This document shows positions 1-64,000 of a stretch of DNA of 64,000 nucleotides, in pieces. The first letter of the stretch is position 1. The number at the start of each line of letters is the position of its first letter. The notes under the pieces are model-generated. The model was not told where the DNA came from. It ran no database searches and saw only the letters and a program-made list of their open reading frames with translations. This DNA is from Ruegeria arenilitoris (GTDB lineage Bacteria; Pseudomonadota; Alphaproteobacteria; Rhodobacterales; Rhodobacteraceae). A program made the translations under genes and the position numbers. The stretch is from positions 248,001 to 312,000 of the forward strand of contig NZ_WPZQ01000004.1 of the NCBI RefSeq assembly GCF_013030265.1, read 5' to 3'.

Positions 1-305
1 ACCAGATAGTCATCTGCACCACCGCGCAGGCCTTTGACCCGCTCATCGACCGCACTCATCGCGGTCAGCATCAGCACAGGAGTGTTCAGACCCGCGGCCC
101 GCATGGACTTGATCATCGACAGGCCGTCCAGTCCGGGCAGCATCCGGTCCAGTACGACTGCATCGAAACCGCCATCCGTCGCATGGTACAGACCTTCGCG
201 GCCATCGGCTGCGGTTTCGACAACGTAACCTTCTTCGCCAAACCCTTTGGCAATGAAGTCGCGTGTGTCGGTATCATCTTCGACGATCAGGAGGCGTCTG
301 CTCAT
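1..305 (-). CDS. OmpR-type response regulator, N-terminal part (runs off the window)
   Basis: The complement strand reads from an ATG at 305 into a receiver domain: the acidic pair D10-D11 in LLIVEDD, the phosphoacceptor D53 in VVLDRMLPG, the switch threonine in MLTAMS, and the ADDYL motif at the window edge. About 101 residues are present and the DNA-binding domain lies outside, so the OmpR/PhoB-type assignment rests on receiver resemblance only. It follows the degP gene on the same strand, and a strong terminator between them suggests that it has its own promoter or depends on read-through. Protease plus two-component regulator is a common pairing for envelope stress; that role is inferred here. 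Confidence 0.85.
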   Translation of the reverse strand, partial: MSRRLLIVEDDTDTRDFIAKGFGEEGYVVETAADGREGLYHATDGGFDAVVLDRMLPGLDGLSMIKSMRAAGLNTPVLMLTAMSAVDERVKGLRGGADDYL

Positions 306-349
306 TGTAGGGTTTCCTTTCAATCACGATATAAGCACGGATATAGATT

Positions 350-385
350 TAAAAAAACATGCCGGGTGCGGTTTACGCACCCGGC
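350..385 (-). terminator. Intrinsic terminator after degP
   Basis: A perfect 10-bp stem (GCCGGGTGCG, loop GTTTA, CGCACCCGGC) at 361-385 is followed on the minus strand by a run of seven T at 351-357. It ends the degP transcript and insulates the response-regulator gene. Confidence 0.9.
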
Positions 386-472
386 CGTCCCGACAGCACG
401 TGGACAAATCGTGTCAGCCAGGAATAGCGCGTGCCAGATATCCCCATCATGTGGCTCGCGCAGGGTTTCAGA

Positions 473-1909
473 TCAGGCAATCTCGACCGCAACGAAAATC
501 TGATTTCCACCACGATTAATCAGCACCAGAGCCGGATCCGTTTTCTCGCTTTCCAGCGCAGCTTTCAGATCATCCGGTGTCACGGTCTCCAGTTCCCCCA
601 GTTTGACGATCACATCGCCACGCTGCAGGCCTGCTTTGGCGGCAGGGCTATCCGGTTTCAATCCAGTCACGACGACGCCATCAACGTTCTCACCAACGCC
701 CATTTCGGCGCGCGCGGTCTCAGTCAACGGTGCGACCGTCACGCCTAGCGACGTACCGGCGACCTTGTCATCTACAGTGACATCTGCCTCGGCTGAGGCC
801 GCCTGATGCTGACCGATGGTCAGTTCAAGCTGCTCTTCCTGGCCGTTGCGCAGGACGGTGATCACGCTATCAGTGCCCACTTTGGTCGTGCCGACCAAGA
901 TTGGCAGATCGCTACTGGAATCAACGGCTTCGTCGTTGAATGTCAGGATCACGTCACCTTGCTGCAGAACACCGTCCGCTGGGCTACCGCTGACAATGTC
1001 TGACACGAGCGCGCCGGTTGCAGTATCGATACCCATAGCCGCAGCCAGTTCGGGGCTGACGTTCTGGATCGATACACCCAGCCAGCCTCGGCTGACCTGA
1101 CCATCATCGCGCAAGTCGGCGGTGATGTGATCGACGATATTCGAGGTTACGGCAAAGCCGAGGCCCACGGATCCGCCGCTTGGCGAGTAGATCGCTGAGT
1201 TTACGCCAACAACCTCACCTTCCATGTTGAAAAGCGGGCCACCCGAGTTGCCTTTGTTGATGGCGGCATCGGTTTGGATAAACTCGGCATAAGGGCCTTC
1301 GGAAATGTTGCGACCCTTGGCCGATACAATACCAGTTGTGACTGTAGCGTTCAGGCCAAAAGGGTTACCGATTGCGACAACATCTTCGCCCACGCGAATA
1401 ACGTCGCTGTCACCCAGTTTCACCGGCTGCAGTGCTTCGCCGGCGTCAATCTTGAGCACGGCGATATCAGTCAGCGGGTCGGTGCCGACGATTTCGGCCT
1501 CGAACGAACGATCGTCGCTGAGACGAACCGTGATGGTGCTGGCGTTATCTACGACGTGGTGGTTGGTGACGATATAACCGTCTTCATCGAGAACAAAGCC
1601 CGAGCCCAGACCTTGGCTTGGGCCACGGTCAGGCATCTTGAAGCCTTCTGGCCCACCAAAGCGTTTGAAGAACTCACCGAAAGGGTGGCCTTCGAAATCG
1701 AATTCCTGTCCCTGAGCCGGGACGGGGGCAGCGTCCTGTACTGCGACGATGGTCACGACCGAAGGCGATACGGTTTCGACCAGATCGGCCAGAGCTTCGT
1801 CTGCCAATGAAGGTATTGCTGTCCCGGCAAGCAAAGCTGCGCCCAGTGCACTGGCACCGATCCAGTTTGTTGTACGAGGATAAAGGCGAGAGGATTTGCG
1901 AATGCTCAT
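473..1909 (-). CDS. degP: DegP/HtrA (Do family) periplasmic serine protease with two PDZ domains
   Basis: A 478-aa secreted protease and chaperone for misfolded envelope proteins. A signal peptide covers roughly residues 1-36. The trypsin-like domain carries the triad H118 (TNHHVV), D148 (TDIAVLKI) and S222 (GNSGGP), followed by two PDZ domains at about 270-355 and 385-470, which is the normal Do layout. The chosen ATG at 1909 has GGAGA nearby upstream; an in-frame ATG at 1999 would add 30 residues ahead of the signal peptide and is unlikely. The segment at about 70-95, rich in F, G and E, corresponds to the LA-loop region. It lies in front of a response regulator on the same strand, so the pair may act in envelope stress (inference). 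Confidence 0.95.
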   Translation of the reverse strand: MSIRKSSRLYPRTTNWIGASALGAALLAGTAIPSLADEALADLVETVSPSVVTIVAVQDAAPVPAQGQEFDFEGHPFGEFFKRFGGPEGFKMPDRGPSQGLGSGFVLDEDGYIVTNHHVVDNASTITVRLSDDRSFEAEIVGTDPLTDIAVLKIDAGEALQPVKLGDSDVIRVGEDVVAIGNPFGLNATVTTGIVSAKGRNISEGPYAEFIQTDAAINKGNSGGPLFNMEGEVVGVNSAIYSPSGGSVGLGFAVTSNIVDHITADLRDDGQVSRGWLGVSIQNVSPELAAAMGIDTATGALVSDIVSGSPADGVLQQGDVILTFNDEAVDSSSDLPILVGTTKVGTDSVITVLRNGQEEQLELTIGQHQAASAEADVTVDDKVAGTSLGVTVAPLTETARAEMGVGENVDGVVVTGLKPDSPAAKAGLQRGDVIVKLGELETVTPDDLKAALESEKTDPALVLINRGGNQIFVAVEIA

Positions 1910-2149
1910 TCTGATTATGTCTCCTGTATACGGCACGCTTGCGTACGCGCGTTGAAACAAGAGATGGCGCATCAGCCTGAGCGTTTTCTGACTGATCAAT
2001 TAATAAATCTTAATTTTGCCTTATTCCCGATGTTGTATGCCGCCGAACCGTCCGTTGAAACGAAGGAATCGGCTGGCGAAAGACGTCCACGAATCGGTGG
2101 ATTGTTGCCGGAATCGCGGTCAAAGGGTGAAAAGGGTTGAATTGAATCA

Positions 2150-2165
2150 TTTTTGTTAACAAAAA
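2150..2165. promoter_or_regulatory. Perfect 16-bp palindrome TTTTTGTTAACAAAAA
   Basis: The sequence is exactly self-complementary with GTTAAC at its centre. It lies about 240 bp upstream of the degP start. It could be an operator or an architectural protein site; no regulator can be named. Confidence 0.35.
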
Positions 2166-2554
2166 ATCCGGCGCCTTTTCGCTTGATAATTCGATCTTCC
2201 TTGGGTTGCGGGCAGAGTGACAAATTGGCCGTCAAATGGCCCTTAGGTCTCTGTTGAATTGTCATATTTGAGAATATGTCTGCTGTAACCTCTGTTTCTG
2301 TGCAAGTTGCCGTTACGTGAAGATCAACCAGGGGTTGAAATTCGCGTTCTGCGTTGTTGCGCAAAAACCATTCCAAATGTCACAAAATTAACCGTTTCTT
2401 CCAATTTTACATTGTTTGGAACGACCTGATCGGTGACGATGAACTTGCCCAAGTGAGGGGGAACCCAAAGGCACAAGGGGGTGCTGAAGGGTTTATCTCA
2501 GTCACCGGAAGCGCTGAGCGGCATGTTAACGAGGGGGTCTTGTTTCGGTTCGGC

Positions 2555-2593
2555 AGCGGAATAGTCGGCGTCTTATGACGACCAGACTGCGCT
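2555..2593. other. Imperfect stem-loop, possible structured RNA element
   Basis: Nested complementary blocks AGCG, AGTC, GG, CGTC pair around a TTAT loop with GACG, CC, GACT, CGCT, with small bulges. Together with the following 11-bp hairpin this may be part of an unannotated small RNA or of the 3' untranslated region of the mobA-like gene. I do not recognise an RNA family. Confidence 0.3.
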
Positions 2594-2634
2594 TTCGGTG
2601 TTGGTGAAAGTGGTAGTCCTACAATTTGGGCAAC

Positions 2635-2660
2635 CGGCCCGGTCGATAACGACCGGGCCG
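2635..2660 (-). terminator. Strong hairpin directly after the mobA-like gene
   Basis: An 11-bp perfect GC-rich stem with loop ATAA starts 2 nt beyond the stop codon of the minus-strand gene. No T-run follows on either strand, so it may be a U-less terminator or an RNA-stabilising 3' hairpin. Confidence 0.45.
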
Positions 2661-2662
2661 CG

Positions 2663-3268
2663 TTACGTTTGGGACCTTCTTTGCGTAAGCCAGCTTGCCC
2701 AGTCTTCGGGCGTATCAAGATCCAGCAACGCATTATCGGCGGGAAGCCGATGCAAATGCACCTTGTCTGCGTGCTGGCGAACCACAGATTGTGCGCCGGT
2801 GTCTCCAGTCAGGTTCGATAGCTGGTCGAACAGGGAACGGTCGAAAATGACTGGATGACCAGGCTTTCCGGTTTCAGTGGCCCCACGCCAGACCAGATTG
2901 TCCGGGTTGGCCTCAACCGAGGCCGAGACGGATTGCAGGTCGCTGATTGTTAGTTCAGGCAAATCGGCAAGCAAAACCATCACCGCGCGTGCATCTGCGG
3001 GAATGTGTTTCAACGCCCCTCGGAGGCTGGCATTCATCCCTTCAGTCGCGTCAGGGATTTCAACCTTTTGCACATCTAACCCATCAAGAGCCCTGTAGCG
3101 CGGGTGTGGGGCCGGGGGCAGGGCTGCATACACTGGGGCAGCTGCCAGCGCTGTCATTGCTGAGCGGCGCAATAGCGGGATGCTTTCAACAAGCTGCATC
3201 AGCTTATCCGCACCGCCCATACGGTTGGATTGACCGGCAGCCAACAAAATGATGGGTATCTTCTTCAT
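2663..3268 (-). CDS. MobA-like nucleotidyltransferase (molybdenum cofactor cytidylyl/guanylyltransferase type)
   Basis: 201 aa, single NTP-transferase domain. The N-terminus has the signature LLAAGQSNRMGGADK (about residues 8-22), which binds the nucleotide phosphates, and the metal-binding LLADLPEL motif lies mid-protein, as in MobA/MocA-type enzymes that attach CMP or GMP to molybdopterin. The start at 3268 has AAGGTGG just upstream; an in-frame start 21 codons earlier would overlap the neighbouring gene and lacks support. It begins 31 bp after the dehydrogenase-like gene and is probably co-transcribed with it. The exact nucleotide and acceptor cannot be told from sequence. Confidence 0.8.
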   Translation of the reverse strand: MKKIPIILLAAGQSNRMGGADKLMQLVESIPLLRRSAMTALAAAPVYAALPPAPHPRYRALDGLDVQKVEIPDATEGMNASLRGALKHIPADARAVMVLLADLPELTISDLQSVSASVEANPDNLVWRGATETGKPGHPVIFDRSLFDQLSNLTGDTGAQSVVRQHADKVHLHRLPADNALLDLDTPEDWASWLTQRRSQT

Positions 3269-3299
3269 CCCGCCACCTTGCCGCCACCGGCAAGCAGTG

Positions 3300-5717
3300 T
3301 CACCCCCGCATACGTTCCCCGTCCGGGTCAAACAAAGGGGTGGAGATCACATGTGCCTTTCGCATTTGGCCCAGTATCTCGATTTCCACTTCCAACCCGT
3401 CCGTAATCCGGTCAGATGGCAAGAATCCCATTGCGATAGATTTCTCTGCAAAGTGTGAATATCCGCCCGAGGTACAGAAACCGACGACGGCGCCGTCCAA
3501 CCAGATCGGCTCATAAGCATTCACATCGGCATCATCCGCGTCGACCTCAAATGCCACCAGCTTGCGCTGGGTGCCGTCGGTGCGTTCTGCTTCGGCTGCT
3601 GAGCGGCCTATGAAGTCAGTGTTTTTGGAGAACGAAATGAACCTGTCCAGCCCGGTTTCCGCGGCCGTGTAGTCAGAAGAAAACTCCCTCATCCACGAAC
3701 CAAAGAACCTGTCGAGCCGCAGGCTCATCATCGCGCGCATGCCGAAGGGAACCATGCCATGCGGTTCACCGGCTTGCCAAAGCGTATGCCAGAGTTGCCG
3801 CTGCGCCATCGGATCGCAGTAGATTTCATACCCCAGATCACCGGTGTAGCTGACCTTTTGGACAATGCACTCGTTCATACCGACAGTCATGCGGCGTACA
3901 TCCAGAAACTTGAGGCTCGAGACATCATCCCGTGTACATGCCGCCAGAACCTTAGCGGCAAGCGGGCCTGCAATCTGGAAACCGTTCCTTCTGTCGCTGA
4001 TGTTTTCGACTGACACGCCGGCTTCCTGATGTTGCAGGAACCAGCGCATGTGGAAGGCTTGGCTGCCATACGATGCGGTCAGTTGGAACTCGGTCTCGCT
4101 CAGGCATGAGACGGTGAAGTCTCCGATGAGTTTTCCTTTGGGTGACAGCATGGGTGTCAGGGTCAGGCGACCGGGTTTGGGGATGCGACCTGCCATGACC
4201 CGATCCAGCCAAGCGCGCGCGCCTGCGCCAGTTACGAGGTATTTTCCAAAGTTGTGGACTTCGTTGATACCAACACCCTCGCGCACGGCGCGCACCTCAC
4301 GCCCTGTGGCGTCAAATGCGTCCGAGCGACGGAATGAGGGTGTTTCATATGTGGGCTCATCGCCTTTTGCGAAGTAATTTGGAACCTCAAGCCCATATTG
4401 CTGTCCCCAGACAGCACCAAGGTCTGTGAAAATATCATACATCGGCGTTGTGCGGTTGGGCCGCGCGGCGGGCAGTTCCTCGTTCGGATAAGCCACACTG
4501 AAACGTTTCTGATAGTTCTCAATCACTTTGGGGCGTGTATAGCCGGGGCTGATCCAGTCGCCAAAGCGCGCCACGTCCATGGCAAAGACGTCTCGTTCGG
4601 GTTCACCCTCGATCATCCACTGTGCCAGCGTCAGACCAACGCCACCGCCTTGACTGAACCCTGCCATCACACCGCATGCAGACCAGTAGTTCCGAACGCC
4701 GGGTACGGGGCCAACCAGCGGGTTTCCATCAGGTGCAAAGGTAAAGGGTCCGTGGATAACCGATTTGACGCCAGCCTCGGCCAGAACGGGGAACCGTTTA
4801 TACGCAAATTCGATGCTATCGGTGATCTTGTCATAGTCATCCGGCAACAGTTCGTGCCCGAAATCCCACGGTGTGCCGTCGACTGCCCAAGGTTTACAGG
4901 GTTGTTCATAGAACCCGATACACAGACCGCGACCCTCCTGACGCAGATAGCTTTCGCCAGCCGGGTCCATAACGTGCGGGTGTTCACCACCGGCATCGAT
5001 GATTGCCTCGATTTGAGGGATCGAATCCGTGACGAGATATTGGTGCTCCATTGGGTGCAGTGGGAAATAGATACCGGCCATTGCGCCGACCTCACGCGCC
5101 CACAGGCCCCCTGCGTTCACGATATGCTCGGCATGGATCGTACCTTTGTCGGTAACCACATCCCAGGTTCCATCTGGACGCTGATTGGTTTCGCGCACCA
5201 TGCAGTGGGTCTCGATCGTCGCGCCGCCCATACGCGCTGCTTTGGCATAAGCATGCGTCGTACCCGAGGGGTCGAGATGCCCGTCCAGCGGGTCGTACAG
5301 TGCCCCAATGATGCCGTCGGTGTTGGTGATCGGGGCGATCTTCTTGATTTCTTCCGGACCAACAATCTCGGTCTCAAGCCCCATGAAGCGATGCTTGGCG
5401 CGCTCCGCCAATAACATGTCGAACCGATCCTGATTGTCGGCCAGCGTGACGCCACCCACGTGATGCAGCCCGCACGACATACCGGTGATTTCTTCCAGCT
5501 CTTTGTAGAGACGGATCGTGTAGCCCTGCAGCGCAGCCATGTTGGTGTCGCCGTTCAGCGTGTGAAAGCCACCGGCAGCATGCCAGGTTGAACCACTGGT
5601 CAGCTCCGAACGCTCGAGCAGCATCACATCCGACCAGCCCAGCTTGGTCAGATGGTATAGTACAGAACAGCCGACTACACCGCCGCCAATGACAACAACC
5701 TGACACGAGCTTTTCAT
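3300..5717 (-). CDS. Dimethylglycine/sarcosine dehydrogenase-like flavoprotein with GcvT domain
   Basis: 805 aa, close to the usual length of dimethylglycine dehydrogenases. The FAD-binding domain starts with GGGVVGCSV (11-19); H46 in SGSTWHAAGG fits the histidine that carries covalent FAD in this family. The C-terminal half (about 430-800) is a GcvT/aminomethyltransferase fold that would pass the removed methyl group to tetrahydrofolate. Likely substrates are dimethylglycine, sarcosine or another N-methyl amine; sequence alone does not choose. An AAGGAGG site precedes the ATG. Upstream (5768-5796) lies a GTCGTTTTT-type repeat also found before the BCCT and ABC transporters, which suggests common control with osmolyte uptake. 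Confidence 0.85.
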   Translation of the reverse strand: MKSSCQVVVIGGGVVGCSVLYHLTKLGWSDVMLLERSELTSGSTWHAAGGFHTLNGDTNMAALQGYTIRLYKELEEITGMSCGLHHVGGVTLADNQDRFDMLLAERAKHRFMGLETEIVGPEEIKKIAPITNTDGIIGALYDPLDGHLDPSGTTHAYAKAARMGGATIETHCMVRETNQRPDGTWDVVTDKGTIHAEHIVNAGGLWAREVGAMAGIYFPLHPMEHQYLVTDSIPQIEAIIDAGGEHPHVMDPAGESYLRQEGRGLCIGFYEQPCKPWAVDGTPWDFGHELLPDDYDKITDSIEFAYKRFPVLAEAGVKSVIHGPFTFAPDGNPLVGPVPGVRNYWSACGVMAGFSQGGGVGLTLAQWMIEGEPERDVFAMDVARFGDWISPGYTRPKVIENYQKRFSVAYPNEELPAARPNRTTPMYDIFTDLGAVWGQQYGLEVPNYFAKGDEPTYETPSFRRSDAFDATGREVRAVREGVGINEVHNFGKYLVTGAGARAWLDRVMAGRIPKPGRLTLTPMLSPKGKLIGDFTVSCLSETEFQLTASYGSQAFHMRWFLQHQEAGVSVENISDRRNGFQIAGPLAAKVLAACTRDDVSSLKFLDVRRMTVGMNECIVQKVSYTGDLGYEIYCDPMAQRQLWHTLWQAGEPHGMVPFGMRAMMSLRLDRFFGSWMREFSSDYTAAETGLDRFISFSKNTDFIGRSAAEAERTDGTQRKLVAFEVDADDADVNAYEPIWLDGAVVGFCTSGGYSHFAEKSIAMGFLPSDRITDGLEVEIEILGQMRKAHVISTPLFDPDGERMRG

Positions 5718-5767
5718 TCACACCTCCTTGTTTGAAGCGAAGGTGCGTGGCAGTGCGATATCTATCT

Positions 5768-5796
5768 GTCGAAAAAACGACCGACTGTGTCGTTTT
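5768..5796 (-). promoter_or_regulatory. GTCGTTTTT-type site upstream of the dehydrogenase-like gene
   Basis: On the minus strand the segment 5781-5768 reads GTCGTTTTTTCGAC (a GTCG...CGAC palindrome with a T-run core). The flanking 5789-5796 GTCGTTTT makes a second inverted copy with the AAAACGAC at 5774-5781. It lies 51-79 bp before the start codon. The same core recurs at 22966-22976 and 25000-25039. Confidence 0.5.
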
Positions 5797-5813
5797 CAAC
5801 ATTCGGCGTTGAG

Positions 5814-7121
5814 TCAGAGGGGTCTGACCTTCAAACCCGTGATACGGTTTCCTTCGCGGGCAGTGACCTCAAAACGAAAGCCGTGGAACGAAAACACTTG
5901 TCCAACAATCGGGATCATCTGCGCTTCGTGAATAACGAGACCCGCAAGCGTATTTGCCTCTTCATCCGGCAGTGACCAGTCCAGCGCGCGGTTCGCGTCC
6001 CGGATAGTCATGGCACCTTCAACAAGAAACTGACCATCCTCGGTGCGGGTCACCGGGACCTCTTCGTCGATGTCGAATTCGTCAGCAATCTCACCCACGA
6101 TCTCTTCTAGAATGTCCTCTAGCGTGATCAAGCCGCGCAGCGAGCCGTACTCATCCACCACAAGGGCGAAGTGGCTGTGCATGCGCAGGAACTCTCTCAT
6201 CTGATCGTCGAGGGTCGTGGTTTCGGGCACAAAATAAGGATCATTCGCAACTTTCGAGATGTCGAACGAGCGCAGCTTCTCTGTATCGCCATCGGCACCA
6301 CCGACCTGAGCGTACATTGCGCGAAACAAATCCTTGGCATGGACCACTCCGACAATGTTCTCGGGCTCATCTCGAAAGACGGGCAGGCGCGTATGCGGGC
6401 TTTCCAGACATTGTTTCAGGATCGCTTCGGGTTCGGCATCGGCGTCGATCATTTCGATGTTTGAGCGGTGAAGCATGATTTCCTCGACCGCGCGGTCACC
6501 AAGGTCCAGTGCACCAAGGATACGGTCACGGTCCTCTTTTTCAACGACACCTTCAGAGTGGCCCAGTTGCAGGGCACCAGCGATTTCTTCACGCACCGCA
6601 AGGATGTTGCTGTCCGGGTCGATTTTCACCCCGAACAGGCGCAGTACGCCACGCACCAACAGTCGTACAGCCGCAACGACCGGGGAAAACACTGTTACGA
6701 CAACGCTTATGACCGGGGCAACAGCCGCAGCAGCCTTTTCCGCGTTCGTAATGGCATATGTCTTGGGCAGGACTTCAGCGAAGATCAGAACCAGCAGGGT
6801 CATCACCAAAGTCGCAAGCGCCACACCGCTTTCGCCGAACAAGCGCGTAAACAAAGCTGTCGCCAGCGACGCCGCCAGGATGTTGACGAGGTTGTTGCCC
6901 AGAAGGACAGACCCAATGAGGCGCTCGTTGTCGTCGGTGATGTCGAGCGCTTTTTGTGCCCCCCGCGATCCCTTGTCTGCCTGTGCCCGAAGCTTGCCGC
7001 GAGAAGACGCGGTAAGCGCAGTTTCTGAGCCTGAGAAGAAGCCCGACAGCACGAGCAATAGTAAGATAGAGCCGGTCGTAATCCAGAAGGCACCATCAAT
7101 CAGAGAAGGGTTGGGTTCCAT
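5814..7121 (-). CDS. CorC/HlyC family CNNM-domain membrane protein with CBS pair
   Basis: 435 aa. An N-terminal DUF21/CNNM membrane domain (about 10-190) begins with a hydrophobic helix and the GFFSGSETAL motif typical of the family. A CBS pair (about 210-335) and a small CorC/HlyC C-terminal domain follow. Members are implicated in Mg/Co ion transport or membrane integrity; the older name hemolysin is misleading. AAGGAA precedes the ATG. It lies downstream of xerD on the same strand with a 63-bp gap that contains the palindrome GGGGCCGCGGCCCC. Confidence 0.9.
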   Translation of the reverse strand: MEPNPSLIDGAFWITTGSILLLLVLSGFFSGSETALTASSRGKLRAQADKGSRGAQKALDITDDNERLIGSVLLGNNLVNILAASLATALFTRLFGESGVALATLVMTLLVLIFAEVLPKTYAITNAEKAAAAVAPVISVVVTVFSPVVAAVRLLVRGVLRLFGVKIDPDSNILAVREEIAGALQLGHSEGVVEKEDRDRILGALDLGDRAVEEIMLHRSNIEMIDADAEPEAILKQCLESPHTRLPVFRDEPENIVGVVHAKDLFRAMYAQVGGADGDTEKLRSFDISKVANDPYFVPETTTLDDQMREFLRMHSHFALVVDEYGSLRGLITLEDILEEIVGEIADEFDIDEEVPVTRTEDGQFLVEGAMTIRDANRALDWSLPDEEANTLAGLVIHEAQMIPIVGQVFSFHGFRFEVTAREGNRITGLKVRPL

Positions 7122-7184
7122 CGTTCCTTGAATATTAGTGTTGTTGCATCCGTTATGGGGCCGCGGCCCCGCCCAATCAAGGGG

Positions 7185-8147
7185 TTAGCCCTTGTTCTTC
7201 TCATCGTCCTTAGCCAACGGATGATGCTGAATGACCAGTTCGGACAGACGTTCATCCAGAACATGCGTATATATTTCGGTTGTTGCCACGTCGGCATGGC
7301 CAAGCAGCGTCTGGATCGAGCGCAGATCAGCGCCATTTGCCAACAGATGCGTCGCAAAAGCGTGGCGCAGCGTATGCGGGGTGACCTTTTCGGGTGAAAC
7401 ACCGCCGTGAACCGCCAGCTCTTTCACAAGAAGAAAGAACCTGTGCCGCGTGAGATGGCCTGATTTCCCGCGCGAAGGAAATAGAAAACGGGATCGCTGT
7501 CCACCTTTGGAGACAGTTGCTTCCTCAGCCTCATCCCGAACTTTTAGCCACGCCGCCAACGCATCGCGAGCGGGTGGGGACAGCGGCACCATCCGCTCTT
7601 TTCCACCTTTGCCCAAAACCAGCAACATCCGTGGGTCACCACGCGCAGATGAAACCGGCAGCGATACCAGTTCAGTGACGCGCATCCCGGTCGCGTAGAG
7701 GACTTCCATCAAGCACGTGTTTCGTATCTTGTCTGCCGTGCTTCGGCCTGTCTGTCGTGCTGCATCCAGCAAACGATCCACTTCAACAACATCCAGAGTT
7801 TTGGGTAGCCGCTTTTGGCGGCCTGGACCTTTTATCTGGATTGCGGGATTGGTGTCGCGCCAACCTTCTTCAAAGGCAAAGCGATAGAGTTGTTTGATGG
7901 CCGAAAGACGCCGCGCACGCGTAGACCGTGACAGCCCCTGCGCATCACAATCAATCAGATAACCTTCGATCTGATCGCGGTCAGCCTCAGCAAAGCCAGA
8001 TTTATGACGTTCCAGCCAAGATGAGAAATCCTTGAGGTCGCGACCATAGGCCAGCAGGGTATTGGTCGCAGCGCCAAGCTCTGCCGCCTGCGCCTCCAGA
8101 AACGTTGAAATCCAAAGGTCTTGCGTCGCTGGCGCAGTCATACTCAT
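7185..8147 (-). CDS. xerD: Tyrosine recombinase XerD
   Basis: 320 aa. With XerC it resolves chromosome dimers at dif. The SAM-like N-terminal core-binding domain (about 10-95) precedes a catalytic domain with the full set R156, K180, H258, R261, H284 and nucleophile Y293. The start codon overlaps the stop of the upstream gene (ATGA at 8144-8147), so the two are translationally coupled. An ATG two codons later is possible. XerC-type paralogy cannot be excluded, but the length and the PHTLRHAFATHLL block fit XerD. It is a housekeeping recombinase: no mobile element surrounds it. Confidence 0.92.
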   Translation of the reverse strand: MSMTAPATQDLWISTFLEAQAAELGAATNTLLAYGRDLKDFSSWLERHKSGFAEADRDQIEGYLIDCDAQGLSRSTRARRLSAIKQLYRFAFEEGWRDTNPAIQIKGPGRQKRLPKTLDVVEVDRLLDAARQTGRSTADKIRNTCLMEVLYATGMRVTELVSLPVSSARGDPRMLLVLGKGGKERMVPLSPPARDALAAWLKVRDEAEEATVSKGGQRSRFLFPSRGKSGHLTRHRFFLLVKELAVHGGVSPEKVTPHTLRHAFATHLLANGADLRSIQTLLGHADVATTEIYTHVLDERLSELVIQHHPLAKDDEKNKG

Positions 8148-9670
8148 GTACCCTGCAGGATCATAAGCTGAAGCGCTGCCCGTCTTGCTGTATCCTCGAG
8201 CCCAACGCGACGGAATGCTGCGATGGCAGCTGTCAGGTCTACCAAATTGCCACGCGCGCCATGCGCAAACAGGTGCATCGCCTCCAGAATGGCTTCGCCA
8301 AGCTGACCATTGTCCAGCATTGCATTGATATCTGATGGAACGGGTGCGGCCCAGACAAACCCTTCAGAAATGGCATCTGCGAGTGGGGATGGGGAGGGCG
8401 CACGTCCCGGATCACCTTGTGCTAGTGCGGCCAAATACTGATTTTCTTGTGAATTGTCCGGAACCTTTAGCGCTGCATTCTCATAAAGCTCGGATAGCAG
8501 CAGAATTCTCCAACGAAGATTTTCAGCTGAGGCTGTCGGTAGTTTAATGTTGACCAGACGCGCTGCAAACAGTTCGGCGAAAGGCACCTCAAGGCCGACG
8601 CTTCGCATTTGTTCCCAGACGACCGGAAGTGTTTTGGCGATGGCTTCGGAATTACGTGTTTCCAGCGCGGTTTCAAATCGCTGAACTGCAGCGACCCGAT
8701 CCCAAACTGCCCCCGACGCTGCCGGAGACCTTTCGGTGTAGAGGCCCAGCAATTGATTAGGGGTCAGTGCCCCAATGCGCGTCAAACGCTCTGCAGCTTC
8801 GATCTGGGCTTTCCAGCCCGCGACATCGCGCAGATCGGCGTTTGCGAAGGCCCGAGGCAACGGGGCGCTCGGCAACCGTTCACCAATCGCTTCGAAAAGG
8901 CGAAAGGTCAGGGGATCCGGGTTGTCGGGTTGGGGAAGATACGCTGCCCCTTCAAACATCTCAGGGCTGAGAAAACGATCCATAAGATCGAGTTGTTCCG
9001 GGGACATCACCTGCAATGCGTGCGCAGCTTCGAGCGTCAGTGCAGCCGAGGACCAGTCACCTCTACGAGCCTTGCAGAAAATCTGTGCCGAGTAGTCGCG
9101 CGACAGATGAGGTTGGGCGATCAATGCCGTACAGCTGCGATCCTCGTCACCTGTAAGCAGCGTCGCATCGAACCAGCGTTTGAAGCGTTCTGGCGTGTCG
9201 GTTGGTCCGGCCAATTGAACAAGCGATTGAACCGGATCCGAAGCCCCAAGTTGCATGAGCCGATCGAGCCTCGCCATCAGAAGCACGTCTTGCTTGCCCG
9301 TGCCGGTGGGCGCGCGCGCCTCAGAAAGCAGCAGCGTGAACAACAGCTTTTGCATAGCTGGATTGGCTTTGACCGGGACACGCTTGATCAACTCGGCGAG
9401 GCGTTCCGGATCACTGCCCTGCCATAGATCAACAGGAAGACCGGTTACCGATGAAGACACAAGGCCAAGCGGTGGTGAAAGAGCCTCGAGAGGTGTGACC
9501 TGAACATCCGGCTGCAACCCGGTCTGGGTCACCGGTGGTTCCAACAAGACGGTGCCCGGAAGGTTCTCGGGTGGGTTGTCCAGCCAGTCGATGACGGAAA
9601 GTGGTTCCTGCGTCTGGGCCTGAGCTGTTCCTGCCAGAACAAGCGCAAGCAGCGCGGCTCTAGTCAACAT
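8144..9670 (-). CDS. Secreted protein of unknown function upstream of xerD
   Basis: 508 aa with a clear signal peptide (residues 1-18, cleavage after AQA). The rest is helix-rich with many Leu/Ala/Glu residues and no catalytic motif that I recognise; a repeat-type all-alpha (TPR/SEL1-like) scaffold in the periplasm is plausible. One cysteine pair (about 180 and 195) could form a disulfide. Its start lies inside the end of the preceding 49-aa membrane-protein gene and its stop overlaps xerD, so three genes form one tight unit. Function not recognised; a role in cell-envelope or division biology is only suggested by xerD linkage. Confidence 0.8.
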   Translation of the reverse strand: MLTRAALLALVLAGTAQAQTQEPLSVIDWLDNPPENLPGTVLLEPPVTQTGLQPDVQVTPLEALSPPLGLVSSSVTGLPVDLWQGSDPERLAELIKRVPVKANPAMQKLLFTLLLSEARAPTGTGKQDVLLMARLDRLMQLGASDPVQSLVQLAGPTDTPERFKRWFDATLLTGDEDRSCTALIAQPHLSRDYSAQIFCKARRGDWSSAALTLEAAHALQVMSPEQLDLMDRFLSPEMFEGAAYLPQPDNPDPLTFRLFEAIGERLPSAPLPRAFANADLRDVAGWKAQIEAAERLTRIGALTPNQLLGLYTERSPAASGAVWDRVAAVQRFETALETRNSEAIAKTLPVVWEQMRSVGLEVPFAELFAARLVNIKLPTASAENLRWRILLLSELYENAALKVPDNSQENQYLAALAQGDPGRAPSPSPLADAISEGFVWAAPVPSDINAMLDNGQLGEAILEAMHLFAHGARGNLVDLTAAIAAFRRVGLEDTARRAALQLMILQGT

Positions 9671-9809
9671 TCAGGATAACCGGTTCTCGGATTTCACTTT
9701 GAGGCGCAGAGAAATCTGCGCCAAAGAATGGCCCGACATAAGCATACGCCACCAGCCCGATGAAGCCGAGGCAAATAAGGTATATCAGGAACTTGATCAG
9801 ACGGCCCAT
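9660..9809 (-). CDS. 49-aa single-pass membrane protein (small ORF)
   Basis: The complement strand from ATG 9809 to TAG 9660 encodes MGRLIKFLIYLICLGFIG..., with one strong membrane helix (about 5-25) after a basic N-terminus and a short acidic periplasmic tail ending in LNVD. It overlaps the following secreted-protein gene by 11 bp, a coupling that non-coding DNA would not be expected to show. I see no obvious strong ribosome site. It is easily missed because it is shorter than usual cut-offs and a longer open frame on the same strand, 9694-9906, covers most of it. Function unknown; it is probably the first gene of the xerD operon and lies divergent from aroK. Confidence 0.7.
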   Translation of the reverse strand: MGRLIKFLIYLICLGFIGLVAYAYVGPFFGADFSAPQSEIREPVILNVD

Positions 9810-9888
9810 GGTTTAACGCTGCCTCAATTTTCGCTTTTGCCCAAGTTATAACTGGCATTTTTCCCAAGATCACGTCATTCACGGTGAA

Positions 9889-10476
9889 ATGAGCGAAATT
9901 AAGCATAACACGTCAAATCCGGGCAACGCGCAGAGCTTTGATCTGCACAAAACCGTTGTTTTGGTTGGTATGATGGGCGCTGGTAAGACAGCGGTGGGGC
10001 GTGCTTTGGCTGCGCGGCTGTCGGTTCCGTTTCTGGACAGCGACGCCGAGATCGAATCGGCGGCCAACATGACGATCCCGGAGATATTTGAACGCGACGG
10101 CGAACCGTTTTTTCGCTCGAAAGAGAGTCAGGTCATCGGCAGGTTATTGGACGAAGAAAAAGGTATCCTGTCCACCGGTGGCGGCGCCTTTTTATCCGGC
10201 GAAAACCGCCAGATGATTTCAGACCGAGGTGTTTCCGTCTGGTTGCGTGCGGATCTGGAAGTGTTGTGGGGCCGGGTAAGGCATAAGGATACGCGGCCGC
10301 TGCTGCGTACCTCAGACCCCCATGCGACCTTGCGCGCGTTGTACGAGGCGCGTGTTCCGATTTATGCCCAGGCTGATCTTGTGGCGGACTCGGACGCTGA
10401 GACAGCGATTGAGGATATGGTGGATCGTGTATTGGCCGAACTGGCAACGCGTCCCGATGTTTTGGAACAGAAGTAA
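9889..10476 (+). CDS. aroK: Shikimate kinase
   Basis: 195 aa. It phosphorylates shikimate at O3 with ATP, the fifth step of the chorismate pathway. Walker A is GMMGAGKT (27-34), the Mg/shikimate aspartates are in LDSD (49-52) and the STGGGAF substrate loop lies at 95-101. The R-rich lid (about 135-142, KDTRPLL) is present. The N-terminus has about 20 residues of extension before the fold. The stop codon abuts the aroB start (TAAATG), so the two are translated as a unit, the usual aroK-aroB arrangement. Confidence 0.95.
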   Translation: MSEIKHNTSNPGNAQSFDLHKTVVLVGMMGAGKTAVGRALAARLSVPFLDSDAEIESAANMTIPEIFERDGEPFFRSKESQVIGRLLDEEKGILSTGGGAFLSGENRQMISDRGVSVWLRADLEVLWGRVRHKDTRPLLRTSDPHATLRALYEARVPIYAQADLVADSDAETAIEDMVDRVLAELATRPDVLEQK

Positions 10477-11589
10477 ATGCATCAGACTGTTTTCGTAGAC
10501 CTGGGTGATCGATCCTACAATGTTGAGATTGGTCCTGATCTGCTGGCTCAGGCGGGCGCACGGATCGCACCGCTGCTTCCGCGCCCAAGGGTTGCGGTTC
10601 TGACAGATGAAACGGTTGCGTCCATTCATCTTGAGGGGTTGCGGTCTGGTTTGGCTGCATCTGGCATCGAAATGACAGCGCTTGCTCTGCCCGCGGGGGA
10701 GGCAACCAAAAGCTGGCCGCATTTTGAACGCGCCGTCGAGTGGTTGTTGGCGGAAAAGATCGAACGTCGTGATGTAGTGGTGGCCTTTGGCGGCGGCGTC
10801 ATCGGTGATCTGGCGGGTTTCGCTGCAGCCGTTCTGCGGCGCGGAGTGAGGTTTGTCCAGATCCCGACCTCGTTGCTGGCGCAGGTGGACAGTTCAGTTG
10901 GCGGAAAGACAGGAATAAACGCACCTCAAGGCAAGAACCTGATTGGCGCTTTTCATCAACCTACACTGGTTCTGGCAGACACCTCTGTATTGGGTACGCT
11001 GACGGCGCGGGACTTTTTGGCAGGCTACGGCGAGGTCGTGAAATATGGTCTGCTGGGTGACGCATCCTTCTTTGAATGGTTGGAAGAGAATGGAGCGGCA
11101 TTGTCATCCGGAGATATGGCGGCGCGCGTCCAGGCCGTAACGCGTTCAGTACAGATGAAAGCGGATATCGTATCCCGTGATGAGACCGAGCAGGGTGATC
11201 GGGCTCTGCTGAATCTGGGACATACATTCTGTCATGCGCTCGAGGCTGCGACGGGTTATTCGGATCGACTGCTGCATGGAGAAGGGGTCGCGATTGGCTG
11301 CGCGCTGGCTTTTGAGCTCTCAGCCCGTTTGGGCCTGTGCTCGCAAGAAGATCCCAGCCGAGTGCGCGCGCATCTACGCGCGATGGGTATGAAAACCGAT
11401 CTGGCGGACATCCCGGGTGACCTACCTGGGGCGGAGGCTTTGGTTGAATTGATGGGTCAGGACAAAAAGGTCGTGGACGGTCAGTTGCGCTTTATTCTGG
11501 CGCGTGGAATTGGCAACGCTTTTGTAACCTCTGATGTCCCGCGCGAAGCCGTCTTGTCTGTGCTTGAGGATGCGTTGGCAACCTGCTGA
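10477..11589 (+). CDS. aroB: 3-dehydroquinate synthase
   Basis: 370 aa. It converts DAHP to 3-dehydroquinate using NAD and a divalent metal. The NAD-binding GGGVIGDLAGF, the substrate-binding SSVGGKTGIN and the metal-ligand blocks GHTFCHALE and LLHGEGVAIG are all present, and the length matches bacterial AroB. The ATG follows the aroK stop with no gap. It converges on the intramembrane-protease gene 12 bp downstream. Confidence 0.96.
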   Translation: MHQTVFVDLGDRSYNVEIGPDLLAQAGARIAPLLPRPRVAVLTDETVASIHLEGLRSGLAASGIEMTALALPAGEATKSWPHFERAVEWLLAEKIERRDVVVAFGGGVIGDLAGFAAAVLRRGVRFVQIPTSLLAQVDSSVGGKTGINAPQGKNLIGAFHQPTLVLADTSVLGTLTARDFLAGYGEVVKYGLLGDASFFEWLEENGAALSSGDMAARVQAVTRSVQMKADIVSRDETEQGDRALLNLGHTFCHALEAATGYSDRLLHGEGVAIGCALAFELSARLGLCSQEDPSRVRAHLRAMGMKTDLADIPGDLPGAEALVELMGQDKKVVDGQLRFILARGIGNAFVTSDVPREAVLSVLEDALATC

Positions 11590-11601
11590 TAAATAGAGGA
11601 A

Positions 11602-12672
11602 TCAGCGCCCTCTGATAACCATCAACTCGCCGATATTCTCGCGGGTAATATAACCGATCATTCGACCGCCTTCGGTACATACAGCTATGGCAGGTGCCCC
11701 GTGGTGTAGTTTGTCCAGAACTGTTTCCAATCCACTAGTCAGCAAAACGCGGGGGATGTCTGTGTCCATGACAGAAGTTGCGGGATCAGATCGGGGGTGA
11801 TCGCTTGCCAGCGCAGCAAACAGGCGCTCACGCGTTACAAACCCCAGCAAGCTGCCATCAGTCTCCAGAACTGGAAACTCATGCTGCGTCGTGTGGATTA
11901 CGGCTTGAGCCGTGGTGTTGAGTGTATCGTTTGGCGACAGTGACTGAAATTCAGTAATCATCGCATCGCGGGCCAATACACGCCGCGCGATCGAACGCAT
12001 GGCGACATCCTGACTTTCTGCATTGGCTGCGATGAAGACAAATACAGCAATCAGAACAAGGATCGGATTGCCCGAGGTCAGCCCCAGAAAGCCCAGCCCA
12101 ACCGCAACCATCTGGCCGCCCAGAGCCGCTACGCGAGTGGCTTTGACCCGATCCATTTTCAGGCACAGCAAAGCGCGAAAAACGCGACCACCATCCATCG
12201 GAAACGCGGGGATCATGTTAAACACGGCAAGGAACAAATTGACGTAGGCCAATCGGCTGAGAAGATCGGATTGTGCCGAGTCGATTTGTGTCAGTGTTTC
12301 GATCTGCATTCTGGCGCCGAGGATCAAAAGCACCACCCAGATCACGATGTTTACAGCGGGTCCGGCAAGCGCTACCAGAACTTCTTGCATCGGTTTTTCC
12401 GGCATACGTTCCAGCCGGGCAAGACCGCCAATTGGCAACAGCGTGATATCCGGTGTTCGAATGCCATACCGCCGCGCCATGAGCGCATGACCGAATTCAT
12501 GCGCAACGACGCAGGCAAAAAGCGCCAGAACAAACAGTAGGTTGTCGATGGCTGCGGGCCATCCCCCATTGGAATAGGCCGCGAATCCGACCCAAGCCAA
12601 CAGTAGGAAGAACGTGACATGGACCCTCAGCTCTGAGCCGAGCAAGCGGCCAACCGGGAAGGACCATGTCAT
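11602..12672 (-). CDS. Site-2-type intramembrane metalloprotease with CBS domains
   Basis: 356 aa. The membrane-embedded zinc site is HEFGH (58-62), with the third ligand D160 in the family motif NMIPAFPMDGGR. Multiple hydrophobic helices cover 15-220, and a pair of CBS domains (about 240-350) ends the protein, the SpoIVFB-like group III layout in which CBS domains sense adenine nucleotides. Substrate unknown; such proteases cut membrane-bound regulators. It lies 18 bp downstream of ssb on the same strand, so read-through is possible. Confidence 0.88.
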   Translation of the reverse strand: MTWSFPVGRLLGSELRVHVTFFLLLAWVGFAAYSNGGWPAAIDNLLFVLALFACVVAHEFGHALMARRYGIRTPDITLLPIGGLARLERMPEKPMQEVLVALAGPAVNIVIWVVLLILGARMQIETLTQIDSAQSDLLSRLAYVNLFLAVFNMIPAFPMDGGRVFRALLCLKMDRVKATRVAALGGQMVAVGLGFLGLTSGNPILVLIAVFVFIAANAESQDVAMRSIARRVLARDAMITEFQSLSPNDTLNTTAQAVIHTTQHEFPVLETDGSLLGFVTRERLFAALASDHPRSDPATSVMDTDIPRVLLTSGLETVLDKLHHGAPAIAVCTEGGRMIGYITRENIGELMVIRGR

Positions 12673-12690
12673 CTTTGTTCTCCGTTTTGC

Positions 12691-13194
12691 TTAGAACGGA
12701 ATCTCGTCGTCGTCGATCCCGCCTGATGCTGGTGCCGGTGAACCGGAAGGTGCACCGTACGGATCTCCATATCCGCCGCCGGCCTGACCACCGCCGTAGC
12801 CGCCTGCCTGGCCGCCACCGTAGCCTCCGCCGCCGCCTTCACCGCGGGCATCCAGCATTACGAGGGTAGAGCCAAACCCTTGCAAAACAACCTCAGTCGA
12901 ATAGCGATCCTGCCCCGATTGATCCTGCCACTTTCGGGTCTGCAGCTGCCCTTCAAGATAAACCTTGGAACCTTTGCGCAGATACTGTTCAGCTACGCGT
13001 ACGAGACCCTCATTGAAAATGGCGACCGAGTGCCATTCGGTACGTTCACGGCGTTCACCCGTGTTGCGGTCTTTCCATGTTTCCGAGGTGGCAATACGCA
13101 GGTTGCAGACCTTGCCGCCGTTCTGAAATGTCCTCACCTCGGGATCACGGCCGAGATTGCCGACCAGAATGACCTTGTTGACTGAACCTGCCAT
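12691..13194 (-). CDS. ssb: Single-stranded DNA-binding protein
   Basis: 167 aa. An OB fold (residues 1-110) begins [16 protein letters not shown] glycine-rich linker of Gly-Gly-Tyr-Gly-type repeats (about 118-150) and the acidic protein-interaction tip DDDEIPF follow. The start at 13194 is set by the conserved N-terminus and a GGGGAA site; the frame stays open upstream to 13539 but that part has no SSB homology. It protects single strands in replication and repair and recruits partners through the C-terminal tip. Confidence 0.96.
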
Positions 13195-13399
13195 ATGTTT
13201 CCCCGTGCATTGGTAATTTGGTTGCGCCCGAATCTGGGCGGTGTTCATCCGTGACCCTATACGGCCTGCGTCTTGGTTAAAACAGAGTTCATCATGCAGC
13301 GGTTTGACAGGAATTCTTGTGGTTCTTTTAACCAAGCTTTCATTTCTGACTGGAATACCTATAATCCGTCTGATTGCTGAACGAGCGGGATTGGCTTTA

Positions 13400-13978
13400 A
13401 TGCGTTTTCTGGTTGGTGGTTTCTCGATTTTTTGCCTCGCTTTGGCATCTGCACCTGTGCAGGCTGATGTGCTGTCCACAAAGAACCGGAAAGACATCTT
13501 CCTCAAGCAAGCCAAGATTCTGGATACACGCGCGGCCACTCAGTACCGCGATTCCGACAGGCTTAAGCCGAAAACCGCGCAGGGCAAATTCAGCAAGCGT
13601 TATACCGGAAAGTACCGTGGCGAATATCTGGCCATGGCCCGGCAAGCTGCCCGTTTGCACAGCGTGCCTGAGGAACTGTTCCTCAGACTGGTTCAACAGG
13701 AAAGTGGCTGGAATCCACACGCAAAGTCTCATAAAGGTGCGCTGGGTCTCGCTCAGCTTATGCCTCAGACCGCGCAGCTGTTGGGTGTGAACCCACATGA
13801 CCCAAAGCAGAACCTGGAAGGGGGCGCGCGGTATTTGTCCTGGCAGTATCGCAAGTTCAAATCCTGGCGTCTTGCGCTGGCTGCCTATAACGCAGGGCCA
13901 AAGGCCGTAGAAAAGCATGGCGGCGTTCCGCCATATGCGGAAACCCAGAACTATGTGAAAGTGATCTGGGGCGGCTAA
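13400..13978 (+). CDS. Lytic transglycosylase (SLT domain)
   Basis: 192 aa. A signal peptide (about 1-22, APVQA cleavage) is followed by an SLT lysozyme-like domain: catalytic E101 in QQESGWNP, the GLAQLMP motif (116-122) and LAAYNAGP near the C-terminus. It cleaves peptidoglycan glycan strands to 1,6-anhydro ends. The ATG at 13400 gives a proper signal peptide; the open frame to 13241 is not needed. It is divergent from ssb. Confidence 0.9.
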
Positions 13979-14057
13979 GTTCGGCGCGCTGCACTGCAGA
14001 GAGCCTGTTTCTTGATTGGCCACCATTCGGCGCATTAACCTGATTTGGTAATCCCAA

Positions 14058-15038
14058 ATGACGGTGACTTTGCCGATGACACGCGACCGCCCGGAGATTC
14101 CACCGGATACTATGGCCAATTGGCAAAAGCTGGTTGATCTGGTCTCGCAGCTTGCTGATGTGCCAGCCAGCCTGATCATGAAAACGGACGCGCCTGATCA
14201 TGCGGTTCTGATTACTTCCGATCATCCGGAAAACCCCTACCCGGTGGGTATGAACTTTCGTTTGAACCCCAAGCTTTATTGTCAGGGTGTGCTGGAGCGC
14301 AATGGCGAGTTGGTGGTTGAAGATGCACAATGCGATCCGGTGTGGAGTGATAATGAGGATCTGGAGCATGGCATGTCGTTCTACATCGGGTTTCCCCTGA
14401 AATGGCCCGATGGCACGGTATTCGGAACCATCTGTGTTCTGGATCGACACCGCAACCGACGCGCTCTTTTGTTCCGAGAGGGGCTTGCCCAGTTCGCACG
14501 CATGGTCGAGTCAGATTTGGCTTTGATACAAGAGGTTTACTTGCGCAGAGCGCTCGAAGAGAAACTCAACGAGACGCTTATGCATCTGGAAAATCGTGTT
14601 CAGGCCAGGACGCGGGAGTTGCAGGAAACCAATACGGCTCTTCGCGTGTTGCTAACCAGTCTCGATGATGATCGGAAGGACCGGGATCAGGATATCGTAG
14701 AGCGTGTGCGCTCGATGGTGCTGCCTTATCTCGACAAACTGCGCGGGCAGTTGGTCGAAGGGGAGGCATCTCATGCTTATCTGGATCTGGCCGAGAGCAA
14801 TCTAAGGGACATCACCTCGATGATGTCAGACAAACTGTCCGATGCGTTCGCGATGATGACACCAACCGAGATCGAAATTGCGCAGCTGGTTATGTCTGGC
14901 AAAACAACGAAAGACATCGCGCGGGCGATGTCACGGGAAACTTCGACCATCGATTTTCACCGCAACAACATTCGGCGAAAATTGGGGCTGGAAGGGCGCG
15001 ATCAGAATCTTCGCAGCCATCTGCTCTCGATTTCGTGA
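14058..15038 (+). CDS. GAF-domain LuxR-type transcriptional regulator
   Basis: 326 aa. An N-terminal GAF-like sensor (about 20-160) contains GFPLKWPDGTVFGTIC, a typical GAF strand pattern. A coiled-coil linker (about 175-215, LENRVQARTRELQE) follows, and then a LuxR-type HTH (about 265-322) with LTPTEIEIAQLVMSGKTTKDIAR-like spacing. It probably binds a small ligand or flavin/haem and activates transcription. A later ATG at 14076 is an alternative start. It is not a quorum regulator: there is no autoinducer domain and no luxI nearby. Confidence 0.82.
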   Translation: MTVTLPMTRDRPEIPPDTMANWQKLVDLVSQLADVPASLIMKTDAPDHAVLITSDHPENPYPVGMNFRLNPKLYCQGVLERNGELVVEDAQCDPVWSDNEDLEHGMSFYIGFPLKWPDGTVFGTICVLDRHRNRRALLFREGLAQFARMVESDLALIQEVYLRRALEEKLNETLMHLENRVQARTRELQETNTALRVLLTSLDDDRKDRDQDIVERVRSMVLPYLDKLRGQLVEGEASHAYLDLAESNLRDITSMMSDKLSDAFAMMTPTEIEIAQLVMSGKTTKDIARAMSRETSTIDFHRNNIRRKLGLEGRDQNLRSHLLSIS

Positions 15039-15168
15039 ACACGGAATATGGGGTTTTCCCCCATATTTCCCCCTGATTTTTCTGGCCTGAGCCAAGCGAC
15101 CAACGATTGCTACCTTGAAATTGGTGGTACGGAACAAACCCGTGCCTGTCCAATACGGAGGTACAATA

Positions 15169-16155
15169 ATGGATCGAAACGATCTGAAGCCCACAATTCT
15201 TAACGGCAATCGCGACTCTCTGGCCCCGGGTCTTTCGCGACGCTCATTCTTTATGGCAGCTGGTGCAGCAGGTGTCGGGGCAGGGGCGTCTTTGCTTGGC
15301 AGCAAGCCCGCAGAAGCGCAATCACAAGCGTGGCTGCAACCCGGTAACAACAACCATGTGATCGATCTGCAGGGCTCAACCGGACAGGCAAGCAGTGGAA
15401 CGGTCGGGATCGACTATTACGGCCACTGCGCTATCAAGATCACGTCACCCAATGGTGCCACGGTTCTGTTTGATCCCTGGAGGGATGATCCGTCGGGGGC
15501 TTGGGGGCTGTGGTTCAGAAATGAGTTCCCTCAGATCCCTGTCGATATCACGATGTCCACTCACGCTCACTTTGATCACGATGCTATCGAGCGTCCCAGC
15601 TCGACGATGGTGCTGGATAGAATGGCAGGGAATTTTGAGTTCGCGGATCTGAAGATCACTGGATTTGCAGACAAACACGCCTGTGTCGCACCGGGCTGGT
15701 ATGACTGGACCAATGCGCTGGCCGAATTTGGAGTTGAGGCCTGCCCGCCGAACAACGTCGGTCATATGGATATGGTCGTTTACCTGGTGGAGACAGGTGG
15801 CATCCGAACCCTGATCTGGGGTGACAATCGACATAACCCGCCACAAGAATTCTGGGATGCGATTGGCCAAGTGGATGTTCTGACCCTGCCTGTAGATGGC
15901 TCGCAACACATTTTGAGCTATGAGCAAGGCAATGATATCGTTGCGAAACTGAAGCCGAAGATAATCATCCCCACACATTATCTGAATGACGTGACTTCTT
16001 ACACGCTGACGACTTTGCAATCCGCTGATGAATGGGTGAAGGGGCAGTCGAGTTACAAGATGCTTGATAGCGCCAGTCTGAGCCTGAATGCCGACGAGAT
16101 TTCAGGAATGTCTGAAGAATACATGTATTTCGGTAACAACGTCCTGACCGCTTAA
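15169..16155 (+). CDS. Tat-exported metallo-beta-lactamase-fold hydrolase
   Basis: 328 aa. A twin-arginine signal (SRRSFFMAAG, 23-32, then a hydrophobic stretch and an AEA cleavage site near 50) directs folded export. The MBL signature THAHFDHD (131-138) supplies zinc ligands; later histidines fall in NVGHMD and IPTHYL. It most resembles UlaG/YycJ-type broad MBL hydrolases; the substrate is unknown. TACGGAGG precedes the ATG. The frame extends 18 codons upstream to 15115 but that would bury the Tat signal. Confidence 0.85.
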   Translation: MDRNDLKPTILNGNRDSLAPGLSRRSFFMAAGAAGVGAGASLLGSKPAEAQSQAWLQPGNNNHVIDLQGSTGQASSGTVGIDYYGHCAIKITSPNGATVLFDPWRDDPSGAWGLWFRNEFPQIPVDITMSTHAHFDHDAIERPSSTMVLDRMAGNFEFADLKITGFADKHACVAPGWYDWTNALAEFGVEACPPNNVGHMDMVVYLVETGGIRTLIWGDNRHNPPQEFWDAIGQVDVLTLPVDGSQHILSYEQGNDIVAKLKPKIIIPTHYLNDVTSYTLTTLQSADEWVKGQSSYKMLDSASLSLNADEISGMSEEYMYFGNNVLTA

Positions 16156-16233
16156 GCAGTCCCACCAAGACGCCACTCACGATCAGTTTGTGCGGATGAG
16201 TTTAGCCTCCCCCCAATTGGAAGAACTCAGCAC

Positions 16234-16263
16234 AAAAAAAGGGGCCGGTTCAGACCGGCCCCT
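16234..16263 (-). terminator. Intrinsic terminator of the ABC importer operon
   Basis: An 11-bp stem AAGGGGCCGGT, loop TCAG, ACCGGCCCCTT is followed on the minus strand by a run of T (16234-16240 complement). It lies 20 bp beyond the ATPase gene. Confidence 0.9.
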
Positions 16264-16282
16264 TCTGATCTGACGAGGTAAA

Positions 16283-18370
16283 TTACTCCGCGGCGATCTT
16301 GATCACCGGTTCCATGCGGGCAAGGATGTCTTCTGCCAGATGGCATTTGACCTGATGGCCACCCGCAAGAGTTTGTACCGGGGGTACTTCCTTTTCACAC
16401 AAACCACCGGGCACTTCCGATTTCCAGCGGCAACGTGTTTGGAATGGGCATCCAGGAGGTGGGTTCATCGCCGACGGAATGTCGCCTTCCAAAACGATAT
16501 GCTCTTTTTCAACCGACGTATCCGCGATCGGCACAGCACTCAGCAGGGCTTCGGTATAGGGGTGATAGGGCGGTGCAAAGACCTGATCGGTTGTTCCCAA
16601 CTCAACCACATGGCCCAGATACATGACCATGACCCGGTCGCTGAGATAACGAACAATAGAAAGGTCGTGGCTGATGAACAGCAGCGTGGTTTTCTGTTCG
16701 CGCTGAATCTCCATCAACAGATCGGTTACTGCTGCCTGAACCGACACGTCAAGCGCCGACACAGGTTCATCCGCAACCACAATGCGGGCGTCCCCGGCAA
16801 ACGCACGGGCGATACCAACGCGTTGTTTCTGGCCACCTGAAAGTTGGCGCGGCATGCGTTCGGCAAAAGCCCTCGGCAATTTCACGAGGTCAAGAAGTTC
16901 AAGCATACGCTGCTTGCGCTCTGCCTCGGAATTACCGACGCCAAAGATCTCGAGTGCGCGAATGATCTGGCGACCAACTGTCATGGACGGGTTCAGCGTA
17001 TCGAACGGGTTCTGGAACACCATTTGAACTTCGCCAACTGTCTTGGCGTCGCGCTCTTCAATCGGCACGTCTTCGATGTTGCGGTTGTCCAACAGGATTT
17101 GGCCGTCGGTCGCTGTTTCAAGCCCCATCAGAACCTTGGCAAAGGTAGACTTACCGCAACCGGATTCGCCCACAATAGCCAGCGTTTCGGACTCGTGTGC
17201 TTCGAAACTCAGGGTTTCATTCGCTTTGACGACCTTCTTCTCACCGCCGCCAAACAGCGCGTTTGCCGCAACCTCATAGTACTTCTTGAGATTGTCCATC
17301 TTCAGGACGGTGCGACCAATTTCGCCTTTTTCCTTTTGCTCTCCAACGGTGATCGGCGCATTCCAGTCGATCTCCTGGAACTTCAGGCAGCGCGTGTGAT
17401 GCCGGTCATTCCCGGGAACAGCCTCCATGACGATATCCTGAGCGTCACAGCGGCCTTCCTCGAAATAGTCACAGCGTGGGCCAAAGTTACAACCCGGCGG
17501 CCGTTCGTGGGGCAGGGGAAAGTTACCCGGGATCGCCACCAGTGGGCGCGAGTTCTTGTCTGCTCCGGGCAGTGGAATCGAACGGAACAGCGCCTGTGTG
17601 TAAGGGTGCTGCATTTCATCGAATACATCATGGATCGAACCGCGCTCGACCGCTTCACCCGAATACATCACGCAAAGCCGGTCACAGGTTTCCAGAACCA
17701 GACCAAGGTTGTGACTGATGAACAGCATCGAGGTGCCGTATTTCTTACCCAGATCCTTGACCAGTTCCACCACAGCGGCTTCAACGGTCACGTCCAGCGC
17801 TGTTGTTGGTTCGTCCAATATCAGCAGCGCCGGTTTCGACATCAACGCCATCGCGATCACGATCCGCTGCTGTTGGCCGCCCGACAATTGGTGAGGGAAC
17901 GAGTTCAGCATCCGCTCGGGGTCAGGCAGGCGCACGTCGGTGACCACCTCCAGTGCTCGGGCGTAAGCCTCTTCCTTGCCGACGCCCTCATGGATCATCG
18001 GCACTTCCATCAGCTGCTTGCCGATTTTCATCGCCGGGTTCAGCGATGCCATAGGTTCCTGATAGATCATAGCGATCTCGTTGCCACGAATATCGCGCAG
18101 CTCTTCGGTCGTCATCTCACTCAGATCGCGGCCCTTGAACTTGATGCTTCCGCCGACAATACGACCGTTTTTGCCCAAATCCTGCATAACGCCCAGTGCC
18201 ACGGTGGATTTACCGCAACCGGATTCACCCACCAGCCCAACGGCCTCGCCGGGTTGTACGCTAACCGAGAAATCCATCACGGCCGGAATTTCCCGAAGGC
18301 GGGTGAAGAATGAGATGGACAGCTTGTCGATCTCAAGGATCGGGCCGTCATAGTCCGCCAGTTTGTTCAT
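16283..18370 (-). CDS. Fused DppD-DppF-type ABC transporter ATP-binding protein
   Basis: 695 aa with two complete ATPase modules in one chain. The first has GESGCGKST at 48-56 and an LSGGQQQR signature; the second has GESGCGKST near 405 and LSGGQKQR. Each ends in the oligopeptide-transporter C-terminal region with a Cys-rich PPGCNFGPRC or PPGCPFQTRC patch. Such fusions (GsiA-like) replace separate D and F subunits. It is the last gene of the operon binding protein - OppB - OppC - ATPase and supplies both nucleotide sites of the importer. Confidence 0.94.
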   Translation of the reverse strand: MNKLADYDGPILEIDKLSISFFTRLREIPAVMDFSVSVQPGEAVGLVGESGCGKSTVALGVMQDLGKNGRIVGGSIKFKGRDLSEMTTEELRDIRGNEIAMIYQEPMASLNPAMKIGKQLMEVPMIHEGVGKEEAYARALEVVTDVRLPDPERMLNSFPHQLSGGQQQRIVIAMALMSKPALLILDEPTTALDVTVEAAVVELVKDLGKKYGTSMLFISHNLGLVLETCDRLCVMYSGEAVERGSIHDVFDEMQHPYTQALFRSIPLPGADKNSRPLVAIPGNFPLPHERPPGCNFGPRCDYFEEGRCDAQDIVMEAVPGNDRHHTRCLKFQEIDWNAPITVGEQKEKGEIGRTVLKMDNLKKYYEVAANALFGGGEKKVVKANETLSFEAHESETLAIVGESGCGKSTFAKVLMGLETATDGQILLDNRNIEDVPIEERDAKTVGEVQMVFQNPFDTLNPSMTVGRQIIRALEIFGVGNSEAERKQRMLELLDLVKLPRAFAERMPRQLSGGQKQRVGIARAFAGDARIVVADEPVSALDVSVQAAVTDLLMEIQREQKTTLLFISHDLSIVRYLSDRVMVMYLGHVVELGTTDQVFAPPYHPYTEALLSAVPIADTSVEKEHIVLEGDIPSAMNPPPGCPFQTRCRWKSEVPGGLCEKEVPPVQTLAGGHQVKCHLAEDILARMEPVIKIAAE

Positions 18371-18461
18371 CTTTGCATCTCCTCGCGAGAGTCAGGGAAA
18401 TCCCATCATCTGGCTAAAATGTCATTGGAGGCCGGGAGCAAAGCCCCCGGCCTTGATCACA

Positions 18462-19925
18462 TCAGTCCTTCAAGCTTTCCTCACGCAGGCCATCCGCCAG
18501 CAGGTTCAGACCCAGAACCAGCGATAGCAATGCGAGGGCAGGAGGAAGGGCAGGGTGCAGGTAGATCGAGAGCAGTTTACGCCCTTCGTTGATCGTTGAA
18601 CCCCAGTCCGGGCTTTCCGGCGGAAGACCCAGCCCGAAGAAACCCAAGGTTCCCAGCAGGATGGTGGTGTAGCCGATGCGCAGGCAGAAATCGACGATCA
18701 GCGGACCACGTGCGTTTGGCAGGATTTCCCACAGCATGATGTACCATGGGCCTTCACCACGGGTTTGTGCCGCTGCCACGTAGTCGCGTGTTTTGATGTC
18801 CAGTGCGAGACCACGAACGATACGGAACACCGTAGGCGAGTTCACAAAGACCACCGAAACGAACACGACAAGGATACCACCGGGAATGTCGAACAGGTCG
18901 AGATAGATGGGCAGTCCCCAGATGCGATAGGTTTCCGTGTTGACGATATATCCACCGGTCGAGATCAGCGACAGATAGAGCCAGATAGCGATACCGAGAA
19001 CTCCGATCAGAAGCGGTGTTCGGAATTTGGGACGCGTGTAGTAGCGCGAGTTCAGCAAAACCCCGATGAACAGGATCGGGAAGATGAACAGCACTGCAGC
19101 CATATAGTTCGGCACGCCTGTTGCAACGATCTCTGGTGTCACCAGCAGGTAGAACAACAGGATGACCGGGAAGGCGAGGATCAGGTTGGCGAGGAACGAC
19201 AGGAAGGTATCCAGACGCCCGCCATAGTAACCTGCGGGCAGGCCCAGGGTGATACCCACCATAAATGCAAACAGGGTTGCAAGCGGGGCAATCTGCACAA
19301 CAATCCAAGCGCCCTTGACCATCCGGCTGAATACGTCACGAGCAAGGTTGTCGCCGCCCAAAAGGTACCAGGCGAACTCACCCTCTTCCGCATTTGGCAG
19401 GGGTGTGCCGGGCACTTTGTTTTTCATACCGGAGACCTGATCCAAGGGATCGTGGGTCACTATGAGGTCGAGCGCACCGAAAATTCCGGTGAAAACCCAG
19501 AACATCACCAACCCGAAGCCGATCATGCCAATCGGGCTGTCAAACAGCTTGCCATACAGGCCGAGACGCCGTTTGAAGGCGACGGACATGGCAAACAGGA
19601 TGATCAGCGACACCCAAACGGGCAAAAACTGTTGGGAAATGGCGCCCACGATACCTGCGCTTGTTCCCAGCAATACTCCCAGTACCAGATAAGCGACAGC
19701 GGCTGCGACAGTAGCCATGAAAGAATAGCGTAGCGCCATTTGTGCAAGCCCGCGGAAGCCACCTCCGGAACTCAGGGTTCCATCGGCATTGACTGATACG
19801 GGTGCTTCAGCCTGAAAGATACTTGCCAAAATCCATAGCACGATCGACAGCGCCAGAAGCACGAGCGCGATCATGAGGATTGGGTTGAGAAAGGCGATAG
19901 AGCCGGTCCAGCTAAGAGGTTCCAT
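18462..19925 (-). CDS. DppC/OppC-type ABC permease with enlarged membrane part
   Basis: 487 aa, about 190 more than a normal DppC. The BPD_transp core with the coupling-helix region (AAAQTRGEGPWYIMLWEILPNARGPLI) is near the C-terminus. Extra hydrophobic helices lie at the N-terminus (about 15-150) and between the core helices (about 270-345, including a GGYIVNTETYRIWG loop). Two small overlaps or gaps (13 bp to the upstream permease gene) place it firmly in the operon. The additional helices may shape a larger or specialised substrate path; this is inference. Confidence 0.88.
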   Translation of the reverse strand: MEPLSWTGSIAFLNPILMIALVLLALSIVLWILASIFQAEAPVSVNADGTLSSGGGFRGLAQMALRYSFMATVAAAVAYLVLGVLLGTSAGIVGAISQQFLPVWVSLIILFAMSVAFKRRLGLYGKLFDSPIGMIGFGLVMFWVFTGIFGALDLIVTHDPLDQVSGMKNKVPGTPLPNAEEGEFAWYLLGGDNLARDVFSRMVKGAWIVVQIAPLATLFAFMVGITLGLPAGYYGGRLDTFLSFLANLILAFPVILLFYLLVTPEIVATGVPNYMAAVLFIFPILFIGVLLNSRYYTRPKFRTPLLIGVLGIAIWLYLSLISTGGYIVNTETYRIWGLPIYLDLFDIPGGILVVFVSVVFVNSPTVFRIVRGLALDIKTRDYVAAAQTRGEGPWYIMLWEILPNARGPLIVDFCLRIGYTTILLGTLGFFGLGLPPESPDWGSTINEGRKLLSIYLHPALPPALALLSLVLGLNLLADGLREESLKD

Positions 19926-19938
19926 GATCTATCCTCCC

Positions 19939-20985
19939 TTACGAAATGCGAATGCGCGGGTTGAGGTAGACGTAGCCGATATCTGAAATCAGCTGCGTGA
20001 CCAGAACCACGAATACGGAGACAACCGAAATGGCTAGCAAGAGCTGGATATCGTTGTTCCCTGCAGCCTGAACCAGCGCCCAGCCAAAGCCCTTGTAGTT
20101 AAACAGGGTCTCGACGATCACCACGCCGTTCAGCAGCCATGGGAACTGCAGCATGATGACTGTGAAGGGCGCGATCAGCGCATTGCGTAGCGCGTGCTTC
20201 ATGACGATGTTCGAGAACGATACGCCCTTGAGGCGGGCGGTTCGGATGTACTGCGCGGTCATAACTTCGGTCATCGAAGCACGTGTCATCCGCGCGATAT
20301 ATCCCATCCCGTAAAGGGCAATGGTCAGAACCGGCAGGAAGAAGTTCTCGAAAGTCGGGTTCTCCATTGCCTGTGTCGCGGTTCCTTTGAACCACTTCAG
20401 GCCAACGGTGGACGAGGTGAAGATGGCGATGAAGATCACGCCCGATACATATTCCGGCGTCGCCGTCGTGATGATCGAGAATGTAGATAACGAGCGATCA
20501 AGAGCCGATCCTTCGCGCATGCCGGCCAGTACGCCAACCAACAACGCCGACGGTACCATCAGTACCAAAACCCAGAACATCAGGTATCCTGTGTTCCCCA
20601 ATCGCTTGGACACGATGGTTCCGACATCATCTTTAAAGACGGTCGAATATCCCCATTCACCTTGAAGAACGCCACAATAACGCGGGGTGTCTTCGGGTGT
20701 TGAGCCGGGGCGGACACAGGTGCCAACGAATTGACCGTCGTCAAGGGTATTGGTGAAACCCGGTACGACGCCAAGCCATTGACCGTATTTGAGCAGCATG
20801 GGCTCTCGGTACCCTCGGTTCGCAAGCCAGGTTTCCACCTGCTCATCGGACATACGTTGGTTGCCTTGCGTTTTGGCAAGCTTCTCGAGGTTCGGATAGA
20901 GATTGGTCAGAAAGAAGACCACAAAGGTCAGGCACAATGCTGTCAACAGCATCACCCCGAACCGTCTGAGGATAAAGAGTCCCAT
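19939..20985 (-). CDS. DppB/OppB-type ABC permease
   Basis: 348 aa with about six membrane helices. The N-terminal MGLFILRRFGVMLLTALCL is typical of DppB, and the EAA-like coupling loop (TARLKGVSFSNIVMKHALRNALI) lies near 240. The periplasmic loop after helix 1 is about 90 residues long and contains two cysteines (CVRPG...YCG) that could form a disulfide. It follows the binding-protein gene and precedes DppC by 13 bp. Confidence 0.92.
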   Translation of the reverse strand: MGLFILRRFGVMLLTALCLTFVVFFLTNLYPNLEKLAKTQGNQRMSDEQVETWLANRGYREPMLLKYGQWLGVVPGFTNTLDDGQFVGTCVRPGSTPEDTPRYCGVLQGEWGYSTVFKDDVGTIVSKRLGNTGYLMFWVLVLMVPSALLVGVLAGMREGSALDRSLSTFSIITTATPEYVSGVIFIAIFTSSTVGLKWFKGTATQAMENPTFENFFLPVLTIALYGMGYIARMTRASMTEVMTAQYIRTARLKGVSFSNIVMKHALRNALIAPFTVIMLQFPWLLNGVVIVETLFNYKGFGWALVQAAGNNDIQLLLAISVVSVFVVLVTQLISDIGYVYLNPRIRIS

Positions 20986-21078
20986 GATGGCCCCTGTTGT
21001 TCAGGTGTTTCCGCAGATCATTGGACCATTCGCTGGCCTCGGACTTCCGGAGGGTCGCCGGGCGTCTGCGGCTTGAAA

Positions 21079-21099
21079 GGGTGCCCGTTCAGGGCACCC
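21079..21099 (-). terminator. Intra-operon hairpin between binding protein and permease genes
   Basis: An 8-bp stem GGGTGCCC, loop GTTCA, GGGCACCC is followed by only TTTC on the minus strand. It is a weak terminator or a 3'-end stabiliser, a usual way to make more binding protein than permease. Confidence 0.6.
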
Positions 21100-21121
21100 C
21101 AGCTTGTATTGCCGATCGGGC

Positions 21122-22792
21122 TTAGGCGGCCCAACCCCACTTATACTGGTGGTGTTCGAACGAAATGTGCATGTCCGTTCCGACCAGACCGTCCTTCATG
21201 TGACGGTACAGAGCGCGCCAATACGGCTGAACGGTTACACCCTCTTCCTGGATCAACGCGGCACCACGGGCTGCTACCTCACGACGCTTGTCCGCGTCCG
21301 CGATGGCCAGAGCTTCGTCGAGAATTGCGTCGAACTCAGGGTTCGCCCAGCCAAACTCGTTCCAGGCTTCGCCCGATTTGTAAGCCAGTGCCCAAATTTG
21401 GACGCCCAGAGGACGGTGGTTCCAGTTGGTCGAGCTGTAGGGATATTTCGCCCAGTCGTTCCAGAAGGTGTTGCCCGGCAGAACCGTCCGCTTAACATTG
21501 ATACCCGCGTCGCGCAGCTGCGCAGCGACGGCATCGGTTGTATTGCGGCGCCAGTCGTCGTCGATCGAGAGCAGTTCATGCTCATAATCGGCCATGCCTG
21601 CTTCTTCCATCAGCTTTTTCGCGCCAGCGGCATCTACAGGCTGCTTGGGCAGTTCGGGATATTCCGGGTGAACCGGTCCCATGTGGTGGTTTTCAGCGGA
21701 CGAGCCGCGATTACCATAGCCCAGTTCCAGACAGACTTCGTTGTCGACTGCCATCTGAAGCGCTTTGCGAACGCGTTTGTCAGCATAAGGCTGTTTGCCA
21801 TCCACTTCGGCCAGCTGGTTCGGACGGATCACGAGGGTTGCCATGGTGATCACTTCGGATTTTTCGTATCCGAGACCATCCAACACGTCGATGAATTCAC
21901 CAACAGATTCATGCAGCATATCGACTTCGTCGGATTCCAACGCCGCCAGCCATGCAGACGGGTCGGTGCCGTAGTCTGTGTACTCGATCCGATCCAGAGC
22001 CGGACGACCGAATACCTCTTCACCCCACCAGGTGTGGTTTTCATTACGGGCCAGTGAGCATTTAACACCAACTTCCAGCTCTTCGATCACATAAGGACCA
22101 GTGCCTACGTTGTTAGTCAGGTCGTTCTCATTAAACGAACTGTGCACGATAGCCGCCGGATAGTCCGACATACCCGCAATCAGAGAGATGTCCGATTTTG
22201 GCAGATTGAGCTGAACGGTCTGCGGGTCGACAACCTGGATTGCGCCGTCGATGGCCTGACCGGTGCCTTCATCCACGAGCGTTGCAAAGCGGCCCGCCAT
22301 GGAGTTTGTTTCCGAGGATTTATCGCACCAACGGGCAATATTGCGCGCCACGTCATCGGCAGTGAAATCATCGCCATTGTTCCACTTCACACCCGGGCGA
22401 AGCTTTAGCGTGTACTGGGTTGCATCTTCGTTGATTTCCCAACCTTCCAGCAGCATGCCGCGGAATGTACCGTCCGAGTTGTACTCGACCAGGTATTCCA
22501 AGGTACCGCGGCTCTGGTTGCCCATTTCGGACCAGTCATAGGTGCGCGGATCCTTCAGGGCGCGAACGCTCATCTGAACGCGCAGAGTGCCGCCTTCTTT
22601 CTTGACGTCTTCGCCTGCTGCCATTGCAGGGGCGGGTAAACCGATCATTCCGTAAGCAGCTACCGCCGACACACCAAGGCCGGTCGCGCGCGTCAGGAAC
22701 TCACGGCGATTAAGTTTGCCGTCCCGATACTCTTGGGCATGCATCTCGGCTGCCCAATGAATCGGTGTTCCGGTCATTGTAGTGTTTTCCAT
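21122..22792 (-). CDS. Peptide/nickel-type ABC transporter substrate-binding protein (Tat signal)
   Basis: 556 aa, SBP family 5. A twin-arginine signal ([11 protein letters not shown], 28-38) with a hydrophobic region and AMAAG cleavage near 59 follows an unusual 27-residue cytosolic lead. The family core has [20 protein letters not shown] (an SBP_bac_5 signature). The substrate is not evident: family 5 members bind peptides, nickel, opines or glutathione. It is the first gene of the importer operon. A perfect TGTCGTTTTTG site lies about 175-185 bp upstream and is shared with the BCCT carrier promoter. Confidence 0.9.
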
Positions 22793-23138
22793 GAATGTCT
22801 CCCTGTGACACAGTTTTATCTTGAAGATCGTTCGAACTACTCTGATCGGATGCAGCCGATCGGTAATTCCTTGGGTTTTCTTTTTTGGATTCTAAACATC
22901 CCCATGCACGACATTCGGCACCAGAATTTACACAAGGTCAATGTTCGAAATCGTCATCCACGATACAAAAACGACATTGATGGCGAAAGTTGACTGGTAA
23001 TCAATAAAACCGCAGACGGTGTTTCTGTCCGGATTCGCGACATGTTTCTGATCGCAAGATACTGCATACCACGGCATTCAATTTGTCGTGTGTTTGCGGT
23101 AACTTCCCGGTCGCAGGTAATGTCGGTGGATTAAAGTA
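22793..23138. other. Promoter region of the ABC importer operon
   Basis: 346 bp without a gene, between the miaA stop and the binding-protein start. It must contain the operon promoter. The only notable element is the GTCGTTTTT-type site at 22966-22976. Confidence 0.6.
22966..22976 (-). promoter_or_regulatory. TGTCGTTTTTG site upstream of the ABC importer
   Basis: The minus strand reads TGTCGTTTTTG, identical over 11 bp to both copies in front of the BCCT gene and in the same orientation relative to the gene. It lies about 174 bp before the start codon. Confidence 0.5.
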
Positions 23139-23999
23139 TCAAGCTGAGGCGACGATCCAATTCCAGGATTTCATGCGAGCCCGGAACCATGTCCTTTGGC
23201 GCTTGGCGAACTGCCGCGTCGCGATTGTCGCCTTTTCTCTGGCGTGATCGAGTGAAACTTGCCCATCCAGATAGGCTATCAACTCTGGCACTCCGATTGC
23301 CTTAAACGAAGGAAGCGCGGGATCATACAGCCCGCGCATGGCCTCGACTTCTTCCAGCGCACCGGTTTGCAGCATCAGGTCAAACCGGCGGTTGATCCGA
23401 TCCAGCAGCCAGTCTTTGTCTGTGTCAAAAACAATCGGAACAGCGTCGCTCAGCTGTAGTATCGGCGGTGGGGTGTCCATCTGCCAGTCGCGCAGAGATT
23501 TTCCAGTCGCTTTCTGAACCTCCCATGCGCGCTGTACCCGCGCCCGATTTTGCACATCGATCCCATCAAGCGTCTTTCGGTCCACGCCTTGCAACAGGAC
23601 GTCCAATGACAAACTGTCAGCCTCTGATCGAACTTCTGCAGGCGTTGCGGGTATATCTGCCATGCCTTCGGTAAGGGCAGTAAAGTATAGCCCCGTACCA
23701 CCTACAATAATGGGGCGCTGACCTGATTGAAGGAGCGGGGTAACCTCTCGCAACCAGTGGCCGGTGGAGTAGGTTTGGTCATAGGTGATGTGACCGTATA
23801 GCTTATGCGGAGCCTGTGCTTCTTCCTCAAGCGAGGGTCGGGCAGAGATTACTCGCCAGCAATCATAGACCTGGCTTGCATCCGCATTAACGATCACGCC
23901 GCCATGCCGCTCGGCAATCTGCAAGGCCAGCGCCGATTTTCCCGATGCGGTAGGGCCGGCAATGAGCACCGGTTTGCCATCAGGAATAGATGGCAACAT
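23139..23999 (-). CDS. miaA: tRNA dimethylallyltransferase
   Basis: 286 aa from the chosen ATG. It transfers dimethylallyl from DMAPP to A37 of tRNAs that read UNN codons. The P-loop GPTASGKS lies at about 15-22, with the DASQVY motif that replaces the family's more usual DSxQVY, GGTGLY in the middle and the tRNA-binding C-terminal helical insert. An alternative ATG at 24032 has a better ribosome site (AAGG) but would put the P-loop unusually far in. It is divergent from pyrH. Confidence 0.92.
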
Positions 24000-24129
24000 G
24001 TCACAAATACGGGTCGCAGAATCTTCGTGCATCTGTGGTTGCCTTGTTCCGTACCATTCGCATTGAACCTGCGTGGCTTTTGCTTCATTTTGCGCCGGAA
24101 AATAAACCCGTGCCAGCCCGGAGCGCAAC

Positions 24130-24882
24130 ATGAGCCTGTCATCCACCACTGAAACCACCGACGCCCCAAAAACAAAGTACAATCGCGTTATGCTGAAAAT
24201 TTCGGGCGAGGCGCTGATGGGGGATCAGGGATTCGGGCTTCATCCTCCAACGGTTCAACGCATCGCGCAGGAAGTGAAGTCGGTTCATGATCTGGGTGTT
24301 GAAATCTGCATGGTGATCGGCGGTGGCAATATCTTCCGCGGTCTTTCAGGTTCGGCCCAGGGGATGGAACGGACAACGGCCGACTACATGGGAATGCTTG
24401 CCACTGTTATGAACGCACTGGCCATGCAGTCCGCGCTTGAGGGCGTCGGCGTTTTCACCCGGGTGATCTCAGCGATCCGTATGGACGAAGTTTGCGAGCC
24501 CTACATCCGTCGTCGCGCCGTCCGTCACCTTGAGAAGAAGCGGGTTTGTATTTTTGCCGCCGGGACCGGCAATCCCTACTTTACCACAGATACTGCAGCC
24601 ACCCTGCGCGCCAATGAAATGGCTTGCGAGGCGATCTTTATGGGCAAAAACGGTGTGGATGGCATCTATGACAAAGATCCAAAGGCCCATGCGGACGCTG
24701 TGAGATATGACACCGTGACCTATGATGATGTGTTGGCCAAGCGTTTGCGGGTAATGGATGCATCAGCTATCGCATTGGCACGGGACAACAATTTGCCCTT
24801 GATCGTCTTTGGTCTGGATGAGCCCGGCGGCTTCCGTGGCATTCTGGCGGGTGAGGGCACCTATACCAAAGTCCAGGGCTAA
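24130..24882 (+). CDS. pyrH: Uridylate kinase (UMP kinase)
   Basis: 250 aa. It makes UDP from UMP, hexameric and GTP-regulated in bacteria. An amino-acid-kinase fold with [10 protein letters not shown] (22-31), [10 protein letters not shown] and the UMP-binding [12 protein letters not shown] block. A 15-residue polar N-terminal lead precedes the fold. No frr follows: the next gene is a BCCT carrier 239 bp away, so the usual pyrH-frr-uppS string is broken here. Confidence 0.95.
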
Positions 24883-24999
24883 GACCGGTATTCCGGCTGC
24901 TTCGCCATTGGTGATTCTTTGCATCCGAAACCGGACACCCACCACCCACACTGCGTAAAAACTGTTAGCGAAAACGGCATTTCACGTCGATAAAGTGCG

Positions 25000-25039
25000 T
25001 GTCGTTTTTGCACGAAAAGCGAACTGGATGTCGTTTTTG
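25000..25039 (+). promoter_or_regulatory. Two TGTCGTTTTTG direct repeats upstream of the BCCT gene
   Basis: Identical 11-mers lie at 25000-25010 and 25029-25039, 29 bp apart and 83-122 bp before the start codon. A degenerate inverted copy (GCGAAAACGGCA) lies at 24968-24979. The motif is shared with 22966-22976 and 5768-5781. Confidence 0.55.
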
Positions 25040-25121
25040 ACGCCTACTCAGTCTCTGCAGATGTGACGCATATTTCTTCCTTGCCTGATGAGAAAGGCAC
25101 TAAATCAGAGAGGAAGAGATA

Positions 25122-26708
25122 ATGTCCGATAACTCGGAAACCGACTATGAGGTCGGTCAGGACAATGTCCAGATCATGGGTCTGGACGTCCACAATCCGG
25201 TCTTCGCTGTTTCGGGTCTAACCATCATTGCTTTCGTGTTCTTCTCGCTCGTATTTCGCGAGCAGGCGGCCGAATTCTTTGGTTGGCTTCGTCCGGCACT
25301 GACCAGCAATTTCGACTGGGTGTTCATGATTGCGGCAAACATCTTTGTTGTGTTTTCGCTGATTCTTATCGTGACACCATACGGTTCGATCCGCCTTGGC
25401 GGCGACGATGCAAAACCGGATTACAGCTATGCTGGCTGGTTTTCGATGCTGTTTGCCGCAGGCATGGGTATCGGTCTGGTCTTTTGGGGTGTCGCGGAAC
25501 CAATCTCGCACTATAGCTCATCGTTGGGTGGTGTCGCTGTAGGCGAAGACGGTGTCCGCACGGACTGGGCGCCGCTGGGCGCGGGCCTCGAAGATCCCGA
25601 AGCCTCCAAAAGGCTGGCAATGGCCGCGACGATCTTCCACTGGGGCATGCACCCATGGGCTGTCTATGCAGTGGTTGCGCTTGCGTTGGCCTTCTTCAGC
25701 TTCAACCGCGGCTTGCCGTTGACCATGCGCTCGGTCTTTTATCCTCTGTTTGGTGAGGCGACCTGGGGTCCACTGGGACATATCATCGATGTTCTGGCAG
25801 TGTTTGCGACCATCTTTGGTCTGGCAACTTCGCTGGGTCTGGGTGCTACACAGGCTTTGGCTGGTCTGAACTATCTGTTTGATGTTCCGATCACAGATGG
25901 GATGAAAGTGCTGTTGATCGGCCTGATCACCGCCTTTGCACTGGTTTCGGTCATTGCGGGTCTGGACAAGGGTGTGAAGCGTCTGTCCGAGGCAAACATG
26001 ATCCTTGCTGCGGCACTGCTGTTGCTGGTTCTGATCGTTGGTCCGACTGTCGCGATCCTGACGGGTTTCTTCGACAGCATGATCGAATACGTCATTGCAT
26101 TGCCCGCACTGTCCAACTGGGTTGGTCGTGAAGACACCAACTTCATGCAAGGCTGGACCACTTTCTACTGGGCCTGGTGGATTTCCTGGTCACCTTTTGT
26201 CGGTATGTTCATCGCCCGTATTTCGCGTGGCCGTACAGTTCGTGAATTTGTAATCTGCGTCATCCTGATCCCGACTGTTGTTGGTGCATTGTGGATGAGC
26301 GTCTTTGGTGGTGCGGCACTGGATCAGGTTCTGTCCGGTTCGGGTCAGGGTCTGTCGGATGCTGCGCTTGAACTGAAAATGTTCAAGATGTTCGAAGCAT
26401 TCCCAATGACTGGTCTGCTCTCCTTCATCGGTATCATTCTGGTGGTGGTGTTCTTCGTAACCAGCTCGGACTCGGGCTCGTTGGTGATCGACACCATCAC
26501 TGCTGGAGGTAAAACCGATGCCCCCACAGCCCAACGTGTCTTCTGGTGTATTCTGGAAGGTGCAATCGCGGTTGTGCTGCTGCTGGGTGGCGGACTGGGT
26601 GCGCTGCAGGCTGCGGCAATCGCAACGGGCTTCCCGTTCGCGATCGTTCTGGTCCTGATGTGCGTTTCGATCTTCATCGGACTGGCCAACGAAAAGCGCC
26701 GCAAGTGA
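25122..26708 (+). CDS. BCCT-family betaine/choline/carnitine transporter
   Basis: 528 aa with about 12 membrane helices. Family motifs: MGIGLVFWGVAEP (glycine-rich helix with the substrate-site Trp), TTFYWAWWISWSPFVGMFIARISRGRT (the BCCT signature with stacked Trp residues that cage trimethylammonium groups) and the TSSDSGS motif late in the protein. It has no long C-terminal osmosensor tail, so it is probably a constitutive or substrate-induced carrier rather than a BetP-type osmosensor. Likely substrates are glycine betaine, choline, carnitine or DMSP. It is monocistronic with its own terminator. Confidence 0.93.
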   Translation: MSDNSETDYEVGQDNVQIMGLDVHNPVFAVSGLTIIAFVFFSLVFREQAAEFFGWLRPALTSNFDWVFMIAANIFVVFSLILIVTPYGSIRLGGDDAKPDYSYAGWFSMLFAAGMGIGLVFWGVAEPISHYSSSLGGVAVGEDGVRTDWAPLGAGLEDPEASKRLAMAATIFHWGMHPWAVYAVVALALAFFSFNRGLPLTMRSVFYPLFGEATWGPLGHIIDVLAVFATIFGLATSLGLGATQALAGLNYLFDVPITDGMKVLLIGLITAFALVSVIAGLDKGVKRLSEANMILAAALLLLVLIVGPTVAILTGFFDSMIEYVIALPALSNWVGREDTNFMQGWTTFYWAWWISWSPFVGMFIARISRGRTVREFVICVILIPTVVGALWMSVFGGAALDQVLSGSGQGLSDAALELKMFKMFEAFPMTGLLSFIGIILVVVFFVTSSDSGSLVIDTITAGGKTDAPTAQRVFWCILEGAIAVVLLLGGGLGALQAAAIATGFPFAIVLVLMCVSIFIGLANEKRRK

Positions 26709-26718
26709 TGCACTAAGT

Positions 26719-26753
26719 AAAAAAGGGGCCCCGGCGGGTTGCCGGGGCCTTTT
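26719..26753. terminator. Bidirectional intrinsic terminator
   Basis: A 9-bp stem GGCCCCGGC, loop GGGTT, GCCGGGGCC with TTTT on the plus side and A-run (T-run on minus) on the other. It serves the BCCT gene and the convergent VOC gene. Confidence 0.9.
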
Positions 26754-26755
26754 CA

Positions 26756-27136
26756 TCAGGTCTGGTTCTCAAAGAAACCGACCGAATTTCCGTCCGGATC
26801 TTTGGCGTAGAAAAAACGCCCTGCTGGGATTTGGATGGGTTCAGACACAACCTGCCCTCCGGCGCTTTCCACCCGTTTCATGACATCTTCCAAAACACCT
26901 TGGGCAGCCAGGTGAAGGGTAGGGCCATTGCCGTTGGTTGCGGGTTTGCCGGGGTAGATGTGCAGGGCAACTCCAGTCTCGGGGTTTGCGGGTTTAAAAA
27001 CCGCCATTGGACTGGGGCAGTTCGGGTCAAGCTGCAGATCACCACCTGTGACCGATGAATAGAACGCCATTGCCTTGTCCATGTCGCTGACGGGCAGTTC
27101 GCCCCAGACAAGAAAATCCTTGGGAGAGTAGTCCAT
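26756..27136 (-). CDS. VOC (glyoxalase/bleomycin-resistance) family protein
   Basis: 126 aa, one VOC domain with two beta-alpha-beta-beta-beta units. It has the family-typical KDPDGNSVGFFE end and an early ELPVSDMDKAMAFY helix. Metal-ligand assignment is uncertain, so it may be an enzyme or a binding protein. The start at 27136 has CGAGG upstream; the longer frame to 27175 adds an unsupported lead. Confidence 0.82.
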   Translation of the reverse strand: MDYSPKDFLVWGELPVSDMDKAMAFYSSVTGGDLQLDPNCPSPMAVFKPANPETGVALHIYPGKPATNGNGPTLHLAAQGVLEDVMKRVESAGGQVVSEPIQIPAGRFFYAKDPDGNSVGFFENQT

Positions 27137-27387
27137 GAGAAACCTCGTTATTTGTGGATGAGGCAACGATCTCATGCACTGATGACAAGATACGTCATCA
27201 GGTTGTTGTTCGGCAGCGGACTGTGCTGGATATTACATAAGCGTCAGTATCGATGTTTCCGCTTGAAGGAATTTCCGTGATGCTTCAATCCTTTGTCGAG
27301 GATGCCGCGCGGTTGGCTACAAAGCCGAGGTGAAAGCCTTGTTTGGGCCTTGGCGTGGTATGGGACTTGATTGAGGAGCTATGTCCG

Positions 27388-28614
27388 ATGAGCGCGCTGG
27401 ACATTGATTTTGTACGGGCACAATTCCCCGCGTTTTCCGAACCCAGCCTGCAGGGACAGGCATTTTTTGAGAACGCTGGCGGATCGTATACCTGCAAACC
27501 CGTCATCGACAGGCTGACCAGGTTTTACACACAGCGGAAGGTGCAGCCTTATGCGCCGTATGACGCCAGCCGTCTGGCTGGTGAGGAAATGGATGAAGCG
27601 CGCGTACGTATGGCCGCATTGCTGGGCGTCGATACGGATGAGCTGAGCTTTGGTCCGTCCACAACGCAAAATACCTACGTCCTTGCTCAGGCTTTCCGTA
27701 AATGGATGAAGCCGGGTGAGGCAATTGTTGTGACCAATCAGGATCACGAGGCAAACTCCGGCCCGTGGCGCCGGCTGGCAGAAGATGGGATAGAAGTTCG
27801 GGAATGGAAGATAGACCCGGATACAGGTTCACTGAACCCAGAAGATCTGGAAAACCTGCTGGATGAGAAAACGCGGCTGGTCTGTTTTCCGCATTGCTCG
27901 AACGTTGTTGGTGAAATCAACCCTGTAACTGAGATCACGGCGATTGCGCATGCGGCAGGCGCGTTCGTCTGTGTGGATGGCGTGTCCTATGCGCCGCATG
28001 GTTTCCCGAATGTGGGTGATCTGGGGCCCGACATTTATCTGTTCTCGGCTTACAAAACCTATGGTCCGCATCAAGGGTGCATGGTCATTCGTCGCGCATT
28101 GGGTGAGCTGCTGCCCAATCAGGCACATTACTTTAATGCAGATGTTCTGTACAAAAGGTTCACACCAGCCGGGCCCGACCATGCGCAAATCGCTGCGAGT
28201 GCTGGTATGGCCGACTATGTCGATCAACTGTGCGAACATCACGGTGGCCCTGATGGGGGTGCGTCTCAGCGCGGTGCATTCGTGCATGATCTGATGCGGG
28301 CGCACGAGGTTGCTTTGCTGCAGCCAGTGCTTGATGCGGTGAAAGATCGGAATGCCTTGCGTCTGATCGGACCTTCAGATGCAACACGTCGTGCACCCAC
28401 TGTCGCGCTTGCGCTTAATCGAGAGGCAGGTCCGGTCGCATCGGAATTGGCCGAAATGGGAGTGATGGCGGGCGGCGGAGATTTCTATGCTGTGCGCGCT
28501 TTGCAGGCGATGGGAGTAAAGCCGGATCAGGGTGTGCTGCGTCTTAGCTTTACGCATTACACGTCCCAACAGGAAATTGATCAATTACTGGATGCACTTG
28601 ACCGCGTTTTGTAA
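27388..28614 (+). CDS. Class V aminotransferase / cysteine desulfurase-like PLP enzyme
   Basis: 408 aa. PLP lysine K223 lies in SAYKTYGPHQG and the ring-stacking D197 in CVDGVSYAPH. The N-terminal FFENAGGSY and STTQNTY motifs fit the group that includes isopenicillin-N epimerase and cysteine desulfurase-like proteins of unclear substrate. No active-site cysteine loop is obvious, so a role as a true sulfur donor is doubtful. GGAG precedes the ATG at 27388; the open frame to 27343 is not supported. Confidence 0.82.
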   Translation: MSALDIDFVRAQFPAFSEPSLQGQAFFENAGGSYTCKPVIDRLTRFYTQRKVQPYAPYDASRLAGEEMDEARVRMAALLGVDTDELSFGPSTTQNTYVLAQAFRKWMKPGEAIVVTNQDHEANSGPWRRLAEDGIEVREWKIDPDTGSLNPEDLENLLDEKTRLVCFPHCSNVVGEINPVTEITAIAHAAGAFVCVDGVSYAPHGFPNVGDLGPDIYLFSAYKTYGPHQGCMVIRRALGELLPNQAHYFNADVLYKRFTPAGPDHAQIAASAGMADYVDQLCEHHGGPDGGASQRGAFVHDLMRAHEVALLQPVLDAVKDRNALRLIGPSDATRRAPTVALALNREAGPVASELAEMGVMAGGGDFYAVRALQAMGVKPDQGVLRLSFTHYTSQQEIDQLLDALDRVL

Positions 28615-28661
28615 TCCAGTTTTCGCTCTGTACCGTATACGGAAGAAAACACAGGGCGATT

Positions 28662-30095
28662 ATGACAGACGAGCGGTCTCCGATCATTTTGTGGTTCCGA
28701 CGGGATTTGCGCCTGTCGGACCATCCGGCTTTGAGTTCTGCCATTCAAAGCGGCAGGCCTATCATCCCGGTTTTCATTCTGGACGAACTTGCTGAAGGGC
28801 TTGGTGCGGCTCCTAAATGGAGGCTGTCACTGGGGCTTGATGCGTTTTCAGAGGCGTTGTCACAAACTGGCAGCTCGTTAATTCTCCGTAGGGGCCAAGC
28901 ACTGGAAACACTGCGGAACCTTGTTGCCGAAACCGGGGCCGGGTCGGTTTTCTGGTCTCGGGCTTATGATCCCGAGGCGATCAAACGCGACAAGCACATC
29001 AAAGCGCAGCTTACAGCTGCCGGTGTTGAGGCAAAGTCATTTTCCGGACACCTCTTGTTCGAGCCCTGGACCGTAGAAACAAAATCGGGACAGCCGTTCC
29101 GCGTTTTCACACCCATGTGGCGTGCAGTTCAAAACAGAGCCGTGCCGACGCCTGAGCCTGCGCCAAAACAGCTGATTCCACCAGCGGTTTGGCCCGCATC
29201 GGAAGACCTGACTTCATGGAAGCTGGGGCGCGAAATGAACCGCGGAGCGGAAGTTGTGCGTCCCTTTGTGCAGCCGGGTGAGAAGGCGGCGCATGACCAT
29301 CTCTTTAGTTTTCTGGGCCGAGTTGCAAACTACCCGGGTCGAAGGGATCAGATGGCAGAAAACGCCACTTCGAACCTGTCGGAATACCTGTCATTGGGCG
29401 AGATTGGTCCGCGAACCATTTGGCACGTAGTACAGAATGCCGGCCAAACCGGCGCATCGGGGACCGAAGCATTCCTGCGACAGTTGGTGTGGCGCGAATT
29501 TGCTTATCATCTGATGTTCCATTTTCCCCATCTTCTGACACGCAACTGGCGGGAAGAATGGGATGGCTTTCCATGGAACACTGACCCCGAACTGCCTGAG
29601 GTTGTCGCTTGGAAGCAGGCAAGAACCGGAATTCCGGTCGTCGATGCCGGACTACGTGAGATGTACGTGACGGGTCGCATGCACAACAGGGCGCGTATGG
29701 TGGTTGCCAGCTATTTGACCAAGCACCTTATGACACATTGGAAGATCGGTATGGATTGGTTTGCCGATTGCCTGATTGATTGGGATCCTGCTGCCAACGC
29801 GATGGGCTGGCAATGGGTGGCTGGCTCAGGTCCGGACGCGGCTCCGTTTTTCCGGATATTCAATCCCCAAACGCAGCAAGAAAAGTTTGACCCCAATTCA
29901 AGCTACCTCCGGCAGTGGATCGCCGAAGGTCAGTCTGACCCATCAGCGACCTCTCTGGCGTATTTCAACGCAGTGCCACGTTCGTGGGGATTAGACGCCA
30001 GCGACATTTACCCTCAACCCATCGTCGGATTGCAGGCTGGGCGAAACCGCGCTCTGACAGCGTACGAAACCCGAAAATCGCCAGTAAGGAATTGA
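28662..30095 (+). CDS. phrB: Deoxyribodipyrimidine photolyase (cryptochrome/photolyase family)
   Basis: 477 aa. It repairs cyclobutane pyrimidine dimers with blue light using FAD. An N-terminal antenna domain (LWFRRDLRLSDHPAL) precedes the FAD domain with MHNRARMVVASYLTKHL, DADLASNAMGWQWVAGSG-type spacing (DWDPAANAMGWQW) and the C-terminal pocket. CPD class I is likely. It heads a co-directional run; in Rhodobacter sphaeroides phrA and cfaA are neighbours in the RpoE (singlet oxygen) regulon as I recall, so joint control is plausible. Confidence 0.93.
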   Translation: MTDERSPIILWFRRDLRLSDHPALSSAIQSGRPIIPVFILDELAEGLGAAPKWRLSLGLDAFSEALSQTGSSLILRRGQALETLRNLVAETGAGSVFWSRAYDPEAIKRDKHIKAQLTAAGVEAKSFSGHLLFEPWTVETKSGQPFRVFTPMWRAVQNRAVPTPEPAPKQLIPPAVWPASEDLTSWKLGREMNRGAEVVRPFVQPGEKAAHDHLFSFLGRVANYPGRRDQMAENATSNLSEYLSLGEIGPRTIWHVVQNAGQTGASGTEAFLRQLVWREFAYHLMFHFPHLLTRNWREEWDGFPWNTDPELPEVVAWKQARTGIPVVDAGLREMYVTGRMHNRARMVVASYLTKHLMTHWKIGMDWFADCLIDWDPAANAMGWQWVAGSGPDAAPFFRIFNPQTQQEKFDPNSSYLRQWIAEGQSDPSATSLAYFNAVPRSWGLDASDIYPQPIVGLQAGRNRALTAYETRKSPVRN

Positions 30096-30156
30096 AAACT
30101 TGCCAGAAACAGAATCGCGTCCTAGCTTTGACTCAGGACCGCAGAGGGGAGAGCGG

Positions 30157-31365
30157 ATGATCCTGACGACCACTGAAGGGCAGGAAAACCTGCCGAGATA
30201 TTTTTCGCAAGTCTTCAAGATGCTGACCCGAATGGAGTCGGGCAGATTGGATATTGCGCTGCCGGACGGTCGCGTGTTTCGCGCCGAAGGGGCAAAGTCC
30301 GGTCCTGTTGCACAAGTTGACATTCACGATCCGGACGTATTTGCCCGCCTGATCCGGGAGGGAGAGTTAGGCTTTTCTGACGCCTATTTGGAAGGCGAGT
30401 GGAGCACACCAGATCTGCGGTCCTTCATGGATCTCGTGCACAGAGGGACCGAAGCGGTCTATGACGATTTCACCGGTAAGTTCCTGGTGCGTGCATATGA
30501 GCGACTGCGGTTCTGGTTGCACCGAAACAATCGCGCGCAGGCCAAAAAGAATATCTCATACCACTATGATCTCGGGAATGAGTTCTACGGTCTCTGGCTT
30601 GATGACACGATGACCTACTCCAGTGCCATCTTTGAAACGGGCCAGGAAAGCCTGGAGAAGGCCCAAACCGCAAAATACGCCAGTATGGTAGACGAAATGG
30701 GAGCCAAGCCCGGCGACCACATTCTGGAGATTGGCTGTGGCTGGGGTGGCTTTGCCGAATATGCAGCGAAAGAACGTGGATTGAAAGTGACAGGCCTCAC
30801 CATCAGTGAGGAACAGTTGAAGTTTGCCAGGCAAAGAATTGAAAAGGCAGGGCTTTCCGATCAGGTCGAGTTCAAGCTGCAAGACTACCGCGATGAGCAG
30901 GGACAATATGACGGTATCGCCTCAATCGAGATGTTCGAAGCCGTCGGACAAAAATATTGGCCTGTATACTTTGATACGGTCCGTGAACGTTTGAAGCCGG
31001 GTGGTCAGGCAACACTGCAAATCATCACAGTGGCTGATCACAGGTGGGACGTGTACAAGAACGGCGTTGATTTCATTCAGAAATACATCTTTCCGGGTGG
31101 TATGCTCCCCGCGCCGAAAGTGCTCAAAGAACAGATAGCTCGCGCTGGCCTGAATATCGTGCATTCGCGAGAGTTCGGGCAGAGCTACGATCTGACGCTG
31201 CGCCGCTGGTATGAGACGTTCAACTCCAAGTGGGATCAGATTGCCGATATGGGGTTTGATGAGCGTTTTCGCCGCATGTGGAATTATTATTTAACCGCAT
31301 GTGGCGCAGCCTTTGACACGGGTAATTGCGATGTGACACAGATCACTATAGCAAAACCCAGTTAA
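30157..31365 (+). CDS. cfa: Cyclopropane-fatty-acyl-phospholipid synthase family methyltransferase
   Basis: 402 aa. It uses S-adenosylmethionine (EIGCGWGGFAEY binds SAM) to add a methylene bridge to unsaturated acyl chains of membrane lipids. The YHYDLGNEFY and MTYSSAIFE blocks are CFA-specific. The ATG at 30157 has GGGGAG; an upstream TTG at 30100 with AAGGA would add 19 residues and is a real alternative. The gene starts 4 or 61 bp after phrB, consistent with one stress transcript. Confidence 0.92.
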   Translation: MILTTTEGQENLPRYFSQVFKMLTRMESGRLDIALPDGRVFRAEGAKSGPVAQVDIHDPDVFARLIREGELGFSDAYLEGEWSTPDLRSFMDLVHRGTEAVYDDFTGKFLVRAYERLRFWLHRNNRAQAKKNISYHYDLGNEFYGLWLDDTMTYSSAIFETGQESLEKAQTAKYASMVDEMGAKPGDHILEIGCGWGGFAEYAAKERGLKVTGLTISEEQLKFARQRIEKAGLSDQVEFKLQDYRDEQGQYDGIASIEMFEAVGQKYWPVYFDTVRERLKPGGQATLQIITVADHRWDVYKNGVDFIQKYIFPGGMLPAPKVLKEQIARAGLNIVHSREFGQSYDLTLRRWYETFNSKWDQIADMGFDERFRRMWNYYLTACGAAFDTGNCDVTQITIAKPS

Positions 31366-31381
31366 GGAACGGATCCTACGA

Positions 31382-31822
31382 ATGCCTACTGCTCCAAAGC
31401 TTGTTGCCGCTATTTGTCTGATGGTGGTGGCCTTTCTGGTATCCGGCATGATCATCGACAACGGAGAAGAAGGCAAAAGCTATGGCTACTTCACGTTTGT
31501 GAACCTGGCCCTAGGATTTGCCTGCGGTTGGGGCATCATGGGCAAACGGGCTGGCCGGGGCTGGACTTCCGCCCTCAACAACGGATTGACCGGGATGGTC
31601 TCTTTGGTGTTCTGGGGTTTGTTCGTGCAGGGAGCCTACGAAATGTTCCGCCTTGCAATGCGGCACCGCTATGATGGTCCGTTCGAGGCGGTTCTTGCCA
31701 TCTTTGAGCTTGGAGTCGAGTTTGGGAAACAGCTTATGGTGCCCGAGATTCTGATCACTTTGGCTATCGGCGCGCTGGTGGCAGGGGTTTTTACTGAACA
31801 GGCTGCCCGGCGCTGGCGCTAA
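31382..31822 (+). CDS. trgA: TrgA family integral membrane protein (tellurite resistance locus)
   Basis: 146 aa with four hydrophobic helices (about 5-25, 35-55, 68-90, 120-140). It resembles TrgA, half of the trgAB tellurite-resistance locus described in Rhodobacter sphaeroides. Biochemical function is unknown. It begins 16 bp after cfa. Confidence 0.82.
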   Translation: MPTAPKLVAAICLMVVAFLVSGMIIDNGEEGKSYGYFTFVNLALGFACGWGIMGKRAGRGWTSALNNGLTGMVSLVFWGLFVQGAYEMFRLAMRHRYDGPFEAVLAIFELGVEFGKQLMVPEILITLAIGALVAGVFTEQAARRWR

Positions 31823-31853
31823 GCTCATTCGATAAAAAAGCGAGACGTAATCT

Positions 31854-32969
31854 TTGTCAGATTTGTTTTTCTACGGCACGTTGCGGTACGTGCCACTGCT
31901 TGAGTTGGTTCTGGGACGCAGCAGCGCGGATATATCGTTCACAAAGGCGGTGTTGCCTGATCACGCAGTTTATGCGGTCCAGGGGCAGGCTTTTCCCATG
32001 ATCGTCAACGAAGAAGGAAGTACCGCCGAAGGCATCATTGTGCGCGGTTTGAGCGAGCAAGATCTTGACCGCCTGACGTTTTACGAAGGCGGGTTCGACT
32101 ATGACCTGCATGTCCAAATGCTGACGTTACAAGACGGTACCACTGCGCAAGCGCAGGTGTTTTTTCCGGCACCGGATGCATGGGTTCCCGATACGCTTTG
32201 GTCGCTGCAGAAGTGGGAAGATGCTTGGGGGGCGATGACCTTGCAGGCGGCGTCAGAAGTGATGGCCTATTACGGTCGGGTTGATGCGAGCCGCATTCAG
32301 CGGAGCTTTCCTGCGATCCGCACACGGGCCTGGGCTAAACTGGCCGCGCAGCAGCGCCATACCGGCGATCAGCACGACGTGAGCCGAGACGTGATCGTCA
32401 AAAGCCATCGGCGGGCTTACATCAACTACTTCGGCATGGAAGAGATCGAGCTGCAGTACCGGCAGTATGATGGCTCAATGGGGCCGGTGTTGAATCGCAG
32501 TGCGCTTCTGCAAGGAAGCGCTGTGATTGTATTGCCCTATGATCCCGTCCGCGATTGTGTCCTGCTGGTCGAGCAGTTCAGAACCCCGGTGTACCTGATA
32601 GATGACCCGGAGCCGTGGATGTGGGAGCCTGTAGCCGGCATGATTGATCCGGGTGAGACACCCGAGCAGGCAGCCCGGCGCGAAGCAGTGGAAGAGGCGA
32701 AGATCGAACTGACGGCACTGGAGTACGCGGGTGGTGCATATTCATCGAGCGGTTCTTCGACCGAATATGTTTATCTATACGTTGGGCTTGGCGATCTGAC
32801 TGAAACAACGGAAAGCGGTGGGCTTGCATCCGAAGGCGAAGATATCCGCAGCAGAATCCTGCCTTACGAGACATTCATGGAGATGGTGGATAACCACACC
32901 TTCAAGGATTTGCCGCTTTTGTCGCTGGCGCATTGGCTTGCAAGGCATCGCGAACGCCTGCGAGGATAG
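31854..32969 (+). CDS. trgB: TrgB: gamma-glutamylcyclotransferase-like domain fused to NUDIX hydrolase
   Basis: 371 aa with two domains. Residues 1-130 carry the AIG2/GGCT signature FFYGTLRYVPLLE, a fold that cleaves gamma-glutamyl compounds such as glutathione fragments. Residues about 205-360 are an ADP-ribose-pyrophosphatase-like NUDIX domain with GMIDPGETPEQAARREAVEE; the canonical Gly after EEx is Lys. It uses a TTG start (31854) with a weak GAGA site. In R. sphaeroides trgA and trgB confer high tellurite resistance next to cysK, as here. Confidence 0.87.
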   Translation: MSDLFFYGTLRYVPLLELVLGRSSADISFTKAVLPDHAVYAVQGQAFPMIVNEEGSTAEGIIVRGLSEQDLDRLTFYEGGFDYDLHVQMLTLQDGTTAQAQVFFPAPDAWVPDTLWSLQKWEDAWGAMTLQAASEVMAYYGRVDASRIQRSFPAIRTRAWAKLAAQQRHTGDQHDVSRDVIVKSHRRAYINYFGMEEIELQYRQYDGSMGPVLNRSALLQGSAVIVLPYDPVRDCVLLVEQFRTPVYLIDDPEPWMWEPVAGMIDPGETPEQAARREAVEEAKIELTALEYAGGAYSSSGSSTEYVYLYVGLGDLTETTESGGLASEGEDIRSRILPYETFMEMVDNHTFKDLPLLSLAHWLARHRERLRG

Positions 32970-33037
32970 CTATCCCGGCTTGTGGTCAGGGCTGAGCGCC
33001 TGTACATCTGCGATAATACCAATGAGATGAGGGTGCT

Positions 33038-34072
33038 ATGCGCATTGCACGAGATCTGGCCGACGCAGTAGGTAAAACACCGTTGATCCGGTTGCGCCGC
33101 ATCAGTGAAGAAACAGGGTGCGAAATTCTTGGCAAGGCCGAGTTCATGAACCCGGGCCAATCGGTCAAGGATCGTGCGGCGCTGTACATAATTCGTGATG
33201 CGATTGCGCGCGGCGATCTAAAGCCTGGTGGCACAATTGTTGAGGGCACAGCGGGCAACACAGGCATTGGTCTGGCGTTGGTTGGTGCCTCGATGGGTTT
33301 CAAGACAGTCATCGTCATTCCGGAAACCCAGTCCGAAGAAAAGAAGGACATGCTGCGCCTTGCGGGTGCACAACTGGTTCAGGTACCCGCTGCGCCTTAT
33401 CGTAATCCCAACAACTTCGTTCATTACTCTCGTCGCTTGGCCGAGGAGCTTGCACAGAGCGAACCCAACGGCGCGATTTGGGCCAACCAGTTCGATAACG
33501 TGGCAAACCGTCAGGCACATGTTGAGACAACTGGCCCGGAAATCTGGGAACAGACCAATGGCAAGGTCGACGGTTTCATTTGTGCTGTCGGTTCTGGCGG
33601 GACGCTTGCTGGTGTTGCCGAGGCACTGCAGCCCAAAGGTGTGAAGATTGGCCTGGCTGATCCAATGGGGGCCGGGCTGTTTTCCTACTACACCACCGGT
33701 GAAATCGCGATCGAGGGCGGCTCGATCGCAGAGGGCATCGGCCAGGTCCGGATTACTAAGAACCTCGAAGGATTCACGCCCGATCATTCGTATCAGATTA
33801 CCGATAACGAGGCGCTTCCATACATCTTCGACCTTTTGCGCGAAGAGGGGCTGGTTATGGGTGGATCTACGGCGATCAATATGGCTGGTGCTGTGCGACT
33901 GGCTAAGGAAATGGGGCCAGGCCACACGATTGTGACCGTTCTGTGTGACTTCGGAACCCGCTATCAGTCTAAACTGTTCAACCCCGATTTCCTGCGTGAG
34001 AAAGAGCTGCCGGTCCCTGATTGGATGACCGAAGCGCCGCGCAGCATTCCTGGCGTATTCGAGGACGTATGA
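33038..34072 (+). CDS. cysK: Cysteine synthase A (O-acetylserine sulfhydrylase)
   Basis: 344 aa. PLP lysine K44 in NPGQSVKDRAA, the asparagine/threonine loop EGTAGNTGIGL and the phosphate-binding GSGGTLAG are all present. It makes cysteine from O-acetylserine and sulfide. About 20 residues longer than E. coli CysK at the C-terminus (PDWMTEAPRS end). It completes the trgA-trgB-cysK set; cysteine supply counters thiol loss caused by tellurite. Its stop overlaps the next start (ATGATG at 34069). Confidence 0.94.
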   Translation: MRIARDLADAVGKTPLIRLRRISEETGCEILGKAEFMNPGQSVKDRAALYIIRDAIARGDLKPGGTIVEGTAGNTGIGLALVGASMGFKTVIVIPETQSEEKKDMLRLAGAQLVQVPAAPYRNPNNFVHYSRRLAEELAQSEPNGAIWANQFDNVANRQAHVETTGPEIWEQTNGKVDGFICAVGSGGTLAGVAEALQPKGVKIGLADPMGAGLFSYYTTGEIAIEGGSIAEGIGQVRITKNLEGFTPDHSYQITDNEALPYIFDLLREEGLVMGGSTAINMAGAVRLAKEMGPGHTIVTVLCDFGTRYQSKLFNPDFLREKELPVPDWMTEAPRSIPGVFEDV

Positions 34073-36516
34073 TGCTGCAGCAGGTTCGCCTGTTCCTTAC
34101 CCTGATCGCGGTTCTCGTGATCGGTTTTGCTGGCGTTGCATCAGCTCAGCTGACAGATCGCCAAAGCGAATACTACAAGGGTTGGGTAAGTACGGCGAAC
34201 CGCGCCGAAGCTGTTATCGAAGCCAACCGTGCTTCGAACGCTTCTCTGGAAAATTTACGCGAAGAAATAAATGGTTACAGAGAGGACTTCAATAAAGCCA
34301 GGGGCGCTAATACTGAGCGGATCCAAACCCTTGAAGCCCAGATCAAAGCGCTAGGTCCCAAGCCCGAAGAAGGATCGAGCGAGCCTGAAGATATCGCCAA
34401 TCTTCGCGCTCATCTGGAGACCCAACTGAACAGTTTACGGGTCCCTCGTATCATTTCCCAAGAGGCGTATAGCCGGGCAAATGGTCTGATTAGTGAAATC
34501 GATCAGCTTATCCGGGATCGTCAGAAGAAAGAGTTTCTAGAGCGCGGACCTTCCCCCATAAACCCGGTCTATTGGGCGCCAGCATGGGTCGATTTGACCG
34601 AGGCCGCGCGTAGTCTTGCCAACGAAACCTTGCAGAATTTGCGATCGGATGTTGTTCGGGAAGAGTTGCGCGATCGCGGCTTGGCAATCTTCGTATTGGT
34701 CGCCATCGCGCTGGTCTTGCTGATTTACGGGAGACAATGGTCCGAGAAGGGCGGAGACTATCTGCGCAGCCTCGGAGGAAGTGGCAGCGGTGTATGGACC
34801 TTCATAATCTCACTGTTTCGGATCATTCTGCCTTGGCTTGGCGTCACACTTTTGGTTCAGGCGGTCGTACTGACGGGCGTTCTGGGGCTACGTGGCGCTC
34901 TGCTGTTTCAGGAGATTCCATACTGGGCCGCGATTATCTTCTATTATGATTGGATTGGCCGTCAGATTTTCCTGATGGGAGCGGCTCAGAACTTCACAAG
35001 TATCTCATCGAACAAGATCAAAGAACTGCGTGTCTACATTGACCTGCTGGCCGTTATGCTGATCCTGCATGAACTGGCGAATTTGTTCGAGCAGATAGAG
35101 AACATCTCAGACGCAACGCAAGCTGTGGTGAGCTTCCCGGTCATTTTGGCAACATCGCTCCTTCTTTTGCGGGTTCGCCAGATCCGGCGCATAGAACCCG
35201 ATGGGGAAAAGGCAGAAGCCAGCACAACGCGTGCTGCAGGCTTTAGCCAACTCATAGATGTTTTGCGTAAAGCTCTGTTTTTTCTCGGCATCGCGAGCCC
35301 GATCCTTGCGATCTTTGGGTATACAAACGCAGCCGAAGCAATCGTCTTTCCAGCAGTAAAGACACTTGTTCTGATCGCAGCGTTGGTGATCGTTCAGCGT
35401 TTTATCAGCCTGATTTATGGATGGATTACAGGGCAGGGTGATGCCGCCCGTGATTCTCTTTTTTCGGTTCTTGTAGGGTTCGTTCTCGCGATCCTGTCCT
35501 TGCCGGTGTTGGCAATTTACTGGGGTGCTCGTGAATCTGATCTGAGCGAAGCTTGGTCGAGGCTTTTGCTTGGCTTCGATATTGGTGGAGTTACAATCTC
35601 TCCCAGCAACTTCCTGACATTCGTCGCAATATTCGCAATCGGCTATATGCTGACGCGTCTGTTGCAGAGTGGCCTTCGGAATTCGCTGCTTCCTAAGACC
35701 AGCATTGATCCGGGAGGGCAGAACGCAATTGCCGCTGGTACGGGCTATGTTGGGATTTTCCTGGCCGCGCTGGTTGCCATCACGGTGGCCGGATTCGATC
35801 TGTCCTCACTGGCGATTGTTGCGGGCGCTCTGTCGGTCGGCATCGGTTTTGGTCTGCAGACTATTGTGTCCAACTTTGTCTCGGGCATCATCCTGCTGGT
35901 CGAACGCCCGATTTCCAAAGGTGACTGGATCGATGTGAACGGGATGATGGGGTATGTCCGTGACATCTCGGTGCGTTCAACACGGATTGAGACGTTTGAC
36001 CGAACGGATGTGATTGTTCCGAACTCAGATCTGATCAGCGGCGTGGTAACGAACTATACACGTGGCAACACAGTTGGGCGGGTGATTGTCCCCGTCGGCG
36101 TGGCCTATGGTACGGACACGCGCAAGGTCGAGACTATTCTGGGTGAGATTGCAAACGGACATCCAATGGTTTTGGCAAACCCAGCGCCCAGCGTGGTGTT
36201 CCAGGGTTTTGGCGCTGATTCACTGGATTTTGAAATCCGAGCCATCCTGCGGGATGTGAACTGGGTGTTGTCAGTCAAATCTGACATGAACCATGAAATC
36301 AATCGCCGTTTCGTCGAAGAAGGTATCGAGATCCCGTTCGCTCAGCGTGACGTGTGGTTGAGAAACCCCGAAACGTTGCAGGCACCGGGTAGTGATAAGC
36401 CTAAATCAACCAAGCCTGATGCCGACAATCCGTCGCCAAAAGCAACTTTGGAAAGCTCAGATCCGATCGAAATGACCGAAACTGACCTGTCTCCCGATAA
36501 CGGAGATGAGGTCTGA
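34069..36516 (+). CDS. Large MscS-type mechanosensitive channel with periplasmic domain
   Basis: 815 aa. A signal peptide (about 1-25) leads into a coiled-coil periplasmic region (about 30-180, DUF3772-like) and about nine membrane helices. The pore helix and beta domain of MscS are clear: GLQTIVSNFVSGIILL, VERPISKGDWIDV, VPNSDLISGVVTNYT. It belongs to the enlarged YbiO/YjeP-like group rather than the small MscS. The start overlaps the cysK stop by 4 bp, so translation is coupled to the tellurite/cysteine locus. The acidic C-terminal tail is about 60 residues of low complexity. Confidence 0.92.
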   Translation: MMLQQVRLFLTLIAVLVIGFAGVASAQLTDRQSEYYKGWVSTANRAEAVIEANRASNASLENLREEINGYREDFNKARGANTERIQTLEAQIKALGPKPEEGSSEPEDIANLRAHLETQLNSLRVPRIISQEAYSRANGLISEIDQLIRDRQKKEFLERGPSPINPVYWAPAWVDLTEAARSLANETLQNLRSDVVREELRDRGLAIFVLVAIALVLLIYGRQWSEKGGDYLRSLGGSGSGVWTFIISLFRIILPWLGVTLLVQAVVLTGVLGLRGALLFQEIPYWAAIIFYYDWIGRQIFLMGAAQNFTSISSNKIKELRVYIDLLAVMLILHELANLFEQIENISDATQAVVSFPVILATSLLLLRVRQIRRIEPDGEKAEASTTRAAGFSQLIDVLRKALFFLGIASPILAIFGYTNAAEAIVFPAVKTLVLIAALVIVQRFISLIYGWITGQGDAARDSLFSVLVGFVLAILSLPVLAIYWGARESDLSEAWSRLLLGFDIGGVTISPSNFLTFVAIFAIGYMLTRLLQSGLRNSLLPKTSIDPGGQNAIAAGTGYVGIFLAALVAITVAGFDLSSLAIVAGALSVGIGFGLQTIVSNFVSGIILLVERPISKGDWIDVNGMMGYVRDISVRSTRIETFDRTDVIVPNSDLISGVVTNYTRGNTVGRVIVPVGVAYGTDTRKVETILGEIANGHPMVLANPAPSVVFQGFGADSLDFEIRAILRDVNWVLSVKSDMNHEINRRFVEEGIEIPFAQRDVWLRNPETLQAPGSDKPKSTKPDADNPSPKATLESSDPIEMTETDLSPDNGDEV

Positions 36517-36665
36517 TAGGCATGTTGGTGAAGACCTTTCAGTCAGCGCAAATCTAGTGTCGGCGAGCTTTCATACTCGTCAGATAGATTTGCGCAGCAA
36601 CAGAGCAATTTCGCTGATTTCGGGCCTTGCAAATCTGGTTTCGATGGTTCACATATCGCCGGCAC

Positions 36666-36755
36666 GGAGAGGTGGCCGAGTGGTCGAAGGCGCACGCCTG
36701 GAAAGTGTGTAGGCGGGAAACCGTCTCCAGGGTTCGAATCCCTGTCTCTCCGCCA
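36666..36755 (+). tRNA. tRNA-Ser (anticodon GGA)
   Basis: 90 nt, CCA encoded. Acceptor arm GGAGAGG/TCTCTCC (one G-U pair), D arm with GGCCGAGTGG, anticodon loop CTGGAAA with GGA, a long class II variable arm, and T arm CAGGG-TTCGAAT-CCCTG. The long variable arm and GGA identify serine (UCC/UCU). No integrase or direct repeat flanks it, so I see no island at this site. Confidence 0.97.
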
Positions 36756-37064
36756 TATCACCAAAATTTGGCATAGCATTCTAAGGCTTTTCAAAGTCGC
36801 GATGTATCTAAACAAGTGCACCGCTCCTGAGATCATGCTCGGGCATCTCATTTTGCTGGAAATCGCAAAGTTAGTGCACAAATCTGAGTACATGCAGATT
36901 TAGCTAAGTGTTTGATCGCAAGTGTTTGCCTTAGTGAGGAACGGGCCGACTGTAATCGACCATTTACTTCGACCTCGACATCTTAATCATCATAAACATT
37001 AACAAAACTATCTATTTGATATAACCTTGTAGTGTTATTGCTGAACGGCATTTGGTTTAGTGTT
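36756..37064 (+). other. Promoter region of the globin-cyclase operon
   Basis: About 310 bp of AT-rich DNA without a gene. A possible sigma-70-type promoter is TTAACA (36999-37004) and TATAAC (37020-37025), with a short 15-bp spacer. No terminator hairpin was recognised behind the tRNA. Confidence 0.4.
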
Positions 37065-37433
37065 GTGAGTCAAACGATCTATGAAAAGTACGGCGGGTTC
37101 AAAACCATCAGCCGTATCGTGATGTCATTCTACGAAATGGCGCTGGATTCGGACGGGATCGGCGTGCATTTCGAAGACATCGACATGCCTCGACTGATCG
37201 ACCATCAGACAAAATTCGTATCGTCTCTGGTGGGGGGACCGGCATCGTTCAGCGATGAAAGGATCGAAGCTGTTCATCGTCATCTGAAGATAAGCCACGA
37301 CGACTTTGATGAGATGGCTGAGTTGTTTGGCGAAGCTCTGGCCATGCATGGCATGTCAGAGGCTGATATTCAGATCGCTTTGTCTGCTATCGAGGGAAAG
37401 CGTGCGATCATCGTCGCCCGGGATGCCGCATGA
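37065..37433 (+). CDS. Group I-like truncated haemoglobin, coupled to a cyclase
   Basis: 122 aa from GTG 37065 (GTG 37032 would add 11 residues and lies too close to the predicted -10). The 2-on-2 globin pattern is present: Y23 at the B10-like position (SFYEMAL), the E-helix and EF turn HQTKFVSSLVGGP (47-59) and the proximal histidine H71 in EAVHRHLKISHDDF. It likely binds haem and O2, NO or CO. The gene overlaps the cyclase gene by 4 bp (ATGA at 37430-37433), so the globin is probably the sensor or regulator of that cyclase (inference). Confidence 0.82.
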   Translation: MSQTIYEKYGGFKTISRIVMSFYEMALDSDGIGVHFEDIDMPRLIDHQTKFVSSLVGGPASFSDERIEAVHRHLKISHDDFDEMAELFGEALAMHGMSEADIQIALSAIEGKRAIIVARDAA

Positions 37434-38488
37434 GCATTCTTGCCATCAATGAGCATCTGCTGCGGGCGATTGGGGTCGGCGTGGCTGTCTTGCGCGCGTC
37501 GGACCTGACCTTTGTCTTTCACAATGGGCCGTTTGCAGAATGGTTTGGAACTCCGGCAGAAGGGCAGACGCTCTTGGATCTACTGCCCGATCTTGATCAG
37601 CGCGAACTAGACGATGTTAAGCAATCCGGTTTGCGATACTCGGCCGAGTTGCAGATCAAGCCCAAACGCCGAACGCTGATATTTGCCACGACAATCTCTC
37701 TCGCCAATGGTCTTGAGGAGCAGGTTCTGGTTGTCGAGTGTCAGAACATTACGCGCATCCGTGAACTCGAAAGCATGATCGACAGTTATTCGACCATGGT
37801 TGAACGCAATACGCGCGAGTTGGAGCGTGAAAAGGAGCGGGTCGAGCGGTTGTTGCTCAATCTGATGCCTCGTGCAGTCTATGAGGAATTCAAAACATTC
37901 GGCGTTGTCACACCGCAGCTGTACGAGCAGGTTTCAGTGGTCATGCTGGACTTTGTCGGCTTCACCGATTTTGCGTCCCAAACCGATCCAACCGTTACGT
38001 TGAGTGAATTGAACGATATCTTCACCGCATTTGATCGCATCGTCGAGCAGTTCGGTTGCGAGCGGATCAAGACAATCGGTGACGCCTACCTCGCGGTATC
38101 GGGTATGCCGGACGCGACTCCTGATCATGCGACCGCCGTAGCCCACTGCGCGGTCCGGTTCCTGCGTTACCTCGAGCGGCGCAACGAGAGTCATCCACAT
38201 AAATGGCAGGCAAGGGTCGGCTTAGGTATGGGGGCCGCTGTAGGGTCTGTCGTGGGCATTCAGAAATATGTCTATGATGTCTTTGGCCCAGCTGTGAACA
38301 TCGCGTCTCGCCTGCAGGTGTTTGCCAACCCGATGAACATCGTTGCACCAGAAGAGATGAAGTACGCTCTGATTGATGAGTTTCAGGTGTCTGACCTTGG
38401 GCCAGTCGACATCAAAGGCATGGGTGAGATGAACCTGATCAACGTTACGTCTGGTCTTTCTGTCCCACAACCAAGCAGACATTTCTGA
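37430..38488 (+). CDS. PAS-coiled coil class III adenylate cyclase
   Basis: 352 aa. A PAS-like N-terminus (about 10-108), a coiled coil (110-145), the LLLNLMP transducer helix (141-147) and a class III cyclase domain (165-345). All catalytic residues are visible: metal aspartates D174 and D218, base-selecting K214 and D283, and transition-state N290 and R294. The K/D pair indicates ATP rather than GTP, so it should make cAMP. It probably works as a homodimer. No membrane segment: a cytosolic sensor. It is co-translated with the truncated globin. It converges on the TetR gene 7 bp downstream. Confidence 0.9.
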   Translation: MSILAINEHLLRAIGVGVAVLRASDLTFVFHNGPFAEWFGTPAEGQTLLDLLPDLDQRELDDVKQSGLRYSAELQIKPKRRTLIFATTISLANGLEEQVLVVECQNITRIRELESMIDSYSTMVERNTRELEREKERVERLLLNLMPRAVYEEFKTFGVVTPQLYEQVSVVMLDFVGFTDFASQTDPTVTLSELNDIFTAFDRIVEQFGCERIKTIGDAYLAVSGMPDATPDHATAVAHCAVRFLRYLERRNESHPHKWQARVGLGMGAAVGSVVGIQKYVYDVFGPAVNIASRLQVFANPMNIVAPEEMKYALIDEFQVSDLGPVDIKGMGEMNLINVTSGLSVPQPSRHF

Positions 38489-38494
38489 GACGTG

Positions 38495-39109
38495 TTATTC
38501 GTCTGGTGGCACCAGACCGAGCCCTCTGAGATAAATTCCAATACCAGACTCGAGCAAATCTTCAGGTGAAAATGGAGAACTTGCACCGGTGTTGCGGGCG
38601 TACAGCTCCACGACGCCGTGGCTCATGGCCCATATGTGGGCACTGAACATCGAGGCGGGTGGACGTTTCTCCGGTGGTATATGCTGCGACAGGTCGGAGG
38701 CTGCCTTTTCCAGAACGTCTTTGGCCCGGTTGGCAGCCATCGCCAGTTCTGGCGTACGATTTACCGAAATACCGCTTTCGAACATCGCGATATAGTGGCC
38801 GGGATGTTTGCGGGCAAACGCCAGATAGGCGCGTCCTGTTGCCTCGAAAGCGGCCAAGGCTGATGGCTGACCTTTGTCGTAGGCAAATTGCATCAGGTCC
38901 GCGAACATTTCGAAGCCCTGTCGTGCAGCCCCGGCGATCAGGTCCTCGCGACCTTGGTAGTGACGGTATACAGCTGCAGGGGTAACACCAGCAGTCTTCG
39001 CCGCCTCGGACAGAGTAAAGCCCGTCGGCCCCTTTTCCTCGATCAACGACAACGCCGCTTCAATCAGGGCTTGCTTGAGATTTCCGTGGTGATAGCCGCG
39101 TTTGGTCAT
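38495..39109 (-). CDS. TetR-family transcriptional regulator
   Basis: 204 aa. An N-terminal HTH (about 12-58) with FTLSEAAKTAGVTPAAVYRHYQGREDLI, followed by a WHG-type (TetR_C_33) ligand domain with IWAMSHGVVEL. The target is unknown; it lies between a cyclase (convergent) and the ppk2 gene, and none is an obvious partner. Confidence 0.9.
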   Translation of the reverse strand: MTKRGYHHGNLKQALIEAALSLIEEKGPTGFTLSEAAKTAGVTPAAVYRHYQGREDLIAGAARQGFEMFADLMQFAYDKGQPSALAAFEATGRAYLAFARKHPGHYIAMFESGISVNRTPELAMAANRAKDVLEKAASDLSQHIPPEKRPPASMFSAHIWAMSHGVVELYARNTGASSPFSPEDLLESGIGIYLRGLGLVPPDE

Positions 39110-39242
39110 CCCGGCTTCAGGTGCCTCTTGGTTTTAGTGTTTTTAGAAGTAGATACATAGAGTAACCCGGTGCGATCGTCCAACTATTGCCCTGTGAATT
39201 TTGCAGTTTTCTCCGTTCCACGAAATGCGAACAATCTGTGCA

Positions 39243-40112
39243 CTAGGCGTCCCAGACCTCGGGTCCGCCGCATATTTTTGAATCTATGGGGCCAATGGCC
39301 TTTGGTTTCTTCTCGTCATAGTCCAGTGCGTTCAAAACGGTTCTGATTGCCTCCAGGCGGGCTCGTTTTTTGTCATCCGATCGCACGATGGTCCAGGGGC
39401 AGTGTTCTGCGTGTGATCGCGTCAGAGTTTCCGCAATCGACTGCGTGTATTCTTCCCATTTATCCAGGCCAGCGACATCAATGGGACTGAGTTTCCATTG
39501 TTTCAAAGGGTCAGTCTCGCGCGACAAAAAGCGGTTGAGCTGTTCGGCACGCCCTACATTCAGCCAGAATTTGAAAAGTTGAATGCCGTCATTCACGAGG
39601 CCTGTTTCCAGCGGTCGGACCTGGCGAAAAAAACGCTCGCGTTCTTCATTCGTGCAGAAACCGAAAACGTTTTCAACAACGCCGCGATTGTACCAGCTGC
39701 GGTCGAAGAAAACGATTTCTCCAGCAGACGGCAAGTGTGGGATATAACGTTGAAAGTACCATTGGCTGCGCTCTGAATCCGAGGGTTTCCCGAGCGCTAC
39801 GTTCCTGGCACCGCGCGGGTTCAGATTTTCCCTGAACCGTTTGATTGTGCCACCCTTGCCAGCGGCATCGCGGCCTTCAAATATGATGGCAATCCGCTGT
39901 CCGGTTTCCTTGACCCAAGACTGCATCTTGACCAGCTCAATTTGCAGGGCGTCCATTTGCTCGTCATAGTCCTTACCCTTCATTCGTTCAGGGTAGGGAT
40001 AAGTGGGATTTAGAATGTCACCCTTCTTCGACTTTTCGATAGCCTGTCGAACCTCTTTGGGGGCGCTGTTCTTAAAGTACTTTTGGATGGAACCTTTTTC
40101 TGATCGGGTCAT
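39243..40112 (-). CDS. ppk2: Polyphosphate kinase 2
   Basis: 289 aa, family I PPK2. Walker [12 protein letters not shown] (78-88), Walker B-like FFDRSWYNR (135-143) and the lid motif [12 protein letters not shown]. It uses polyphosphate to make ATP or GTP from the diphosphate. GAGG precedes the ATG. A perfect 8-bp inverted repeat 17-38 bp upstream (40129-40150) may be its operator. The hydrolase gene precedes it on the same strand, 48 bp away. Confidence 0.94.
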
Positions 40113-40128
40113 GTGAGCCTCGCCATAA

Positions 40129-40150
40129 AATCCATAACTTACTATGGATT
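40129..40150. promoter_or_regulatory. Inverted repeat AATCCATA-N6-TATGGATT before ppk2
   Basis: A perfect 8-bp inverted repeat in the 48-bp gap between the hydrolase stop and the ppk2 start. It may be an operator or a weak mRNA hairpin; no T-run follows. Confidence 0.4.
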
Positions 40151-40160
40151 ACGCGTGGCT

Positions 40161-41114
40161 CTAACGCAAACCTGCCCTTTGGGCTGCACGATCTATCGCC
40201 GCAGCAACTTCATCGGCGGCGACAACCTGGGGCATGTGGCCTACGCCTTCCAACTCTATCAACTCAGCGCCCGGTATCTGCTCGACCAAGCGCTCGGAAT
40301 GAAGATCCAGTTCCACTGTCGTATCGGCAGTTCCATGGACGATTTCAGTGGGTACTGAGATATCGCCGTAGCGGGGCTGAAGTTGCGTGATCTCATCCAA
40401 CAGATTGGCACGTTGCTTGGCATTCGAATGCATCGACGCACGGCGCATGGTTAAGCTGGGACCAAAGTGCTGCGCGTAGCCCTCGGGTGCTTTTTGAGGG
40501 GCAAACACAGAATCCAAAGCCTGCGAGACATACCAATCAGGTGTGAAGGCTGTTATCAGGGGCAGGGCGAGCGTGTTCCCAGCCGATGTGGACGCGATCG
40601 TATTGAATGAATCCAAGGGTGTTTCCCAAGGCACCGCGGCGGGTGCAATCAGGACCAGAGCCGAAATGTTGTCGGGGCGGGTAATTGCCCAGGCAAGCGA
40701 CACCGATCCCCCATAGCTTTGTCCGGCAACGATTGGCTTGTCAGCCCCAAGAAAAGCAGCTGCATGCTGCAGGATTTCCGCCTGTTCGGTTATGGTTTCA
40801 CCGTCGGGATTGAAGCTGCCGGAATATCCAAGCCCGGGACGGTCAAAAACGATTACCCGGTAGTTTTGAGCGAGTATCGGGGCTAAGGCAAAGGTCATAT
40901 CGCGGGTGTTTCCGCTGGACCCGTGGATCAGGACGACGTCAGGCCCTTCGCCCATGACGACTGCATGAACGGGAACTCCATCGACATCGAGTATTTGTCC
41001 TTCGGGTGGAAATTCTGTCTCGGCGCGTGCCTCGTTTCTTGCAGATAACCATGCGGTTACCGTAGCAAGGCAAACCAGAACAACGCCGAGGGATATCAGA
41101 ATTTTAGTCGCCAA
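40161..41114 (-). CDS. Membrane-anchored alpha/beta hydrolase
   Basis: 317 aa. An N-terminal membrane helix (about 5-24) acts as anchor or uncleaved signal. The alpha/beta fold has the [10 protein letters not shown] oxyanion region, nucleophile S133 in GQSYGG, an Asp in HGTADTTV and a catalytic His in GVGHMPQ. Substrate unknown (esterase, lipase or dehalogenase-like). Its start lies inside the end of metA (11-bp overlap), so the two are coupled. Confidence 0.87.
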
Positions 41115-42021
41115 TTTTGCTCATGTCGAATGGGGTAGACTGGTAAATCTCGTTTATCCAGTTACCGTAAAGCAGGTGTGCATGGCTACGCCAGCGGTTC
41201 TGAGGTGTTTGAGAGGGATCGTCGTCAGGATAATAGTTGATCGGTACATTGATAGACGTGCCATTTTCTATGTCCCGGTCATATTCCTGCTTCAGTGTGT
41301 CACTGTCATACTCGAAGTGATTGAAAATATAGAGCGCACGGTGCGCGGGATCTTCAACCAGACAAGGTCCAACATCTTCGCTGCCCAACAAAGTCACCAG
41401 ACCATGAGCATCGCTGATCTCACTTTGTTTCATTTCCGTCCAGCGGCTGACTGGGATGACGCAATCGTCAGAAAAACCGCGCAAAAACGGTGAGGCCGGT
41501 GACATGTTCTGATGGCGAAAGCACCCAAAGGCTTTCTCATCCAACACGTGTTTTTTAACGCCGTGGAAGTGATTAATCATCGCCATCCCACCCCAGCACA
41601 CGCCAAATGTGGAATGCACGTTTGTTTGGGTCCACTCGAACACCTCTGAAATTTCTTTCCAGTAGGTGACATCATCAAATTCAAGATGCTCGATCGGCGC
41701 ACCAGTGATGATCAGACCATCAAACTTCTGATCCCGCACTTCCTGAAACGGCCGGTAGAAATCCCTCATGTGCTCGGCGGCCGTGTTCTTGGTACGGTGC
41801 TCGGTCATGCGGATCAACGTCAGTTCAATCTGCAATGGCGTTGCGCCAATGAGGCGCGCGAACTGGTTTTCAGTCTGAATCTTTTTTGGCATCAGATTCA
41901 AGAGACCGATCCGAAGAGGGCGGATATCCTGACGGGCCGCGTGATCCTCCGCCATGACCATGACGCCTTCCCGGGTCAGGACGTCGAAGGCAGGCAGGTT
42001 TGATGGAATCTTGATCGGCAT
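41104..42021 (-). CDS. metA: Homoserine O-acyltransferase MetA (probably acetyl-specific)
   Basis: 305 aa. It activates homoserine for methionine synthesis. Catalytic C142 (FGVCWGG) with H and E in FNHFEYDSD near 235. Residue 111 is Glu in GAPIEHLEF, numbered as in E. coli, where it is Gly; Glu at this place is linked to acetyl-CoA rather than succinyl-CoA use. It should therefore be a homoserine O-acetyltransferase of the MetA fold (inference from one residue). It overlaps the downstream hydrolase gene. Confidence 0.93.
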
Positions 42022-42059
42022 TGGTTCAGACTTTTCAGGCTTCTAGAGAGGTTTGGAAC

Positions 42060-42932
42060 TTAGGCGCGCTTTGGGTTGGTCTCAAGGGTGCGTTCGATCA
42101 ACTCATCGAAATCACGTGCATCCCGTACTTTGCTCACATCGTCAGCAGTGATCGTGATGCCCCAGTTCTTGGCCATAGCTTCGTATCTGGGTTGGCGATG
42201 GGCCAATGCCCGCGCATAGGTCCAACGAATGAACGAGTCAGGGTCAACCTCGGCGCTCGAGCAGTCGTGCTCGGTCAGGTATTCGTCCCAGACTTTGGTC
42301 AGAAACTCGGCCTGATATGACATCGGCTTGGGGGCCTTGTCGAAACGGCGGATCAGTTCGGCTGTGTGATCTTCGTCGCCCTTGATCCAAACCATGAGTG
42401 TCTGGCGTGACAATTCCGACATGACCTGATCACCAGGGTCTTCGGGGTCCACCCATTCACAGATTGACCCACCGGTGTCACAAATGAAATGAGGATAGTC
42501 ATACAGGCGTCTGGCCCGGTCGATAAAGTACTCAGTGTCCAGGAGGGCGTGAATTTCCGCCAGTCGAAACTGCTCCTGTCGCCTGCGGTATTCAGAAATT
42601 TCAAGACCACCCAGATCAGGGTTGCCCGGCTTGCCCAAATAGGCGGACACAGGTGTGAGGTTTTCGAACGAGATGTTCGATCCGATATAGATGGAATCCG
42701 AAAGTAACAGGTCGCGGAGGAAGGGCACCTTCATCGCTTCGGCTTTGGCGTTGTCGGTGATGTACTCGCCCATATAACGGGTGCCGATCCGGTAATCGAT
42801 GGAATAGTGAAACCAGTCGCCGGAATCTCTCAGAACATTTGAAACATATGTCTTGCCCAACCCGGACATGCCGAAAAACAGCACTTTTTTTCGCGCTGCA
42901 TCGCGCCAGTCTCCTGCCGAGCCGTAGATCAT
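42060..42932 (-). CDS. P-loop ATPase of unknown function
   Basis: 290 aa. A Walker A-like FFGMSGLGKT (19-28) opens the protein; the rest has an ICDTGGSICEWVDPED block that may hold Walker B and a distinctive AEFLTKVWDEYL helix. I do not recognise the family beyond a P-loop kinase/ATPase of Rhodobacteraceae. Acts in the cytosol (no membrane helix). It lies upstream of metA on the same strand (38-bp gap) and may share its transcript. Confidence 0.75.
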   Translation of the reverse strand: MIYGSAGDWRDAARKKVLFFGMSGLGKTYVSNVLRDSGDWFHYSIDYRIGTRYMGEYITDNAKAEAMKVPFLRDLLLSDSIYIGSNISFENLTPVSAYLGKPGNPDLGGLEISEYRRRQEQFRLAEIHALLDTEYFIDRARRLYDYPHFICDTGGSICEWVDPEDPGDQVMSELSRQTLMVWIKGDEDHTAELIRRFDKAPKPMSYQAEFLTKVWDEYLTEHDCSSAEVDPDSFIRWTYARALAHRQPRYEAMAKNWGITITADDVSKVRDARDFDELIERTLETNPKRA

Positions 42933-42981
42933 GATCCGCTATCCCTTGTTTTGCTCTAGCTAAATCGGCCCGAGGGCGGCG

Positions 42982-43878
42982 TCAATTGCGCCGTCCTGAT
43001 CTGCTGAGGATAACAAGGCCAACTGCAAGTATAGCGAACCCGATATAGGCATTGGGAGGCAGTGACTCGCCACGTAACAGAGTGCCAAGCAGTATGGCGA
43101 CCGGCGGGATGACCAGAGTCACCAGCAGAAGGTTTCCACTGCCGGCAATGGCCAGCACTCGGTAGTAGAGCAAATATGCACCGGCGGTTGCGACGATCGC
43201 GTAGTATCCAATCGCTAACCAGGTCTCCAACGGTAATGAAAGGGAAGGGGGCCCATCCACGATCAGCATGATCGGCAGCATCATCACGGTTGATCCTGTC
43301 AGCATCCCTGCAGCGGCAACCTGAGGTGAAAGATCAGAAAGGTGAAACCGCGCCCAGACTGCGGCCAATGCATATGACACGGTACCGGCTAGAATGGCGA
43401 TCTGCGCCACGCTGCGTAAATCAAAGCTCAGAAAATTCTCAATTCCGATTGTTGTTACAACGCCTAAGAACCCCAACCCGACACCAAGCAAACGGAGCCC
43501 GGTAAGACGTTCGTCCCGGAAGAAAACGGCTGCGAGCAAAACCCCGAATATCGCGGTTGCGGCATTCAGGATCGAGGTCAGGCCGGTGTCCACATAAAGC
43601 TGCCCCCACGCCATCAGTGAGAACGGTAGTACGTTGTTCAGCAACCCCATGATCAGAAACGCCCCCCATATTCGTAGGCTCGTGGGAACCTTCTGACCGC
43701 GTATCAGAATTACAGTCCACAATACCAATGATGCCCAGAAAACGCGATGAAACACCGATGTCATAACCGGGATCGTGTCGAGTGCGATGCGGATGGAGAG
43801 GAACGAAGCGCCCCAGATAACTCCCAAAAGAGTGAGTTCAAACCAGGCGCGGGGGGAAAGGGTTTTTTGTAATGCCAT
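42982..43878 (-). CDS. EamA-family (DMT) transporter
   Basis: 298 aa with ten membrane helices in two EamA repeats. The second repeat ends with PPVAILLGTLLRGESLPPNAYIG, a family-typical glutamate before the last helices. Substrate unknown; members export amino acids or metabolites. The start is uncertain between 43893 and 43878; the shorter form gives a normal N-terminus. Confidence 0.9.
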   Translation of the reverse strand: MALQKTLSPRAWFELTLLGVIWGASFLSIRIALDTIPVMTSVFHRVFWASLVLWTVILIRGQKVPTSLRIWGAFLIMGLLNNVLPFSLMAWGQLYVDTGLTSILNAATAIFGVLLAAVFFRDERLTGLRLLGVGLGFLGVVTTIGIENFLSFDLRSVAQIAILAGTVSYALAAVWARFHLSDLSPQVAAAGMLTGSTVMMLPIMLIVDGPPSLSLPLETWLAIGYYAIVATAGAYLLYYRVLAIAGSGNLLLVTLVIPPVAILLGTLLRGESLPPNAYIGFAILAVGLVILSRSGRRN

Positions 43879-43930
43879 GGCTCTGTGTCGCATCGTTGGG
43901 CTCAGATATGCGACCCGTTTCTTGCGAAAA

Positions 43931-43954
43931 GAAAACCCCGCCGAAAGGGCGGGG
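43931..43954 (-). terminator. Intrinsic terminator of the FadL-like gene
   Basis: A 7-bp stem CCCCGCC with GGCGGGG across a GAAAG loop is followed on the minus strand by TTTTC. It separates the porin gene from the EamA gene. Confidence 0.85.
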
Positions 43955-43981
43955 TGATCCGATTTTCAACTCAGGTTACGC

Positions 43982-45112
43982 TCAGTTGAGGGCGTAGGTA
44001 ACCTGCAGGCCAACACTCCAGGCGCTGTTACCAGTGAAGTTAGCGCGCGCAGCCGGGCCTGCACCATCCGCAGTCGCGTCGCCCAGATCGGTATAACGAA
44101 TACCGCCCGAAATCTTGGCCTTCTCCAGAGAGTAGGTCCCACCCACTCCGATACTCCAGAAGCCATCAGTTGGGCCAAGGTTGGAAACCGGCTCATTTGT
44201 TGAGGACTCGTATCCCAGAGTTACAGCACCAGAGAATTCATCCGTGAACTGATAACCTAAGCCCAATGAATATGTCCAAGTCGGATCATCATAGTCGACC
44301 AATGGGTTCGCAGGCGGATAGTTTGGCGGATCGTAGATAGTTTGTGGCCAATCAACCCAACGGATCGATCCGAAGAGTAGGGTTTTTGGCGCGACACCAG
44401 TTTGGAAATCGAGATTCACCGATTGCGGCGAAGCAACCTCACTGTTGGTCTGGAAACTTGCAACTAGGCCAGTACCTGCTGCTTGCGGCGGATTTAGCGA
44501 TTCCGTTTGTGACAGATCATGAGAGATTTTCGAGTTGTAGGTCAGAGCAACACGTGCTGCGATTTCAGGCTTTTCCCAAGCAACACCAAGTACATATCCG
44601 AGGTCCGTCGATGCTCCGCTGTTCACTTCGTACCCTACAGCTGCAGGAACTGCCACATTCGCCTTCAGGCGTTGAATACGCAGACCACCAATGGCGCTAA
44701 AGCCGCCATCGAATTTATAGCGCAACAATGCCGTTACCGCATCAGTATCAGCTTTTGCGCGTAGTACATCACTACGACCGCCCGGAACTGGGTTCCGAGA
44801 TAGAGGGTAGCCAGAGGCGTAGTCGATGTCAGCGCCAAACGGCTGATCATAGATCAGAGCAAAATCCAGTTGATCAGTGAAAGCATGCTTATAGGCCAAA
44901 TGAGGCGTAAAAAAGCTGTTAGCGACATTACCAGAGTCGACACCGAGCATCGTTCCGCTGACACTTGGTGAGGTGTAGCCCAAACGGAACTGAACGGCAG
45001 AGCCTTCTTCGAAAAGAATATTGATTCCCTGACCACTGCGGTCGATGCCGCCCGCCTGTACTGCCGTCGCCCCGACACATACCGCGCACGCTTGTAGCAG
45101 CGCTTTTTTCAT
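43982..45112 (-). CDS. FadL/OmpP1-type outer-membrane protein
   Basis: 376 aa. A signal peptide (1-20, AVQA cleavage) is followed by the N-terminal GGIDRSGQGINILFEEG, which resembles the FadL hatch, and alternating beta-strands to a C-terminal aromatic-poor LQVTYALN end. It takes up fatty acids or other hydrophobic compounds. The ATG at 45112 is fixed by GGGAGGA immediately upstream; an in-frame ATG at 45130 lies before that site and is wrong. Confidence 0.9.
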   Translation of the reverse strand: MKKALLQACAVCVGATAVQAGGIDRSGQGINILFEEGSAVQFRLGYTSPSVSGTMLGVDSGNVANSFFTPHLAYKHAFTDQLDFALIYDQPFGADIDYASGYPLSRNPVPGGRSDVLRAKADTDAVTALLRYKFDGGFSAIGGLRIQRLKANVAVPAAVGYEVNSGASTDLGYVLGVAWEKPEIAARVALTYNSKISHDLSQTESLNPPQAAGTGLVASFQTNSEVASPQSVNLDFQTGVAPKTLLFGSIRWVDWPQTIYDPPNYPPANPLVDYDDPTWTYSLGLGYQFTDEFSGAVTLGYESSTNEPVSNLGPTDGFWSIGVGGTYSLEKAKISGGIRYTDLGDATADGAGPAARANFTGNSAWSVGLQVTYALN

Positions 45113-45244
45113 TTCGTCCTCCCTTTTCACTATCCGATAGCCTCGGGCGCGTCAGAGTGACCGACATACCCCTGCTATTTTTTATAGGTTCCTGATAATC
45201 GCGTAGACATTTAAAAAACGTCAACCAGTGACCGAACGTTAGTT

Positions 45245-46144
45245 TCAGCGAGTGTTCTGCGGCTGTGTTGCGGAATTGATACGATTTTCAGACCAGACGT
45301 TCAGGAAAATTCCCGAAAAGATTACAGCGGCCCCCAGCAGGGTCCATTGATCCAATGGCTCGTGATACAGGATCATTCCGACGATCGCGATCGTTGGCAG
45401 GCGGGCAAAATCGAAGGGTATCACAACGGTTGCAGGCGCGATGGCCAGAGCGTTTGTGATACAGAAATGTGCAAGTAAACCAGCCAACCCAACAAGGATC
45501 AGGAACGGAGCAGTTTCCACTGTCGGCAGTGCAATCTGACCATCCAATCCAGCTGCGACAAGTCCAAGAATGGCCTGCATCACCGTCAACCAGAAAACGA
45601 TACAGGCGATGCTGGTATGGCGCGTGAGTGTTTTTGTGGAAATCGTTGTTAAAGCGAAGAAAATGGCAGATGCGGCTGCCGCGATCACGCCCGGGCTAAT
45701 CGCCGTCACCCCGGGGCGCGCGACGATGAGAATTCCAGCAAATCCAATAATCGCCGACGTCATTCGCAGGGCTGTCAGACGCTCTTTTAGCAAGAGTGGG
45801 GAGAGAAGGATGACCCAAATCGGCTGAGTGAATTCCAGCGCAAAAACCTGAGCCAAAGGGATGACGCCTACGGCGTAAAACCAGAGATTTTGCCCCGTGA
45901 AGTGAAGCGTGTTTCTGACTGCGTGCAGGCCTAATCTATTCGTCGATACCTGGTGCCAGTTTCCGGTAAATGACAGGATCAGGGACACTACGAAAACCCC
46001 GACCACGCTGCGGTACATCATGATTTCAAAGGTGTCGTGTGAAAGGCTGAGCTCACGCCCGGCAACCGCCATGGACGAGAATGAAGCTATGGCACCCGTC
46101 ATCCAGAGGGCGGCCTTACCGATTTCAGCTTTCTTTTCGGTCAC
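45245..46144 (-). CDS. EamA-family (DMT) transporter
   Basis: 299 aa, ten membrane helices in two EamA repeats. It has ALEFTQPIWVILLSPLLLKERL, the conserved glutamate of repeat one, and YHEPLDQWTLLGAAVI in repeat two. Only moderately similar to the other EamA protein at 42982, so it is a separate subgroup. Substrate unknown. Confidence 0.9.
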   Translation of the reverse strand: MTEKKAEIGKAALWMTGAIASFSSMAVAGRELSLSHDTFEIMMYRSVVGVFVVSLILSFTGNWHQVSTNRLGLHAVRNTLHFTGQNLWFYAVGVIPLAQVFALEFTQPIWVILLSPLLLKERLTALRMTSAIIGFAGILIVARPGVTAISPGVIAAAASAIFFALTTISTKTLTRHTSIACIVFWLTVMQAILGLVAAGLDGQIALPTVETAPFLILVGLAGLLAHFCITNALAIAPATVVIPFDFARLPTIAIVGMILYHEPLDQWTLLGAAVIFSGIFLNVWSENRINSATQPQNTR

Positions 46145-46212
46145 ACCGAACTCCGATGAAGTCTCGTTCTATAGCATTGATGAGTAATCTCTTTTTGGCC
46201 CGAACATACAAC

Positions 46213-46240
46213 AAAAAAGCCGGGACAAAGCCCGGCTTTT
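46213..46240. terminator. Bidirectional intrinsic terminator after guaA
   Basis: A 10-bp stem AAAAGCCGGG, loop ACAAAG, CCCGGCTTTT, with an A-run on the left so that a T-run follows on the minus strand. It lies 5 bp beyond the guaA stop. Confidence 0.9.
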
Positions 46241-46244
46241 CAAC

Positions 46245-47804
46245 TTATTCCCACTCGATCGTTCCCGGTGGTTTTGACGTAATGTCATAGGTGCACCGGT
46301 TGATGCCTTTAACTTCGTTGATGATCCGGGTTGCCGTTTCACCAAGGAATTCATGGCTGAAGGGGTAATAATCTGCGGTCATGCCATCTACTGACGTTAC
46401 GGCACGAAGTGCGCAAGCGTAGTCATAGGTGCGGCCATCACCCATTACACCGACCGTGCGAACCGGAAGAATCGCCACAAAGGCCTGCCAGATCTCGTCA
46501 TACAGGCCGTGTTTGCGAATCTGATCGATGTAAATCGCATCGGCTTCGCGCAGGATATCCAGTTTTTCGCGTGTGATCTCGCCAGGGCAACGGATCGCCA
46601 GTCCTGGTCCGGGGAAAGGATGGCGGCCAATAAAGCTCTGGGGCAATCCCAGCTCGCGACCAAGTGCGCGGACCTCGTCCTTGAACAGCTCGCGAAGAGG
46701 TTCGACCAGCTTCAGGCCCATTTTCTCGGGCAGGCCACCTACATTGTGGTGCGATTTGATCGTTACCGAGGGGCCGCCCGAGAAGGATACGGATTCGATG
46801 ACATCAGGATATAGAGTGCCCTGAGCAAGGAATTCGGCACCATCAATCGTGTCCGCATGTTTCTGGAACACATCAATGAAGAGCTTGCCAATGATCTTGC
46901 GCTTGGTTTCCGGATCGCTTTGTCCATCCAGTTCTCCGAGGAACAGCTCGCTCTCATCTGCGTGGATCAGCTGGATGTTGTAGTTGTCGCGGAACATTGA
47001 GACGACTTCCTGCGCTTCATTCTTTCGAAGAAGGCCATGGTCCACAAACACACACGTTAGCTGATCACCGATGGCTTCGTGAATCAGGATAGCCGCGACT
47101 GAGCTGTCGACACCGCCGGACAGGCCACAGATGACTTTCTTGTCGCCAACCTGTTCGCGGATTTTCTCGATCATCTGCTCGCGATAGGCACCCATGGTCC
47201 AGTCACCCTTGAAACCCGCCAGTCTGACGAAGTTCTCATATAGCTTGGCACCTTTGGGAGTATGGTGCACTTCCGGGTGGAACTGGACCGCGTAGAAATG
47301 CCGCTCAGTGTCCGCAGTGATTGCAAAAGGTGCATTCGGGGAGGTTCCGAAAACCTCAAAACCCGGTGCAATCTCGCTGACGTGGTCACCGTGACTCATC
47401 CAGACCTGCTCGTCGCCATCCGCGAACCAGCCGTTCAGAATATCCAATTGCCCTTTCGGCGTGACAAAAGCGCGTCCAAACTCGGCGGTACCGTGGCCGC
47501 TTTCAACCTTGCCGCCCAGCTGGTGCATCATTACCTGTTGACCGTAGCAAATGCCCAGGATGGGCACACCGTAGTCAAAAATCTCCTGCGGGGCGCGGGG
47601 GGATCCGTCACGCGTCACGCTGTCGGGCCCGCCAGAAAAGATCACGGCACGGGGTGCCATGTCTCGCACGAAGTCCATCGTGACATTCTGGTAAGGGTGG
47701 ATTTCACAGTAGACATTCAGCTCGCGCAGGCGGCGGGCGATAAGCTGCGTAACCTGGCTGCCGAAGTCGATGATCAGAAGGCGGTCGTGGGATGTCTGGG
47801 TCAT
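46245..47804 (-). CDS. guaA: GMP synthase (glutamine-hydrolysing)
   Basis: 519 aa. The class I glutamine amidotransferase domain has the nucleophile Cys in GICYGQQVM and the His-Glu pair in QFHPEVHHT. The ATP-PPase domain has SGGVDSSV and the C-terminal dimerisation domain ends in EWE. It makes GMP from XMP. Normal length for the family. It is divergent from the GNAT gene. Confidence 0.97.
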
Positions 47805-47896
47805 ACCCGGCTCTTAGGTTGCAAGCCTTGCATGTGCAAGCGCAATGACACCAATTGGTGGAGATGTGGGCCTGTGAATTGAAGGGAAGAGGCGCA

Positions 47897-48337
47897 ATGG
47901 CTGATATTCGTTTCCGAAATGCAAGTGTGGGTGATGCGCAAGCAATCAGTAAGTGTATCGACCAAGCTTATGCCGCGGCACGGCGTGACATTCCGGATTT
48001 GCCCGACGTTTCGGCGGGCATCGAAGAGGATATTCGAGATCATTGGGTGAGTGTCGCAGAGATAGGTGACGCTCTTGTTGGTGTCATAGTCTTTGCCCGG
48101 ATCGACCAGGCGATCATGGTCTTCAATATTGCTGTGTCTACAGAGGCCCAAGGGCAGGGTGTGGCGCGGCAGCTATTGGAGATTGCAGAACGAACTGGGC
48201 GAGAGCAGGGGTGCAACGTGCTCCGATTGGCGACCCACAGACAGATGCAGGATACGCGGGCGGTGTATCGTCATCTGGGGTGGTGCGAAGAAGAAGCTGA
48301 AGGCAACAAAGTCCGGATGTTCAAATCGCTGAACTGA
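47897..48337 (+). CDS. GNAT-family N-acetyltransferase
   Basis: 146 aa. The acetyl-CoA-binding motif A is VSTEAQGQGVARQLLE (about 87-102), followed by LRLATHRQM and YRHLGWCEE. Substrate unknown. The start at 47897 has AAGAGG; an in-frame ATG at 47855 is not supported. Confidence 0.88.
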   Translation: MADIRFRNASVGDAQAISKCIDQAYAAARRDIPDLPDVSAGIEEDIRDHWVSVAEIGDALVGVIVFARIDQAIMVFNIAVSTEAQGQGVARQLLEIAERTGREQGCNVLRLATHRQMQDTRAVYRHLGWCEEEAEGNKVRMFKSLN

Positions 48338-48472
48338 CCGAACGCGGGGTAACTGGCGCACGTCAGGCTATTCATGTCGCTTTTACCCCTATTGCGACGT
48401 AATCTACATTTGGTCAGGTCCGAGCTTCCTGTAACAAACTTGCAAATCTAACCATCCAGACGGGATTATCTC

Positions 48473-50017
48473 ATGGCAGAGGCAAACACCCGGCGCAGAG
48501 CACGAGGTGGCGGTGGCGCCGCCCGCCGGGCCGAGCGCACCGCGGTTCGCATCGAAACGGCGAAATACATCGAACGCAACATTCCTAACTTCGAGATCCT
48601 CAACGAAGAAGCGTTGGAGATTATCGAGGCAAATGCAGAAACCGTGCTGGCAGAAGTCGGTGTCAACTTTGTTGACAATCCCGGTGCGTTGCAGCGCTGG
48701 AAAGATGCTGGTGCCGATGTCGACGGCGAGCGTGTGCGCATTCCTCGCGGTTTGGCCCGCGAGCTGATCAAGACAGCACCCAGCCAGTTCACCCAGCATG
48801 CACGCAACCCCGAAAAATCTGTTGTCATCGGTGGTCGCAATCTGGTGCTGGCACCGGTCTATGGCCCTCCGTTCGTGCGGGATGCGCAGGGCGGCCGTCG
48901 CTATGCGACCATGGATGATTTCAACAAGTTCGTGAAACTGGCCTATATGTCCAAGTGGCTGCACCACTCGGGCGGTACGGTGTGTGAGCCGACGGATATT
49001 CCGGTGAACAAGCGTCACCTGGACATGCTGATGGCGCACATGACCCTGTCGGACAAGCCGTTCATGGGCTCGGTCACCGATCCCAGCCGCGCGCAGGATT
49101 CGGTTGAGATGTGCGAGATCCTGTTCGGCAAAGAGTTCGTGCAGGAAAACACTGTCATGACATCGCTGACCAACATCAACTCGCCGATGACGTTCGACGA
49201 CGTGATGATGGGTTCGCTTGAAGTATATGCTGCAAACAATCAGGCATGCATCATCTCGCCCTTTATCGTGGGTGGCGCGATGGCACCGGTTTCGGTGGCA
49301 GGTACGTTGACACAGGTTCTGGCCGAGGTTCTGGCAGGCGTTGCCTACAGCCAGATTATTCGTCCGGGTGCACCTGCAATCTTTGGTGCATTTGTATCTT
49401 CGATCGACATGAACTCGGGTGCGCCGACCTTTGGCACGCCCGAAGCGTCAATGGTAACCTATGGCGCGGGTCAGCTGGCGCGTCGTCTGAACCTGCCGTT
49501 CCGTTCGGCCGGGTCATTCTGCGGCTCGAAACTGCCGGACGCACAAGCCGCCTATGAAACCGCAAACTCGCTGAATATGGGCCTGATGTCGGGTGTGAAC
49601 TTCATGTTGCACTCATGTGGCTGGCTCGAGGGCGGTCTGGTTGCCGACTTCGAGAAGTTCGTCATGGATGCCGATCAGTTGGGTGTTCTGCACGGTCTGG
49701 CCAAAGGCGTTGCGTATGACGAAAATGCGCAGGCGATGGACGCGATCCGCGAAGTTGGTCCGGGTGGTCACTACCTTGGTTGCGCCCATACGCAGGCAAA
49801 CTTCAAAGACGCATTCTGGAAGTCCGAGGTTCTCGACTACAAACCCTTCGAGACCTGGGAAGACGAAGGCGGCCGCGACACGCGTCAGTTGGCCACGTCA
49901 CGGGTCGAACATCTGTTGGCAAATTACCAACAGCCGCAGCTCGACCCTGCTGTCAACGAAGCACTGAACGCATATGTTGCGGAAAAGAAGGCGTCCGTTC
50001 CAGACGCCTTCACCTGA
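48473..50017 (+). CDS. MttB-superfamily (trimethylamine/betaine-type) methyltransferase, non-pyrrolysine
   Basis: 514 aa. It belongs to the trimethylamine methyltransferase superfamily but has no in-frame TAG, so it is a non-Pyl member like bacterial glycine-betaine or other quaternary-amine methyltransferases. Family blocks include YGPPFVRDAQGGRRY and GGHYLGCAHTQANF. It should move a methyl group to a corrinoid protein, but none is next to it. An Arg/Gly/Ala-rich lead (about 1-25) is unusual. A diverged TGTCGC...GCGACG inverted repeat lies at 48375-48399. The last 10 codons contain a terminator for the opposite strand. Confidence 0.88.
   Translation: MAEANTRRRARGGGGAARRAERTAVRIETAKYIERNIPNFEILNEEALEIIEANAETVLAEVGVNFVDNPGALQRWKDAGADVDGERVRIPRGLARELIKTAPSQFTQHARNPEKSVVIGGRNLVLAPVYGPPFVRDAQGGRRYATMDDFNKFVKLAYMSKWLHHSGGTVCEPTDIPVNKRHLDMLMAHMTLSDKPFMGSVTDPSRAQDSVEMCEILFGKEFVQENTVMTSLTNINSPMTFDDVMMGSLEVYAANNQACIISPFIVGGAMAPVSVAGTLTQVLAEVLAGVAYSQIIRPGAPAIFGAFVSSIDMNSGAPTFGTPEASMVTYGAGQLARRLNLPFRSAGSFCGSKLPDAQAAYETANSLNMGLMSGVNFMLHSCGWLEGGLVADFEKFVMDADQLGVLHGLAKGVAYDENAQAMDAIREVGPGGHYLGCAHTQANFKDAFWKSEVLDYKPFETWEDEGGRDTRQLATSRVEHLLANYQQPQLDPAVNEALNAYVAEKKASVPDAFT
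49983..50011 (-). terminator. Intrinsic terminator for the opposite-strand gene, inside the mttB 3' end
   Basis: A 9-bp stem GAAGGCGTC, loop CGTTCCA, GACGCCTTC is followed on the minus strand by TTTTCC. It lies 7 bp beyond the DUF6477 gene stop and within the mttB coding frame. Confidence 0.75.
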
Positions 50018-50317
50018 TCACTGATATTGTGAAGCGCGGCTGGCCCGGTACAGCTGCGCCTCACCGATCACCGCGATTAACAAATCCAGATGCCGCACCA
50101 ATGAGTATGCGGCATCTGAGTATTTCCTCATGGCGTTGACCTCGCGCTCAAGCTCCATCAGGCGGATCAATGATGCACTTGGTTTTGGCAGAGTGCCAAA
50201 GCCAAGGATGCGTTGTAAATGTCGTTCCCGATCATAGTCTTGTGCCCCGATTCTGGCTGCTCGCGTCAGCAAGCGAGGGCGACGAAGTGAGGCGATCATG
50301 GTCGACAGGTCATGCAT
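50018..50317 (-). CDS. DUF6477-like protein of unknown function
   Basis: 99 aa, basic and helical (SLRRPRLLTRAARIGAQDYDRERHL). No motif that I recognise; it resembles a small Rhodobacteraceae-specific family. The stop abuts the mttB stop exactly (50017/50018), so the genes converge without a gap and use a terminator embedded in mttB. The ATG at 50317 has AAGGAA upstream. Confidence 0.7.
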   Translation of the reverse strand: MHDLSTMIASLRRPRLLTRAARIGAQDYDRERHLQRILGFGTLPKPSASLIRLMELEREVNAMRKYSDAAYSLVRHLDLLIAVIGEAQLYRASRASQYQ

Positions 50318-50459
50318 CAAAGCGTTCCTTGTTATCAGAATTGAACACGATATTTGTCACACAACCATTGCGGGTGTTGCCTTGTTTCTGTTCTCCCCGA
50401 ACGATGGTTTCACGACTGTTTATCTTTTTGAATCAATTCTGGTTCACGCCGTTTGTGGT

Positions 50460-50506
50460 TAACGAACAAGTAACGAAAGCGGCTCTAGTTAGATTTGGTT
50501 AACGAA
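50460..50506. repeat. Three TAACGAA direct repeats between DUF6477 and HTH genes
   Basis: TAACGAA occurs at 50460-50466, 50471-50477 and 50500-50506; the outer two extend to GGTTAACGAA and lie 40 bp apart. They sit 54-100 bp before the HTH gene start. Possible binding sites of that HTH protein or of a CtrA-like regulator (GTTAAC core), unproven. Confidence 0.45.
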
Positions 50507-50559
50507 AAATCTGACGGCGAAATTTGACAGTTTGTTGTTGTCGACGAGGGCAAATAAAT

Positions 50560-51681
50560 ATGGAAAACAGCTTGGCTTTCACCGTTCCGGCATGGGTTCC
50601 TGAGGGCGCGCAAAGGTATCTGGCCCACACCGAGGCTGGTAGGTCGATCCGAGATCTTGCGCGATCGGCTGGGTGCCATGCTTCGACAATTCTGAGACAG
50701 ATCAGGCGGATCGAAATGCGTCGGGATGACCCGCTGGTTGATGCCGCGCTGCAATCCTTGGCCGAGTCCCATTTTCCTTCCGAAGATCACCAAGGGAGGA
50801 GGGTTTTCGCATCGCAAGGCACCAAAGACTTTGCCCTGCAGCCGAGCAACGAAGACAATGAGTTTGATCGTGAAGCGTTACGAGTTCTGCGCAGGCTGTG
50901 CGAAACGGGTTCGGTACTTGCCGTTGCTGAGGACATGGATAAAGCCGTTGTTGTGCGCGATAGCGGGGATGCTGGCGCAACTCGCACAGCAGTAGTGGAT
51001 TGCAAGATCGCGCAGGCGCTTGCGCTGCAAGACTGGATTACTTGCGACAACCCGGGGCGCATCTCTCGCTATCGTATCTCGACTGCGGGCCGATCTGCAC
51101 TGGGTCGACTGATTGCCGAGGCAGAAAACCGGGCGCGGGCTCGCAATGAGTTTGGCATGGCCGAAGCGCAGACATCCTTTCAGGCAGATCAAAGGGGTAA
51201 GGCGGGGGCTAGCGCACAACCAAATCGGCAAAGACGTATCCGCTATAGTGCCGCAGAGAGTCCTCTGATTGCTTTGTCTCGTCGCCGGGATCGAGATGGG
51301 AACCCATTTCTTGACGAGGCGCTTGTCGCAGCGGGTGAGCGGTTGCGCGAAGACTTTGAACTCGCGCAGATTGGGCCTCAGGTCACCCAAAACTGGGACA
51401 AGTTTCTCACCGGGGGCGGTCGGGGTAGTTTCGTGGCGGATGCGCATGTGGGGCGCGGATCCTCCGACGCTCGGGATCGGGTTGCGAATGCGCTTTCGGA
51501 TCTAGGTCCGGGTTTGAGCGATGTGGCATTGCGTTGTTGCTGCTACCTTGAAGGCCTGGAGCTAGCCGAAAAGCGAATGGGTTGGTCTGCCCGGTCGGGG
51601 AAAATTGTACTGCGCATCGCACTGCAACGCCTAAAACGGCATTACGAGGATCAAGCTGAGAAAGACCGAATGATCGGCTGA
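50560..51681 (+). CDS. DUF6456-type helix-turn-helix protein
   Basis: 373 aa. A resolvase-like HTH near the N-terminus (about 22-50, EAGRSIRDLARSAGCHASTILRQIRRIE), a second winged-helix-like part (about 110-190, with ISRYRISTAGRSAL), an Arg-rich linker and a C-terminal DUF6456-like domain (about 250-360, ending in LRIALQRLKRHYE). It is probably a DNA-binding regulator specific to Rhodobacteraceae; targets unknown. The ATG at 50560 has GAGGG upstream; the earlier in-frame ATG at 50524 would add an odd CCC-rich lead. Confidence 0.72.
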   Translation: MENSLAFTVPAWVPEGAQRYLAHTEAGRSIRDLARSAGCHASTILRQIRRIEMRRDDPLVDAALQSLAESHFPSEDHQGRRVFASQGTKDFALQPSNEDNEFDREALRVLRRLCETGSVLAVAEDMDKAVVVRDSGDAGATRTAVVDCKIAQALALQDWITCDNPGRISRYRISTAGRSALGRLIAEAENRARARNEFGMAEAQTSFQADQRGKAGASAQPNRQRRIRYSAAESPLIALSRRRDRDGNPFLDEALVAAGERLREDFELAQIGPQVTQNWDKFLTGGGRGSFVADAHVGRGSSDARDRVANALSDLGPGLSDVALRCCCYLEGLELAEKRMGWSARSGKIVLRIALQRLKRHYEDQAEKDRMIG

Positions 51682-51742
51682 TCTAGCCCAATCATTCATT
51701 TACCGATCTTGCGGTTTTGTGGGTGAGTGATAATCAAGGGTT

Positions 51743-52666
51743 ATGAATTTCACCCTCAGACAACTCCAGTACTTAAGAGCGGTTGCCGAGCAGCGTAACT
51801 TTGGGCGCGCTGCACAAGTTTGCCATGTCTCACAGCCCGCTCTTTCGGTGCAGATCAAAGCGTTAGAGCAAACAATGGGTGGGCCGCTTTTTGAGCGGCA
51901 GGCCCGGGATATTCTGCTCACGCCACTTGGGCGTGACGTACTTGAACACGCGCGGGGTGTTCTTGGTGCGGCGGATCGTCTGGACCGGTTCGCTCGTGAC
52001 CATTCGGGAGGACATCGATCTCTTTCTATTGGCGTCATTCCGACCGTCGCACCATATTTGTTGCCGGGAGTTTTGGCTGGTTTACGTGCCGCGGATGTCT
52101 CGCTTCGTGTTCAGATACGCGAAGCGCGCACCGAACGTCTGTTGTCGATGCTACGCAGGGGTGAGATTGACGCCGCAGTATTGGCGTTACCAGTAGGTGG
52201 AAGCGAGCTGGAAGAGCTCCCTTTGTTCGAAGATAGATTTTTACTGGCCGGAAGCGAAGCTCGATTGAGCCGATTGTCAGTCAGCCCCGAAGCGTTGCGA
52301 CCGATCGATTTGGGTTCTGCGCAGCTAATGCTGTTGGAAGACGGTCATTGTCTGACCGATCAGGCGCTGGAAGTGTGCGGTCAGGACCGCACCAGCGCTC
52401 AGATCAACATGGGGGCATCGTCGCTTGCCACGCTGTCGCGTCTTGTGGCCGAAGGGTTTGGGCTGACGCTCATGCCAGAGATTGCCGCGCAGTCCGAATC
52501 CGACGCAGTTCCGGGTTTGCGTTTGTTGCGATTTGGCGCACCGCAACCTGCTCGTACAGTTGGACTTGTGCGACGAGCATCGACTGCGAATGAGGATTGG
52601 TTTGAAAAGCTGGCTCAGGTCATTCGTCAGGTTGGCGAGGACATTGTCGGAGGCACACGGATATAG
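51743..52666 (+). CDS. oxyR: OxyR-type LysR regulator
   Basis: 307 aa. A LysR HTH (about 5-60) and a redox sensor domain with the conserved pair C203 and C212 in LLEDGHCLTDQALEVC; E. coli OxyR uses C199 and C208 with the same nine-residue step. Peroxide should form the disulfide and activate target genes. It faces a peroxiredoxin gene, a normal OxyR partner. It was not assigned by HTH alone: the Cys pair is decisive. Confidence 0.94.
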   Translation: MNFTLRQLQYLRAVAEQRNFGRAAQVCHVSQPALSVQIKALEQTMGGPLFERQARDILLTPLGRDVLEHARGVLGAADRLDRFARDHSGGHRSLSIGVIPTVAPYLLPGVLAGLRAADVSLRVQIREARTERLLSMLRRGEIDAAVLALPVGGSELEELPLFEDRFLLAGSEARLSRLSVSPEALRPIDLGSAQLMLLEDGHCLTDQALEVCGQDRTSAQINMGASSLATLSRLVAEGFGLTLMPEIAAQSESDAVPGLRLLRFGAPQPARTVGLVRRASTANEDWFEKLAQVIRQVGEDIVGGTRI

Positions 52667-52692
52667 AAAAGGCCCGCAATCATGCGGGCCTT
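52667..52692. terminator. Bidirectional terminator between oxyR and the peroxiredoxin gene
   Basis: An 8-bp stem GGCCCGCA, loop ATCA, TGCGGGCC, extended by AA/TT and followed by TTTTC on the minus strand; only TTCG follows on the plus strand. Confidence 0.8.
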
Positions 52693-52713
52693 CGTGATAT
52701 TTGAACGACTGGA

Positions 52714-53262
52714 TCAGGCGAGTGCCGGTTCCTTGGCTTCGTCCAGATACTTCTTCAGGTTTTCAGGCGAAGAAACGCCATATGGATCTTCGGGGCAGTT
52801 ATCCATCAGGCCAGGCTCTTCAAACCAGGCTTCGACGACACCGTCTTTAATGATGGCGGCATATCGCCAGGAACGCATGCCAAAGCCCAGATTGTCTTTG
52901 TCGACCAGCATGCCCATTTTACGGGTGAATTCGCCCGAACCGTCTGGGATGACTTTGACGTTGCTCAGTTCCTGATCTTGCGCCCATTTGTTCATGACAA
53001 AGCTGTCATTGACCGACATGCAGTAGATTTCATCGATGCCCTGAGCTTTGAAGTCGTCAAAACCCTTCTCGAAACCCGGAAGCTGATAGGTCGAGCAGGT
53101 CGGTGTAAACGCGCCTGGCAGCGAGAACAGGACTACCCGCTTGCCCGCAAAATAGTCAGCTGTGGTTTTGTCTTCCCAACGGAATGGGTTGGGACCTTCG
53201 ATCGATGCGTCGCGTACGCGGGTGTGGAAGGTCACTTCGGGCAGTTTCGCGCCAGTCTTCAT
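52714..53262 (-). CDS. Prx5-like peroxiredoxin
   Basis: 182 aa. The peroxidatic Cys C56 lies in PGAFTPTCS, the Prx5/Ahp-E-type signature; a resolving Cys may be the one in NCPEDP near the C-terminus. It reduces peroxides with thiols (glutathione or glutaredoxin in this group). AGGAG precedes the ATG at 53262. It converges on oxyR. Confidence 0.92.
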   Translation of the reverse strand: MKTGAKLPEVTFHTRVRDASIEGPNPFRWEDKTTADYFAGKRVVLFSLPGAFTPTCSTYQLPGFEKGFDDFKAQGIDEIYCMSVNDSFVMNKWAQDQELSNVKVIPDGSGEFTRKMGMLVDKDNLGFGMRSWRYAAIIKDGVVEAWFEEPGLMDNCPEDPYGVSSPENLKKYLDEAKEPALA

Positions 53263-53436
53263 GTTCAAACTCCTGTGAATCACATGCGTTTGATTTGCGA
53301 TTTAAAAGGATTCTAAAAGTGCTTCAATGATTGATATGCCGCGTGTGCAAATTTCCCAATAACCGTTGGAACGCAATGAGATTACAGGTCAAATGTCTAT
53401 TGTTTTTGGCTTGATTTCTGCGATTGCAAGATGGGT

Positions 53437-53455
53437 GTGCATAGCAGGTATGCAC
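53437..53455. promoter_or_regulatory. Inverted repeat GTGCATAGCAGGTATGCAC between peroxiredoxin and lipA
   Basis: Seven-bp arms GTGCATA and TATGCAC around GCAGG, in the shared promoter region of the divergent peroxiredoxin and lipA genes. It could be an OxyR or another regulator site; it does not match the four-box OxyR pattern that I know. Confidence 0.4.
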
Positions 53456-53527
53456 GGGTAGCGTAATCAGCCTGATCAGTTTATGTTATGGGTAAACCGA
53501 ATTGACCCAAAGTCAGGAAATTCTTCA

Positions 53528-54478
53528 GTGCGTGATCTGAAAATCCCGGAGCAAAGGCACCCGGAAAAAGCCCATCGGCCCGACAATGCTCAGCCGAAAA
53601 AGCCAAACTGGATTCGCGTTAAGGCGCCGGGCGGCAAAGGGTATGCCGATACGCGCAAGATCATGCGCGAAAACAATCTGGTGACAGTCTGCGAAGAGGC
53701 AGGTTGCCCGAATGTGGGTGAGTGCTGGAGCCAGGGTCACGCCACGATGATGATCATGGGCGAGATTTGTACGCGCGGCTGCACTTTCTGCAATATCGCC
53801 ACCGGTCGCCCGGATACGCTGGATGCGTTTGAGCCGGGTCGCGTTGCACATGCGGTTGAAAAGCTTGGTCTGAATCACGTGGTGATCACTTCGGTCGACC
53901 GCGATGACCTTAAGGATGGCGGGGCGGAACACTTTGCGCAGACCATCCGCGCGGTCCGGCACCGTTCGCCCAAAACCACGATTGAAATTCTCACTCCAGA
54001 TTTTCTGAAATGCGACCCGTCGGTTCTGAAAATCGTGGTTGATGCAAAGCCAGATGTCTTTAACCACAATCTTGAAACGGTTCCGGGGTTGTATCCCGAA
54101 GTTCGTCCAGGCGCGCGCTATTTCCATTCTTTGCGACTGTTGCAGCGCGTCAAAGAGCTTGATCCTTCGATCTTTACCAAGTCCGGCATCATGGTGGGAC
54201 TGGGCGAACAAGAGCAGGAAGTTCGTCAGGTCATGGATGACATGCGGGCTGCGGACATCGATTTTCTGACCATCGGACAGTATTTGCAGCCGACGCCCAA
54301 GCACCACGGAGTGGATCGTTTCGTTACGCCCGAGGAATTCGCGTCCTACGAAAAGGCTGCTTATGGCAAGGGTTTCCTGATGGTTTCGGCAACACCGCTA
54401 ACCCGCTCTTCCTATCACGCGGGCGATGACTTTGCGCGCTTGCGCGAGGCGCGGCAGAAGAAGCTGGGTCAGGCGTGA
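53528..54478 (+). CDS. lipA: Lipoyl synthase
   Basis: 316 aa. Radical SAM cluster C81-C85-C88 (CTRGCTFC) and auxiliary 4Fe-4S cysteines C55, C60, C66 ([12 protein letters not shown]). It inserts two sulfur atoms into protein-bound octanoate. The GTG at 53528 with AGGA gives the conserved N-terminus [16 protein letters not shown]; the earlier ATG at 53483 is not conserved. The stop overlaps the amidohydrolase start (GTGA). Confidence 0.95.
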
Positions 54479-55632
54479 CCCCTGAAACTCTGGCGCGGCT
54501 GACATCGCTGCGCCACAAGCTGCATCAATCACCTGAAATCTCCGGTGAAGAGAAAAATACTGCTGCGCAGATTGCGGAGTTGTTGGAGCAACATTCACCC
54601 GACCGGATCCTGAAGGATATCGGTGGTCACGGTATTGCTGCCGTGTTTGACAGCGGACAGGCGGGGCCAACAGTTGGTATCCGTTGCGAACTTGACGGTT
54701 TGCCGATTCAGGAAATCTCTGATGCACCCTATGTCTCGCGCATTCCTGGGAAGGGGCATCTGTGTGGTCACGATGGTCACATGACAATGGTGCTGGGTGT
54801 TGCCGAGGCCTTGGGGAAATCACGGCCACCAAACGGAAAAGTGGTGCTGATTTTCCAACCAGCCGAGGAAACCGGGCAGGGAGCGATTGCTTATCGTGCT
54901 GATCCTAAGTTTGCTGAGATCGCATCTGATTACATGTTTTCACTGCATAACCTGCCAGGACTCGACCTAGGTGAGGTTGAGCTGTGCCAGGGGCCAGCCA
55001 ACTGTGCATCGCGTGGAATGCGGATTGTGTTGAAGGGCAAGACCTCTCACGCTGCGGCACCCCAGGATGGTGTTTCGCCTGCGGGTGCATTGTCTCAGCT
55101 CATTCCTGTTTTGGCAGATCTCGGTAAGGGTGGGGCGCTTGACGCAGATTTTGCGCTGACGACAGTCACTCACGCCAGTTTGGGCGAAGCAACCTTTGGC
55201 ATTGCACCGGGACACGCAGAGCTTTGGGTGACGTTGAGAACAGTGTTTGACAACCGCATGTCACGCCTGATTCAGGATGCCGAAAACCTGGTGCAGTCTG
55301 TTGCCAAATCTGAAGGATTGGCAGTGGATATCACGTACGAAGACATCTTCGAAGCCTGCACCAACAATGCCGATGCTACCGAGGTTTTAGCTCAAGCCTG
55401 TGCCACACAGAGTGTTCCGTACCAACTGGTTTTAGAACCTCAAAGATTCTCTGAAGATTTCGGTCAATTCGGGAAAGGTGCCAAGTCAGCCATGTTCTGG
55501 TTAGGCTCTGGAAAGGACCATCCTCAGCTGCACAATCCAGATTACGATTTTCCGGATGCCCTGATCCCAATCGGAACTGGTATTTTTCTGAGTGCAATTG
55601 AGCAGGTGTTGGGGGGAGACCTCAGGGCCTGA
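54475..55632 (+). CDS. M20-family amidohydrolase
   Basis: 385 aa, peptidase M20D. Metal ligands CGHDGH (C97, H99, H102), the catalytic pair in PAEETGQG and a later His in the SLHNLPG block. The inserted dimerisation domain covers about 175-290 (KGKTSHAA). It hydrolyses N-acyl amino acids or related amides. It uses a GTG start that overlaps the lipA stop by 4 bp. It converges on a small membrane-protein gene (11-bp overlap). Confidence 0.9.
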
Positions 55633-55795
55633 GCTTTTGGGGAGGGGAGGTCGCCCATTCAGGCCACCAGCCCAGATACTCAATTCCGCCGACGATCAGG
55701 CAGACGGCAATGATCCCGAACACCATCAGCACGCGCCGTTCCGAGGGTGGTTTTCTCACCAACATTGACATACGCAGTAGATGACGCGGGTTCAT
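55622..55795 (-). CDS. 57-aa single-pass membrane protein behind hpt (small ORF)
   Basis: The complement strand from ATG 55795 to TGA 55622 encodes MNPRHLLRMSMLVRKPPSER..., with a basic lead and one membrane helix (about 22-40, VLMVFGIIAVCLIVGGIEYL). A GGAGG site stands 4 nt before the ATG, which strongly supports translation. It starts 27 bp after the hpt stop and overlaps the amidohydrolase stop by 11 bp on the other strand. Function unknown. Easily missed below usual length cut-offs. Confidence 0.75.
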   Translation of the reverse strand: MNPRHLLRMSMLVRKPPSERRVLMVFGIIAVCLIVGGIEYLGWWPEWATSPPQKLRP

Positions 55796-55822
55796 TCGGC
55801 CTCCGATGCGAGGGTGGCAAAA

Positions 55823-56365
55823 TCAGTCCTCGACGAACCTGACTTTGCCAATAAACGGCAAGTTTCGGTTTCTTTGAGCATAGTCGATCCCATAACCCAC
55901 GACAAATTCATCAGGGATCTCAAACCCGATCCAGTCAGAGCGGAAATCAACCTCGCGGCGGCTTGGCTTGTCTAGCAGGGCAATCGATTTCAACCGCGTG
56001 GGCTTGCGGCTTTTCAGCAACTTGGTGACGTGATTCAGAGTATGGCCGGTATCTACGATGTCTTCGACCACCAGCACGTCTCGACCTTCAATGGCACCAC
56101 GTAAGTCTTTGAGAATGCGTACTTCCCGGCTACTTTCCATCGAGTCGCCGTAAGACGACGCCTCAAGGAAATCCACCTCGATAGGCAGATCGAGTTCGCG
56201 CACCAGATCAGCGATAAATACAAAGCTTCCGCGCAGAAGACCGACAACAACCAGCTTGTCTGTGTTGCCAAACTCTTCGGTGATTTTGCGGCAAAGCTCT
56301 TCTATTCGGGCGGCAATCGCCTTGGCCGAGATCATCTCATCTATCACATATGCGCGTTGGCTCAT
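55823..56365 (-). CDS. hpt: Hypoxanthine phosphoribosyltransferase
   Basis: 180 aa. The PRPP-binding motif [14 protein letters not shown] and the base-recognition end [18 protein letters not shown] are present. It salvages hypoxanthine and guanine to IMP and GMP. The start at 56365 has AGGGGG; the frame runs to 56425 without support. It is divergent from the CoqQ-like gene and continues into the 57-aa gene. Confidence 0.95.
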
Positions 56366-56439
56366 CGCTGCCCCCTTGATCTTTGGCGCGCAACATACGA
56401 CATGACGCGCCATTGTCACCTGCAAATACCTGATACGCC

Positions 56440-56886
56440 ATGCCAGTACATTCGGAAACTCGCCACCTGCAATATACCGCGCAGCAGATGTATGATCTGG
56501 TTGCGGACGTGGCCAAGTATCCCGAATTTCTGCCCTGGTGCGCAGCCGCCAGAATCCGACGCACCTATGCGGTGGATGAGGCCAAGGTGCTTGAGGCTGA
56601 TCTGGTCATCTCGTTCAAAGTGTTTCGCGAGCGCTTTGGCAGCAGAGTAACGCTGTTTCCGGAACAAAAGAAAATCGACACGGAATATCTGGATGGCCCG
56701 TTCAAATACATGAAATCCGACTGGCACTTTGAGGACGCGCCGGATGGCGGTTGCAATGTGTTCTTCCATGTGGATTTCGAATTCAAGAATGCGGTTTTGC
56801 AGGGTATTATCGGGGTCGTTTTCAACGAGGCCATGAACCGGATTGTTCGCGCGTTTGAACAACGCGCTGCTGACCTGTACGGCTGA
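56440..56886 (+). CDS. CoqQ/RatA-type START-domain protein
   Basis: 148 aa, polyketide-cyclase/START fold. The N-terminal [23 protein letters not shown] block is diagnostic of the RatA/COQ10 family. In alphaproteobacteria it most likely helps coenzyme Q delivery to the respiratory chain; the E. coli ribosome-association role of RatA is less likely here. It lies near lipA, a frequent neighbour. Confidence 0.88.
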
Positions 56887-56924
56887 GGCTTTACCCCGGC
56901 TACGTGCGCGCTAGACTGCGCCGC

Positions 56925-58220
56925 ATGACTGATCTGACCACTGCATTTGCCGAGTTTGCGACGGGGCCTGTTTCGACAACGCTCCAGACCCGAATTGTCA
57001 CTTCTTTGTCCGCGCTGGATTGGCTGGCCGTGGGACAGGCGGGGGCCGAAGAACCGGTTTCGCGGATCATCCGGGAAATGGTTCTGGCTGAAGGCGGTGC
57101 AGAACAGGCCAGAATCTTTGGCGGCGGAGCGGCTCCGTTGCGTGCGGCGGCTTTGGCGAACGGGACCATCTCGCATGCGCTGGATTATGACGACACCCAT
57201 TTCGCACATATCGGTCATCCATCTGTTGCGGTGTTTCCGGCTACTCTGGCTGTTGCCACGTGGGGAGATAAACCAATCGTAGATCTGCTCGAGGCAGCAC
57301 TTGTCGGGATGGAGCTGTCCATTCGCCTTGGGCTTTGGCTGGGCCGGGATCATTATCAGGCCGGGTTTCACCAGACCGCCACTGCCGGTGCTTTTGGGGC
57401 AACGGCAGCTGCAGGGCGTGTCTTGGGCTTCAATCCCTCGCAAATGCGACAGGCTTTGGGGCTGACCGCTACACGTGCGGCCGGCCTGAAGGCGCAGTTT
57501 GGAACGATGGGTAAACCCTACAATGCCGGTCTTGCTTCATCTGCAGGCGTAGAAACGGCATTGCTGATTCACCGGGGTTTCGAGCCGAACGATAACGCGC
57601 TGGAGGGGCAATACGGCTTTGGTACGACTCATAAGGGTGCTGATGACCTTTCAGCCGCTCTCGAAGGGATCGGGGACGAGTGGTTGTTTGAAAGTGTCAG
57701 CCATAAGTTTCATGCTTGTTGCCACGGCCTTCACGCAGCGCTGGAGGCAGCGCGTGATCTCGACATAGCTGAGCCCGAAGTGGCCGAGATCAAGGCCAAG
57801 ACTCATCCGCGTTGGATGAGTGTTTGCAACCAGTTGTCGCCAACGACAGGTCTGGGGGCCAAGTTCTCGTACCGTACGGTGATCGCGATGCTCGCAATCG
57901 GGTATGATACTGCCTTGCCAGAAAACTTTTCGGACAAAACATGCGCCGACCCACGTTTGCGTTCCCTGCGGGATCGGATCACGGTCGAAGCGGATGACGG
58001 GCTGTCTGAAACGCAGGCCCATCTGTCATTGCTGCGTCGTGACGGTATTCGGAGGGAGGCAACGCATGACTTGCTGGCGCCGATGTCACTGTCAGATCGC
58101 GAGGATCGGGTGCGCGAAAAAGCGTCGAAGCTGATTGGCAGCGAAGAGGCCGACGCGATCTGGTCAATGCTGCGCACCGGAGGGCGCGCAGCAGAACTGT
58201 CTGACAGGCTTGAGGGTTAG
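56925..58220 (+). CDS. MmgE/PrpD-family protein
   Basis: 431 aa. Family motifs [19 protein letters not shown] and [16 protein letters not shown]. Family members are 2-methylcitrate dehydratase and iminodisuccinate or aconitate-decarboxylase-like enzymes; the substrate here is unknown because no methylcitrate genes are adjacent. The ATG at 56925 lacks a clear ribosome site, as does the GTG at 56904. The stop overlaps the convergent pyrC stop. Confidence 0.87.
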
Positions 58221-59254
58221 ACCACGCGCCAGTGCAGAGGGAAGCCGGGATCGAATACCGTCACCGGGCCATCACCGCTTTCGATTTTTGAGGGATACTC
58301 AACGGGTTCACCTTTGGTCAGGGTGATGCTGCCCTCATTCACAGGCAGACGGTAAAATGCGGGACCGTTCAGCGAGGTGAAGCCTTCCAGCTTGTCCAGC
58401 GCGTCAGCCCGGTCGAACATTTCTGCCACCAGTGACATCGTGTTTGTTGCCGTAAAGCAACCGGCGCAGCCACAGGCCATTTCCTTGTTTGCATCGGTGT
58501 GCGGTGCACTGTCAGTGCCAAGGAAGAACCTCGCATCGCCCGAGGTTGCTGCAGCCAGCAATGCCAGCCGATGCTCTTCCCGTTTGGCAACAGGCAGGCA
58601 GTAGTAGTGCGGTTTGATGCCGCCCACCAGAATGTGGTTGCGGTTGATGATCAGGTGATGCGCGGTGATTGTGGCACCCAGATCAGCCTCATTCGCCTTG
58701 ACGTAGTCGACGCCGTTTGAGGTGGTGATGTGTTCCATTACCACACGCAACCCGGGGGTCGATTTTCGGATCGGATCAAGCACTCGATCGATGAACACTG
58801 CCTCGCGATCGAAGATGTCGATTTCTGGATCGGTCACCTCGCCATGAACGCAAAGGGGCAGACCGATTTCGGCCATCTTCTCGAGTACGGGACGAACCTT
58901 GTCGAAATCGCGAACACCCGAGGCCGAATTGGTGGTGGCACCCGCAGGGTAGAGCTTGACCGCCTTCACCAATCCGCTGGCATGTGCCGCGGCGACATCT
59001 TCGGCGTCAGAATCCTCGGTCAGATACAGGGTCATCAACGGTTCGAACGTCATATCATCGGGCAGCGCGGCCATAATGCGGTCGCGGTAAGCAGCGGCCT
59101 GATCCCCGGTCACGACCGGGGGCACCAGGTTTGGCATGATGATGGCGCGGCCAAAGTGGCGGGCGGTTTCGGGCAGGACGGCCTGCAGCATGGCGCCATC
59201 GCGCAGATGCAGATGCCAGTCGTCGGGGCGGCGGATCGTGAGGGTATCGGTCAT
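58217..59254 (-). CDS. pyrC: Dihydroorotase (class II)
   Basis: 345 aa. Zinc ligands in DWHLHLRDG (H14, H16), the carbamylated lysine in [13 protein letters not shown] and later histidines (VHGEVTD, ITAHHLI). It closes carbamoyl-aspartate to dihydroorotate in pyrimidine synthesis. E. coli-type, monomer length as expected. It converges on the PrpD gene with a 4-bp overlap. Confidence 0.95.
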
Positions 59255-59442
59255 GCCCCTTCCGCTAGCACAGCCGCCGGGGGCATTAAAGGCAAACCAA
59301 TGCCCTAGCGGTCAAATGATTGGCGGCTTGGTGCGACTGAAATACTTGCCAATCCACCATCGCGCCGTAAGTCCTTTGGGGAACACGGTCTTGACGCACA
59401 GGCGCTGGCATGACCTGTTGTGCGAGGAGGAGAGACAAGGTC

Positions 59443-60351
59443 ATGACGCAGGCGAATTCTATTGATGCGGTTCAGAGTATGCTTGGCGAACAGGGCTATG
59501 TTTGCGGGCGATCGCTGGCTACGGTGGTTTTCTTGTCTCTGAAACTGGGGCGCCCCTTGTTTCTTGAGGGTGAAGCGGGTGTTGGGAAGACCGAGATTGC
59601 CAAAGCGCTGGCTGCTGGGCTGAACCGACGACTAATCCGGTTGCAGTGCTATGAAGGGCTGGATGCATCCTCGGCTGTCTACGAATGGAACTTTCCGGCG
59701 CAAATGGTGGCTATTCGCACTGCCGAGGCGTCAGGTGGTGCGGATCGCGGATCGTTACAGTCAGAGTTATTCTCGGACGAATATCTGATCGAACGTCCTT
59801 TGTTGCAGGCCATGCGGCCGGATGAAAATGGTGCACCTGTCCTGCTGATTGACGAACTGGATCGCACGGACGAGCCGTTTGAGGCATTTCTGCTTGAGGC
59901 TTTGAGTGATTTTCAGGTGACGATCCCCGAATTGGGAACGGTTCATGCACCCGAGTCGCCCATCGTCATCGTTACCTCGAACCGTACACGCGAAGTGCAC
60001 GACGCCCTGAAACGCCGTTGCCTGTATCATTGGGTCGACTATCCGGATTTTGATCGTGAGATCGAAATCCTGCATGCACGTGCACCGGAAGCTGCCGAGA
60101 CGCTGAGCCGAGAAGTGGTCGCCTTTGTGCAGCGCCTGCGTACAGAAGACCTGTTCAAAAAGCCCGGTGTGGCCGAGACCATCGATTGGGCGAAGTGCCT
60201 CCTGGCGCTTGATGTCATCAATCTAAGCCCCGAGGTCATCGGTGACACGCTGGGGGCGATCCTGAAATATCAGGACGACATTCAGAAGCTGCAAGGATCT
60301 GAAGCCAAGCGTATTCTGGATCAGGCGAAAGCTTCGCTGGAACCAGCATAA
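59443..60351 (+). CDS. MoxR-family AAA+ ATPase (CoxD-like)
   Basis: 302 aa. Walker A GEAGVGKT (43-50), Walker B VLLIDELDR (about 131) and sensor/arginine-finger regions (TSNRTREVHDALKRRCLYHW). MoxR ATPases with VWA partners mature metal- or cofactor-containing enzymes. With coxE next door it looks like the CoxD maturation ATPase of molybdenum hydroxylases. The ATG at 59443 has GGAGG-rich DNA upstream. Confidence 0.9.
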   Translation: MTQANSIDAVQSMLGEQGYVCGRSLATVVFLSLKLGRPLFLEGEAGVGKTEIAKALAAGLNRRLIRLQCYEGLDASSAVYEWNFPAQMVAIRTAEASGGADRGSLQSELFSDEYLIERPLLQAMRPDENGAPVLLIDELDRTDEPFEAFLLEALSDFQVTIPELGTVHAPESPIVIVTSNRTREVHDALKRRCLYHWVDYPDFDREIEILHARAPEAAETLSREVVAFVQRLRTEDLFKKPGVAETIDWAKCLLALDVINLSPEVIGDTLGAILKYQDDIQKLQGSEAKRILDQAKASLEPA

Positions 60352-60408
60352 TGCATCATCTTTATTCAGAAACTGATGGGGTTGGCGGCGGAGCCTCCAT
60401 AAGGTCTG

Positions 60409-61665
60409 ATGGCTGAACAGCTCTCACTGGATATCCCCTCCGATCCAAAGCTGGCGCAGAATATCACTCATTTTGCGCGGGCATTGCGAAAGGCTGGACT
60501 ACCGATCGGAACAGGAAGGGTTGTCGATGCAATCCGCGCCGTCGAGGCAGCAGGTTTCACAAAAAAGCAGGATTTCTACTGGACCCTTCACGCCTGTTTT
60601 GTGAACCGGCCTGAACATCGAACTGTTTTTGCTCAGGTGTTTCGTCTGTACTGGCGTGACCCTCGATATCTGGAGCATATGATGTCGATGATGCTGCCGG
60701 CCATTCGGGGTGTTCAGAAAGAACGCACGGCGGATGCCGGAGAAAAGCGGGCGGCTGAGGCTTTGCTGGATGGGGTGGATCGCGATCTTCCTGATATCGC
60801 TGAACAAGAGGGTGAAACAGAAATCGAGATTGATGCGACGCAGACTGCGTCTAGCGAAGAACGCTTGCGCAATCTGGATTTCGAACAAATGAGTACAGAA
60901 GAGGTGGCGCAGGCCAAACGTATTCTGTCGCGCCTCAACCTGCCGGTAAAACCCATCAATTCGCGTCGCGGGCAGGCCAGTCATCTGGGTCATCGAATTG
61001 ATCGTGCGCGAACACTCCGTTCGGCAATGCGTCAGGGGGGCGAGCTACGGGATATCGCCCGTCTGCAGCCCAAACCCCGCTGGCCCAATCTGGTTGCCTT
61101 GTGCGATATCTCAGGGTCAATGAGCCAGTACAGCAGGATTATCCTGCATTTCCTCCATACGGTTTCAAATGCCAAAGGGGCGGGTTGGGCCAAAGTTCAC
61201 GCTTTTACCTTTGGAACGCGTCTGACCAACATTACCCGTCATCTGCATCAAAGGGATGTCGATGCTGCACTTGCTGCCGCTGGTGCAGAAGCACAGGATT
61301 GGGAGGGGGGCACACGGATCGGGGATTGCCTGCATCAATTCAATCGCGACTGGTCGCGCCGTGTCATGGGGCAGGGCGCAGTTGTTCTGCTGATCACTGA
61401 TGGCTTGGAACGTGGCGCACCGGAGGAACTGGAAAAAGAGATTGAGCGACTACATCTGTCGTCACGCCGACTGATCTGGCTCAATCCTTTGCTCAGATGG
61501 GATGGATTTGCGCCCAAAGCTCAGGGGATCATGACGATGCTGCCACATGTCGATAGCTTCCGTGCAGGTCATTCCATCGCCTCACTCGAGGATCTGGCGA
61601 ACGTCATCTCAAAGCCTGATGATGAGGGAGAGAAAGCGCGACTGCTGGCCGCGCTTTCTGCCTGA
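60409..61665 (+). CDS. VWA-domain CoxE-like protein
   Basis: 418 aa. A MIDAS motif DISGSMS (about 229-235) with a metal-binding Thr in EGGTRIGD and Asp in LLITDGLERG. The N-terminal half is a helical CoxE domain. It pairs with the MoxR ATPase 57 bp upstream. No coxMSL structural genes are in the window; the xdhC start at 63646 is the nearest related gene. Confidence 0.9.
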   Translation: MAEQLSLDIPSDPKLAQNITHFARALRKAGLPIGTGRVVDAIRAVEAAGFTKKQDFYWTLHACFVNRPEHRTVFAQVFRLYWRDPRYLEHMMSMMLPAIRGVQKERTADAGEKRAAEALLDGVDRDLPDIAEQEGETEIEIDATQTASSEERLRNLDFEQMSTEEVAQAKRILSRLNLPVKPINSRRGQASHLGHRIDRARTLRSAMRQGGELRDIARLQPKPRWPNLVALCDISGSMSQYSRIILHFLHTVSNAKGAGWAKVHAFTFGTRLTNITRHLHQRDVDAALAAAGAEAQDWEGGTRIGDCLHQFNRDWSRRVMGQGAVVLLITDGLERGAPEELEKEIERLHLSSRRLIWLNPLLRWDGFAPKAQGIMTMLPHVDSFRAGHSIASLEDLANVISKPDDEGEKARLLAALSA

Positions 61666-61669
61666 TGGA

Positions 61670-62170
61670 TTACCCAAGCTGCTTTTCGTTGCACTCGCGC
61701 GCCATTTCCATGGCTTTGTAAGTGCCGGTCAGATCGACGGTGAATGCGAATTCCTTTTCGGGGAACACGACCATGACCTTTTGTTTTGCAATGTCATCAG
61801 CGAATTGGGGATCGTCTGACAGGACATATCCACCTGAATAACCCTTGGTGATGTTGCCTTTCATGCCTGTGGCTTCGCCAACATAGATATTGTCGCCCAG
61901 CAGAATGGCCACGGCCTCTTTTTCACCGCGCTTGATATCGGTTTTGGCCTTGGTGAAGACACCGACATAGCCAACGCTGCGATCTTCGGTCAGACCCATC
62001 TGAACCACGTTTTCAGCGTCATCAACGGCTTCAATCAGGCAGGATTTCTTTTCGTTATCGACGAAGACCTTCCAGCCTTCGACTTCACCATAGCGTACAA
62101 ATGTATCAGCCCAAGCGGCGGTCGAAGCCAAAAGACCAATTGCCGTTCCCAGTGTAAGAATGCGTTTCAA
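61670..62170 (-). CDS. IalB-like secreted protein
   Basis: 166 aa. A signal peptide (1-21, TAAWA cleavage) precedes a beta-rich domain resembling invasion-associated locus B proteins (YGEVEGWKVFVDNEKKSCLIEA). Two cysteines (about 44 and 160) could form a disulfide. Role in free-living bacteria unknown; likely periplasmic. It converges on coxE and is divergent from the YeeE pair. Confidence 0.75.
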   Translation of the reverse strand: MKRILTLGTAIGLLASTAAWADTFVRYGEVEGWKVFVDNEKKSCLIEAVDDAENVVQMGLTEDRSVGYVGVFTKAKTDIKRGEKEAVAILLGDNIYVGEATGMKGNITKGYSGGYVLSDDPQFADDIAKQKVMVVFPEKEFAFTVDLTGTYKAMEMARECNEKQLG

Positions 62171-62299
62171 CTCTTTGTCTCCATTTTAAAATTCTTGATG
62201 GTGTGACGAGGGCGGAAGTCACCCTGTACAAGCGCAAGCTAGTGTTTGCGTAAGTCACAATCAATGCTCAGAACATTTGAATGCGACTTGATTTAAATC

Positions 62300-62315
62300 A
62301 TTCACAAAGTTGAAT
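62300..62315. promoter_or_regulatory. SqrR/BigR-type operator, distal copy (ATTC-N8-GAAT)
   Basis: ATTC at 62300-62303, eight bases, GAAT at 62312-62315. The pattern matches the SqrR/BigR persulfide-sensing repressor site as I recall it. A TTGAAT -35-like box overlaps the right half. Confidence 0.65.
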
Positions 62316-62324
62316 GTATTATGT

Positions 62325-62340
62325 ATTCCGTATTTAGAAT
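62325..62340. promoter_or_regulatory. SqrR/BigR-type operator, proximal copy (ATTC-N8-GAAT)
   Basis: ATTC at 62325-62328, eight bases, GAAT at 62337-62340, exactly 25 bp from the distal copy and 25 bp before the start codon. TAGAAT at 62335-62340 may be the -10, so binding would block RNA polymerase. Confidence 0.7.
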
Positions 62341-62364
62341 GTAATAGCGCGAAGGAATCAAACC

Positions 62365-62916
62365 GTGCCACTCAACTGGAAATTAGGCGGCGTTCTGCTG
62401 GGCCTTGTCTTTTTTATGGCGGTCCTGCTGGTCAAGCCAATTGGTGTGTCAACGCAGTTCGTCATTCTCGACGGCATTGTGGCTGACGCCGTCAACCCGA
62501 GCCTCGTGACCGCAACGGACCAGGGATACACTTCGACAAATGCCTATCTGGCCAAATCTGATGGCAAGTATGCCAAAGCTGTCTCAAACCCGTTGAACTA
62601 TTCCTTCGTGTTTGTGGTGGCCATGATGCTGGGTGGGTTTTTGTCTGCAATGTTTCGCGGCGGCATTGAAGCTTCCGATCGCAGCATTCCAGCGCTTTGG
62701 AGGGCTAACTTCGGCGACTGTGCAAAGAAGCGATACGCAGCAGCTTTTCTTGGTGGTTTTATTGTCCTGTATGGTGCGCGGTTGGCAGGCGGGTGCACCT
62801 CAGGCCACATGATGTCCGGCATGATGCAGACAGCTGTCAGCGGCTACATTTTCGCTGCCGGTGCTTTTGTCGCAGCGATCCCGGTATCTCTGATCATGTT
62901 CAAAAAGGAGGCCTGA
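62365..62916 (+). CDS. YeeE/YedE-family sulfur transporter, first half (PmpA-like)
   Basis: 183 aa, about four to five membrane helices. Contains the family motif AGGCTSGHMMSGM with a conserved Cys that can pass thiosulfate or persulfide sulfur. In YeeE the two halves form one chain; here they are two genes 3 bp apart. A GTG start (62365) follows AAGGA. The promoter has two SqrR/BigR-type operators, so it should be induced by sulfide or persulfide (inference). Confidence 0.88.
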   Translation: MPLNWKLGGVLLGLVFFMAVLLVKPIGVSTQFVILDGIVADAVNPSLVTATDQGYTSTNAYLAKSDGKYAKAVSNPLNYSFVFVVAMMLGGFLSAMFRGGIEASDRSIPALWRANFGDCAKKRYAAAFLGGFIVLYGARLAGGCTSGHMMSGMMQTAVSGYIFAAGAFVAAIPVSLIMFKKEA

Positions 62917-62919
62917 TCC

Positions 62920-63510
62920 ATGACCTCGATCTTTCTTGCTTTGGTGATTGGTGCAGCCTTCGGCGCAGTGCTTGATCGTGTAGGGGCGTCCAACCCTACA
63001 ATCATCAACCGGATGCTGAATCTAACGAACATCAACCTTGCGAAGTCTATCCTGCTGGCCATCGGCACGGGTTCCATCCTTATGTTTGGTGGACAAATGC
63101 TCGGGCTGGTCGATGTGGGGCACATGTCTGTGAAAACAGCCTATGTAGGCGTGTTTATCGGTGGCCTCTTGCTGGGCGCAGGCTGGGCCGTTTCCGGATA
63201 TTGCCCGGGGACTGGTGTGGTTGCTGCAGCGTCAGGGCGCAAAGATGCATTGTTTTTTATTGCCGGAGGATTGCTGGGGGCTGCTGCTTACATGATGACC
63301 TACCCGGCCTGGAAAGCGTCTGGCCTGCTCGACAAGATTGCAGGCGGCAAAGTGACCCTGGGGACGGTCCCGGGTTCCGGATACGAGGGTCTGTCATTAT
63401 TGCCCGGCGATATCGTTGGCATCGTGATGGGATTGGCCTTCATCGCAATCGCGTTTGCTTTGCCAGAAAGGCTGATTGGACAAACGGTACAAGCGCAACC
63501 AGCGGAATAG
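62920..63510 (+). CDS. YeeE/YedE-family sulfur transporter, second half (PmpB-like)
   Basis: 196 aa, about five membrane helices (DUF6691-like). The partner Cys motif is VSGYCPGTGVVAAASG, mirroring the GCTSGH motif of the first half. It ends with an alanine/glutamate tail. It is co-translated with the first half. A strong terminator follows at 63559. Confidence 0.88.
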   Translation: MTSIFLALVIGAAFGAVLDRVGASNPTIINRMLNLTNINLAKSILLAIGTGSILMFGGQMLGLVDVGHMSVKTAYVGVFIGGLLLGAGWAVSGYCPGTGVVAAASGRKDALFFIAGGLLGAAAYMMTYPAWKASGLLDKIAGGKVTLGTVPGSGYEGLSLLPGDIVGIVMGLAFIAIAFALPERLIGQTVQAQPAE

Positions 63511-63558
63511 ACCCAACGAAACATGCGAGGCGCAGTGAGATGGACACGCCCTCGCATC

Positions 63559-63596
63559 GCGGCCCGGCGTCCCGTGATACTGCCGGGCCGCTTTTC
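63559..63596 (+). terminator. Intrinsic terminator after the YeeE/YedE pair
   Basis: A 10-bp stem GCGGCCCGGC, 13-nt loop, GCCGGGCCGC followed by TTTTC. Confidence 0.88.
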
Positions 63597-63645
63597 ATTG
63601 CGCCAAACCTACCTATGTTGGTCCATGAAATTCCCGGAGGTTTTC

Positions 63646-64000
63646 ATGGATCGATTCGACAACAGCCCCGAGACAGCGTTGGATTGGTATCGCAATGGGA
63701 GTGGTGCCGCATTGGCCACGGTTGTTCAGACTTGGGGCAGTGCGCCACGACGTGTGGGATCGCAGCTGGTGATCAGTGGCGACGGCCGCATCGAAGGTTC
63801 TGTTTCGGGCGGTTGTGTCGAAGGTGCAGTTATTGTCGAAGCACTGGAGGCCATCGAAGAGGGCGAGGCGCGTCTGCTCGAATTCGGGGTCAGTGACGAA
63901 GACGCCTTTGCGGTAGGTTTGGCCTGTGGCGGAACGATCCGGGTGTTGGTTGAACCTGTGGGGTCGGTCCTTCCCGAACCGATGTTGGCCGAACTGGTTG
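63646..64000 (+). CDS. XdhC/CoxI-family maturation factor, N-terminal part (runs off the window)
   Basis: About 118 residues are present. The XdhC signature GSAPRRVGSQLV, the conserved VSGGCVEGAV (Cys) and LACGGTIRVL (Cys) are all present. XdhC binds molybdenum cofactor and loads it, sulfurated, into xanthine dehydrogenase or CO dehydrogenase-type enzymes. GGAGG precedes the ATG; an ATG 7 codons earlier (63625) is an alternative. With MoxR and CoxE upstream it points to a molybdenum-hydroxylase maturation neighbourhood. The C-terminal Rossmann domain is outside the window. Confidence 0.88.
   Translation, partial: MDRFDNSPETALDWYRNGSGAALATVVQTWGSAPRRVGSQLVISGDGRIEGSVSGGCVEGAVIVEALEAIEEGEARLLEFGVSDEDAFAVGLACGGTIRVLVEPVGSVLPEPMLAELV

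Follow-up and report, generated by a model that had tools for sequence, protein, structure and literature searches.

Among the major currencies exchanged by marine algae and bacteria is glycine betaine. A 2025 study described how roseobacters demethylate it by a corrinoid-dependent route, and Ruegeria pomeroyi on glycine betaine makes pfam06253 proteins, the BCCT carrier OpuD and proteins of cobalamin synthesis, while mtgC, mtgD-metF2, ramA and sdaA are likewise betaine-induced (PMC12478193). In its accessible text, that study names no regulator or operator for the MtgBCD system, for which one is proposed here; neither 'serC' nor 'ABC transporter' occurs in its main text, and the serine cycle it describes is distinct from serC. 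From the same genus, the AraC-type activator TmaR governs methylated-amine catabolism through TMA-pathway promoters, and the accessible part of that paper gives no TmaR motif (PMC13390433). In Pseudomonas aeruginosa, the operator of CdhR comprises 6-bp half-sites (GGTCGC) with a 15-bp spacer and is said to be very similar to the sites of GbdR, SouR and ArgR; promoters of the CdhR/GbdR type serve quaternary-amine catabolism (PMC5806209).

In the 64-kb stretch of Ruegeria arenilitoris DNA analysed here (the window), the comparison of orthologous promoters gives good support to a shared operator upstream of an ABC importer, a BCCT carrier and mttB (Table 1). The element consists of TGTCGYTTTT followed, 20 or 21 bp on, by a second half-site GNCK, with the consensus layout TGTCGYTTTT-N-GNCKNTTT. 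Since either period approximates two helical turns, both half-sites should lie on one face of the DNA. The period is 20 at the ABC and mttB sites and 21 at the BCCT site and at two further sites outside the window, before cobT and serC; the form TGTCGY is present at the ABC, mttB, cobT and serC sites. Apparently, the operators sit just upstream of the -35 region.

Table 1. Coordinates of the promoter elements and genes in the window.
Feature	Position	Strand	Evidence or detail
ABC importer, tandem operator	22952..22976	-	TGTCGTTTTT + TGACGA, period 20 bp; found in 28/30 loci
ABC importer, full conserved promoter block	22911..22978	-	operator, TTGACC (-35-like), CTGGTGCCGAAT (-10 region); 28/70 columns invariant
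ABC importer, solute-binding protein, peptide/nickel class	21122..22792	-	PF00496, 210 bits
ABC importer, two permeases and fused double ATPase	16283..20985	-	Opp/Dpp/Nik-like matches
BCCT carrier, tandem operator	25029..25054	+	TGTCGTTTTT + AGTCT, period 21 bp; profile score at least 14 in 9/15 loci
BCCT carrier, extra TGTCGTTTTTG copy	25000..25010	+	position not conserved in orthologous BCCT loci
BCCT-family carrier, glycine-betaine type by nearest family	25122..26708	+	TIGR00842, 471 bits (cut-off 407.55)
mttB, tandem operator	48375..48399	+	TGTCGCTTTT + GNCG, period 20 bp; 69/79 loci
mttB, MttB-superfamily methyltransferase (Pfam family of MtgB)	48473..50017	+	PF06253, 784 bits, above cut-off; in-frame stop absent
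Dehydrogenase, palindrome CGAC-N7-GTCG	5778..5792	.	CGAC and GTCG invariant in 30/30 loci
FAD-dependent dimethylglycine/sarcosine-dehydrogenase-like protein with GcvT domains	3300..5717	-	DAO, FAO_M, GCV_T, GCV_T_C

The original prediction had started from a shorter motif, GTCGTTTTT, placed before the ABC importer, the BCCT carrier and the dehydrogenase. Its four copies are where it put them, at 5773-5781 (-), 22967-22975 (-), 25001-25009 (+) and 25030-25038 (+), each oriented toward its downstream gene, and an exact search finds no fifth in the window; dinucleotide shuffles of the window hold 0.64 copies on average, and at least four in one of 100. The claimed identity of three copies over 11 bp is likewise exact (TGTCGTTTTTG at 22966-22976 (-), 25000-25010 (+) and 25029-25039 (+)), and with up to two mismatches the window has 26 matches against 20.1 expected. 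The whole genome carries 30 exact 9-mers, four of them in the window, and six exact 11-mers, three of them in the window. As the reversed 9-mer gives 72 genomic copies against these 30, the motif is not enriched. The genome-wide check for random scatter found the bare 9-mer scattered, with 22 of the 30 copies inside mechanically called ORFs of more than 150 aa (two of the 22, L013 and L023, being the serC and cobT sites). The bare 9-mer is not special; the longer element is. The copies at 22966 and 25029, together with the repeat at 48375, form the promoter-distal half-sites of tandem operators. The four window copies are unequal, those at 22966 and 25029 being conserved, that at 25000 not, and that at 5773 entering the arm of a palindrome. 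A terminator tail was considered and rejected: a hairpin precedes the genomic copy L022, but none was seen by eye before the window copies. An RNA leader was also discarded, as Rfam, at its gathering thresholds, gave no hits at the sites in the window.

The weight of the argument lies in ortholog sets picked by protein and not by motif, scored with a profile trained without the tested class. At a threshold score of at least 14, attained by at most 1% of mononucleotide shuffles, the profile recovers 28/30 ABC, 69/79 mttB and 9/15 BCCT promoters, and none of the 14 promoters of BCCT paralogs. In leave-one-class-out searches of 727,830 bases of the genome's own sequence, the held-out serC site ranks first among places outside the training set, ABC, mttB and cobT each rank second, and BCCT ranks sixth. 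The element has been kept in orthologs while the flanks diverged: the majority share in anchored core columns is 0.98 for ABC, 0.92 for mttB and 0.86 for BCCT, partly owing to the choice of anchor, against 0.43, 0.37 and 0.43 in the upstream flanks. It could be argued that the shared sequence reflects chance, or no more than a preference of core promoters, and that no regulator is common to the sites, given the scatter of the bare 9-mer, rarer than its reversed control, and a strict tandem pattern that shows no excess in the genome (8 matches against 12 for the reversed control). However, the conservation amid diverged flanks, the blank BCCT-paralog promoters and the recovery of held-out classes largely refute this explanation, to which we give very little credence. 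Judged from these alignments, the operators are almost certainly real and conserved.

The individual promoters differ in how closely they follow the consensus. At the ABC importer, TTGACC and CTGGTGCCGAAT would serve as the -35 and -10 elements, and the two loci without a tandem operator (L119 and L120) encode proteins 74% and 65% identical. A profile of the full promoter block, run against the own genome at E<=10, reported the ABC site only, with 150 of 2110 candidates scored. At the BCCT carrier, six of the 15 loci fall below a score of 14, and a flexible pattern finds the tandem arrangement in 14 of the 15 (the anchor of L038 was set by hand); of the 14 anchored sites, nine have TGTCG and seven TGTCGY. 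Double GTCGNTTT copies occur at 5/15 BCCT loci, the own one included, at varying distances. Spread of the site by paralogy was rejected: ABC paralogs on contigs C3, C14 and C9 are without the TGTCGYTTT tandem (by regular expression and by eye), as are the BCCT paralogs (0/14) by profile. The repeat before mttB, first noted as a weaker one, is present and belongs to the shared operator. As to the expectation that the linked proteins import osmolytes or methylamines, the BCCT carrier comes nearest to the glycine-betaine type (its score with the betaine_BCCT model is 528 bits, under the cut-off of 650), and the peptide/nickel class of the ABC importer lends no support to an osmolyte as its substrate. 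To our knowledge, this is not a known betaine class.

The dehydrogenase stands apart. Its promoters match the tandem profile at one of 30 loci, and the GTCGTTTTT copy at 5773-5781 runs into the left arm of a palindrome conserved in its place, which rules out one operator for all three genes of the original prediction. The check on orthologous promoters thus upheld conservation at the ABC, BCCT and mttB sites and removed the dehydrogenase from the set. Its palindrome would be a separate operator, probably of another regulator, with the TGTCG half-site in common with the tandem sites. The genome has 11 PF06253 matches, and the exact form of the palindrome occurs four times in the 727,830 bases (0.8 expected), once between genes, at a second mttB (C18:63027); the dehydrogenase site is one base off this form. 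Such a resemblance is only suggestive of a palindrome common to the dehydrogenase and the second mttB. The gap beside that mttB also holds a tandem-profile match (C18:63031, 21.3 bits, outside training), directed away from it, and a regular-expression search of contig C18 found no B12-binding protein.

Scanning 37 genomes of the genus by motif alone gave 179 matches (130 for the reversed control), of which 150, covering 31 genomes, were listed. Among these 150, 109 agree in sequence with one or other of five promoters: ABC, BCCT, mttB, cobT and serC. The matches listed place the tandem before cobT in 30/31 genomes and, in strict form, before serC in 14/31; the downstream gene was confirmed in 20/20 (cobT) and 13/13 (serC) fetched loci. 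As both sets were selected by pattern, the conservation of their cores holds by construction. At cobT, the site and the 5' end of the divergent cobS overlap, and the half-site codons there show zero synonymous variation in 21 genomes; at serC, the operator is followed 65 bp downstream by the start of the leader RF00517. The other 41 matches listed form at most pairs of like sequences, so that, judged from these entries alone, mtgC, mtgD-metF2, ramA and sdaA seem to be without a strict site.

The arrangement resembles the operators of CdhR, GbdR, SouR and ArgR, which are direct repeats about 21 bp apart, with a TCG-containing half-site, upstream of promoters, and an AraC-type regulator likely acts at the tandem sites. 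As far as those operators are described in the accessible text, it differs in the T-run of its TGTCGYTTTT half-site, in a looser second half-site (GNCKNTTT), in the period of 20 at two promoters where a 15-bp spacer gives 21, in the apparent contact of the sites with the -35, CdhR being described as a class I activator, and in targets that include mttB, cobT and serC (PMC5806209). The likeness to the betaine-induced families of R. pomeroyi covers mttB (pfam06253, MtgB) and the BCCT carrier (OpuD), and cobT carries a tandem site where cobalamin-synthesis proteins are betaine-induced (PMC12478193). TmaR, also from Ruegeria, offers a further parallel: it is of AraC type and activates the catabolism of methylated amines (PMC13390433). 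Our literature search, with most subscription journals outside its coverage, found no published description of the tandem motif.

In the genome, 24 matches to the AraC HTH family exceed its cut-off, ten of them with a GATase-like part (by phmmer or the GbdR model). The highest GbdR-model score among the ten (371 bits; the next have 314, 218 and less) belongs to an orphan protein, G000:C1:33216-34286, which has AraC-HTH and ThiJ/PfpI matches; all 36 relatives of the genus that were searched have a match to it with 83% identity or more. Both this protein and the next stand below the cut-off of the GbdR equivalog NF052371 (480 bits) and are, by that model, relatives and not members. None of ten loci has a tandem-profile site upstream of the orphan's own gene. 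We consider it the best candidate; its role, like betaine as the signal, is hypothetical. The suggestion of a common regulator thus gains a shared operator at three promoters and loses the dehydrogenase; that a single protein serves all the sites is what we infer.

The reading we favour, with moderate confidence, is that a GATase1-like AraC activator, most plausibly the orphan, drives ABC, BCCT, mttB, cobT and serC through tandem operators, the dehydrogenase being under its separate palindrome. In the presence of a methylated osmolyte, or of the product of its demethylation (glycine betaine or dimethylglycine would be a guess), this relative of Pseudomonas GbdR, CdhR and ArgR would bind both half-sites and recruit RNA polymerase. 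It would thereby turn on uptake by the ABC importer and the BCCT carrier, demethylation by MttB/MtgB, assembly of the cobalamin lower ligand through cobT, the methyl carrier being corrinoid-bound, and serine synthesis through serC.

Another AraC-type regulator could bind the sites instead, though we think this unlikely. One contender among the ten GATase-like proteins of the genome is C21:34328, the 314-bit protein, whose gene neighbours an mttB and a quaternary-amine-like transporter and which has similar matches in most of the genus. Its neighbourhood presumably represents a hydroxyproline-betaine cluster, which makes a local role likelier. A TmaR homolog is the other contender, TmaR being an AraC-type activator in R. 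pomeroyi, but in the accessible text the TmaR DNA-binding domain bound TMA-pathway promoters and not betB (PMC13390433). Less probable still is a regulator of another family, be it of LysR type or the GAF-LuxR protein of 14058-15038: the GAF-LuxR gene is close to the end of the ABC operon, an OxyR-like LysR gene lies about 1.7 kb downstream of mttB, and the dehydrogenase palindrome suggests that other TGTCG-reading factors exist. LysR and LuxR sites are usually inverted, however, and direct repeats 20-21 bp apart suit AraC-type factors better.

A wider proposition can be put forward tentatively, and we hold it to be rather less than an even bet: an undescribed, conserved GbdR-like regulator of roseobacters would couple glycine betaine uptake and corrinoid-dependent demethylation to cobT and serC by one tandem operator, linking betaine to B12. 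Overall, a paired layout kept across related species provides a testable lead to the regulator of genes probably concerned with glycine betaine uptake and breakdown, and the operator supplies five promoters, exact bases for mutation and one candidate protein. If B12 assembly and serine synthesis are truly tied to betaine use, this would account for the way in which the supply of cofactor and one-carbon units keeps up with demand.

The tandem operator, a TGTCGYTTTT half-site joined to a looser GNCK half-site with a period of 20 or 21 bp, marks a real regulon that the original prediction of three co-regulated genes caught in part. The ABC importer and the BCCT carrier stay in it, the dehydrogenase has a palindromic element of its own, and mttB, whose repeat had been rated weaker, belongs to it.

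Footprinting used orthologs picked by protein in 61 genomes (the own genome, 36 of the same genus and 24 of the same class), with at most 30 loci per gene among the matches listed. ATGTCGYTTTTgT-n-ATGACGAtTtCGaACaTTGACcT-n-CTggtGCcGAAT occurs in 28 of the 30 ABC promoters among the matches listed; in the loci without it, L119 (genome G006) and L120 (G021), the proteins are 74% and 65% identical, and each of these genomes has a further ABC match (64% and 63% identity) that does carry the site, 200 and 184 bp ahead of it. With a flexible pattern, and the anchor of locus L038 placed by hand, GTCG-n-TTT and a GTCT-like second half-site 21 bp further are found in 14 of 15 BCCT loci, own included. 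ATGTCGCTTTT...GcCG with period 20 is common to 80 mttB loci, nearly all from Rhodobacteraceae.

Features discussed (G000, own genome; C, its contigs; L, fetched loci; other coordinates are in the window)
Feature	Location	Strand	Description
GTCGTTTTT, dehydrogenase	5773-5781	-	gene domains DAO, FAO_M, GcvT
GTCGTTTTT, ABC importer	22967-22975	-	peptide/nickel-class solute-binding protein, two permeases, fused ATPase
GTCGTTTTT, BCCT carrier	25001-25009; 25030-25038	+	carrier gene downstream
mttB operator	48375-48399	+	PF06253, 784 bits; gene without in-frame stop
Regulator and metallo-hydrolase genes	14058-16155	+	GAF-LuxR, then Lactamase_B_3; convergent with ABC operon
Cis52 sRNA of Ruegeria (Rfam)	20184-20362	+	134 bits
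ABC-importer permease gene	19939-20985	-	antisense to Cis52 match
Orphan regulator	G000:C1:33216-34286		GbdR-like
Palindrome before second mttB	L173:4024-4046 (G000:C18:63023-63045)		CGACA-N5-TGTCG
GTCGTTTTT copy	L022:1501-1509		resembles T-tail of intrinsic terminator (by eye)
mttB cluster	L269:6226-19267		
Binding-protein paralog region	L153:347-7068		

All four predicted GTCGTTTTT copies are present, and only 1 of 100 shuffles reached at least four. The bare core is nevertheless not enriched in the own genome (4.62 Mb, 25 contigs), since it occurs 30 times against 72 for the reversed control and 22 of the 30 copies lie inside mechanically called ORFs of >150 aa. The looser pattern TGTCGYTTTN{12,13}GNCK likewise gave no excess in this genome alone (8 vs 12 for the control). 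When the tested class was left out of training, the tandem profile scored >=14 in 28/30 ABC, 69/79 mttB (one of 80 loci being omitted for want of upstream sequence) and 9/15 BCCT promoters. The counts elsewhere were 1 of 30 for the dehydrogenase, none of 14 for BCCT paralogs, none of 10 for the orphan regulator and 1 of 10 for mttB paralogs of the own genome, which holds 11 PF06253 matches; at most 1% of mononucleotide shuffles score 14. When 727,830 own bases were scored (contig C18 and chosen, partly overlapping stretches) and training-set places were set aside, the held-out promoter came between 1st and 6th. Motif-anchored values for core and upstream flank were 0.98/0.43 (ABC), 0.92/0.37 (mttB), 0.86/0.43 (BCCT) and 1.00/0.40 (dehydrogenase), and, less tellingly, 0.96/0.82 (cobT) and 1.00/0.71 (serC).

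At the dehydrogenase promoter, CGAC-N7-GTCG, mostly as CGACA-N5-TGTCG, is invariant in all 30 loci fetched, from 36 matches of at least 88% identity, and the T-run is not conserved in the 30 aligned. A similar palindrome lies in the gap ahead of another mttB; that gap also holds a tandem-profile match (21.3 bits) on the opposite strand.

Across 37 same-genus genomes, TGTCGYTTTTN{11,12}GNCK gave 179 matches against 130 for its reversed control. Among the 150 listed, from 31 genomes, and assigned to promoters by sequence, five promoters account for 109 and others for 41; sites occur in 31/31 genomes for ABC, 30 for cobT, 29 for mttB, 14 for serC and 5 for BCCT. Because the cobT and serC sets were chosen by pattern, only recurrence and bases outside the pattern count as evidence. 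The downstream gene was cobT in 20/20 and serC in 13/13 fetched loci, and neither in seven other fetched sites. Profile matches name cobT, cobS and serC (671 bits, cut-off 477), and an Rfam serC leader lies 65 bp downstream of the serC operator. The cobT operator shares bases with the 5' end of the divergent gene cobS. Across 21 genomes the cobS codons inside the half-sites do not vary synonymously, unlike later ones. As no larger group recurs beyond the five among the matches listed, mtgC, mtgD-metF2, ramA and sdaA may not be direct members of the regulon, or their sites may be weaker.

Half-sites in direct repeat, spaced 20-21 bp and adjoining a -35-like element, point to an AraC-type activator. 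P. aeruginosa CdhR recognises GGTCGC half-sites separated by a 15-bp spacer, and its sites closely resemble those of GbdR, SouR and ArgR (PMC5806209). HTH_18 has 24 matches above cut-off in the own genome; nine of these proteins carry a GATase-like part at the N terminus, and a tenth (L144) has a weak match to the GbdR model. The orphan scores highest of the ten against this model (371 bits, next 314), below the cut-off of 480, and matches AraC-HTH and ThiJ/PfpI structures. It has a match of at least 83% identity in 36/36 same-genus relatives; an internal stop is marked in seven, and in the two read (L292, L296) it precedes the likely start codon. The orphan is a candidate binder of the tandem sites.

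The Cis52 match is antisense to the permease gene, so antisense control of the ABC operon is a further possibility. A paralog of the ABC solute-binding protein (L153) lies between an AraC gene and what we take to be a choline-sulfatase-like gene, with a phosphodiesterase-like gene nearby, which hints that the family handles choline-related compounds. In another cluster (L269) an mttB and a gene for a GbdR-like regulator are grouped with what we take to be genes for dehydrogenases, a ProVWX-like transporter and an enolase-superfamily-like protein; this cluster looks to us like a hydroxyproline-betaine pathway, implying an MttB for it.

When grown on glycine betaine, R. pomeroyi has increased amounts of two pfam06253 proteins, MtgC, MtgD, MetF2, RamA, the BCCT carrier OpuD, and proteins of cobalamin synthesis and the serine cycle (PMC12478193). 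The mttB, BCCT and cobT members are consistent with this list; the main text of that paper mentions neither serC nor an ABC transporter. The regulon is a known kind of system with unusual gene content.
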